Notes under the pieces: generated by a model
The model's input: the letters and a program-made list of their open reading frames with translations, nothing else
The model's database searches: none
What the model was told of the DNA's origin: nothing
From: a virus
IMG/VR virus record: IMGVR_UViG_3300010370_000113
Location: 1 to 35,081 of that record
Length of the DNA: 35,081 nucleotides
Direction: 5' to 3' (one strand)
Position numbers and translations under genes: made by a program
Shown here: positions 1-35,081 of the stretch, in pieces
Layout: the number at the start of each line of letters is the position of its first letter
How positions within the stretch are numbered: the first letter of the stretch is position 1

Positions 1-189
1 CAAAAACAAGATTACGGTTGCATCTTTACTCTTGATCCTGATACTCAAGAATTGTATTATGCTCCTGTTTATCAAGACAATACTGTAAATCTTAATGAAT
101 TTGCACCTGTTGATTTTGATGATGTAGATGATGAGTATGATGTACTCTCTATTCAACAAGAACTGATTACCCTCACTAATTCTAACTGA
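1..189 (+). CDS. Hypothetical protein, 3' end only
   Basis: The first reading frame is open from the window edge and stops with TGA at 187-189, giving the last 62 residues of a protein whose start lies outside. The visible part is acidic, with the runs DFDDVDDEYD and DPDTQELYYAP, and has no membrane segment. Its stop overlaps the start of the next gene (ATGA), so the two are probably translated together. The style fits the small acidic proteins of unknown function common in cyanomyoviruses. I do not recognise a function. Confidence 0.6.
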   Translation, partial: QKQDYGCIFTLDPDTQELYYAPVYQDNTVNLNEFAPVDFDDVDDEYDVLSIQQELITLTNSN

Positions 190-323
190 TGAACGATTCT
201 ACACTTGATCTTTTCTGTCAGCATGAAGATGAAAATTATGCTGATGAATATGCAATGGAATTAGAAAGGAAAGCGAGTTCCTTAGAAATTACAGTTGACT
301 ATTATATGATGGAGTTTATTTAA
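189..323 (+). CDS. Small conserved cyanophage-type protein, 44 aa
   Basis: An ATG overlaps the stop of the preceding gene and opens a 44-residue frame ending in TAA at 321-323. The protein is acidic and probably helical. It contains HEDENYADEYAMELERKA and ends in VDYYMMEFI, a pattern I associate with tiny unannotated proteins of T4-like cyanophages. It is the last plus-strand gene before about 1.1 kb without plus-strand coding. Its 3' end overlaps that of the convergent GIY-YIG gene by four bases. No function can be inferred. Confidence rests on the translational coupling and the familiar sequence style. Confidence 0.6.
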   Translation: MNDSTLDLFCQHEDENYADEYAMELERKASSLEITVDYYMMEFI

Positions 324-1129
324 GCATAATACCAATAACAACCAATCCAACTATTTTTTCCTGGATTTTTAAGTGATTTAATTAGTCCAGTTCCACGCTT
401 TCCCTTAATAGTAACTGACGCCTTATTTGCACTTTCAAACTGATAAACAAGTTCTCCTGTTTTTTTATCATATCCAACAACAGGTTTGATAACTGGTCTA
501 TCATCAATCTTCCTCCATTTGTATCCATAAGCAATCCAATTATTTTTAATTGCATTACTAATGTTTCCAGCGTATTTCTCATTACCTGCTATCTTAAGTC
601 CTGCCTCTCTCATACTATCAAATTCAATAGTTTCCCCAGTTGTTATGTTTACGCCTTGAATCTTTCTTTTAGCATGAGATCCACCTTTATTTTCACATAG
701 CATAAATCCCCATTTTTCTCCACGTTCTAATTTATTTTTAAGTCCTTTACTTACATTATCAACCCATTCATCAGAACGAGAAACATTACTCATAAATGCT
801 GATATTTTTTGTTTTGTCTCCTCTGTATGTTCAAAGTATTCTCCTCCTGTTGTTGCATTGTATCCATTGCGGTAGGAGTCAAGAAAATCTATCCACCAGA
901 TTTCACGCTCATTTAACAAATCAACATTGCATTCTTCAAGTATGCGAATCTTGAAGTTATCTAATCCATACTTATTGATTGCTCTGTAAAGTGGTCTATC
1001 ACTATATGTTCTACTTTCTGTAATATGGTGTAACCAACGCTTGTTGAGTTGTTGTCTTGTTTGTCCGACGTATTTCTTATCATTAACTGTATTTGTAATA
1101 AGATAGATTGTTCCTTGTGTTAATGCCAT
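320..1129 (-). CDS. GIY-YIG homing endonuclease with NUMOD DNA-binding repeats
   Basis: This 269-residue protein is a free-standing homing endonuclease, expected to cut an intron-less or gene-less relative and spread its own gene. The catalytic domain is at the N terminus: GTIYLITN (6-13) and KYVGQT (19-24) are the GIY and YIG strands, R31 and H34/H35 follow, E76 is the likely metal-binding glutamate, and GYNATTGG (89-96) carries the usual asparagine. HTEETKQKIS (101-110) is a NUMOD3-like element. Two NUMOD1/IENR1-like units follow, around 157-208 and 216-241. The gene runs opposite to its neighbours and meets the upstream operon tail to tail with a four-base overlap, so it replaced no recognisable gene. 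It appears intact. A consensus sigma70 promoter and a late-type octamer both lie upstream. No clear Shine-Dalgarno sequence precedes the ATG. Confidence 0.9.
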   Translation of the reverse strand: MALTQGTIYLITNTVNDKKYVGQTRQQLNKRWLHHITESRTYSDRPLYRAINKYGLDNFKIRILEECNVDLLNEREIWWIDFLDSYRNGYNATTGGEYFEHTEETKQKISAFMSNVSRSDEWVDNVSKGLKNKLERGEKWGFMLCENKGGSHAKRKIQGVNITTGETIEFDSMREAGLKIAGNEKYAGNISNAIKNNWIAYGYKWRKIDDRPVIKPVVGYDKKTGELVYQFESANKASVTIKGKRGTGLIKSLKNPGKNSWIGCYWYYA

Positions 1130-1151
1130 AATATGTTAGAGGATTTGGTGA

Positions 1152-1159
1152 TATTTATT
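1152..1159 (-). promoter_or_regulatory. Candidate T4-type late promoter for the GIY-YIG gene
   Basis: The minus strand reads AATAAATA here, the same octamer found before gp25 and gp8 in this window. It lies 22 bases from the GIY-YIG start codon, the spacing seen at the structural genes. This is inferred from the motif alone. Confidence 0.45.
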
Positions 1160-1182
1160 ATAACTTGCTGTCTTTTTGTTTG

Positions 1183-1223
1183 TTTTCCACAGATTTGGGT
1201 AGTTTTCCGCAACCTGTGGAAAA
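1183..1223. repeat. Inverted repeat with DnaA-box-like sequences
   Basis: TTTTCCACAG at 1183-1192 and its exact complement at 1214-1223 form a 10-bp perfect inverted repeat with a 21-base loop. Between them TTTTCCGCA (1203-1211) repeats the first arm with one change. TTTTCCACA is, from memory, the reported cyanobacterial DnaA-box form, so the stretch holds two full matches facing each other and a third near match in 41 bases. It also lies in the leader of the leftward GIY-YIG transcript and could be an RNA hairpin instead. Confidence 0.55.
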
Positions 1224-1326
1224 GTATTAAAAAAACATAGTAGCGTGGTGATTTGTTTGTATAATAGTTGAGTTATATGTTAATGCTTTGATAAATGTGA
1301 GATCTTGTAGTGATCTTGGATTCTCT

Positions 1327-1355
1327 ATTATAACATAACAGCACTGTTTTGTCAA
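1327..1355 (-). promoter_or_regulatory. Consensus sigma70-type promoter reading left
   Basis: The minus strand has TTGACA (1350-1355), a 17-base spacer and TATAAT (1327-1332), a perfect match to both hexamers at the optimal spacing. Transcription should start near 1320 and run into the GIY-YIG gene, leaving a leader of about 190 bases. Host-type promoters of this kind drive early genes in T4-like cyanophages. Confidence 0.85.
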
Positions 1356-1429
1356 TACCCCGCCGCCACTAAAAAAACTGGCACAAGGCGAAAAAATAAA
1401 ACAGTATAGCACTATTGTTATATCTTATG

Positions 1430-1476
1430 AAACCCGTGAGACTCAGTATTCTTATGAGTTTCGCGGGTTTTTATTT
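1430..1476 (+). terminator. Rho-independent terminator, plus strand
   Basis: A 16-bp stem (1430-1445 with 1455-1470, two G-U pairs, nine-base loop) is built on AAACCCG and CGGGTTT and is followed by TTATTTG, giving a U-rich tail on plus-strand RNA. It would stop plus-strand transcripts reading through from the operon ending at 323. The minus-strand side has no T tract. Confidence 0.75.
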
Positions 1477-1482
1477 GTGTAG

Positions 1483-1545
1483 TTGTGAGACTCACTCGAC
1501 GCAAACCACTCAGAAAAGTGGCACTTAGACTTATGAGTCTCACAA
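1483..1545. repeat. Nested inverted repeat sharing its arm with the terminator
   Basis: TTGTGAGACTCA (1483-1494) and TGAGTCTCACAA (1534-1545) are perfect complements. Inside the loop CCACT (1506-1510) and AGTGG (1517-1521) form a second stem. The element GTGAGACTCA also occurs in the terminator at 1436-1445, exactly 49 bases before its copy at 1485, and the complement follows exactly 49 bases later at 1534. The arms can therefore pair in alternative ways. No T tract follows on either strand. Confidence 0.65.
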
Positions 1546-1654
1546 AATCTGCTGTAGACTTTTAGGGTGGCAAGAGGGAGGGAAGAATTCATCACCCCCA
1601 ACAATAACAAATCCCCACATACTGGGTGATACTTATAAACGCCGTGAGAGGTGC

Positions 1655-2272
1655 CTAGAAGACCCAGGAAGAGCATTGTTCTTTATATTCCGAATATTCC
1701 TTCATATTGTTGTATATTCTTGTCTTTTGATAATTTATTTGGTCTTTAATTTTTTGTTCTTTTGATTTCTTTGGTTTTGTAGATGTAGATATTTTTAATT
1801 GCGAAGTTTTATTTTTGATTATGTCTGCGTGTGATGTTAATTCCTTATCAAGGTCTATAAGGAATTTGAGAAATTTCTCTCTTATACGCTGATATTCAGA
1901 TTTTGGTAATGAATCAAGGTATTCTTGTTGCTCACTGAGCATTATATTAATAATATCCTCAATGTAATTGTTTATATTGCAATTTGAATTTGATAATAAT
2001 CTTCTATAGTAAGTCTCTTTATTATTCTTAATTTCTAGTATTTGTGGAGTTGATTTTATGTTTGAAGATTTTTTTATAAATGATGTTTTAACCATTTTTT
2101 CTACATAATCTTTAAAGTCATCGTTGAAGATTATGTCTGAATGGGGCAAATTGAAAGCCTCATTGAGAGACTTAAAAGATTCTTTCATCTGCTCTATAAA
2201 TGCTTCGCAATTGGTATTTATAGAGGGAGAACATAAAAGATCTCCCCAACCTGTGAAGTTGCGAAGCATCAT
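1655..2272 (-). CDS. Unrecognised lysine-rich protein, about 206 aa
   Basis: A minus-strand frame stops with TAG at 1655-1657. I start it at the first codon of an ATG-ATG pair (2272), because the frame upstream of that has only a TTG start and because a TATAAATA late promoter lies just upstream at 2281-2288. A start at 2272 would leave a leader of only a few bases; a start at 2344 (TTG) would add 24 residues. The N terminus has FTGWGDLLCSPS. The rest is mainly helical, with a basic stretch rich in K and S near the C terminus (KPKKSKEQKIKDQ). I see no catalytic motif, signal peptide or membrane segment. It lies alone on the minus strand and I cannot name a family. It may be a morphon-type gene acquired with the surrounding accessory DNA. 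Confidence 0.6.
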   Translation of the reverse strand: MMLRNFTGWGDLLCSPSINTNCEAFIEQMKESFKSLNEAFNLPHSDIIFNDDFKDYVEKMVKTSFIKKSSNIKSTPQILEIKNNKETYYRRLLSNSNCNINNYIEDIINIMLSEQQEYLDSLPKSEYQRIREKFLKFLIDLDKELTSHADIIKNKTSQLKISTSTKPKKSKEQKIKDQINYQKTRIYNNMKEYSEYKEQCSSWVF

Positions 2273-2280
2273 AGGCGTAG

Positions 2281-2288
2281 TATTTATA
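2281..2288 (-). promoter_or_regulatory. Late promoter TATAAATA, leftward
   Basis: The plus strand reads TATTTATA, so the minus strand carries the exact T4 late-promoter octamer, nine bases before the ATG of the minus-strand gene. Transcription would start about three bases from that codon, so the message would be almost leaderless. Confidence 0.5.
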
Positions 2289-2304
2289 ATAAAGAATGGA
2301 GATG

Positions 2305-2312
2305 TATAAATA
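2305..2312 (+). promoter_or_regulatory. Late promoter TATAAATA, rightward
   Basis: This exact T4 late-promoter octamer on the plus strand lies 16 bases from the leftward octamer at 2281-2288 and points the other way. The rightward transcript would first cross the gene-free repeat region 2345-2851. Confidence 0.5.
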
Positions 2313-2458
2313 AACTTACAATGAAAGTTTATTTTTATTAACAACTACAATTTTATACCAAGAGAGCACAATAGGCGGTTTGCCCGATGAGATAAGTCTT
2401 TCACACTGGACATATAAAATTCCCTATAAGTTAATAAGTATAAACATTACATAATCAA

Positions 2459-2757
2459 TTCGTTATTAGATAAGACATCGTACAGAATTATCAGAATCAA
2501 ACAGACACTGAGATCACAACTCAGAACTTGTTCGTGATTAGATAAGATTCGTACAGAGATTTAATGATACGCACCAATGAGAATTAAGAACTCATAAGTT
2601 TGTTCGTGATTAGATAAGATTCGTATAGAGCATAACAATATAACACTACTGTTATATTCAAACTGATAAATTCATTCGTGTTTAAATAAGATTCGTATTG
2701 AAACTTAATGCGATGTTCTTATACGCGCCTTTACAAATAGAAAAGATTCGTTTATAA
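2459..2757. repeat. 72-bp periodic repeat array in a gene-free region
   Basis: A 28-base element built on GATTAGATAAGATTCGTA starts at 2459, 2531, 2603 and 2675, exactly 72 bases apart each time. A degenerate fifth copy begins at 2730 and a weaker one may begin at 2381. The 44-base segments between copies differ, but three contain a hairpin: CTGAG/CTCAG (2508-2524), ATGAG/CTCAT (2577-2595) and a 9-bp stem (2637-2658). TTCGT occurs twice in each copy, 17 bases apart in copies 2-4 (in the divergent first copy the second occurrence is ATCGT). No open frame of note crosses the array, and 2345-2851 otherwise holds only the promoter at 2782-2810. Confidence 0.8.
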
Positions 2758-2781
2758 TTAAAGTTCGTTGTAGAGATTTTC

Positions 2782-2810
2782 TTGACAGTCAGGATAAGGT
2801 CTGATAGAAT
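2782..2810 (+). promoter_or_regulatory. Sigma70-type promoter, rightward
   Basis: TTGACA (2782-2787), a 17-base spacer and TAGAAT (2805-2810) give 11 of 12 consensus bases at optimal spacing. Transcription would start near 2817, 35 bases before the 55-residue gene. The spacer holds GATAAG, the core of the upstream 72-bp repeats. Confidence 0.85.
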
Positions 2811-2851
2811 TCAACAGTAGAGTTTATTCGTTCCTTCGGTCTTTCTCTCTT

Positions 2852-3019
2852 ATGGCAACTTCTTCTCTCACAGGACAAAAGAATAAGTATCGCATCACGT
2901 TGGAATTAAACGTGAATGAGGATTTTAATCCTCATCAGATTAACTGGAACAAACTCTTTGAACTTGATCGTAATGAACAGGTGAAGAGTTATGTAGAAGA
3001 TCTCAACGTGCGTTGGTAA
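2852..3019 (+). CDS. Small hypothetical protein, 55 aa
   Basis: This ATG-to-TAA frame of 55 residues lies directly behind a strong sigma70-type promoter, so early expression is likely. The sequence has a beta-like start (YRITLELNVNEDF) followed by NPHQINWNKLFEL and ends in YVEDLNVRW. This pattern resembles small unannotated proteins of T4-like cyanophages, but I cannot name a function. No Shine-Dalgarno sequence is visible: the bases before the ATG are pyrimidine-rich (CTTTCTCTCTT), so initiation may not depend on anti-SD pairing. It stands alone, with gene-free repeat regions on both sides. Confidence 0.65.
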   Translation: MATSSLTGQKNKYRITLELNVNEDFNPHQINWNKLFELDRNEQVKSYVEDLNVRW

Positions 3020-3130
3020 TTCTAATACTCTTCAATTTGCCCTAAGTGTATTATACTCAGCGTCAGTAAGGTATATCGCCTGATAAATGTTTCGTTTATT
3101 ATTATTACTTTGTCTGATTGTTTATATCAC

Positions 3131-3360
3131 TTGGGGCAACTTAGTTCTTTATACTTATCATTGTTCGTCGTGAATTGGCGGCAGTTAGTATAAAGAATAG
3201 GCAATTCTTGAGGTATAAGTAGCGTAATTGTTGGCGGTTCGTATAAAGAACTGTGCTATTTTATAGTATTCGCACAGTGATTTGGGGCAGTTAGTATAAA
3301 CAATGACGAATAATGATAGTTATTCGTTGTCAGTTGTTTATTCGTGTTGGCAGTTATTAT
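3131..3360. repeat. Repeated TTGGGGCAGTTAGTATAAA motif
   Basis: Copies start at 3175, 3231 and 3282; the core GTATAAA(G/C)AA lies at 3188, 3241 and 3294, exactly 53 bases apart. A copy at 3131 has TTGGGGCA in the same direction but the TATAAAGAA core inverted (3145-3154). A shorter version, TTGGCAGTTATTATG, starts at 3347. A 7-bp stem (3250-3256 with 3272-3278) lies between the second and third copies. The gene-free stretch 3020-3489 holds nothing else I can support. Confidence 0.7.
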
Positions 3361-3489
3361 GTTTTATTGTTTATTGTTTATATTTTGCGTTGCCCCCCGG
3401 TTATAAAAATCGATAAGTCCCTAACCTACACTGTATGTCTTTTTCGACCTCTATTTCACTCTCATAAAAAAAAAAATTCTCAGAAAAAA

Positions 3490-3627
3490 ATGGCACAAAA
3501 GAAGAAAGCAAATTGTCATGGTTGGGGAATCTTCGGAGGAAAGCACAAAAAGAATAAAAGTTGTGCCACTGGAATATTTCGGACACCCGCACAGAAAAGA
3601 GCATCTTCAAAAAGAAAAAAGAAATGA
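3490..3627 (+). CDS. Tiny basic Cys-containing protein, 45 aa
   Basis: ATG at 3490 opens a 45-residue frame; the frame runs open further upstream, but that part is compositionally unlike a gene. The product is very basic, with KKK at both ends, two cysteines (C9 and C22), histidines next to or near them (H10, H19), and the segment WGIFGGKHKKNKSC. It could bind nucleic acid or a metal ion, but that is a guess from composition. Its stop overlaps the next start (ATGA), which supports it as a real coupled gene. There is no good Shine-Dalgarno sequence, only an A-rich run before the ATG. Confidence 0.55.
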   Translation: MAQKKKANCHGWGIFGGKHKKNKSCATGIFRTPAQKRASSKRKKK

Positions 3628-3764
3628 AACACCGCCCATATTGGAGTTTCTGGAAAGTAATCTTTGCGGGATGGATGATACGCTATCCTGACAAAGTATT
3701 CTGTATTATTGGAGTTCCTCTTGGAATACTCATCGCAATAATATATAATGCAGCAACAAAATAA
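3624..3764 (+). CDS. Small membrane protein, 46 aa
   Basis: The start overlaps the stop of the preceding gene. The N-terminal half is aromatic and basic (MKHRPYWSFWKVIFAGWMIR). A single hydrophobic segment of about 18 residues follows (FCIIGVPLGILIAIIYNA, 27-44), so this is probably a one-pass inner-membrane protein with a very short tail. Cyanophage genomes often carry similar tiny membrane proteins near structural genes. The role is unknown. Confidence 0.6.
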   Translation: MKHRPYWSFWKVIFAGWMIRYPDKVFCIIGVPLGILIAIIYNAATK

Positions 3765-3795
3765 GATTGCCAAAAAATTTTCCGGAAAATATTTT

Positions 3796-3990
3796 ATGAC
3801 TGAAAAGGTTTATCACATATATGCAAAAGATCAGTGCATATATCACAGTTTATCAGAGGAAAAATTTTCTGAGATCTGGGATATGTTGCACAAAATGGTT
3901 GAATTACTTGATATGAATATTTCTATAAACGATTTATCTTATGAAGAACTTTATTTTAATAAAGAGGCAATTTTAAATTCCTCTCATTGA
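3796..3990 (+). CDS. Small cyanophage-type protein, 64 aa
   Basis: I place the start at the ATG at 3796 because the protein from there (MTEKVYHIYAKDQCIYHSLS) matches the usual beginning of a small protein family I know from cyanophages. The frame is also open from an ATG at 3748, which would add 16 lysine-rich residues and overlap the preceding gene. The product is acidic, with a central helix (EEKFSEIWDMLHKMVELL) and a C-terminal YEELYFNKEA. Its stop codon overlaps the -35 box of the promoter for the following HNH gene. No function is known to me. Confidence 0.6.
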   Translation: MTEKVYHIYAKDQCIYHSLSEEKFSEIWDMLHKMVELLDMNISINDLSYEELYFNKEAILNSSH

Positions 3991-4015
3991 CAGAAACATA
4001 TATACACTGTAAAAT
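3987..4015 (+). promoter_or_regulatory. Sigma70-type promoter of the HNH gene
   Basis: TTGACA (3987-3992), a 17-base spacer and TAAAAT (4010-4015) match 11 of 12 consensus bases. The predicted start near 4022 is about 18 bases before the HNH start codon. A possible Shine-Dalgarno GAAGGT lies at 4023-4028. Confidence 0.85.
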
Positions 4016-4039
4016 TAATCTTGAAGGTTTATTAACTTT

Positions 4040-4516
4040 ATGCTTTTGTTGGACAGATTTTATGACAAACTTCCCGATATTCTTGATGAAGAATCTTGCT
4101 GGGAATGGAAAGGAGCAATAGATAGGTATGGATATGGTGCTTTTTCTATTGGAAAAAAGACAGTAAAAGCACACAGAATATCATACGAAGTTTTCTATGC
4201 AGAACCGCTGAATGATCTTTTATGTTTACATAAATGCGACAATCGTAGATGTGTAAATCCTCAACATCTATTTGCAGGAACAAATCTCGTTAATATGAGA
4301 GATAAAGTTCAGAAAAATAGATGTTATAGTGGAGACCAGAAGGGGGAAAATAATGGGGCATCAAAACTTACTGACAATCAGGTAAGAGAAATTAGACAAT
4401 TGTATAATTCTGGAAAATATACAAAATCACAACTTGGAAAAATGTATAAAGTCCATCGAACTACAATTTATTATATTGTAAATAAAAAAACTTATAAGCA
4501 TATCTTGGAGGGTTGA
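4040..4516 (+). CDS. HNH homing endonuclease with C-terminal HTH
   Basis: This 158-residue protein has the layout of free-standing HNH_3-type homing endonucleases. The N-terminal CWEWKGAIDRYGYG (20-33) is followed by AHRISYE (44-50) with the first catalytic-region histidine, then LHKCDNRRCVNPQHLFAGT (63-81), the core with H64, C66, C71, N73 and H76. Residues from about 107 on (LTDNQVREIRQLY, then SQLGKMYKVHRTTIYYIV) form a helix-turn-helix that would bind the target site. It has its own sigma70-type promoter overlapping the end of the gene before it. Its last codons contain GGAGG (4507-4511), the Shine-Dalgarno sequence of the next gene, so it sits in the operon without cutting off the downstream gene. 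It appears intact. Confidence 0.92.
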   Translation: MLLLDRFYDKLPDILDEESCWEWKGAIDRYGYGAFSIGKKTVKAHRISYEVFYAEPLNDLLCLHKCDNRRCVNPQHLFAGTNLVNMRDKVQKNRCYSGDQKGENNGASKLTDNQVREIRQLYNSGKYTKSQLGKMYKVHRTTIYYIVNKKTYKHILEG

Positions 4517-4520
4517 AACA

Positions 4521-5288
4521 ATGGCCAAAGGATTTACTGTTAAAGCAGCAGCGCCTCAAAAATCTACAGAGGACTGGGATTATGATGCAATTAAAGAAAG
4601 AATGAAAGGTAAGAGTATTGTTTTCTGTCTTCCTGGTAGAGGATGCTCTTTTATCTTTCTGAAAGCATTTGTGCAACTTTGTTTTGATCTTGTGCAAAAT
4701 GGAATGAGTATTCAGATTTCTCAAGATTATTCATCGATGGTGAATTTTGCACGTTGTAAAGTTCTTGGAGCAAATGTACTTCGTGGACCGAAGCAAGTGC
4801 CTTGGGATGGAAAACTACAGTATGATTATCAACTATGGATTGATAGTGATATTGTTTTTGATTCTAACAAGTTCTGGCAGCTCTGTGATGTAGCACTCAA
4901 TCAGGAAGGAGAGGAGCGTGAAATTGTCGCTGGTTGGTACGCAACTGAGGATGGTCACACAACCTCTGTCGCACACTGGTTGGAAGAAGATGATTTCCGT
5001 AAGAATGGTGGTGTTATGAACCACGAAACTGTTGAATCGATCAGCAAGCGTCGTAAGCCGTTCACTGTAGACTATACAGGTTTTGGGTGGGTGTTGATTA
5101 AGAATGGAGTCTTTGAGAATCTTGAGTATCCTTGGTTTGCTCCTAAGATGCAAGTGTTTGAGTCTGGTGCAGTTCAAGATATGTGCGGCGAAGATGTTTC
5201 ATTCTGTCTTGATGCTATTGAAGCAGGATTTAAGATCTGGTGCGACCCTCGTATTAGAGTCGGACATGAGAAGACTCGTATTATCTAA
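4521..5288 (+). CDS. Glycosyltransferase-like protein, GT-A fold
   Basis: This 255-residue protein is the kind often annotated as a glycosyltransferase near the baseplate genes of cyanomyoviruses. After a basic N terminus comes SIVFCLPGRGCSFIFLKAF (32-50), resembling the nucleotide-sugar-binding start of GT-A enzymes. QLWIDSDIVF holds the DxD-like metal site (D108, S109, D110). CGEDVSFCLDAIEAG (222-236) gives the ED pair often seen near the acceptor site, and a late histidine (H249) follows. It has a strong Shine-Dalgarno GGAGG nine bases before its ATG. Its substrate cannot be read from the sequence; modifying a virion protein or a host surface glycan are both possible. Its stop abuts the next start (TAATG). 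Confidence 0.75.
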   Translation: MAKGFTVKAAAPQKSTEDWDYDAIKERMKGKSIVFCLPGRGCSFIFLKAFVQLCFDLVQNGMSIQISQDYSSMVNFARCKVLGANVLRGPKQVPWDGKLQYDYQLWIDSDIVFDSNKFWQLCDVALNQEGEEREIVAGWYATEDGHTTSVAHWLEEDDFRKNGGVMNHETVESISKRRKPFTVDYTGFGWVLIKNGVFENLEYPWFAPKMQVFESGAVQDMCGEDVSFCLDAIEAGFKIWCDPRIRVGHEKTRII

Positions 5289-5440
5289 TGGTAAGAACTT
5301 ACAATCTTTTATATAAAGGGCGTAAAATTTATTCAAATCTCACTATAGAAGATTGCAGTGAGATTCTTCAAGACTTCTCAGAGCGTTATTTCTCGGGAGA
5401 AGACATTGATCCTAATTTAATTGAAATGGAGGAAATCTAA
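5288..5440 (+). CDS. Small conserved cyanophage-type protein, 50 aa
   Basis: The start overlaps the stop of the glycosyltransferase gene (TAATG) and the stop overlaps the next start, so it belongs to a tightly coupled string. The sequence begins MVRTYNLLYKGRKIYSNLT and continues as an acidic helix (EDCSEILQDFSERYF) to EMEEI. I know this pattern from unnamed small proteins next to gp25 in cyanophages. No domain or function is evident. Confidence 0.65.
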   Translation: MVRTYNLLYKGRKIYSNLTIEDCSEILQDFSERYFSGEDIDPNLIEMEEI

Positions 5441-5583
5441 TGGCTAAAGGCGGCGGATCTAATAAGACTATTTTTGAACCTGGCGCACCTAAGAAAACAC
5501 GTCAAGGACGTTCACCACGTACATTGCTAAGTGCAACTTCTCGTAATGGACGTAAGAAAAAGTATCGCGGACAGGGTAAGTGA
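5440..5583 (+). CDS. Small basic conserved protein, 47 aa
   Basis: Opening with MAKGGGSN, this protein is very basic, with FEPGAPKKTRQGRSPR in the middle and SRNGRKKKYRGQGK at the end. It is a familiar conserved gene in the gp25 neighbourhood of cyanomyoviruses. It has no predicted helix-forming core and may bind nucleic acid or an acidic partner, but this is inferred from charge alone. A Shine-Dalgarno GGAGG (5429-5433) sits just upstream, inside the preceding gene. Confidence 0.7.
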   Translation: MAKGGGSNKTIFEPGAPKKTRQGRSPRTLLSATSRNGRKKKYRGQGK

Positions 5584-5795
5584 TCCAACTTAATCCTCAA
5601 ATCCCAGTCTTTACTCCAAAAGGTAAGGGCTGGGCTTTTTTTGTAATCGATCGTTCGCAGGAGCACGATCTTGAATGGGTTGTCTTTCTAGATAGTAATG
5701 GAGAATGTTGGACTTTTAGGAATTCTGACATTCGCATTCAGAAAAATTATACTTTAAATCGGCAAAATACAAATATTTTTGATAATTCGGGATAG
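5580..5795 (+). CDS. Small conserved cyanophage-type protein with GTG start, 71 aa
   Basis: The frame starts with GTG at 5580, overlapping the previous stop (GTGA), behind a purine-rich GGACAGGG. The product begins MIQLNPQIPVFTPKGKGWAF and continues with a compact beta-like domain ending HDLEWVVFLDSNGECWTFRN. The core is well matched to a small protein I recognise beside gp25 in many cyanophages, sometimes in these very words. Its role is not known. The C-terminal 15 residues are less regular. Confidence 0.7.
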   Translation: MIQLNPQIPVFTPKGKGWAFFVIDRSQEHDLEWVVFLDSNGECWTFRNSDIRIQKNYTLNRQNTNIFDNSG

Positions 5796-5812
5796 AAACC
5801 CCGTAAAAAGTT

Positions 5813-5833
5813 CTGATTTTCAACAATCAGGAG
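5813..5833 (+). promoter_or_regulatory. Hairpin overlapping a Shine-Dalgarno sequence
   Basis: CTGATT (5813-5818) and AATCAG (5825-5830) form a 6-bp stem with a six-base loop. The stem ends inside the Shine-Dalgarno AGGAG (5829-5833) that serves the ATG at 5839, so folding would partly mask the ribosome site. Confidence 0.5.
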
Positions 5834-5838
5834 CAAAA

Positions 5839-6000
5839 ATGGATCAAAAAATGCTTAGAGAGATCGCAAATGACGATTTAAACCCAAAAAAACACGATTT
5901 TTCTCATCAAAACGAAATTCACGAAAAAATTCGCAATGATGAAGACTATGATGACTGGGAATATGGCACTGAACCTCTTTATGAATCAAAAAATCCCTAA
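5839..6000 (+). CDS. Small acidic hypothetical protein, 53 aa
   Basis: I choose the ATG at 5839 because a clear AGGAG stands five bases before it; an in-frame ATG at 5779 would overlap the previous gene and lacks such a site. The protein is polar and acidic, with MDQKMLREIANDDLNPKK at the start and a DEDYDDWEYGTEPLYE tail. It has no membrane segment or known motif. It is the last small gene before the baseplate block, and its stop codon is built into the late-promoter octamer of gp25. Confidence 0.6.
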   Translation: MDQKMLREIANDDLNPKKHDFSHQNEIHEKIRNDEDYDDWEYGTEPLYESKNP

Positions 6001-6006
6001 TAAATA
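5999..6006 (+). promoter_or_regulatory. Late promoter of gp25
   Basis: AATAAATA lies 20 bases before the gp25 start and overlaps the preceding stop codon (TAA at 5998-6000). It matches the late octamer of T4-like cyanophages. Confidence 0.65.
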
Positions 6007-6026
6007 AGATAGAATTATAATAATCA

Positions 6027-6428
6027 ATGCCTTTACAGAGGGTAAGTCAGGGATTTAAAGATATTAGTATGTCATTTCAGAGCAACCCTCTGACAAATGA
6101 CCTGATTGCCCTCAAAAATGAGTCTGCAATTGCTCGCTCGGTTCGTAATATTGTATTTACTTTACCTGGCGAAAAGTTTTTTAATCCAAATTTTGGATCT
6201 AGGGTAAGTAAATCATTATTTGAGAATATTGATCAAATTTCTGCTTCAATTATTGATGATGAAATTAGAAATTCTATTGCCAATTATGAGCCTAGAGTCA
6301 GTTTAATTGATGTTCGAGTAAATCCCGATTATGACAATGGTGGGTTTGATGTTATTATCATTTATAGAATCGTTGGTATTGATGTTCCAACGCAACAATT
6401 ACAATTTGTTCTGCAACCTACTAGGTAA
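6027..6428 (+). CDS. 25: Baseplate wedge subunit gp25
   Basis: This 133-residue protein has the size and sequence of T4 gp25, the lysozyme-like-fold wedge subunit that touches the tail sheath and helps start its assembly. The region NDLIALKNESAIARSVRNI followed by LPGEKFFNPNFGSRVSKSLF is the hallmark of the family (T4 gp25/phage W family, with the loop FxPxFGS). The second half ends in IDVPTQQLQFVLQPTR. It is the first gene of the baseplate block, preceded by a late promoter, and gp6 follows without a gap. In T4, gp25, gp6 and gp53 form the inner wedge. Confidence 0.95.
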   Translation: MPLQRVSQGFKDISMSFQSNPLTNDLIALKNESAIARSVRNIVFTLPGEKFFNPNFGSRVSKSLFENIDQISASIIDDEIRNSIANYEPRVSLIDVRVNPDYDNGGFDVIIIYRIVGIDVPTQQLQFVLQPTR

Positions 6429-8366
6429 ATGCCATTAGTAAACTTTTCAAATCTGGACTTCGACCAGATTAAAACAAGTCTTAAAGATTATTTAAGATCA
6501 AACTCAAATTTTACTGACTATGACTTTGAGGGATCTAATCTCTCAACTATTCTTGATGTTTTGGCATATAATACCTACATCACTTCATATAATGCAAATA
6601 TGGTTGCAAATGAGGTGTTTATTGATAGTGCAACGTTAAGAGAAAATGTTGTTGCACTTGCTAGAAATATTGGGTATGTTCCCAGATCAAGAAAAGCAGC
6701 AGTTGCAACGATAAGTTTTTTTGTAGATACAACTCAACCATCAAATAACGGATTATCTCCTTCATCATTAACTCTAAAAAGAGGTACTATTGCTAGCACA
6801 TCAGGAACTTTTGGAAATCAGTCGTTTGTATTTTCTATTTTAGACGATATTACGGTTCCAGTTGTAGATAATATTGCATCCTTTAATGATATTCAAATTT
6901 ATGAAGGTGTATTGCTGACTAGCAACTTTACTTACAACTCAAATAATCCAAATCAAAAAATTATTCTTCCAAATGCGGGTATTGATACTGCACTTATTTC
7001 AGTCAGAGTAAAAGATTCTATAACAGCAACAGCATCTACAAAGTATAGATTACAAGATAGTATATTTGATGTAAATAGAGATTCTAGAGTTTATTATCTT
7101 CAAGAAATTGAAGATGAAAGATATGAATTAATTTTTGGTGATGGTATTTTATTTGGTAAGAAACTAGAAAATAATAATTATGTTGAAGTAGATTATATTG
7201 TATCTAATGGTGATAGTGGAAACGGAGTAAGTCAGTTTAGTTTTTCTGGAAGACTGACTTATACTAGGAATTCTATAGAATACACCGTTACTTCCGGAAT
7301 ATCTCTTTTGACAACTGGTATTATTTCTCAAGGTGGAGAAAACATTGAGTCTGTAGAATCCATTAAAAGGTATGCTCCAAAAATTTATGCCTCTCAAAAT
7401 AGAGCATTATCAGCAAATGATTATGAGATCTTAATTCCAAACAAAATATATCCAGAAACAGAATCAATTTCCGTTTTTGGTGGAGAAGAATTAGTTCCTC
7501 CACAGTATGGAAAAGTTTTTATTAGTATTAAACCAAGAAATGGGGATTTTCTTCCAAACTTAATCAAAGAGAATATTAAAAGAGATCTTAAAAAGTATAC
7601 AGTTGCTGGAATTGTACCAGAAATTCTAGATTTGAAATATCTTTTTATTGAAGTTAATTCGAATGTTTATTATAATACTAATCTTGCACAAAGTTCTGCA
7701 TATGTTTCTTCTTTGATTCAATCTAATGCCAATAAATATGCCGAATCTACGGAATTAAATAGGTATGGTGCAAGATTTAAGTATAGTAAATTCCTGAAAA
7801 TTATTGATGACAGTCATGAATCTGTGACTTCTAATATTACTACAATACAAATAAGAAGAGATTTGAGAGTTGCTTTAAATACTTTTGCAGAATATCAAAT
7901 TGGTTTTGGAAATGAGTTTCATATCAAAAGTATGGATGGTTATAACATAAAATCTTCTGCATTTAGAGTTTCAGATTTACAAGAAACTGTATATCTTTCT
8001 GATATTCCGGATACTAATAGAACAACGGGATCTATTTTTCTATTCACCGTTCCAAATATAAATTCCACTACTTCAACGATTGTTAAACGAAATATTGGAA
8101 GAATTGATTACAAAAAAGGAATTATTACACTGAATCCTATCAATATTTTATCAGGAAAAGTGAAAGATGGACAAACAATCATTGAAATATCAGCAGTTCC
8201 GCAATCTAATGATGTAATTGGATTGCAGGATCTTTATCTTCAACTAGATATTAATAAGAGTGTTTTTGAAATGATTCCTGACGAAATTTCTTCAGGACTC
8301 GATCCTTCGGCATCTAACTATATTGTTAAATCAAGCTACAGCAACGGGAACCTAGTAAGATCATAA
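6429..8366 (+). CDS. 6: Baseplate wedge subunit gp6
   Basis: This 645-residue protein is close in length to T4 gp6 (660 residues), the dimeric wedge protein that forms the inner ring of the baseplate. The start has LDFDQIKTSLKDYLRSNSNF, then the conserved helix region YNTYITSYNANMVANEVFID with SATLRENVVALARNIGYVPR (residues about 63-92), which is the most recognisable part of gp6 in cyanophages. The middle has the phage J-like feature YELIFGDGILFGKKLENNNY and the SANDYEILIPNKIYPETESI segment. It starts directly after gp25 and is followed four bases later by the giant gene. Confidence 0.93.
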   Translation: MPLVNFSNLDFDQIKTSLKDYLRSNSNFTDYDFEGSNLSTILDVLAYNTYITSYNANMVANEVFIDSATLRENVVALARNIGYVPRSRKAAVATISFFVDTTQPSNNGLSPSSLTLKRGTIASTSGTFGNQSFVFSILDDITVPVVDNIASFNDIQIYEGVLLTSNFTYNSNNPNQKIILPNAGIDTALISVRVKDSITATASTKYRLQDSIFDVNRDSRVYYLQEIEDERYELIFGDGILFGKKLENNNYVEVDYIVSNGDSGNGVSQFSFSGRLTYTRNSIEYTVTSGISLLTTGIISQGGENIESVESIKRYAPKIYASQNRALSANDYEILIPNKIYPETESISVFGGEELVPPQYGKVFISIKPRNGDFLPNLIKENIKRDLKKYTVAGIVPEILDLKYLFIEVNSNVYYNTNLAQSSAYVSSLIQSNANKYAESTELNRYGARFKYSKFLKIIDDSHESVTSNITTIQIRRDLRVALNTFAEYQIGFGNEFHIKSMDGYNIKSSAFRVSDLQETVYLSDIPDTNRTTGSIFLFTVPNINSTTSTIVKRNIGRIDYKKGIITLNPINILSGKVKDGQTIIEISAVPQSNDVIGLQDLYLQLDINKSVFEMIPDEISSGLDPSASNYIVKSSYSNGNLVRS

Positions 8367-8370
8367 TCAA

Positions 8371-11300
8371 ATGACAGAAAAAAGAATTCAGTTTAATAAC
8401 ATCATCCAGAATCAACTTCCAGCATATATTAGGGAGGAGGTTCCATTAATTGCTGAGTTTTTAAGGCAGTATTACATTTCTCAAGAATTCCAGAGTGCTT
8501 CGACCGATTTAATTCAGAATATTGATCAATACTTAAAATTAGATACTATCAAGAGTAATGCAGAATCAACAACTCTTTTCAGAGACATTACTTTTCTTGA
8601 AGAATCAATTCCAGTATCTAATACACTAGGATTTCCAGATTCTTATGGATTAATTCAGATAGATGATGAAATAATCACATATACTGAAAAAAGAGAAAAT
8701 AAATTAGAAGGAACTGCAAATATTTCGGTTGGATCTACTGTAGTTTTTTATAATGGATTATCTGAAAATTATATTGGTAGAGAATTTAAATTTAAATCTC
8801 CTATTGGAGATACGACAGGAAATCAAATAAAGAATCCAATAATAGTATCTGTATCTGATAGTTATTTCACATTATCCTCTATTGGAATAGCATCTACTAG
8901 TGTCTATGGATATAAAGACGATGACTTATATCCATTTGAAACGAGTGATCCTCAATTTAGTGGGTGTATAAGAGGATTTAGTGGTACAGCATCCTATGGA
9001 AATACAAATGTTGGAATAGCATCAACATTTAAATTGCGATCTCAAGATCAATTAATTTTTAAAGATTCAGAATCTGCAGATCATAGTAAGAAAAATGCTG
9101 ATGGAACTCCTAAAAATGTCATTAATCTAAGTTCCCTTTTCTTAAAAGAGTTCTTCAATAAAATTAAATACCAATTAACACCTGGTTTCGAGCAAAGAGA
9201 GTTTTATAGTTCTTTAGATAAGTATCTGTTCCTTAAACAATCAAAAGATTTTTACTCTACAAAAGGAACGGATCTTTCCTTCCAAATTTTATTCAAAGTA
9301 TTGTATGGCGAAGACGTTAAAATTATAAAACCACAAGATTATCTGATAAAACCATCAGATTCTCAATATGAAATAACTAATGATCTAGTTGTAGAAAGTA
9401 TTTCTGGAAGTCCATATGACTTGGAAAGATCTACATTATATCAAGATGCATATGGAGATATATCTAAAGGTTATGCACCAATAACTAGAGTAGAAAAGAT
9501 TTTTGCAAAGTCTGATAAAGTATATTATAAATTAAGTATTGATGCGGGTTACAATAGAGATATCAATGTTGATGGTTCTCTTTATGGAAACTTTTCAATT
9601 CATCCAAAAACAAGACTTATTGGTAATGTAGTTTCTGGAACTAATACTTTAGATGTAGATTCTACTGTAGGATTTCCCTTACAAGGAGAATTATCAGTAA
9701 TTTATAATGACGGAACTGAAGGAATTATTACATATACTTCAAAGAGTCTAAATCAATTCTTTGGATGCCAAAATATCATAAAATCAATTTCAGATGCAAG
9801 TGATGTTTGGTTAAATGTTTATGCTTATGGCACATCAAATAAAAATTCAAATGAAGTTATTAAAGTAAGAATTACATCCGTTCTTAAAGATTTAGAAATT
9901 GTAGATGATACTTATTATTATAATAATCAAGACACTGGTATTATTAGAACTCTTGGCGTAAACCCAGAAGATGCTGTAGTTTCCAATAATTGGATCTTTA
10001 ATAACTCATTATCAATTGAGGTATCTTCAATAACTCTAATTGATAGTACAAATGGAACATATCGATTGGTAACAAAGGTTGATCACGGATTTAGAGTTGG
10101 TGATAACATAAAAATTAATTCAAATAATGGAATTTCAACCCCATCATCAATCACTAATATAGTTTCCGATAACACCATTGAAATTAGTGGTCAGGGGAAT
10201 CTTAATTTAAATGCATCATATTCAATTCAAAGAAATTTACTTAAGGTTAATTCTTCAAAGTATTCTTACTTATCAAATCAAACTACTGATATTCAGAACA
10301 TTTATAAGATTAAAGATAAAACTCTCGTAGCATCTTCATCTCTGCCATCTTATGCAAGTCAGTCTTTAAATGCTTTTGATAGATCTGTTTTATTCAAAGG
10401 GACTTTTATAAATACTGAACTTTCTGGTTATCCAGGACTTACTGACACAATTAATTTGGGATTGGATCATGGATTTTACACTGGAGACAGTATATATTAT
10501 ACGCCATCATCTAAAGATGATTCTTTGTTTGATGAAGGAGTATATATCGTCCAAAGAGTAAACCAAACTACGATTAGATTTGCAAAAAGCAGAGAAAATA
10601 TTTACAAATCTATTAAAGAAAATAAAAATTATTTTGTTAAATTTAAAAGTTCTATCGAATTAAAAAATAATAGCAAAATACAGGATTATGATTTTTATTT
10701 AAAAAAATTAGATTCTCAAAAACTTTTAAGGGAAATCAATCCCCCAGTTAATGATGGAAGAGACTACGAAACAACTCCAGGAACTGTGGGAATTTTAATT
10801 AATGGCGTAGAAATATTAAACTACAAGTCAAAGGATAAAATTTACTACGATTCAATAGAAAATATTAATATTATTAATTCTGGTTCTGGATATGACATTA
10901 TTAACCCACCAACACTGGTAATAACAGATTCTGTTGGAACTGGAGCAACAGGTTATTGTGCGGTTAAAGGTTCTCTTCAAGAAATCCGAATTGTAGATCC
11001 TGGATTTGGTTATTTAGAAACTCCGAAAATTAATATCAGTGGCGGAAATGGAATTGGGGCAAAGGCAAATGCATCAATGAAGTTAATTGATCATAAAGTA
11101 TCATTTAATTCAGAATCTAAATCGGCGTTTGTCAATATTGCAAATAGCACCATTGGATTTTCCACTTATCATAAATTTAGAAATGCGGAGAAAGTAATAT
11201 ACAGAACTAATGCCCAAAAATCAGTAGGTGGCATTTCTACAAATTCTTCATACTATGTTTCTGTAAAGGATTTATTTACAATCAAATTACATAAAACTTA

Positions 11301-14300
11301 TGCTGATGCTTTAGTTGGAGTTAATACTGTAACATTTACTTCTTTTGGCGTAGGAAATCATGATTTAGAATCTGTTAATAAAAAATCAGTAATAGCATCA
11401 ATTAATATAGAAAACAGTGGATTGAATTATGAAAATAAAAAAAGAACTGTGAGTTCTTCTGGCATTAGTACGTCACTTGGACATATTTCTATAAAAAATC
11501 ACGACTATCAATCAGGCGAAATTATTAGATACACTACAAGTGGATCACCAATTAGTGGTTTAACCTCGAATACAAATTATTATGTAACTAAAGTTGATGA
11601 TAATAATTTTAAACTTTCTCTAGTTGGAGTAGGAACTGATAATCAAGATTTTTATTATAAAACCAGTCAGTATATTCAATTAAATTCAACTGGATCCGGT
11701 ATTCATGCTTTCAATTATCCTCAAATAAGTGTGGAAGTTGTTGGAAGTGTTGGCATATCATCTTCATTCAAAGCAACAATTCAACCAATTTTTAGAGGAG
11801 AAGTCACCTCTGTTTACTTAGAAAACAATGGTGTTGGTTATGGATCATCTGAAATTATTAATTTCAATAGAATTCCAAACACAACTTTAAATAGTGGATC
11901 TGAAGCGCAACTCCTTCCTATAATCAATGATGGAAAGATCGTTGATATTTTAATCAATAATCCAGGAAGAGATTATAATTCTCCCCCAAATTTAAATATT
12001 TCGACAGGAGGAAATGGATCAGGTGCTGTTTTAACTCCCATATTAGAAAATGGACAGATTAAATCAATTAAAATTATTGAAAGTGGTTCAGGATATGATC
12101 CAAATAATACTTTTATTACTGTATCGTCGGCAGGTGTAGGTGTCGAACTAGACGCAAAACTAAAATCTTGGACAATTAATCTTTTTGCAAAATATTTTAA
12201 CAAAATAACACCTGATGATGGATTTGTTTTCTACAATTCCAATTCAAAATATGGATTGCAGTACACGCATTTATATGCACCAAGAAATCTAAGAGAGAAT
12301 ATTTATGCAAAAGAGAATAGCGGGAAAACTCTTTATGGTACATTTGATTTAATACGACAAAATGGCATTGAAGTTTCTTCCACTAAACATTCCCCAATAA
12401 TTGGGTGGGCATATGACGGAAACCCAATATATGGTCCATATGGATTTTCAAGTAAAAGTGGGGGAAGTATTTCCAGAATGAGATCTGGTTATATTTTTAA
12501 TTCTTTAGTAAATAGACCACCATTTCCAATCGGATTTTTCGTTGAAGATTATGAATACAAAAATGTAGATGATGATACTGTTTTGGATGAGTACAATGGA
12601 AGATTTTGTGTTACTCCAGATTTTCCTAACGGAACTTATGCATATTTTACTACTATTGACGAAACATCTTCAGACTCTTTTGGAAATTACAGACTACCAG
12701 TTTTCCCATACATTATTGGAAATAAATTTAAATCCACCCCAAATGAATTTAACTTCAGTAGGTTCTCAAACCAAGATGATATTAATTTAAATGAGACGAA
12801 ATGGGCAAGAAACACATCACAATATAATTTACTTAAAACTGGTTCATCTTATCCTTACTTATCATTACCAAATGATTTAGATCAAACGATTGATATCAAA
12901 TATGCTTCTTCCGGTTTTATTGAAAATGTTGATATTATAAATGGAGGATTAAACTATAAAGTAAATGATAAGGTAATTTTTGATGATGAAGGAACTAGTG
13001 GGTTTGGATTTGCATCGAAAGTTTCTAGAATTGGCGGAAAAACTATAAACTCTATTAGTGTAGCAAATACAACCATTTATAATGCAGAAATTTACTCTCT
13101 TGAAGGAGGTAAAAATTCATTAATTGTTCAATCTGATTCTCCACATAATCTTACAAATACAGATCTTGTTGCTATTTCCGGATTAAATACCACTTCATCA
13201 TTAATTGGAGGATCATATACTATAGGTGTTTCAACAAATATCCTATCTGTTTCAAATCCTTCTGGTATAGGATCAGTGGGAGTAACTGGAATAGTTACAT
13301 TTATTTCTGTAGGGGGAAATCTTTCTCCTTCTTCCATAAGAGAAAATGATATTTACAGAATTGGAAACGAAAAGGTCAAGATTTTAAATGTAGATAGAAA
13401 TTCATCTAGAATTAGAGTTTTAAGATCTGTTGAAGGAAGTGTTGGTTCTGCCCATAGTTATACTGGTGTTTTGTATGAATCTCCTAGAAGATTCGCCATA
13501 AATGCAGGTGATACTACTTCATATGCATATAAAGCAAACAAAGAAATCTACTTTAATCCAAAAGAGTCTCTTGGCGTTGGAACTATTTCTGGAGTAGGAA
13601 TTGGTTCCACTTTAACATTCTCAAATCCAGGGGTAGGGATCACTCAAATTTTTATTCCCACAAGAACAATTTATTTTCCAAATCATAATTTGGAAACGGG
13701 AGATTCTCTAATTTATTCGACCAATATAGGAACTTCAATTTCGGTTTCAAATAATGGGATGTCTTCGTGGATTCTTAATGATCAGTCTGTTGTTTATGTT
13801 GCAAAGATTACAAATGATTTGATTGGAATATCCACGGTAAAAGTCGGTCTTGGATCTACCGGAACCTTTGTAGGAATTGCTACCACAACTACTTCCTCCA
13901 GTATTCTATACTTTACCGGAATTGGAACTGGTACATATCATAGCTTTAAAACAAATTATCCAAAACTTTCGGGTCAAGTATCAAAAAATATTGTAACTGT
14001 TTCCACTGCACAAACACACGGACTTGCAAATAATGATGATGTCTTTGTAAATGTAAGTCCGGGAATTTCTACTTCAATCATAATCAAATATGATGATACT
14101 AACAGAAAAGTTCTAGTAAATCCAAGATCTTTTATTTCCAGTGATGTTGACGTAATTTCAAATTCAATATTAATTACAAATCATAATTTTGAAAATGGAC
14201 AAAAAGTTGTTCATACCTCAACATCTCCTTCTGGTGGTCTGACTAACAATAAAATTTACTATGTTGTAGTTTTTGATAGGAATACTGTAAAGTTATCTCC

Positions 14301-17300
14301 TTCATACTATAGTGCAACAAGTTTAAATCCAGAAATAATTAATATCACTTCAGCATCAAGTGGAACTTTATCCGCAGTAAATCCCCCAATTAAAGTTTAT
14401 AAAAACTCAACGGTAACTTTTGATCTATCAGATTCTTCTCTTTCATATCTCAATGGATTAGTTAAATATTCTGCATTTGAATTAAACTTCTATATTGATT
14501 CAAATTATACTCAAATCTTCGATAAATCAGAATTTAGTAAAGCATTTGAAGTTACAAAATCAGGAAATGTTGGAATAGATGCTAATGCAAAAGTTACATT
14601 AAATGTAACTGAAGATATTCCGGAAAAGTTATATTATAAATTAGACCCTGTTTATGATAACATTCTTCCTAAAGTAAAAGAAGAAGTTAATATTGATACT
14701 TCTGTTAATGAAAATAATGAGATACAAGTTACTTTTAGTGGATATAATGGAAAACATAGAGTTGTATCAACTTCTTCTACTTCATTTACATATAATCTAG
14801 AAAGAATTCCAGAATCTTATTCTTATAATTCTTCTTCGAAGTTGGAATATGAGACAACATCTTTAACTGCACTTGGACCTATTTCTAGAGTTAATATAAC
14901 ATCAAAAGGTCAAAATTATATAAATCTTCCAAAGTTTTCTTTAGTTGCATCAATTTATGGAACTGGGGCTATTTTAGAAGCATTTAGTAAGTCGATAGGA
15001 AAAGTTAAAAAAACAAAACTAAATGGTATTGGATTTGATTTCTCATGTGACTTTACGGTAAGACCTAATGTTATTTTTCCCCAAATCTTAAAAATTGAAC
15101 CTTTAAATTCCTTAGAGTCAATTGGCATAACATCAGTGGGAAGAGGATACTCATCGTCGCCTGAACTTATTGTTTTGGATGGTTACACTAAGCAGATTTT
15201 ACCTGAGGTCAATCTCCTATATTCTTTGGGAGATAATTATGTCACTATTTTAAATAATACTTATAGACTTAATGATATAGATCCTATAATTATTCCAACT
15301 CAAAATTCTAATGGTGTCGGAATTTCATCAATTTTATACAACTCAACTACCAAAGATGTCACTGCAACATTATCAGTCGGATTTAGTACAGCAAGTGCTT
15401 TCCCATTTGCAGTAAATGACAAGGTATTGGTTGAAAACATTAGTGTAGGAATTAATTCCACAGGAAAAGGTTATAATTCCGAAAACTATAATTATCAATT
15501 GTTCACTATTACTGCAATTAATGCCAATATTGGCGGAACTGGAAGTGTAACTTATAATTTAAGTAATTCTTTGAATAGTGGAGAAGAACCAGGAACTTTT
15601 GATGCTGTTAATTCTTCCGGAAGAATTATTCCAGAAAAATATTTCCCACAATTTAAAGTAATTTTAAAAAGAAATAACTTCTTAAAAAACGAGAGTGTTA
15701 GATATTCAAATCAACCAACTTCTTTAGGATTTGTGAAAGATTGGAATGAAAAAATCAAATACTTAAAAGTTTCTTCAAGAGAAATTTTAGAAGAAGGAAA
15801 GATTTTAGAGGGAGATTCTTCAAAAACTCAAGGAAGAATTTCTTCTGCCATTAAATCAAATGGGTTTATTAACACTGGTTCATATTCAAAATCAGAAAAT
15901 GGTTGGGTAACAGAAACGGGAACTTTAAATAATAACTTACAGAGAATTCAAGACAATTTTTACTATCAAAATTTCTCATATTCATTAAAATCTAAAGTTC
16001 CATATGATACATGGGAAAATGCTGTTGGATCGCTGAATCATACTGCAGGATTTAAAAAGTTTAGTGATTATCAATTAGAAAGTTTTGGATACTCTGGGAT
16101 TAGCACTGATGTAGTTTCTATTGTAGATGCAACTGTAGACCTTTATGGAACTGCAAATTTAAACTGTGTGTACGATTTTGATCTCGCAAGAGAAAATGTA
16201 TTAAATATAGAGTCCAAAACTTTTTCAGATGAAATATTATTTTCAAGTAGAATATTAAAGAACCATTTTGAATCTTTTGGTAACAGAGTATTATCAATTG
16301 ATAATATCAGTGACAAATTTAATAATAATCAGCGTTTCACAAATTTTTTAATTGCACATAGATTTTTATTATCTGATATCAGAGCTCAAAAGTATATTAC
16401 CTATGTAAAGGACAGGCAATACCCTTCACATAGACAATTAATGCTTTTTACTTTATTGCATGATGGCAATGTAGGATATTTAAATCAGTATGGTAGAGTG
16501 GAAACACGCTATGATTTAGGTTCTTTTGATTTTGATATTGATACGGATGAAGGATTAATTCTTTTCTACCCAGCAGATTATAAAAGTAATAATTATAATG
16601 TCACGGTGTTATCGTACAATTTAAAAGATAATTTTGCAGGGGTGGGAAGCACAACTCTTGGTAATATTGTAAAGATTGATACAAACACTACATTCGTCTC
16701 ATCTGGGTCAACCACTATTGTTGGACTCGGTACTACTTACACATCTGCCAAAATATTAGTTGAGATTACAGGATCCAATGGGCAATATCAATTTAACGAA
16801 TTGAGTTTGGTTCATGATGGTACAAATGTTGAATTCATTGATTATGGTCAATTGACAACCCATTCTTCAGATGCTTATTCAAGTTCTGGATTGGGAACTT
16901 ATTATGCATATATTTCTGGATCTGATTTAAATATCGATTTTACTCCAAATGTTGGGTTAGCAGCTTCTATTAGCACTATTCAAGTAGCTATTGCAAATAC
17001 ATCATCGTCTGGAATAGGTACATTTGATATTAAGTATGCTCGATTTGGTGCAGCATCAACTTCAATTGCATCAACATCATCCCCAACTGCAAATGTAATA
17101 TCCGAATATCCTGATAATTATGATGCAGCGTACTATATTGTTCAAGTATCCGATATTACAAATAATAGACATCAATTATCAGAGGTAGTAGTTGTCAATG
17201 ATGATAGTGGTGACACTTATATTACAGAATTTGGAAATATTGAAACACATTCTGGTCTTGGTACAGTTGGTGTTGTTACTACTACAAATTCTACCAGATT

Positions 17301-20300
17301 GACATTTACGCCTCTTCCTAATATTGAAACTAATGTGAAGGTATATTTCAATTCTTTAGTAGACTTAGATGAGATTAATTCACTAACAGAATATAATAAC
17401 AATACGGCATCAACAGATTATGGAATTTATTATGGAACAGAAATAGATCTGAGACGTGATTTTAATTTAACACATGGTGGTATTCCAATTTTCCAAAGGT
17501 ATTTTGATGGAAGTGATTCTTCAACAGTAAGTATAGAATCTAATACTATTAAAATTCAAAATCACTTTTTCGTGACTGGAGAAAGGATTACATATTCTCC
17601 AGGAAATCCTGGAGAAACTTCTGTTGCAATTGGAATAGGATCTACTGATTTTGGAGTTGGAATTGGAACAACTGACAAATTACCATCTTCAATTTATGTC
17701 GTTAAGGTTGATGAAAATAATATTAAACTTGCAAGAAGTGCGGAAGATGCATTAAAATTTGTTCCAAATACCCTTAATATAACCTCAGTTGGTATTGGTA
17801 CTAATCACACATTTACCTCGACCAAACAGAATGCAAAGTCTATTATTTCTATTGATAATGTTATTCAGTCTCCTGTCGTGTCTACATCACTAACAACGCA
17901 TTTAGTATCAAATTTACCAATATCTAGAGATATATTATATTCAAATTCTGCTGTTGGACTATTTATTGGCGATTTAATTAAGATTGATGATGAAATAATG
18001 AAAATTGAATCTGTTGGCGTTAATGGCACAAATTCTATTTCTGTTTTGAGGTCATGGCTTGGAACTAAAGTCAATGCACATGCTAATGGATCATTAATCA
18101 CAAAAATAGAAGGTGATTATAACATTGTAGGAAATACTATAAATTTTGTTTCTTCTCCATACGGAAATGTCCCCCTCAGCACAACAACAAATTCTCCAGA
18201 TGAAAGAGATTGGTCTGGAATTACTTCATCATCTTCTTTCCATGGAAGAGTGTTTATGAGATCTGGAATTGAGGATTCATCTAATGAATCTTATTATAAA
18301 AATTATATTTTTGATGATATTTCTTCTTCATTCACCGGGTCTCAAAAAGCATTCGCTTTAACTTCAAATGGTGTAAATGTATCTGATGTTTTCGAAGATA
18401 ATGCAGTAATACTTGTTAATGAAATATTCCAAGAACCTGGATTATCGAATAATTATACTTTATCGGAAACATCTGGGATAACTTCCGTCACATTTGTAGG
18501 AACTGCAACTTCTCTTGCCTCTGATATCAATACATCAAATCTTCCCATTGGTGGAATAATTGTTTCTGTTGGTTCCACAGAAGGTTTTGGTTATCAACCT
18601 TTAATTTCTGCTGGAGCAACGGCAACAGTATCTATTGCTGGGACTATAGCTGCTATTAGTATTGGAAATAGTGGATCTGGATATAGATCCACTATCCAAA
18701 CACCTACCGGCATTTCTAACATAACTGTAAGAGTTGGTGTTGCAACTTCATCAACAGGAATTCCAAATATTCAATTTATTGGTACTGCAGCAGTAAGCAA
18801 TGGAAATATTGTAAGTATTGCTATAACTAATCCGGGCGCTGGATACACTTCATCTAATCCACCTCGCGTGATTATTGATCCACCAATTTCATATTCTGAC
18901 ATTCCATTAATTTATAGTTCAACTTCATCTGGAATTGGAACCAGAGCAACGATTGATGTTGTAGTTGGACAAGGATCTAGTGTAATTGAATTTGAAATTA
19001 AAAATGCAGGATATGGATATGTGGTTGATGATGTTTTAACACTTCCTATTGGAGGTTCTACGGGCATTCCAACAACTTCAAATTATTTAACTACAAAAGA
19101 ATTTCAAATTTCTGTTAAAAGTGTAGAGAAAGATAAATTCTCTGGATGGTCCGTTGGTGAATTGGAAGCATTTGATAAAATTCAAAATTTATTTGATGGA
19201 AATAGGACTATTTTTCCATTATCTTATAACGGATCAATAATTTCAGTTTATGCCAAAAAAGGATCGCCGATTAATATTCAAGATACACTTTTGGTTTTTT
19301 TAAATGATATTTTACAAGTTCCCGGAGAAGGTTATATATTTAATGGTGGCAGTAATATTCAATTCACTGAATCACCAAAACCAGAAGATACTTGCAAAAT
19401 TATCTTCTACAAAGGGAGCGGAGAAGGTGTTGATGTTATATTCCGCGAGGTTGTTGATACTGTAAAACCAGGCGATGACTTACAATTAACTTACGATTCG
19501 TTTATCGGACAGTCAGCATATCTTCTTGAAGATAAGAGAAAAACTATTGATATAGTTTCTATAGAAACTGTAAATACTAATCCTTATTTTGGTCCAGGAA
19601 ACACTTCAGATACAACACTATCTAGACCAGTGAACTGGTATCGCCAAACTGAAGATTTAGTTATTAATGAAAAAGACGTGACTAAAGATAGGGAATTTTA
19701 TGAACCACTCATTTACCCAACGACTTACCTAATTCAACCTGTTGGGGTTGGTTCAACTGTCGTTTATGTTGAAAATTTAAGACCATTCTTTAATGCAACA
19801 AATGAAAATGATGCTTCAATAACTTTCCAAAATAATGTTACTTTTGTTTCTCAAGATTCTAGAGTGGCAGCAAGCGCAACTGCTATTGTATCCATAGCAG
19901 GTACTATTTCATCGATTAATATATTGAATGGCGGATCTGGATATAAAACTCCACCTAAAGTTTCTATTCAGAATCCAATCGGAATAGGAACAACAACTTC
20001 TACTGCAATTTCTTCTATAACATCAGGTATTGTCACATCAATTTCTATAGTTGGTGTTGTTTCTGGTTACTCATCGATTAATCCCCCATCAGTGCTTATT
20101 GATCCACCAACACTTAATGTTGAAAGTAATAAGGTAGTATCTTATGAGGGCGACTTTGGAATTATTACTGGTATTTCAACAACTTCTGTGGGAGTGGCTT
20201 CTACTGGAATCGTTTTCGACTTCTTTATTCCACAAAATTCTTCATTAAGAGAAGGATTAATCACTGAAACTACGCCAGTAAGTGAGATACAGACTGGATA

Positions 20301-20682
20301 CTACTTTGTTATTTCCAATTCGAATGTTGGAAATGGATTAACATCTCTCAATTCCAACGGAGCAATTGTTGGATCTGGAAAAAGTTTCCTTGATGGAGTA
20401 TATCAAGTCGCCTCTGTTTCAATTGGACAAACCTCTGTAGTGGGTGCAGGATTAACTCCCGTAGCTAAAGTAACTGTTAGCGTTTCAAATTATAATGGAT
20501 TATCTGGTATTGGTTATAGTAATTATTATGGAAACTTTAGTTGGGGGAAAATTGTATTGAGATCAAGAACAAAATCAGAATCATATAATTCTTACACTGG
20601 TGATGGTTATTTGGGAATTTCTACAGGAACAATTTTAACCAGAACAGTACCACTAAAATACTTAGATTACAAATTACCTTAA
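8371..20682 (+). CDS. Giant baseplate/virion protein in the gp7 position, 4103 aa
   Basis: This single open frame encodes a protein about four times the length of T4 gp7 and occupies the gp7 position between gp6 and gp8. The N-terminal part has QLPAYIREEVPLIAEFLRQY and, around 254-345, KIKYQLTPGF and GTDLSFQILFKVLYGEDVKI, which I know from the gp7-position proteins of cyanophages; this part likely docks on gp6 and gp8. Much of the rest is a string of small beta modules: GxGY units (for example at 834, 1237, 3433, 3489 and 3854) and HGFxxGD-like units (571, 699, 1044, 1771, 1937, 3059). A YHYH-like domain (WAYDGNPIYGPYG, near 1345) follows. NFYYQNFSYSLKS lies near 2530, and conserved SDIRAQKYITYVKDRQYPS and GRVFMRSG segments mark the second half. 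It is probably an outer baseplate appendage. Whether it is cleaved is unknown. Confidence 0.85.
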   Translation: MTEKRIQFNNIIQNQLPAYIREEVPLIAEFLRQYYISQEFQSASTDLIQNIDQYLKLDTIKSNAESTTLFRDITFLEESIPVSNTLGFPDSYGLIQIDDEIITYTEKRENKLEGTANISVGSTVVFYNGLSENYIGREFKFKSPIGDTTGNQIKNPIIVSVSDSYFTLSSIGIASTSVYGYKDDDLYPFETSDPQFSGCIRGFSGTASYGNTNVGIASTFKLRSQDQLIFKDSESADHSKKNADGTPKNVINLSSLFLKEFFNKIKYQLTPGFEQREFYSSLDKYLFLKQSKDFYSTKGTDLSFQILFKVLYGEDVKIIKPQDYLIKPSDSQYEITNDLVVESISGSPYDLERSTLYQDAYGDISKGYAPITRVEKIFAKSDKVYYKLSIDAGYNRDINVDGSLYGNFSIHPKTRLIGNVVSGTNTLDVDSTVGFPLQGELSVIYNDGTEGIITYTSKSLNQFFGCQNIIKSISDASDVWLNVYAYGTSNKNSNEVIKVRITSVLKDLEIVDDTYYYNNQDTGIIRTLGVNPEDAVVSNNWIFNNSLSIEVSSITLIDSTNGTYRLVTKVDHGFRVGDNIKINSNNGISTPSSITNIVSDNTIEISGQGNLNLNASYSIQRNLLKVNSSKYSYLSNQTTDIQNIYKIKDKTLVASSSLPSYASQSLNAFDRSVLFKGTFINTELSGYPGLTDTINLGLDHGFYTGDSIYYTPSSKDDSLFDEGVYIVQRVNQTTIRFAKSRENIYKSIKENKNYFVKFKSSIELKNNSKIQDYDFYLKKLDSQKLLREINPPVNDGRDYETTPGTVGILINGVEILNYKSKDKIYYDSIENINIINSGSGYDIINPPTLVITDSVGTGATGYCAVKGSLQEIRIVDPGFGYLETPKINISGGNGIGAKANASMKLIDHKVSFNSESKSAFVNIANSTIGFSTYHKFRNAEKVIYRTNAQKSVGGISTNSSYYVSVKDLFTIKLHKTYADALVGVNTVTFTSFGVGNHDLESVNKKSVIASINIENSGLNYENKKRTVSSSGISTSLGHISIKNHDYQSGEIIRYTTSGSPISGLTSNTNYYVTKVDDNNFKLSLVGVGTDNQDFYYKTSQYIQLNSTGSGIHAFNYPQISVEVVGSVGISSSFKATIQPIFRGEVTSVYLENNGVGYGSSEIINFNRIPNTTLNSGSEAQLLPIINDGKIVDILINNPGRDYNSPPNLNISTGGNGSGAVLTPILENGQIKSIKIIESGSGYDPNNTFITVSSAGVGVELDAKLKSWTINLFAKYFNKITPDDGFVFYNSNSKYGLQYTHLYAPRNLRENIYAKENSGKTLYGTFDLIRQNGIEVSSTKHSPIIGWAYDGNPIYGPYGFSSKSGGSISRMRSGYIFNSLVNRPPFPIGFFVEDYEYKNVDDDTVLDEYNGRFCVTPDFPNGTYAYFTTIDETSSDSFGNYRLPVFPYIIGNKFKSTPNEFNFSRFSNQDDINLNETKWARNTSQYNLLKTGSSYPYLSLPNDLDQTIDIKYASSGFIENVDIINGGLNYKVNDKVIFDDEGTSGFGFASKVSRIGGKTINSISVANTTIYNAEIYSLEGGKNSLIVQSDSPHNLTNTDLVAISGLNTTSSLIGGSYTIGVSTNILSVSNPSGIGSVGVTGIVTFISVGGNLSPSSIRENDIYRIGNEKVKILNVDRNSSRIRVLRSVEGSVGSAHSYTGVLYESPRRFAINAGDTTSYAYKANKEIYFNPKESLGVGTISGVGIGSTLTFSNPGVGITQIFIPTRTIYFPNHNLETGDSLIYSTNIGTSISVSNNGMSSWILNDQSVVYVAKITNDLIGISTVKVGLGSTGTFVGIATTTTSSSILYFTGIGTGTYHSFKTNYPKLSGQVSKNIVTVSTAQTHGLANNDDVFVNVSPGISTSIIIKYDDTNRKVLVNPRSFISSDVDVISNSILITNHNFENGQKVVHTSTSPSGGLTNNKIYYVVVFDRNTVKLSPSYYSATSLNPEIINITSASSGTLSAVNPPIKVYKNSTVTFDLSDSSLSYLNGLVKYSAFELNFYIDSNYTQIFDKSEFSKAFEVTKSGNVGIDANAKVTLNVTEDIPEKLYYKLDPVYDNILPKVKEEVNIDTSVNENNEIQVTFSGYNGKHRVVSTSSTSFTYNLERIPESYSYNSSSKLEYETTSLTALGPISRVNITSKGQNYINLPKFSLVASIYGTGAILEAFSKSIGKVKKTKLNGIGFDFSCDFTVRPNVIFPQILKIEPLNSLESIGITSVGRGYSSSPELIVLDGYTKQILPEVNLLYSLGDNYVTILNNTYRLNDIDPIIIPTQNSNGVGISSILYNSTTKDVTATLSVGFSTASAFPFAVNDKVLVENISVGINSTGKGYNSENYNYQLFTITAINANIGGTGSVTYNLSNSLNSGEEPGTFDAVNSSGRIIPEKYFPQFKVILKRNNFLKNESVRYSNQPTSLGFVKDWNEKIKYLKVSSREILEEGKILEGDSSKTQGRISSAIKSNGFINTGSYSKSENGWVTETGTLNNNLQRIQDNFYYQNFSYSLKSKVPYDTWENAVGSLNHTAGFKKFSDYQLESFGYSGISTDVVSIVDATVDLYGTANLNCVYDFDLARENVLNIESKTFSDEILFSSRILKNHFESFGNRVLSIDNISDKFNNNQRFTNFLIAHRFLLSDIRAQKYITYVKDRQYPSHRQLMLFTLLHDGNVGYLNQYGRVETRYDLGSFDFDIDTDEGLILFYPADYKSNNYNVTVLSYNLKDNFAGVGSTTLGNIVKIDTNTTFVSSGSTTIVGLGTTYTSAKILVEITGSNGQYQFNELSLVHDGTNVEFIDYGQLTTHSSDAYSSSGLGTYYAYISGSDLNIDFTPNVGLAASISTIQVAIANTSSSGIGTFDIKYARFGAASTSIASTSSPTANVISEYPDNYDAAYYIVQVSDITNNRHQLSEVVVVNDDSGDTYITEFGNIETHSGLGTVGVVTTTNSTRLTFTPLPNIETNVKVYFNSLVDLDEINSLTEYNNNTASTDYGIYYGTEIDLRRDFNLTHGGIPIFQRYFDGSDSSTVSIESNTIKIQNHFFVTGERITYSPGNPGETSVAIGIGSTDFGVGIGTTDKLPSSIYVVKVDENNIKLARSAEDALKFVPNTLNITSVGIGTNHTFTSTKQNAKSIISIDNVIQSPVVSTSLTTHLVSNLPISRDILYSNSAVGLFIGDLIKIDDEIMKIESVGVNGTNSISVLRSWLGTKVNAHANGSLITKIEGDYNIVGNTINFVSSPYGNVPLSTTTNSPDERDWSGITSSSSFHGRVFMRSGIEDSSNESYYKNYIFDDISSSFTGSQKAFALTSNGVNVSDVFEDNAVILVNEIFQEPGLSNNYTLSETSGITSVTFVGTATSLASDINTSNLPIGGIIVSVGSTEGFGYQPLISAGATATVSIAGTIAAISIGNSGSGYRSTIQTPTGISNITVRVGVATSSTGIPNIQFIGTAAVSNGNIVSIAITNPGAGYTSSNPPRVIIDPPISYSDIPLIYSSTSSGIGTRATIDVVVGQGSSVIEFEIKNAGYGYVVDDVLTLPIGGSTGIPTTSNYLTTKEFQISVKSVEKDKFSGWSVGELEAFDKIQNLFDGNRTIFPLSYNGSIISVYAKKGSPINIQDTLLVFLNDILQVPGEGYIFNGGSNIQFTESPKPEDTCKIIFYKGSGEGVDVIFREVVDTVKPGDDLQLTYDSFIGQSAYLLEDKRKTIDIVSIETVNTNPYFGPGNTSDTTLSRPVNWYRQTEDLVINEKDVTKDREFYEPLIYPTTYLIQPVGVGSTVVYVENLRPFFNATNENDASITFQNNVTFVSQDSRVAASATAIVSIAGTISSINILNGGSGYKTPPKVSIQNPIGIGTTTSTAISSITSGIVTSISIVGVVSGYSSINPPSVLIDPPTLNVESNKVVSYEGDFGIITGISTTSVGVASTGIVFDFFIPQNSSLREGLITETTPVSEIQTGYYFVISNSNVGNGLTSLNSNGAIVGSGKSFLDGVYQVASVSIGQTSVVGAGLTPVAKVTVSVSNYNGLSGIGYSNYYGNFSWGKIVLRSRTKSESYNSYTGDGYLGISTGTILTRTVPLKYLDYKLP

Positions 20683-20688
20683 TAAATA
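20681..20688 (+). promoter_or_regulatory. Late promoter of gp8
   Basis: AATAAATA lies 17 bases before the gp8 start codon and shares bases with the stop codon of the giant gene (TAA at 20680-20682). Confidence 0.65.
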
Positions 20689-20705
20689 GATAAAAAACTG
20701 CACAA

Positions 20706-22259
20706 ATGTCTGCAATTATAACTGATCAGATTAGAATATTAAATGCAAAAAATTTTGTTGCCGGAGTGACAACTTCTGATAATTCATATTATACATTTGT
20801 TGGTCTCCCAAATCCAACAGACATCCAGAGTAACTGGGATTTCAATCCTCCGGCACCAAGAGATAGTTTTGACGAAGAGAATAATTATTGGGACACAATG
20901 ATCGCACTGAAGAAGATTAATTCTTCCGATGTTCGTCAAGTGATACAGAAGAGAGTATGGTCTTCTGGAGCAACTTATGATTACTATAGACATGATTATA
21001 GTAGATCTAAAGTTGCTCCTGTTTCTGGGGCAACAAGTTTATACTCTTCGTCATATTATGTTTTGAATAGTGATTATAGAGTTTATATCTGTCTTCAAAA
21101 TGGCACCAATCCAGATTATCCAAATGGAAGACCGTCTCTGGACGAACCAACATTTGTAGATTTAGAACCAAGAGCAGCTGGAACAAGTGGTGACGGGTAT
21201 ATTTGGAAATATTTGTATACTATTAGACCAAGTGATATTGTAAAGTTTGAATCCACAGATTTTATGCCAGTTCCTTTAGATTGGGAAACTAGTGCTGATA
21301 ACTCTGCGGTTAGAAATAATGCAAAAGATGGATCTATTAAGATTATCACCATTACTAACAGAGGAGTTAGTGTAGGAGATGCAAACAGAACTTACACAAA
21401 AGTTCCTATTAAAGGGGATGGCACTGGAGCAGAATGTACAATTATTGTAGATAATGATCGACAAGTTGAATCAATAACAGTATCAAATCAAGGTTCTGGT
21501 TATACTTATGGAAATGTTGATTTGGTCGCAGGAAATGTTCCGACAGGATCAGTTAGACCAACATTTGATGTGATTATATCCCCAAAAGGGGGACATGGAG
21601 CAGACATTTATAGGGAATTGGGCGCATACAATGTTTTAGTGTATTCTAGAATTGAAAATGATATAGAAAATCCAGATTTTATAACAGGAAATCAAATTGC
21701 AAGGGTTGGTATTGTTGAGAATCCAAAACAATTTGAATCATCGCAAGTTTTAACCACAGATAAGGCAAGTGCGGTTTATGCAATAAGATTGACTGGTGCC
21801 GGATACAGTTCTGCATCTTTTATTCCGGATTCGATAATTACCCAAACTGTTGGTACTGGCGTTACTGCTATAGGTAGAGTTATTAGTTATGATCCATCTT
21901 TGGGTGTTCTTAAATACTGGCAAGACAGAACTCTTGCGGGATTTAATACAGTAGGAACAGCACAATCAAATCCAAATTTCGGATTTAATCTTGTTGAATT
22001 TACGAGTAATCCTATAAGTGGTGGAAGTTTAGTGATTACTGGAAATGCTGGCAATACACTATCAATTAATACTTCCTTTTCTGGTATATCCACTGTAATA
22101 AATAATAGAACCTATTATCTTGGTCAGTCTTTTAATTACGGTTTAGCAAATCCAGAAGTAAAAAAATATTCTGGAAATATCATCTATGTTGATAATCGTC
22201 CAGCAATTACTAGATCATCAAACCAAAAAGAAGATATCAAAGTCATTTTGCAGTTCTAA
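20706..22259 (+). CDS. 8: Baseplate wedge subunit gp8
   Basis: The first 230 residues match T4 gp8, the dimeric wedge protein: YYTFVGLPNPTDIQSNWDF near the start, ALKKINSSDVRQVIQKRVW, SGATYDYYRHDYS, YVLNSDYRVYICLQNGTNP, and GDGYIWKYLYTIRPSDIVKF. At 517 residues it is longer than T4 gp8 (334). The additional part includes at least one GxGY beta unit (VSNQGSGYTYGNVDLV, about 258-273), with a second related unit near 360 (TGAGYSS). These are the same modules found in the flanking giant proteins. It should bind gp7 and gp10 equivalents on the wedge. It has its own late promoter. Confidence 0.92.
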   Translation: MSAIITDQIRILNAKNFVAGVTTSDNSYYTFVGLPNPTDIQSNWDFNPPAPRDSFDEENNYWDTMIALKKINSSDVRQVIQKRVWSSGATYDYYRHDYSRSKVAPVSGATSLYSSSYYVLNSDYRVYICLQNGTNPDYPNGRPSLDEPTFVDLEPRAAGTSGDGYIWKYLYTIRPSDIVKFESTDFMPVPLDWETSADNSAVRNNAKDGSIKIITITNRGVSVGDANRTYTKVPIKGDGTGAECTIIVDNDRQVESITVSNQGSGYTYGNVDLVAGNVPTGSVRPTFDVIISPKGGHGADIYRELGAYNVLVYSRIENDIENPDFITGNQIARVGIVENPKQFESSQVLTTDKASAVYAIRLTGAGYSSASFIPDSIITQTVGTGVTAIGRVISYDPSLGVLKYWQDRTLAGFNTVGTAQSNPNFGFNLVEFTSNPISGGSLVITGNAGNTLSINTSFSGISTVINNRTYYLGQSFNYGLANPEVKKYSGNIIYVDNRPAITRSSNQKEDIKVILQF

Positions 22260-22265
22260 AGAATT

Positions 22266-25200
22266 ATGTCTCAAGTCACAAACCTCAACGTATCGCCATA
22301 TTTTGATGATTTTGATGCAAATAATGACTATTATAAAGTTCTTTTCAAACCTGGATATCCAATTCAAGCGAGAGAACTTACAACTTTACAGACTATTCTG
22401 CAAAATCAAGTTGAAAAGTTTGGTCAACACTTCTTTAAAGAAGGTGCAAAAGTTATTCCCGGAAATACAACTTATAATCAATTTTATTACGCCGTAGAAC
22501 TAAACAATAATTATTTGGGAGTTCCTCTAGATGTTTATGTAGATCAACTCGTAGGAGCAAAGATTACAGGACAAACATCCGGAATTACTGCAGTTGTTGA
22601 AAAAGTATTGTTGTCTACAAATTCCGAAAGAGAAAATGTTACATTATATGTAAACTACTTAAGTTCCAGTACTCAAAATAACTCAACAGTTCAGTTTCTA
22701 GATGGAGAAAATCTATCTTCAAATGTAACTATCACTTCCGGTCTTTTAGGAAATACAACTATTGCTGCAGGGACTCCTTTTGGTACTACAATTGCAAGCA
22801 ATGCTACTTCAACTGGATCTTCGTTTTCAATTACTGAAGGTGTTTATTTTATAAGAGGTTACTTTGTAAAAGTAGACACAGAAACTCTTATTCTTGACCA
22901 GTATTCAAATAATCCAAATTATAGAGTCGGTCTATTTGTAAATGAAGAAATTGTTAATTCTGATATTGATGAAACCCTGAGTGATAATTCTCAAGGATTT
23001 AACAACTATGCTGCTCCCGGAGCAGATAGATTAAAAATTTCAGCATCATTATTCAAGAAAGATCTAACTGATTTTAATGACAACAATTTTGTAGAATTAG
23101 CAACAATTATAGATGGCGTAATAAGAACAAAAAGAGACAAGAATGCTTGGGAGGATGACCTAGCAAGAAGAACTTATGCAGAATCTGGGGATTATTATGT
23201 AACTCCTTTTGATTTAAGCGTTAAAGAATCTTTAAATGATGGAGTAGGAAACAGAGGAATATTCAACCAAGGACAGTTTACTTATGGTGGTTCAACTCCA
23301 TCAGAAAATCTTGCTATTTATCAAATTTCTCCAGGAAAAGCATTTGTAAGAGGATATGAAGTTGAAACGGTTTCTCCCACATTTTTAGATGTAGAAAAAC
23401 CAAGAACTACTGCAACTCTCAATAATCTTTCGATCAATTATAACACAGGATCGACTCTTACTTTAAATAGAGTGTATGGATCCCCCACTATTGGGATTGG
23501 AAATACCTATGTATTAAGTTTAAGAGATTCGAGAGTGGGTATTGCGTCAACAACAGCAGCAGGAAAAGAAATTGGTGTCGCAAGAGTATACGATTTCAGA
23601 TTAGAGTCTGGTTCATACGATACAACAAATTCAAATTTAAATCAATGGAATATTTCCCTATATGATGTACAAACAACTACAGAAATTACATTAAACGAAC
23701 CAATTACACTCAATATTCCAAAAATCTTTAAAGGAAAAAACAGTGGTGCAACTGCATTTTTAAAAAATTCCGTAACAAATAGCAAATCTATAGTTTTATA
23801 TCAAAAGAACGGAGAGTTTATCGTCAATGAATCATTTATCATTGATGGTATTGAGAACAATAGAGTAGCAATCGCAATAACTTCATATGGAATTTCTGAT
23901 ATTAAGTCGGTTTATGGTATTGTAGGTACTGCAAAAACTTTTAATGCAGATACTATTCAATCAGATTTTTATAACGTAGGAATTGCTACTATTAGTGCCT
24001 CTAGTGCTGGTATTAGCACGATTACCAGCACTAATCAAAATTTTCCGGGAAAAATAGTTAAAGTTGGCAATCTGGTTAAGTTTAGTAATGGAACATCTTC
24101 TCTACCAGTATACGCTAATGTTGTCAGTGTAGGAAAAACAACCATATCGATTTCTGGAGTTACTACAGTATCTGGTATTAACCAGGGGGGTCTTCCAGCA
24201 TCTACTATTAGTGTATCGGATTTAAAGATTCTTACAACTAATCAATCTCGCTCAACTGATGATACTCTTTACACAGTTTTGCCAAGACCAAATGTAGCAT
24301 CCGTCAATTTAACTGACGCATCATTGACAATTAGAAAAACCTTTAATGTAACTATTTCGGGGAATCAATCAAGTATAGTTAACGCAGGAGAAAACGAAAC
24401 ATTTTTACCATTTGATGAAGAAAGATATTCATTAATTAGATCTGATGGGAGCACTGAGGTCCTTACTTCTGATAAATTAGACTTTCTTTCTGGATCAACT
24501 CAACTTAAAATTTATGGTTTGGGTTCAAATGATACTGCAACACTGGTCGCAACTTTAAGAAAGATTAAACCAAAATCAAAAATTAAGTTAAAAAACAGAG
24601 TTTCTTCAGTAACTATCGATAAATCTAAGTATGAAGGATCTGGAATTGGAGCAACTACATTAGATGATGGATTAATTTATGGAAATTATCCATATGGAAC
24701 AAGAGTTCAAGATGAAAATATTTCCTTGAATGTTCCTGATATTATTAATGTTTATGGTGTTTATGAATCAAAAACAACTGCCAATCCATCAGCACCAACT
24801 CTTGTACTTTCTTCAATAAACGGACCAACAACAAAAACTGTTGATTTAATTATTGGAGAACAATTTACCGGACAGTTGAGTGGTGCAATCGGAGTATGTG
24901 CAGAAAGATTAACCGATTCTCAAATTTCATTTATTCCGTTAAATGAAAACACCTTTAAAGAAGGCGAAACTGTTACTTTTTCGGAATCAAATATTTCTGC
25001 AGTTATTATAACCATAGATGCTCCGAGTTCAAATATTTCATCAAACTTTAAGTTTGATAATGGACAAAAAGGTTCTTTCTATGGATACGGTACAATTAAT
25101 CGCGCCCCATCATCACCAGAACCATCTAAAAAAATAAAAGTTTATTTTGCAAGTGGATATTATCAAAGTTCTGATAATGGCGATATAACGACAATAGAAT

Positions 25201-28200
25201 CATATCGTGGATTTGATTATAAAAAAGAAATTCAAATTGTAAATTCAGTAAGAAACTCTGACATAATTGATATTAGACCTAGAGTTTCTAATTATACTGT
25301 AGTACAAAATTCTCCTTCCCCACTTGAGTTTTATGGAAGAACTTTTGATGGATCAGGAAATTCTTCTGCAAATATTCTAGCATCAGATGAATCCATTGTC
25401 ACTACGTTTTCATATTATCTTGGAAGAATTGACAGAATTTATATAAGAAAAGACGGAACTTTCCAAGTCAAATATGGTGTTCCTTCAGAGAAACCAGAAA
25501 AACCAATTTCTGTTGATGATGCATTAGAAATTGCAACAGTAACTTTACCACCATATCTCTTTGATATTTCTCAATCTTCTGTTCAATTCCTTGAACACAA
25601 GAGATATAGAATGGTTGATATCAAGCAACTTGAAAACAGAATTAAGAACCTTGAATACCATACTGCATTATCAATGCTTGAATCAAATACTGCAAATCTA
25701 TTTGTTCCAGATGCAGATGGATTAGATAGATTTAAGTCTGGATTTTTTGTTGATAATTTTAGTTCATTGAATTCTCAAGAAAATGGACTTCCATTTGAAA
25801 ATAGTATTGATCTTAAAAATAAAGAATTAAGACCAAAACACTATACTACTGCAATTGATTTAATTCAGGGTCCAGTAGAAGGTTTAGATCCTCAAGCAGA
25901 TCTTGCTTTCGAAACTCCAGAAGGAAATAACATCAGAAAAACTGGAGATTTAATCACACTTGATTATGCAGAAGTTGAATGGTTGAAGCAATCTTTTGCA
26001 ACTAGAACTGAAAATGTAACGCCATTTGTTATTAGTTTCTGGCAAGGAACAATTGAGCTTACTCCAGCAACTGACACTTGGGTTGATACTGTTAGGTTAG
26101 ATGCCAAAATTATTAATGTTGAGGGAAACTATGCTCAGACAATGGCTCTTGCCCAACAGCAGTTTAACGTAGATCCGCAAACTGGATATTCTCCGACAGT
26201 ATGGGGGGCATGGGAAACTAATTGGACAGGTAAAGAAGTTATTGAAACTGTACAAACACAATCAAATACTACTTACAATTATGGATATTATGGATGGCAC
26301 TATGGATATTATGGATATTATGGATATTATGGATATTGGGGATGGAATAGAGGTTATGCAACAACCACTGTCACTCAAGATACATATAGACAAGTCAAAG
26401 AAACTGGCGTTCAATCGAGAACAGGTGCAACAACTTTTGTTACCGAACAGTTTGATAGACAATCAGTTGGGGATAAAGTTGTAAGTAGAGATTTAGTTCA
26501 ATATTTAAGATCAAGAAATATTCAATTTACATCTAAAAATGTAAAACCATTAACTCAACTTTATGCATTCTTTGATGGAATTGATGTGACAAAATATTGC
26601 ACTCCAAAGTTACTAGAAATCAGTATGATTTCTGGAGTGTTTCAGGTTGGAGAAACTGTTATTGGAACAACTAGAGAAACTGGGCTTGGAGAAAATTGGA
26701 GGGAATCTAGTCCTAGAATTACCTTCAGAGTTGCCCAATCAAATCATAAAGAGGGTCCTTATAACGCCCCAACTTCAACATATTCATTAAATCCATATAC
26801 AAGTCAAACTCTTGCTGCAACTTATTCATCTACCAGTAGTACTTTAAATATTGACATATTCTCTCTATGTACACAGTATCAAGGAGAATATAGTGGTTGG
26901 GTTCAGTCGGGAATGACCTTAGTTGGAAAAACAAGCAGAGCTCAAGCAACAATTACAAATGTAAGATTGGTTTCTGATGTTTACACTTCACTGATTGGAA
27001 GTTTTTATATTCCAAATCCAAATATTTCAGTTAATCCTAGATTTGAAAATGGTTCAAAAACTTTTACCCTAATAAACAATACTATTAATGATAGAAATCT
27101 TGCATCAACTGTTGCAGAAGAGAAGTTTATTTCTACTGGAACTTTAGAAACAGTACAAGAGAATATCATTTCGACTAGAAACGCAAGGATAGAACAAAAA
27201 CAGAACATTCAAAATCAAAATGTTTCTAGAACATCCGGTACACAATTAGTAAAAAGTAATGTTATTTCCTCAACAACTAATTGGTATAGATGTCCTTGGT
27301 GGGATCCTCTTGCACAATCATTCTTAGTTCAAGATGAGAGTGGAATTTTCCTCACAAAATGTGATATATTCTTTAAATCAAAAGATGATGCTGATATTCC
27401 CGTATTGTTCCAGATTAGAACAATGCAAAATGGTTATCCAACACAAACGGTTATTCCATTTTCCGAAATTATATTAGACCCAGACCAAGTAAATATTTCA
27501 AATGATGGATCTGTTGCAACTTCATTTGTGTTCAAGTCACCAGTATATCTAGAAGGTGGAAAAGAATATTCGATCGTTGTTGGATCAAATTCCAATAAGT
27601 ACAATGTCTTCATCTCTAGAGTTGGTGAGGTCGATCTATTAACCCAATCATATATATCAAATCAACCTTATCTTGGATCTTTATTTAAGTCCCAAAATGC
27701 TTCAACTTGGGAGGCAAGTCAGTGGGAAGACTTAAAGTTCACTCTTTATAGAGCAGATTTCTTAAGTTCCGGTAGCGTAGAATTCTACAGTCCAGAACTT
27801 TCTCCAGGAAACTCTCAAGTTCCCATATTATTACCAAATTCATTAAGTCTTAATTCCAGAAAAGTTAGAATTGGATTATCAAGTGCTGTTCAAGATACTG
27901 GATTAGTTTTTGGCAATAATGTTTTGCAGCAGGGAACAAACGCAACTGGTAATTATGTAGGAAATGCGGGAATTGCCACAGGAACACTTCAGGTTATCAA
28001 CTCAGGAATTGGTTACACTCCATCTTCAGGAAGTTTTACTTATACAAACATAGATTTAATCTCCATAACTGGAAATGGAAGAAATGCAAAAGCAAATATT
28101 ACCATTTCAAATGGAGTTGCAATAGCTGCTACTGTTTCTACATCTGGCAATGGATATCAAGTTGGCGATGTGCTTGGTATATCTACTTTAGGATCTTCTC

Positions 28201-29771
28201 CTGTAGGTAGAAATGCGTTGTTCTCTCTAGTTTCTATTGCAAGTACAAACGAACTTATTCTGGATAATGTTCAGGGAGATTTTTCAATTGCAGGAACTGG
28301 CAAAACTGTACAGTATATTAATAGTTCTGGAATAACAACAAATCTGAATTCATCGTCTGGCGGAAATGTTCAAATTTCAGATATTAATGTAGTGAGCGAT
28401 GGTTTACACATTGTGGTAAATCATAAGAATCATGGAATGTATTTTGACGATAACTATGTAAGAATTTCCGGAGTAGAATCAGATATTCCACCAACAAAAC
28501 TAACATCAAATTATGCTTTTGATTCTGTAGGATCCATTTCAATTCAGAATTCTTCTAACTTTACAACTTTCGAAAATGTTGGCGTCGGAACAACAAATCC
28601 AGGTTATGTACTAATTGGAAATGAATTGTTTGAATATGAATCAGTTTCTACTGGTTCTTTAGATAATATTACTAGAATTGGTTACATTGATCCAACATTC
28701 TTTAATACTCTTCCTTCCGCATCAGTAACACATCTAGCAGGAACACCAGTTTATAAGTATGAGTTGGGAGGTGTTTCTTTGAATAGAATCAACACCACAC
28801 ATTATCTCGCAGATGCTACTGTTTCTAATCCAATAACATTTGATTCTTATAATATTAAAATTCAAATGGATGAAAATGGAACGAATAGAACTGATGAAAC
28901 ATATTTCCCCAAACTATATTTGAATCAAACAAAGTCTGCAGGTGGATTTAATATTAAGGCAACACAAAATATTCCATTTGAAATTATCACCCCATCGATA
29001 CAAAACATCACCGTACAGGGAACAACAATTAACGCGGAAATTAGAACTATTACAGGTTCCAGTATTAGTGGCAATGAAACACCATTTAATGATAGTGGAT
29101 TTGAACCAATTGCACTAAATAAGTCTACTTATTTTACAAATCCAAAGATCATTGCTTCTAAAATAAATGAAGATGCGAAATTGCAATCATTAATGGGCAA
29201 AAAATCTATGAATTTGAGGTTGTTCTTAAATTCTGTAGATACTAGAGTAAGTCCGGTCATTGATACCCAAAGAGTCAGCGCAATACTGACATCTAACAGG
29301 ATTGACAAAGTAATTGATAATTATGCAACTGATAATAGAGTTAATACAATTGGAACAGATCCATCATCATTCCAATATATTTCTAAAGAAATTAATTTAG
29401 AAAATCCTGCTACTTCAATTAAGATTTTATTAGACGCTCATATCAATAACTACTGCGATATTAGAGCATTTTATGCCATTGGAGGAGATCAGAACTTTAT
29501 TCCAATCTTTACTCCTTTCCCTGGTTATAATAATCTTGATGTCAAAAAGCAGATTATAAATTTTGAGAATAGTGATGGATTACCAGATGTGTTCATCCAA
29601 CCATCACTTTCATTTGGATTTGATTCTGGAAATATTGATTTTAAAGAGTATACCTTTACTGCCGATCAATTGCCATCATTTAGATCATATAGAATTAAAT
29701 TAGTTCTCACATCGACAAGTCAGGTTTATCCTCCAAGAGTTAGGAATCTAAGAGTAATCGCCCTTGCGTAA
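22266..29771 (+). CDS. Very large DUF4815 virion protein, 2501 aa, gp10 position
   Basis: The N terminus is a DUF4815-type domain: YFDDFDANNDYYKVLFKPGY, then IQARELTTLQTILQNQVEKF (about 12-52). VYFIRGYFVKVDTETLILD follows near 193, TYAESGDYYVTPFDLSV near 303, and PGKAFVRGYEVET near 356. A helical stretch (MVDIKQLENRIKNLEYHTAL, near 1117) precedes WLKQSFATRTENVTPFVISF (about 1240) and a YGY-rich loop at 1336-1366. WWDPLAQSFLVQD near 1678 starts a conserved sheet-rich domain found in many large phage tail proteins. The last 600 residues carry GxGY, HGM and RG-like modules. Its place after gp8 suggests it does the work of T4 gp10 and outer tail fibre adaptors, but only the DUF4815 assignment is firm. 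It starts six bases after gp8. Confidence 0.85.
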   Translation: MSQVTNLNVSPYFDDFDANNDYYKVLFKPGYPIQARELTTLQTILQNQVEKFGQHFFKEGAKVIPGNTTYNQFYYAVELNNNYLGVPLDVYVDQLVGAKITGQTSGITAVVEKVLLSTNSERENVTLYVNYLSSSTQNNSTVQFLDGENLSSNVTITSGLLGNTTIAAGTPFGTTIASNATSTGSSFSITEGVYFIRGYFVKVDTETLILDQYSNNPNYRVGLFVNEEIVNSDIDETLSDNSQGFNNYAAPGADRLKISASLFKKDLTDFNDNNFVELATIIDGVIRTKRDKNAWEDDLARRTYAESGDYYVTPFDLSVKESLNDGVGNRGIFNQGQFTYGGSTPSENLAIYQISPGKAFVRGYEVETVSPTFLDVEKPRTTATLNNLSINYNTGSTLTLNRVYGSPTIGIGNTYVLSLRDSRVGIASTTAAGKEIGVARVYDFRLESGSYDTTNSNLNQWNISLYDVQTTTEITLNEPITLNIPKIFKGKNSGATAFLKNSVTNSKSIVLYQKNGEFIVNESFIIDGIENNRVAIAITSYGISDIKSVYGIVGTAKTFNADTIQSDFYNVGIATISASSAGISTITSTNQNFPGKIVKVGNLVKFSNGTSSLPVYANVVSVGKTTISISGVTTVSGINQGGLPASTISVSDLKILTTNQSRSTDDTLYTVLPRPNVASVNLTDASLTIRKTFNVTISGNQSSIVNAGENETFLPFDEERYSLIRSDGSTEVLTSDKLDFLSGSTQLKIYGLGSNDTATLVATLRKIKPKSKIKLKNRVSSVTIDKSKYEGSGIGATTLDDGLIYGNYPYGTRVQDENISLNVPDIINVYGVYESKTTANPSAPTLVLSSINGPTTKTVDLIIGEQFTGQLSGAIGVCAERLTDSQISFIPLNENTFKEGETVTFSESNISAVIITIDAPSSNISSNFKFDNGQKGSFYGYGTINRAPSSPEPSKKIKVYFASGYYQSSDNGDITTIESYRGFDYKKEIQIVNSVRNSDIIDIRPRVSNYTVVQNSPSPLEFYGRTFDGSGNSSANILASDESIVTTFSYYLGRIDRIYIRKDGTFQVKYGVPSEKPEKPISVDDALEIATVTLPPYLFDISQSSVQFLEHKRYRMVDIKQLENRIKNLEYHTALSMLESNTANLFVPDADGLDRFKSGFFVDNFSSLNSQENGLPFENSIDLKNKELRPKHYTTAIDLIQGPVEGLDPQADLAFETPEGNNIRKTGDLITLDYAEVEWLKQSFATRTENVTPFVISFWQGTIELTPATDTWVDTVRLDAKIINVEGNYAQTMALAQQQFNVDPQTGYSPTVWGAWETNWTGKEVIETVQTQSNTTYNYGYYGWHYGYYGYYGYYGYWGWNRGYATTTVTQDTYRQVKETGVQSRTGATTFVTEQFDRQSVGDKVVSRDLVQYLRSRNIQFTSKNVKPLTQLYAFFDGIDVTKYCTPKLLEISMISGVFQVGETVIGTTRETGLGENWRESSPRITFRVAQSNHKEGPYNAPTSTYSLNPYTSQTLAATYSSTSSTLNIDIFSLCTQYQGEYSGWVQSGMTLVGKTSRAQATITNVRLVSDVYTSLIGSFYIPNPNISVNPRFENGSKTFTLINNTINDRNLASTVAEEKFISTGTLETVQENIISTRNARIEQKQNIQNQNVSRTSGTQLVKSNVISSTTNWYRCPWWDPLAQSFLVQDESGIFLTKCDIFFKSKDDADIPVLFQIRTMQNGYPTQTVIPFSEIILDPDQVNISNDGSVATSFVFKSPVYLEGGKEYSIVVGSNSNKYNVFISRVGEVDLLTQSYISNQPYLGSLFKSQNASTWEASQWEDLKFTLYRADFLSSGSVEFYSPELSPGNSQVPILLPNSLSLNSRKVRIGLSSAVQDTGLVFGNNVLQQGTNATGNYVGNAGIATGTLQVINSGIGYTPSSGSFTYTNIDLISITGNGRNAKANITISNGVAIAATVSTSGNGYQVGDVLGISTLGSSPVGRNALFSLVSIASTNELILDNVQGDFSIAGTGKTVQYINSSGITTNLNSSSGGNVQISDINVVSDGLHIVVNHKNHGMYFDDNYVRISGVESDIPPTKLTSNYAFDSVGSISIQNSSNFTTFENVGVGTTNPGYVLIGNELFEYESVSTGSLDNITRIGYIDPTFFNTLPSASVTHLAGTPVYKYELGGVSLNRINTTHYLADATVSNPITFDSYNIKIQMDENGTNRTDETYFPKLYLNQTKSAGGFNIKATQNIPFEIITPSIQNITVQGTTINAEIRTITGSSISGNETPFNDSGFEPIALNKSTYFTNPKIIASKINEDAKLQSLMGKKSMNLRLFLNSVDTRVSPVIDTQRVSAILTSNRIDKVIDNYATDNRVNTIGTDPSSFQYISKEINLENPATSIKILLDAHINNYCDIRAFYAIGGDQNFIPIFTPFPGYNNLDVKKQIINFENSDGLPDVFIQPSLSFGFDSGNIDFKEYTFTADQLPSFRSYRIKLVLTSTSQVYPPRVRNLRVIALA
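26301..26336 (+). repeat. Four perfect tandem 9-bp repeats (TATGGATAT)
   Basis: Four exact copies of TATGGATAT lie head to tail inside the DUF4815 gene and encode YGY units. Partial copies flank them. The in-frame unit length allows gain or loss of copies without a frameshift. Confidence 0.9.
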
Positions 29772-29776
29772 TTTAA

Positions 29777-30004
29777 ATGGATTATTTAAAAGTTGAAGGT
29801 CATAACAATCTTGTCAGAGATCCAAACACAAACTCTATCATCAATACAAATATGTCAGAATATCAGCAATATGTTGCAAGACGCAATGTAAAAAGTGAAG
29901 AAAACCAAAAATTAGAGAGTTTGGAGAGTGATGTGACTAACATTAAAAGTGATTTAAATGAAATTAAAATGTTACTTCGGAGTTTAATCGATGAATCCAG
30001 ATAA
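29777..30004 (+). CDS. Conserved coiled-coil protein, 75 aa
   Basis: Starting MDYLKVEGHNNLVRDPNTNS, this protein matches a small gene that I know in this exact position in cyanomyoviruses, between the large tail protein and gp13. The first half is conserved and includes INTNMSEYQQYVARRN. From about residue 40 on, the sequence is a coiled coil with regular leucines (LESLESDVTNIKSDLNEIKM). It may be a minor virion or assembly protein; this is inferred from position only. It overlaps the next gene by 14 bases. Confidence 0.75.
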   Translation: MDYLKVEGHNNLVRDPNTNSIINTNMSEYQQYVARRNVKSEENQKLESLESDVTNIKSDLNEIKMLLRSLIDESR

Positions 30005-30170
30005 AATAGAACTAGAAAATTTGAGTAAAAGTTTTGAATATTTTAAGGTAGCATCTGAAATTGATAGTATTGATAATTTAGATGATGTTAAAAATATTGC
30101 AAAATGTTATTTCAAGTTATATTTGAAGCAACAAGAAGTTGTTGCACAACTTATAACATCCAAACCATAA
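29991..30170 (+). CDS. Small conserved cyanophage-type protein, 59 aa
   Basis: ATG at 29991 lies inside the end of the preceding gene and opens a 59-residue frame. The product is helical and acidic at first (MNPDKIELENLSKSFEYFKV) and ends in CYFKLYLKQQEVVAQLI, a conserved ending I associate with a small protein found just before gp13 in cyanophages. Its stop codon (TAA at 30168-30170) is part of the late promoter of gp13. No function is known. Confidence 0.7.
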   Translation: MNPDKIELENLSKSFEYFKVASEIDSIDNLDDVKNIAKCYFKLYLKQQEVVAQLITSKP

Positions 30171-30173
30171 ATA
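30166..30173 (+). promoter_or_regulatory. Late promoter of gp13
   Basis: CATAAATA lies 20 bases before the gp13 start and contains the stop codon of the preceding gene. Confidence 0.65.
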
Positions 30174-30193
30174 TTTTTAAAGAGTATAGATAA

Positions 30194-31042
30194 ATGGCGC
30201 AACCATCTACTAGACAAGAACTAATAGATTACTGTAAAAGAAAGCTGGGAGCGCCAGTTCTCGAAATTAACGTTGCCGATGAGCAGATTGAAGATCTTGT
30301 AGATGACGCTGTTCAATTCTTTCAAGAGCGTCATTTTGATGGCGTTTATCCCACGTTTTATAAGTACAAAGTAACTCAAGCAGACATTGATAGAGGGAGA
30401 GCAAAGGGTTTAAGTCAAAATAGCGTTGGAATTGTTACTACAACGGTTAATACAAATATAGTAGGAACTGCAACTACTTTTAATTATTATGAGAATAGTA
30501 ATTATTTACAAGTACCGCCAAATATTATTGGTGTAAATAAGATTTTCACTTTTGATGGCGCTAACACCATTACTCATAATATGTTTAGCGTCAAATATCA
30601 GTTGTTCTTAAATGACATTTACTACTGGGGAACAACTGAACTTTTGAGTTATGCGATGGTTAAAACGTATTTGGAAGATTTGGACTTTCTCTTAAATACA
30701 CAAAAACAAATTAGATTTAATAAAAGACAAGACAGGTTATATCTTGATATTGATTGGGGATCAGTTACCGAAAATCATTTTTTTGTCATTGATTGCTATT
30801 CTACTTTAGATCCAAATGATTATTCGAGAGTTTGGAATGACTCTTTCCTAAAACCCTATCTGACCGCATTAATTAAGAGGCAGTGGGGACAGAATATGAT
30901 GAAATTTACTGGGGTTAAACTTCCCGGTGGAGTTGAGTTGAATGGAAGACAAATGTATGATGATGCCCAAAAAGAGATAGACATTTTAATGGAGAAAATG
31001 TCCAGCACTTACGAACTTCCTCCATACGATATGATTGGTTAA
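30194..31042 (+). CDS. 13: Neck protein gp13
   Basis: This 282-residue protein corresponds to T4 gp13 (309 residues), which with gp14 forms the neck that closes the filled head and accepts the tail. The N terminus MAQPSTRQELIDYCKRKLGA followed by PVLEINVADEQIEDLVDDAV and FFQERHFDGVYP is the signature of gp13 in cyanophages. In the second half, FVIDCYSTLDPNDYSRVWND and LIKRQWGQNMMKFTGVKLPG are also typical. It has its own late promoter. gp14 starts three bases after its stop, so the two neck subunits are made together. It lacks the extra beta modules seen in its neighbours. Confidence 0.93.
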   Translation: MAQPSTRQELIDYCKRKLGAPVLEINVADEQIEDLVDDAVQFFQERHFDGVYPTFYKYKVTQADIDRGRAKGLSQNSVGIVTTTVNTNIVGTATTFNYYENSNYLQVPPNIIGVNKIFTFDGANTITHNMFSVKYQLFLNDIYYWGTTELLSYAMVKTYLEDLDFLLNTQKQIRFNKRQDRLYLDIDWGSVTENHFFVIDCYSTLDPNDYSRVWNDSFLKPYLTALIKRQWGQNMMKFTGVKLPGGVELNGRQMYDDAQKEIDILMEKMSSTYELPPYDMIG

Positions 31043-31045
31043 TCT

Positions 31046-32452
31046 ATGTTAAACCCATTTTTTCTTCAAGGTTCAAAATCAGAACAAGGTCTTATACAAG
31101 ATCTAATTAATGAGCAATTGAGAATGTATGGTGTTGAGATTTATTATCTTCCCAGAAAATATATTACAGAAAAAACAGTAATAAAGGAATTAATAGAATC
31201 AAAATTTACAAATGCATATCCAATCGAAGCATATGTTGATAATATTGATGGATATGGAGATAATCCAACAATATTATCAAAATTTGGAATTCAATCTCTT
31301 AATGAAATAACCCTAACAATATCAAGAGAAAGATTTAAAAATTATATTTCTCCACTAATTAGTAATCAACCAAACATTAAACTATCATCAAGACCAAAAG
31401 AAGGAGATTTAGTTTGGTTTCCCTTAGGTGATCGTTTATTTGAAATAAAATATGTTGAGCACGAAAAACCATTTTATCAACTTCAAGGTCTTTACACTTA
31501 TGAACTAAGATGTGAACTCTTTAGATATGAAGATGAGATTATTGATACTGGTGTAGAGGACATTGATGACAATATAAGTGGAAGTATTGGTGAAGATACA
31601 AAACCAATAGGACCTGTCCAAAAACTTACAATGGTTGGTGTTGGAGTTACTGCATCAGCGATTGTGGGTACTGTAAATGGTGGCGTAAGATTTATCACAG
31701 TGACTAATCGAGGTGGTGGATATACAAGTGTTCCTACAGTTGGAATTTCATCCGCCTCATCAGGAGGAAAAACTGCATCAGCAATTGCGAAGATGATAGG
31801 TGGAATTGTAGTTTGTAATGATAATACAAATCCATCGGCACAATCAGTCCAAAGTGTAGAGATAATTAATCCTGGTTATGGGTACACTGTTGCGCCCGGA
31901 GTAAGATTTATAGGTGGAGGGGGTAGTGGAGCAAAGGCAACAGCAACAATTGGTGATGGAGTAATCGGTATTGTTACAGTTACGAATTCTGGGTCAGGCT
32001 ATGTAACTCCACCTGCAATTGCATTTAGTGGTATTTCTTCAGTATCTGCTGCTGCAACTGCTGTAGTTTCCGCTGCAGGAACAATTACACAAATTAGAAT
32101 TACAAACGCCGGACTTGGATATACTATTGCGCCCACAATAACAATAGCATCACCAAGTTCTACTGGTACAGGAACATTTATTTTTAATGAAGTGGTAACA
32201 GGATCTCAAAGTGGCGTAACAGCAAGAGTAAGGTCTTGGAATGCAATTACTAATGTTCTCGAAGTCTCTAATGTGAATGGACAATTTATTTCTGGAGAAA
32301 ACGTTGTTGGAACAGCATCAAGTGCTTCTTACAAATTAAGATCCATAGACTCTTTTATTGTTAAAGATGGATTTGCTGATAATGATAAAATTGAAGAAGA
32401 AGCAGAAAATATTATAGACTTTAGTGAAAATAATCCGTTTGGAATGCCATAA
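31046..32452 (+). CDS. 14: Neck protein gp14 with inserted GxGY repeat domain
   Basis: The first 180 residues match gp14: MLNPFFLQGSKSEQGLIQDL, MYGVEIYYLPRKYITEKTV, and FWFPLG-like LVWFPLGDRLFEIKYVEHEK, and the last 20 keep the gp14 ending (EEEAENIIDFSENNPFG). T4 gp14 has 256 residues; this one has 468. The surplus lies in the middle: four GxGY units (GGGY near 223, GYGY near 278, GSGY near 316, GLGY near 356), each with a proline-rich step, then an SGVTARV-type unit near 387. The insertion is built from the modules of the giant tail proteins and would probably stand out from the neck, where T4 carries its whiskers. gp13 is the partner. Confidence 0.92.
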   Translation: MLNPFFLQGSKSEQGLIQDLINEQLRMYGVEIYYLPRKYITEKTVIKELIESKFTNAYPIEAYVDNIDGYGDNPTILSKFGIQSLNEITLTISRERFKNYISPLISNQPNIKLSSRPKEGDLVWFPLGDRLFEIKYVEHEKPFYQLQGLYTYELRCELFRYEDEIIDTGVEDIDDNISGSIGEDTKPIGPVQKLTMVGVGVTASAIVGTVNGGVRFITVTNRGGGYTSVPTVGISSASSGGKTASAIAKMIGGIVVCNDNTNPSAQSVQSVEIINPGYGYTVAPGVRFIGGGGSGAKATATIGDGVIGIVTVTNSGSGYVTPPAIAFSGISSVSAAATAVVSAAGTITQIRITNAGLGYTIAPTITIASPSSTGTGTFIFNEVVTGSQSGVTARVRSWNAITNVLEVSNVNGQFISGENVVGTASSASYKLRSIDSFIVKDGFADNDKIEEEAENIIDFSENNPFGMP

Positions 32453-32455
32453 ATA
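32448..32455 (+). promoter_or_regulatory. Late promoter of gp15
   Basis: CATAAATA overlaps the gp14 stop codon (TAA at 32450-32452) and stands 42 bases before the gp15 start, the longest late leader in the block. A weak AT-rich hairpin (32463-32469 with 32478-32484) follows it. Confidence 0.6.
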
Positions 32456-32497
32456 GATTTTATTATGTTTAAATAATAACATAAGGGACTATAAAAT

Positions 32498-33499
32498 ATG
32501 TTTGAGTATTTTTATCACGAAATTTTAAGAAAAACCGTTATTGCTTTTGGTTCTTTATTCAATGAAATTAGTATTAAGCACACTAATAATAGTGGAGCAG
32601 TTACTAATGTCATTAAGGTTCCCCTTGCATATGGACCAACTCAAAAGTTTCTAGCAAGATTAGAACAATCACCAGATTTAAATAAACCAGTTCAAATCAC
32701 ATTACCAAGAATGTCATTTGAATTTACTGGGTTAACATATGACCCAACAAGAAAATCAACAACTACTCAAACATTTACTGCAAAATCAACGGAAGACGGA
32801 AAAGAAACCAAAAAGACATATCTTCCTGTTCCTTATAATATGCAATTTGAACTTAGCATTATGTCTAAGTTAAATGATGATGCTCTTCAAATTATTGAAC
32901 AAATTCTTCCGTATTTTCAACCAGCTTACACTATGAGTATTGAACTGGTCGATATTATCAATGAGAAAAGAGACATTCCTGTGGTTCTTGAAAACATAAC
33001 AATGCAGGATGATTATGAGGGTAATTTTACAACTAGAAGGGTTTTAATTTACACCTTAAGATTTACTGCAAAGACTTACCTATTTGGTCCTGTTTCTTCT
33101 GCAACAAAAGATATTATCAAAAAAACCACTGTTGGATATATTGCGGGAGATATCACGAGTACTCCTACAAGAGAAATTGTATATTCCACGGAACCAAGGG
33201 CAATCAAAAATTATAATGGTAATATAGTTACAAATCTGACAAAAGATATTACAATAGAGGATGTATTAATTACTGTCGATGATGCAAGTTCAATATCATC
33301 TAATACATATCTAGATCTCGAAGGTGAAGAAGTATATGTAAGATCAAAAATCGGTAATATTCTTACTGTTGATAGAGGTAGAGATAATACAACGATAACC
33401 TCACATTTAGCAGGATCTCCGGTCAAATCTATTACGACTACGGATAACACGCTAATTGAAGATGGCGATGACTTTGGATTTAATGGTAGCAATTTATGA
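32498..33499 (+). CDS. 15: Proximal tail sheath stabiliser gp15 with extra C-terminal module
   Basis: The first 230 residues match T4 gp15, the ring protein that caps the tail tube and sheath and joins the tail to the neck. It starts MFEYFYHEILRKTVIAFGSL (T4 has MFGYFY), has VPLAYGPTQKFLARLEQ, the conserved LPRMSFEFTGLTYDP, and IIEQILPYFQPAYTMSIEL, which is nearly the T4 wording. From about 245 on there is an extension not present in T4: a unit with LDLEGEEVYVRS and VDRGRDNTTITSHLAGSPV. That unit also appears in the giant protein and the DUF4815 protein. Total 333 residues against 272 in T4. gp16 starts inside its stop codon. Confidence 0.93.
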   Translation: MFEYFYHEILRKTVIAFGSLFNEISIKHTNNSGAVTNVIKVPLAYGPTQKFLARLEQSPDLNKPVQITLPRMSFEFTGLTYDPTRKSTTTQTFTAKSTEDGKETKKTYLPVPYNMQFELSIMSKLNDDALQIIEQILPYFQPAYTMSIELVDIINEKRDIPVVLENITMQDDYEGNFTTRRVLIYTLRFTAKTYLFGPVSSATKDIIKKTTVGYIAGDITSTPTREIVYSTEPRAIKNYNGNIVTNLTKDITIEDVLITVDDASSISSNTYLDLEGEEVYVRSKIGNILTVDRGRDNTTITSHLAGSPVKSITTTDNTLIEDGDDFGFNGSNL

Positions 33500-33927
33500 A
33501 AATGACAAAGAAATTTGAAAAATTGAACGATGCCTTTAACGTTGAAAGTGAAATAGTATCCGTTGATAGTAAAAGTGAAATTGAAAAAATAGAAAAAATA
33601 GCATCTGCCGTTGATGATATTAAAAAAGATTATGATTACACAAGAGGTAACCTTTATTCTTTAATAGAAAAAGGACAAGAAGCAATTGATGGAATTCTTG
33701 AACTAGCTCAGGAAAGTGAGATGCCTCGTGCCTATGAGGTTGCTGGACAATTGATCAAAAACGTCGCTGATGCTACAGACAAGTTAATGGATCTCCAGAA
33801 AAAACTTAAAGATATAGAAGAAGAGAAGCAAAAAGGACCTACAACTGTCAATAATGCTTTGTTTGTGGGATCCACAGCAGAATTAGCAAAACTTCTAAAA
33901 CAACAAACGGATAATGAAAACGTTTAA
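33496..33927 (+). CDS. 16: Small terminase subunit gp16
   Basis: This 143-residue protein corresponds to T4 gp16 (164 residues), the small terminase that regulates the gp17 motor and DNA cutting. It is almost entirely helical. The central pair KKDYDYTRGNLYSLIEKGQE and MPRAYEVAGQLIKNVADATD, followed by LMDLQKKLKDIEEEK, is typical of cyanophage gp16 and forms the coiled-coil hairpin that assembles into rings. The C-terminal NNALFVGSTAELAKLLKQ is also conserved. Start ATGA overlaps the gp15 stop. No strong Shine-Dalgarno is seen, so it is probably coupled to gp15. gp17 is not in the window. Confidence 0.92.
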   Translation: MKMTKKFEKLNDAFNVESEIVSVDSKSEIEKIEKIASAVDDIKKDYDYTRGNLYSLIEKGQEAIDGILELAQESEMPRAYEVAGQLIKNVADATDKLMDLQKKLKDIEEEKQKGPTTVNNALFVGSTAELAKLLKQQTDNENV

Positions 33928-34069
33928 GCAGTTTCAAGAAGACTGGAGTAATAAATATAAAAAGAGTATTGATTGCTCAAATCCAAAAGGATTCTCTCAA
34001 CGTGCTCATTGTGCGGCGAGAAGAAAAAGGGCAAGAGGTGAACAGACTAAATCAAAACCAGTTGAATAA
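33914..34069 (+). CDS. Small basic protein with CSNPKGFSQRAHC motif, 51 aa
   Basis: ATG at 33914, inside the 3' end of gp16, opens a 51-residue frame that is too short for most gene callers. It reads MKTFKQFQEDW followed by KKSIDCSNPKGFSQRAHCAA and a basic tail. The two cysteines (C21, C33) and the CSNPKGFSQRAHC motif are a recurring element in small proteins of T4-like cyanophages and pelagiphages. Its stop overlaps the next start (TAATG). It may serve head packaging by position, but no function is known. Confidence 0.75.
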   Translation: MKTFKQFQEDWSNKYKKSIDCSNPKGFSQRAHCAARRKRARGEQTKSKPVE

Positions 34070-35081
34070 TGCCCAAATTCAAGAAACACAAAACAGTTGA
34101 GCAAATTGCAAAGAAGCATCGTCTTGATGTTTCTTTTATACAAAAGCAACTTGATATGGGAGAACCTATTGAGCATGAACACACTCAAGATCATGATTTG
34201 GCAAGAGACATTGCTCTTCAACATCTTGATGAAATTCCAGATTATTATACTCGCTTGAAGAAGATGGAAGCAGATGCTAAAAAGCATCATAAAAAATTCA
34301 AAGATATGAAAGAAAATATTAAACCAGGTAATCTTCATGGATGGTTTCAAGATTCTGAATCAAAAGATAAAAAACCTGGTTGGGTTAATGTTGTAACTGG
34401 AGGAACGTGTGCAAGTGATGAACCGGGTGAAGGAGTTCCTAAATGTGTTTCGTCTGAAAAAAGAAAAAGCATGACTCCTGCAGAAAGACGTTCAGCAGCA
34501 AGAAGAAAAAAGGCAGCAGATCCCGAACAACAAGAAAAGACAGGTGCTGCAAAACCAACATATGTTTCTACCGATTCACCTAAAAAGAAAATGAAAGAAG
34601 AAATGGACGTACAAGAAGCAAAAGACAAACCAGGTAAAGGTAGTGGCAAAAAAGATGCTTGTTATCACAAAGTAAAGTCTCGCTATAGCGTTTGGCCAAG
34701 TGCCTATGCATCTGGAGCACTTGTAAAATGTCGTAGGGTTGGTGCAGACAACTGGGGAACTAAATCGGAGGAAACAATGCACGAAGAAGAAAGATACTGC
34801 CCTTTATGCGATAAAAGAGAAACAAGATCTGAATGCTCTTACGGAGAAAAAGCATGGGATAAAGTTTCTGTTAAAGATGAAGAATATTCAATGGCAAGAT
34901 CAGAACTCAAAACTATTGAAGATGCGGTAAAAAGGATTAAATCAAAAGTTGCTAGAGGTGAGGGTGACTTAGAAGCGTGGGTTCAATCAAAAATCACTAA
35001 AGCAGCAGACTATATCGACACTGCAGCAGACTATATTGCAAGTGGTGAAATGGAAGAATCTTTTGGGTATGAGATAGATCC
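34069..35081 (+). CDS. Multidomain basic protein, N-terminal 337 aa, runs off the window
   Basis: The frame starts at the ATG overlapping the previous stop and is open to the window edge. Residues 13-75 look like DUF5661 (HEHTQDHDLARDIALQHLDE then YYTRLKKME). Residues 104-169 hold WVNVVTGGTCASDEPG and KRKSMTPAERRSAARRKKAA, a basic linker style seen in these phages. Residues 185-232 are DUF5872-like (DACYHKVKSRYSVWPSAYAS then GALVKCRRV). Next comes a possible metal site (C244, C247, C256 in YCPLCDKRETRSECSYG) and a helical region with AWVQSKITKAADYIDTAADY. The order of modules between gp16 and the expected gp17 suggests a virion or head-related role, but that is inference. The C terminus is unseen. 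Confidence 0.75.
   Translation, partial: MPKFKKHKTVEQIAKKHRLDVSFIQKQLDMGEPIEHEHTQDHDLARDIALQHLDEIPDYYTRLKKMEADAKKHHKKFKDMKENIKPGNLHGWFQDSESKDKKPGWVNVVTGGTCASDEPGEGVPKCVSSEKRKSMTPAERRSAARRKKAADPEQQEKTGAAKPTYVSTDSPKKKMKEEMDVQEAKDKPGKGSGKKDACYHKVKSRYSVWPSAYASGALVKCRRVGADNWGTKSEETMHEEERYCPLCDKRETRSECSYGEKAWDKVSVKDEEYSMARSELKTIEDAVKRIKSKVARGEGDLEAWVQSKITKAADYIDTAADYIASGEMEESFGYEID

Follow-up and report, generated by a model that had tools for sequence, protein, structure and literature searches.

An intergenic part of a viral genome carries a short sequence repeated at intervals of exactly 72 bp, which raises the question of whether the repeats act as RNA, as promoters or as sites on double-stranded DNA, and what such sites would serve. 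The window, by which we mean the whole stretch of DNA that was analyzed (IMG/VR record IMGVR_UViG_3300010370_000113, 35,081 nucleotides), is a 35-kb record with genes of the T4-like cyanophage type. Its gp25-like and gp6-like baseplate genes were located at 6027 and 6429, respectively, and the order of the baseplate genes was as in Synechococcus phage S-SM2 and its relatives.

Overall architecture of the array

The original prediction placed four copies of the repeat at 2459, 2531, 2603 and 2675 with a period of 72 bases. We found the same four copies (spacings of 72/72/72) and added a fifth, which was detected with a profile built from relatives and lay again 72 bp past element 4. The five copies in the window are as follows.

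2459 to 2482, + strand: array element 1, a divergent copy (repeat reading and profile scan)
2531 to 2554, + strand: array element 2 (repeat reading, mismatch search and profile scan)
2603 to 2626, + strand: array element 3 (repeat reading, mismatch search and profile scan)
2675 to 2698, + strand: array element 4 (repeat reading, mismatch search and profile scan)
2747 to 2770, + strand: array element 5, TTCGTTTATAATTAAAGTTCGTTG (profile scan; absent from the original prediction)

The repeated unit is a 24-bp bipartite element, TTCGTGATTAGATAAGATTCGTAT, and all four spacings between its five window copies were 72 bp. In the profile derived from the relatives, the element comprised TTCGT followed by [GT][AT]TTA[GA]AT, a stretch of weaker conservation and a terminal TTCGTAT, with the starts of the two TTCGT motifs 17 bp apart. 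The self-similarity of region 2411-2850 was highest at a lag of 72 (0.476, compared with an all-lag mean of 0.290 and an sd of 0.029) and second highest at a lag of 144. Additionally, the word TTCGTGATTAGATAAGATTCGTA was matched by three copies at no more than 3 mismatches, while no shuffled window contained a match. The array region had been described as free of genes, and it indeed held no ORF of at least 40 aa.

Conservation of the array among relatives

The original prediction had made its case dependent on the 72-base period being kept in related phages, and we found that the period was kept. Homologous loci were gathered by using as a query the 55-aa protein whose gene follows the array, which yielded 52 loci. 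Among the resulting 53 upstream regions, the window included, 42 contained at least two elements at a spacing of 69-73 bp, 10 contained no array element, and one (L050) was cut off after a single element. The exact element 17-mer was present in 48 IMG/VR stretches, 26 of which had at least two copies 71-73 bp apart, the other 22 being single matches. The 69 spacings measured in 20 distinct arrays ranged from 69 to 73 bp, and 38 of them were 72. Spacings varied less inside an array than from one array to another, with 0 of 10000 shuffles being equally uniform for these 20 arrays, which were hand-picked by sequence difference and of which the related ones are not independent.

We compared the elements and the spacers separately in seven window-clade arrays. 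Matching units of different phages were 91% identical in the element and 55% identical in the spacer, and the corresponding values for different units within one phage were 89% and 35%. The spacers therefore differ between phages in sequence, yet they are constant in length. Fewer gaps in the array than in the downstream spacer were not seen (0.331 vs 0.274 indels per substitution); this ratio gives no support, so the argument from spacing rests on the constant lengths. Copy number changes by unequal exchange, because L070 was one whole unit short relative to its relatives and L086 carried a near-exact, fresh duplication of 71 bp. Unequal exchange may also explain part of the uniformity of the spacing.

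RNA, promoter, CRISPR and coding explanations

One explanation, raised in the original prediction, is that each 72-bp unit is a small RNA in a tandem set or a weak promoter; we consider this very unlikely. The predicted hairpins in the array segments do exist, but most were no better than chance when tested against shuffled sequences, the fold z-scores of units and spacers 1 and 2 on the + strand being -0.83 to +0.06. Spacer 3 (z of -2.9) and unit 4 (z of -2.4) folded slightly better than their shuffles, and these two weak exceptions are what speaks for RNA units. Neither the window nor any of 17 relatives had an Rfam match, and with folding energies near chance the small-RNA suggestion was not borne out. 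The suggestion of weak tandem promoters fared no better: none of units 1-4 passed the promoter scan, and the total number of scan matches was without excess over shuffles (12 vs 10.9). Only element 5 among the units had a good promoter match, as follows.

2730 to 2758, + strand: promoter-like TTTACA-17-TATAAT with the -10 box inside element 5 (promoter scan)

Elements of 28 bp that resemble repeats and are separated by spacers of 44 bp also bring a CRISPR array to mind. The original prediction had set this aside, and we agree, because homologous spacers are found at fixed positions: same-unit spacers are homologous between phages (55% vs 35% between units), i.e., they are vertically inherited and position-specific. 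In addition, the elements are degenerate and no cas-like gene was present among the window proteins searched, leaving the CRISPR explanation a negligible probability. A coding repeat, in which 72 bp would correspond to 24 codons, was tried and rejected, as all frames of the window array contain stop codons and spacings of 70 and 71 occur. Among the three suggestions of the original prediction, the evidence favors that of an array for DNA binding, for example a replication site.

Restriction of the array to one locus per genome

The 12-bp core TTCGTGATTAGA gave 17 matches in 7 of the 12 records searched, which include ones of 156, 121 and 95 kb, and every match lay inside an array. Similarly, 4 of 9 records contained TTCGTGTATAA, and its 4 matches all fell within the same region. 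With one site per genome, the array resembles a cis-acting site rather than a dispersed promoter motif. As in iteron origins, a short sequence occurs in several direct copies at a single intergenic locus. In a repeat-density scan that used no predefined words, the locus had the top rank of all non-coding windows in 4 of the 8 genomes (the window record, S-PM2, S-SRM01 and G010) and the second rank in G002, and the G001 array was second behind an adjoining stretch of small ORFs. It took third place in S-SM2 and shared a low count with other windows in Syn9, giving little signal in these two phages. Clustered TTCGTATA words at 40 kb in S-SM2 were rejected as a candidate since they are repeats within a predicted large protein gene.

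A single locus per genome, built of direct repeats and subject to whole-unit copy changes such as the loss in L070 and the 71-bp duplication in L086, might instead serve in packaging or recombination, or act as a decoy titrating away a host DNA-binding protein. We regard such roles as improbable. No terminase or recombinase gene adjoined the array among the window genes searched, which speaks against packaging and recombination; and the 23-bp core TTCGTKATTAGATAAGATTCGTA had no match in GTDB genomes, so no host copy of the site was found.

Promoters and the conserved small gene

The array is one part of an intergenic region with the following further features.

1327 to 1355, - strand: leftward promoter TTGACA-17-TATAAT, 12/12 consensus (promoter scan; stretch conserved across Kyanoviridae)
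1429 to 1472, + strand: terminator-like GC-rich hairpin followed by a T run (sequence reading; missing from the list of the terminator scan)
2782 to 2810, + strand: promoter-like TTGACA-17-TAGAAT before the 55-aa gene (promoter scan)
2852 to 3019, + strand: conserved 55-aa gene, PHROG 12516 (ORF and homology searches)
3174 to 3304, + strand: second array of three 25-nt copies (3174, 3227 and 3280) with a period of 53 bp, downstream of the 55-aa gene

The sigma70 promoter claimed beside the array was recovered by the promoter scan at 2782-2810, and the GATAAG at 2793-2798 is directly readable in the sequence. On the other side of the region, the leftward promoter stretch (1296-1360) holds a block of the GTGATCTTAGCG type, which is conserved across Kyanoviridae in an alignment of 15 phages. 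The marine relatives S-SM2, SynMITS9220M01 and Bellamy lack the array but retain the leftward promoter with its GTGATCTTAGCG block before the small gene. The copies of the second array are of the ATTGGCGGCAGTTAGTATAAAGAAT type, and most window-clade relatives keep them at a period of 52-55 bp; the 15-mer of this array was confined to that place, with 10 matches in 7 of 12 records.

We also observed that the region of the terminator-like hairpin (1418-1527) had a fold z-score of -5.4. The hairpin is followed by a conserved non-coding stretch (1429-1640 in all), and similar sequence occurs at 2140-2330 of L058. The mosaic blocks upstream of the array, for example the 1429-1640 type, differ between relatives.

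The 55-aa protein had no match in Pfam. Its structure model (mean pLDDT of 77 and pTM of 0.49) revealed one short helix and no clear fold, and the core of the protein was invariant across lineages with differing iterated words. Because the model is poor and the core does not vary while the words do, the model and the alignment suggest that this protein is unlikely to be the binder of the array elements.

Element 5 stands 35 bp before the -35 box of the promoter at 2782. This placement introduces the main rival to a replication origin, in which a regulator bound to the repeated sites, as on an operator or enhancer, would act on the rightward promoters, and perhaps on the leftward promoter too, to drive the 55-aa gene and early transcription with no role in replication. 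Two observations make it the main rival, namely the lock of element 5 to the small-gene promoter and the presence of words in promoter spacers. Element 5 overlaps a promoter and lies 35-36 bp before the -35 box in 8 of 8 window-clade regions printed, a lock that an operator would explain just as well. Promoter spacers hold the iterated words in other lineages: as read from the sequences, the spacer contains the CTAGATTCAT word in L097 and L099 and the TCTCGACGAG word in S-SRM01, and TTCGTCTATAAT lies inside the L025/L087 promoter. However, in L088 more than 200 bp of sequence without similarity lie between the array and the promoter, and an operator does not account for the nearby clusters of DnaA boxes or for the additional array on the far side of the gene. 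The stoperators of mycobacteriophage L5 are asymmetric, directly repeated sites, some of which overlap promoters, and the phage array has the same properties; it differs in being limited to one locus with fixed spacing, and no repressor was found. We consider an operator a real possibility, although on the whole a doubtful one.

DnaA boxes near the locus

The only two exact cyanobacterial DnaA boxes of the window were found to the left of the array.

1183 to 1191, + strand: cyanobacterial DnaA box TTTTCCACA, exact (exact-word search)
1215 to 1223, - strand: cyanobacterial DnaA box TTTTCCACA, exact and inverted (exact-word search)

According to an excerpt of PMC4674748, TTTTCCACA is the consensus DnaA box of cyanobacteria. 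In 19 records, 22 of the 43 exact boxes fell in the 1.7 kb that precede the small gene, where 0.56 would be expected by length; this comparison treats boxes as independent and includes two records that are near copies. Box pairs less than 35 bp apart were present in 7 of the 17 reference cyanophage records searched (S-PM2, Syn9, S-SM1, Syn19, S-ShM2, S-SM2 and P-TIM68), at one place per genome. Within these 17, a set of ten reference cyanophages was divided evenly into five with box clusters (S-PM2, Syn9, S-SM1, Syn19 and S-ShM2) and five without. In the five phages with a known gp25 position (S-SM2, Syn9, S-SM1, P-TIM68 and S-PM2), the cluster was located 2.1-7.6 kb before gp25. The order of boxes, leftward CTTAGC promoter block and rightward TTGACA promoter was shared by Syn9, S-SM1 and S-ShM2, and the boxes and the leftward block were present in S-PM2. 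Clusters of DnaA boxes thus recur at this type of locus across Kyanoviridae.

Several observations weaken the assignment of the locus as a replication origin. Of 20 array-bearing records checked, the window, G001, G022 and G025 had box clusters and G004 had a single box, while no exact box was found near the array in the other 15, some of which are fragments; exact boxes are thus absent near most of the arrays checked. The box pair was lacking in 10 of the 17 reference records, and in P-TIM68 it lies near gp25 and 13 kb away from the small-gene homologue. The GC content at the window boxes was 0.31-0.32, like the rest of the region, i.e., not unusually AT-rich. Finally, the GC skew was monotonic and uninformative, without a turn at the locus in S-SM2 or in a 156-kb relative.

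Lineage-specific iterated words

At the equivalent locus, different lineages carry iterated words of their own, and these words are nearly absent elsewhere in the respective genomes. All 6 genome matches of the ACTAGATTC word in G010 and 5 of 6 in G011 fell inside ~200 bp. The ATCTCGACGAG word of S-SRM01 had 5 of its 6 matches in 160 bp of a 240-kb genome, and both matches (2/2) of the TTAAGATTTAAGATTTC word in S-PM2 were at the locus. In S-PM2 (NC_006820, ~19455-19615, locus L141), a long inverted repeat with iterated TTAAGATTTAAGATTTC adjoins three DnaA boxes.

Such a pattern could conceivably reflect an origin-identity system, in which T4-like cyanophages would keep a fixed origin locus and swap its recognition words by lineage together with a putative initiator, although we think this unlikely. 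The words in question would be the 72-bp TTCGT arrays, the ACTAGATTC clusters, the ATCTCGACGAG clusters and the DnaA-box clusters. If true, competing phages, satellites or origin-directed nucleases would be prevented by such a system from exploiting or cleaving the origin.

Proposed function and comparison with known systems

Considering the repeats at a single locus, the DnaA boxes, the divergent promoters, the position before the gp25 module and the lineage-specific words, we tentatively favor, as the best explanation, a reading of the array as an iteron-like, protein-binding array in a conserved replication-origin and early-control region, for which the sequence comparisons speak with somewhat less than even weight. 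The same control region is probably also a divergent early promoter region. In the proposed mechanism, the five directly repeated bipartite sites, each with two TTCGT half-sites 17 bp apart, would bind a phage- or host-encoded protein in double-stranded DNA. The array would be a docking platform and one component of a compact control region, the putative origin, in which the bound protein, together with host DnaA and with transcription that starts at the leftward promoter, might open the DNA or load the replisome.

To our reading of the titles and abstract openings of the literature searched, no cyanophage origin of this kind is described, and the origins of the T4-like cyanophages, an abundant group, are, as far as that literature goes, only predicted. 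A single theta origin has been predicted for cyanophage Syn9, its position not being given in the passage concerned, and the same passage reports that T4-like cyanophages have their own replisome homologues and that cyanomyoviruses are without motA (PMC2984593). A locus of conserved position with DnaA boxes and exchangeable iterated sites offers a concrete origin candidate. A further hint from the locus is that host DnaA could share in initiation in phages with a T4-type replisome.

We compared the phage array with known origins and found partial similarity to each. Like the iteron origins of plasmids and PLE, it groups direct repeats within an intergenic control region, and some of the relatives have DnaA boxes nearby; it differs in its 72-bp spacing, its bipartite TTCGT elements and the lack of a known Rep protein. 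Classical plasmid iterons are spaced by about two helical turns, far below 72 bp, and the spacing of 69-73 bp (69 spacings in 20 arrays) does not agree with this value. In the PLE satellite of Vibrio phage ICP1, as an excerpt of PMC8263062 states, the iterons and the DNA-binding domain of RepA covary between lineages. The phage array shares with these modular replicons the lineage-specific repeat sets at one locus (PMC8263062), and PLE is its nearest functional parallel. In contrast to PLE and plasmid iterons, the phage array sits in a T4-like phage with its own replisome (PMC2984593, same passage). Cyanobacterial oriC contains the identical TTTTCCACA box sequence in clusters (PMC4674748, same excerpt). 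The phage locus differs from it in having two or few boxes, extra arrays and no adjoining dnaN. T4 has transcription-primed origins, oriF and similar, and the phage locus resembles these in having a promoter beside the putative opening region. To our knowledge, the T4 origins are not built on arrays of such kind. Additionally, a MotA-type promoter is not expected in cyanomyoviruses, as motA is absent according to the passage cited above (PMC2984593).

Genes surrounding the control region

Genes for homing-type endonucleases flank the control region, with a GIY-YIG gene at 320-1129 on the - strand and an HNH gene at 4040-4516 on the + strand. Downstream of the baseplate genes, we also found two giant ORFs, at 8371-20682 (4103 aa) and 22266-29771 (2501 aa).

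Follow-up and report, generated by a model that had tools for sequence, protein, structure and literature searches.

In the window, i.e., the whole stretch of 35,081 nucleotides that was analyzed, virion proteins with different cores share small, beta-rich modules. These fall into three families, GxGY (~40 aa), DEI/RG (~50-60 aa) and SGxTA (~50 aa), each of which occurs in several proteins. These viruses have inherited the module set from far back, and it is not the product of ongoing gene mixing, as the modules occupy fixed positions in relatives. The window, an IMG/VR fragment, covers part of an S-SM2-like virion gene cluster of the Kyanoviridae and encodes baseplate and neck proteins of a T4-type cyanophage; such cyanophages are abundant. 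A literature search found no paper on the module set shared by these five baseplate and neck proteins; the addition of small beta domains to virion proteins is already known from Hoc (PMC10385173).

A cyanophage gene cluster with shared modules

The window encodes gp25, gp6, a 4103-aa protein in the gp7 position, gp8, a DUF4815/VrlC protein, gp13, gp14, gp15, and gp16, which are homologous to and syntenic with the Kyanoviridae T4-type virion cluster (gp25-gp6-gp7-gp8-VrlC-gp13-gp14-gp15-gp16). The gene order is that of Synechococcus phage S-SM2, and gene order, modules, and module positions are the same in the baseplate/neck clusters of S-SM2, Bellamy, and P-TIM68. The window nevertheless represents a diverged relative, its gp14 being 66% identical to that of S-SM2. 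Three of the module-bearing proteins are:

8371..20682, plus strand: giant gp7-position protein, 4103 aa (phrog_2885, baseplate wedge subunit, 3717 bits)
20706..22259, plus strand: gp8, 517 aa (Pfam Phage-Gp8, E 1.6e-17; phrog_438)
22266..29771, plus strand: DUF4815/VrlC protein, 2501 aa (Pfam PF16075, E 1.9e-53; phrog_358)

The S-SM2 orthologue of the giant protein has 4156 aa. A PDB sequence search gave no relative of the giant protein, and phmmer matched it weakly to T4 gp7 (E 1.3e-7). A study of pelagimyophages reports that they lack T4 gp7, with VrlC apparently in its place (PMC7029224); in the window, the weak T4 gp7 match lies in the giant protein and not in VrlC.

In an unbiased, family-only scan, 716 sliding-window profiles, each built from the orthologues of one protein, were searched against the other proteins of the window. 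At E<1e-3, matches between proteins numbered 248 (best 1.5e-16), against none on reversed targets, in agreement with the sequence-only reading that proteins with different cores share add-on parts. The significant matches link gp7, gp8, DUF4815, and gp14 with one another, and gp15 with gp7; the gp6 and gp13 profiles had no matches in other window proteins. A GxGY profile seeded with ten gp7 units and nothing else recovered gp14 (E = 1.7e-9 and 1.1e-7) and gp8 (8.5e-4), compared to a best E of 0.018 in 21-fold decoys of locally shuffled or reversed sequence. DEI profiles seeded from gp7 and from DUF4815 found gp15 at 2.5e-12 and 1.7e-13, respectively, and a gp14-seeded SGxTA profile found three DUF4815 copies at 1e-12 or better plus a weak gp7 copy. 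PHROG profile searches gave further cross-hits between module-bearing families, which we counted toward kinship. Agreements in hhalign between the profile pairs dd/deib, dg/gxb, and sgb/sg2b were not independent, because these profiles had absorbed each other's members; the family-only scan is the independent test. One iterated GxGY profile, dominated by 80 gp14 loci, drifted toward gp14 and gave way to a profile from a balanced set.

Units were counted per protein at E<1e-3. The giant protein has 12 GxGY, 8 HGF, and 4 DEI units, gp8 has 1 GxGY unit (residues 229-273), DUF4815 has 1 GxGY, 1 DEI, and 5 SGxTA units, gp14 has 4 GxGY units (residues 191-367) and 1 SGxTA unit, and gp15 has 1 DEI unit. 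These counts reproduce those expected from inspection of the sequence: about a dozen GxGY units in the giant protein, at least one in gp8 and four in gp14, a repeated HGF-type unit in the giant protein, a DEI/RG unit in the giant protein, DUF4815, and gp15, and an SGxTA unit common to DUF4815 and gp14 (with the weak gp7 copy, E 2e-4, in addition). Two proposals fared less well. Of about two GxGY units read in DUF4815, one is clear (residues 1925-1972) and the second (residues 1910-1920) falls below significance. An HGM unit of DUF4815 had been proposed as a relative of HGF, but the profile (E 0.59), profile-profile (hhalign probability 0.5-0.7%), and sliding-window (no match) tests detected no kinship between them. 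The units of gp7, gp8, and DUF4815 are located as follows:

10825..11064, plus strand: GxGY units, gp7 residues 819-898 (giant-seeded profile E 1.2e-15 and 3e-15, these being seeds; family-only cross-hits to gp14)
11770..12144, plus strand: three GxGY units, gp7 residues 1134-1258 (profile and family-only searches)
15079..15525, plus strand: GxGY units, gp7 residues 2237-2276 and 2345-2385 (profile searches)
18613..19074, plus strand: three GxGY units, gp7 residues 3415-3568 (profile and family-only searches; AF2 strand pattern)
19876..20112, plus strand: GxGY units, gp7 residues 3836-3875 and 3883-3914 (profile and family-only searches)
10066..10596, plus strand: HGF units, gp7 residues 566-606 and 691-742 (profile searches)
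11131..11619, plus strand: HGF units, gp7 residues 921-979 and 1032-1083 (profile searches)
13648..14310, plus strand: HGF units, gp7 residues 1760-1819, 1873-1919, and 1926-1980 (profile searches)
17527..17748, plus strand: HGF unit, gp7 residues 3053-3126 (profile searches)
8629..8742, plus strand: DEI unit, gp7 residues 87-124 (DUF4815-seeded profile E 1.3e-9)
9724..9783, plus strand: DEI unit, partial match, gp7 residues 452-471 (DUF4815-seeded profile E 2e-4)
13285..13464, plus strand: DEI unit, gp7 residues 1639-1698 (profile searches)
17956..18105, plus strand: DEI unit, gp7 residues 3196-3245 (profile searches)
15727..15828, plus strand: weak SGxTA-type unit, gp7 residues 2453-2486 (E 2e-4; 3.2e-11 in S-SM2 gp7)
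21390..21524, plus strand: GxGY unit, gp8 residues 229-273 (DUF4815-seeded profile E 1.1e-17; family-only matches)
22533..22658, plus strand: SGxTA unit 1, DUF4815 residues 90-131 (profile searches)
23721..23840, plus strand: SGxTA unit 2, DUF4815 residues 486-525 (gp14-seeded profile E 2.3e-13)
24852..24995, plus strand: SGxTA unit 3, DUF4815 residues 863-910 (gp14-seeded profile E 2e-18)
26601..26672, plus strand: SGxTA partial unit, DUF4815 residues 1446-1469 (E 4.2e-5)
26907..26978, plus strand: SGxTA partial unit, DUF4815 residues 1548-1571 (DUF4815-seeded profile E 8.2e-7)
28038..28181, plus strand: GxGY unit, DUF4815 residues 1925-1972 (family-only matches to gp14 1.4e-6, gp8 1.6e-6, and gp7 1.5e-5)
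28392..28565, plus strand: HGM region, DUF4815 residues 2043-2100 (no detectable HGF kinship)
28584..28760, plus strand: DEI unit, DUF4815 residues 2107-2165 (as seed, finds gp7 up to 7e-20 and gp15 at 1.7e-13)

The gp7 copy closest to gp14 unit 4 is the GxGY unit at residues 3836-3875 (51% over 47 aa), and a family-only profile of the SGxTA-type gp7 region matches gp14 at 1.1e-6. It is very improbable that such likeness arose without common descent, from beta repeats rich in G/S/T that converged or are of low complexity. In favor of this explanation are the shortness of the units and the 50% G/S/T/A content of the gp14 arm, but the shuffled and reversed controls rule out chance or composition as the source of the similarity, and the module classes do not match one another.

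The units fall outside every curated Pfam and NCBIfam model, and even at E 10 none of the Ig-like families in these collections matches them. E1_FCCH (PF16190) stays below its curated cut-off against the HGF unit (13.4 bits vs 29.5, E 0.087). The DEI profile matched solved siphophage tail-tip or minor tail proteins, namely 8vjh_A twice (E 1.5e-6) and the phage JBD30 tip protein 8rk3 (8rk3_o, 0.0039); in siphophages the DEI-like unit is part of a tail-tip protein, whereas in the window it lies within gp7, DUF4815, and gp15.

Modules inserted into gp14 and gp15

In gp14 and gp15, which have T4-like cores, the parts are located as follows:

31046..31555, plus strand: gp14 core without module, residues 1-170, T4 gp14 homologue (PDB 9mkb/9lu4, E 7e-25; Foldseek 9lu5_M, E 7.6e-8)
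31616..32146, plus strand: four GxGY units, gp14 residues 191-367 (profile searches; AF2 pLDDT mostly 85-95)
32183..32326, plus strand: SGxTA unit, gp14 residues 380-427 (profile searches)
32357..32449, plus strand: conserved gp14 C-terminus with DFSExNPFG motif, behind the arm (also in the arm-less HTVC008M gp14)
33236..33433, plus strand: DEI unit, gp15 residues 247-312, an insert ahead of the conserved DDFGF end (E 1.7e-13 and 2.5e-12)

T4 gp14 (head closure Hc2) and cyanophage gp14 have a homologous core (9mkb/9lu4) and differ in overall length and C-terminal region, as a ~250 aa arm is inserted in the cyanophage protein between the core and the conserved DFSExNPFG end. Four GxGY units and one SGxTA unit are present in 7/7 cyanophage gp14 proteins tested (window included), but there are none in T4 gp14 (256 aa) or pelagiphage HTVC008M gp14 (290 aa). 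Similarly, T4 gp15 (tail sheath stabilizer) aligns over the core and lacks the ~65 aa insert of cyanophage gp15. This DEI insert is present in the window, S-SM2, Bellamy, and P-TIM68, and absent from P-SSM2, HTVC008M, and T4; S-SRM01 gp15 as annotated also lacks it but is 5'-truncated behind a homing endonuclease gene. Overall, 73/82 gp15 proteins carry the insert, with three changes on the core tree, and phages that are otherwise alike but differ in this insert provide a natural comparison. Judging from these alignments, the gp14 and gp15 modules are true inserted add-ons, because gp14 and gp15 of T4 and HTVC008M and gp15 of P-SSM2 lack them.

Purified S-SM1 virions were found to contain gp14 (PMC3037559). 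In comparisons with the window, the gp14 arm is 69% identical and the core 80%; the arm is thus conserved and not hypervariable, as a host-range part would be expected to be. The arm is low in charge and rich in G/S/T/A, and its DNA (31613-32356) has 40.7% GC vs 27.6% in the gp14 core; this need not mean foreign origin, as the arm is rich in Gly/Ala codons. The ends of gp14 (32357-32449) and gp15 (33437-33496), behind the inserted modules, carry acidic Phe-Gly motifs (DFSExNPFG and GDDFGF, respectively). These are candidate docking motifs and may serve as such, since proteins without the inserts retain related motifs.

By AF2, the gp14 arm is predicted to form repeated three-strand units (pLDDT mostly 85-95). 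The gp7 units share this strand order at lower confidence, in a poor model of residues 3040-3960 (pLDDT 59, pTM 0.33). No Ig-like relative of the gp14 arm was found in PDB sequences or among convincing Foldseek matches. Against BFVD, the gp14 model retrieved cyanophage structural and baseplate giants, matches to which sequence may contribute, and the low TM-scores are attributed to multi-domain flexibility.

Inheritance and possible role of the modules

In the S-SM2 genome, seven ORFs and no others carry units: the orthologues of the five window proteins, a hub-adjacent virion structural protein, and a tail fibre; a genome-wide scan found none in the sheath, tube, portal, or capsid proteins. 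S-SM2, Bellamy, P-TIM68, and further phages, which infect different hosts, have the same units in matching places. The number of GxGY units in gp7 varies among phages from 7 to 19, so some copies are not fixed. Of the PHROG families that the gp14 arm matches, most belong to virion, baseplate, and tail-fibre proteins, and an arm search of genome contigs gave one match, on a contig of a marine MAG.

Recombination between neighboring genes had been suggested as the source of the sharing, with a surface coat for host binding or decoy as its possible outcome. That it continues to copy modules from gene to gene is unlikely. Such copying would account for modules common to neighboring genes, for the one near tie (gp7 3824-3885, where gp14 unit 4 scores 49 bits and S-SM2 gp7 46 bits), and for mixed branches in a unit tree that otherwise groups by position, namely gp8 with DUF4815 and gp7 (95/94) and gp14 unit 4 with gp7 C-terminal units (92/76). 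However, for 37/38 window units the best match is the orthologue in another phage, mostly by about two-fold or more in bits, and the DNA identity of the best gp7/gp14 copies is 63% when set against the reference copy, while two gp7 copies are 71% identical (range 63-71%); the two tests rule out recent gene conversion. Non-monophyly of the gp14 units is not established as proof of transfer, as their single origin was not rejected (AU p = 0.146). Taken together, these results fit at most ancient dispersal. Dispersal of modules between genes is therefore likely but old, and their present-day inheritance, as the best matches indicate, is vertical.

Our main reading, to which we give a probability of about 55%, combines this old dispersal of the three families and inheritance in place with a mainly structural function. 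The modules would have spread long ago among gp7, gp8, DUF4815, gp14, and gp15 and stayed in position since; in gp14 and gp15 they line up like beads in a linker, with the T4-like core on one side and the short, conserved C-terminal motif on the other. They would face outward and serve mainly as spacers or contacts, making the baseplate and neck of cyanophages larger and stiffer; weak binding to the host surface would be a possible second role. The spacer/contact role is the most likely one because the modules are conserved, fixed in number in gp14, and absent from sheath, tube, portal, and capsid. Against it we counted that the gp14 arm is somewhat more variable than the core, which fits surface binding too, that the units on the tail fibre and hub-adjacent protein would fit adhesion, that gp7 unit numbers vary, and that the gp7 model is poor. 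The main rival is indeed weak adhesion, in which the modules, like the Ig-like domains of Hoc, would provide many low-affinity sites on baseplate, neck, and fibre for cyanobacterial surface polysaccharide. This is possible, though we hold it with some doubt. Small beta modules repeated across several virion proteins, including a tail fibre, the charge-poor, G/S/T/A-rich gp14 arm, and the Hoc precedent (PMC10385173) speak for it, whereas conservation by position in phages of both Synechococcus and Prochlorococcus, the lack of a carbohydrate-binding family match in Pfam or NCBIfam, and the lack of a solved relative of the gp14 arm speak against it. Strings of small beta domains on virion proteins are a feature shared with Hoc/Ig-like decoration (PMC10385173), but Hoc is on the capsid, and the window units matched no Ig-like family by sequence or fold. 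More tentatively, a private cyanophage kit of interchangeable beta modules might decorate both ends of the contractile tail, and not sheath, tube, or capsid, so that the same contacts, be they among the modules or to the host envelope, would work at both.

The modules explain why cyanophage gp7, gp14, and gp8 far exceed T4 lengths, and they are defined units for expression and structure work. They also explain "neck protein" and "head closure" names on module-bearing proteins unlike gp14 in position or size (HTVC008M, metaG-MbCM1). The HTVC008M gp7-position protein (33435-36485), for example, is annotated "head closure Hc2", probably via the GxGY and SGxTA units that it has in common with cyanophage gp14.

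Other features of the window

Left of the structural cluster are a homing endonuclease-like gene (320-1129, minus strand) and an HNH endonuclease gene (4040-4516). DUF4815 carries a Tyr/Gly/Trp-rich stretch at 26268-26370 (NYGYYGWHYGYYGYYGYYGYWGW), and no comparable stretch was evident in the DUF4815 proteins of six relatives. A YHYH domain (PF14240, E 8.2e-21), with a predicted metal-dependent hydrolase role (PMC7824862), lies within the giant protein (12373-12666, residues 1335-1432). The same protein has an additional repeat-like motif, read as VNEIFQEPG near residue 3350 (about 18415-18440) and as LNDILQVPG near residue 3645 (about 19300-19330).
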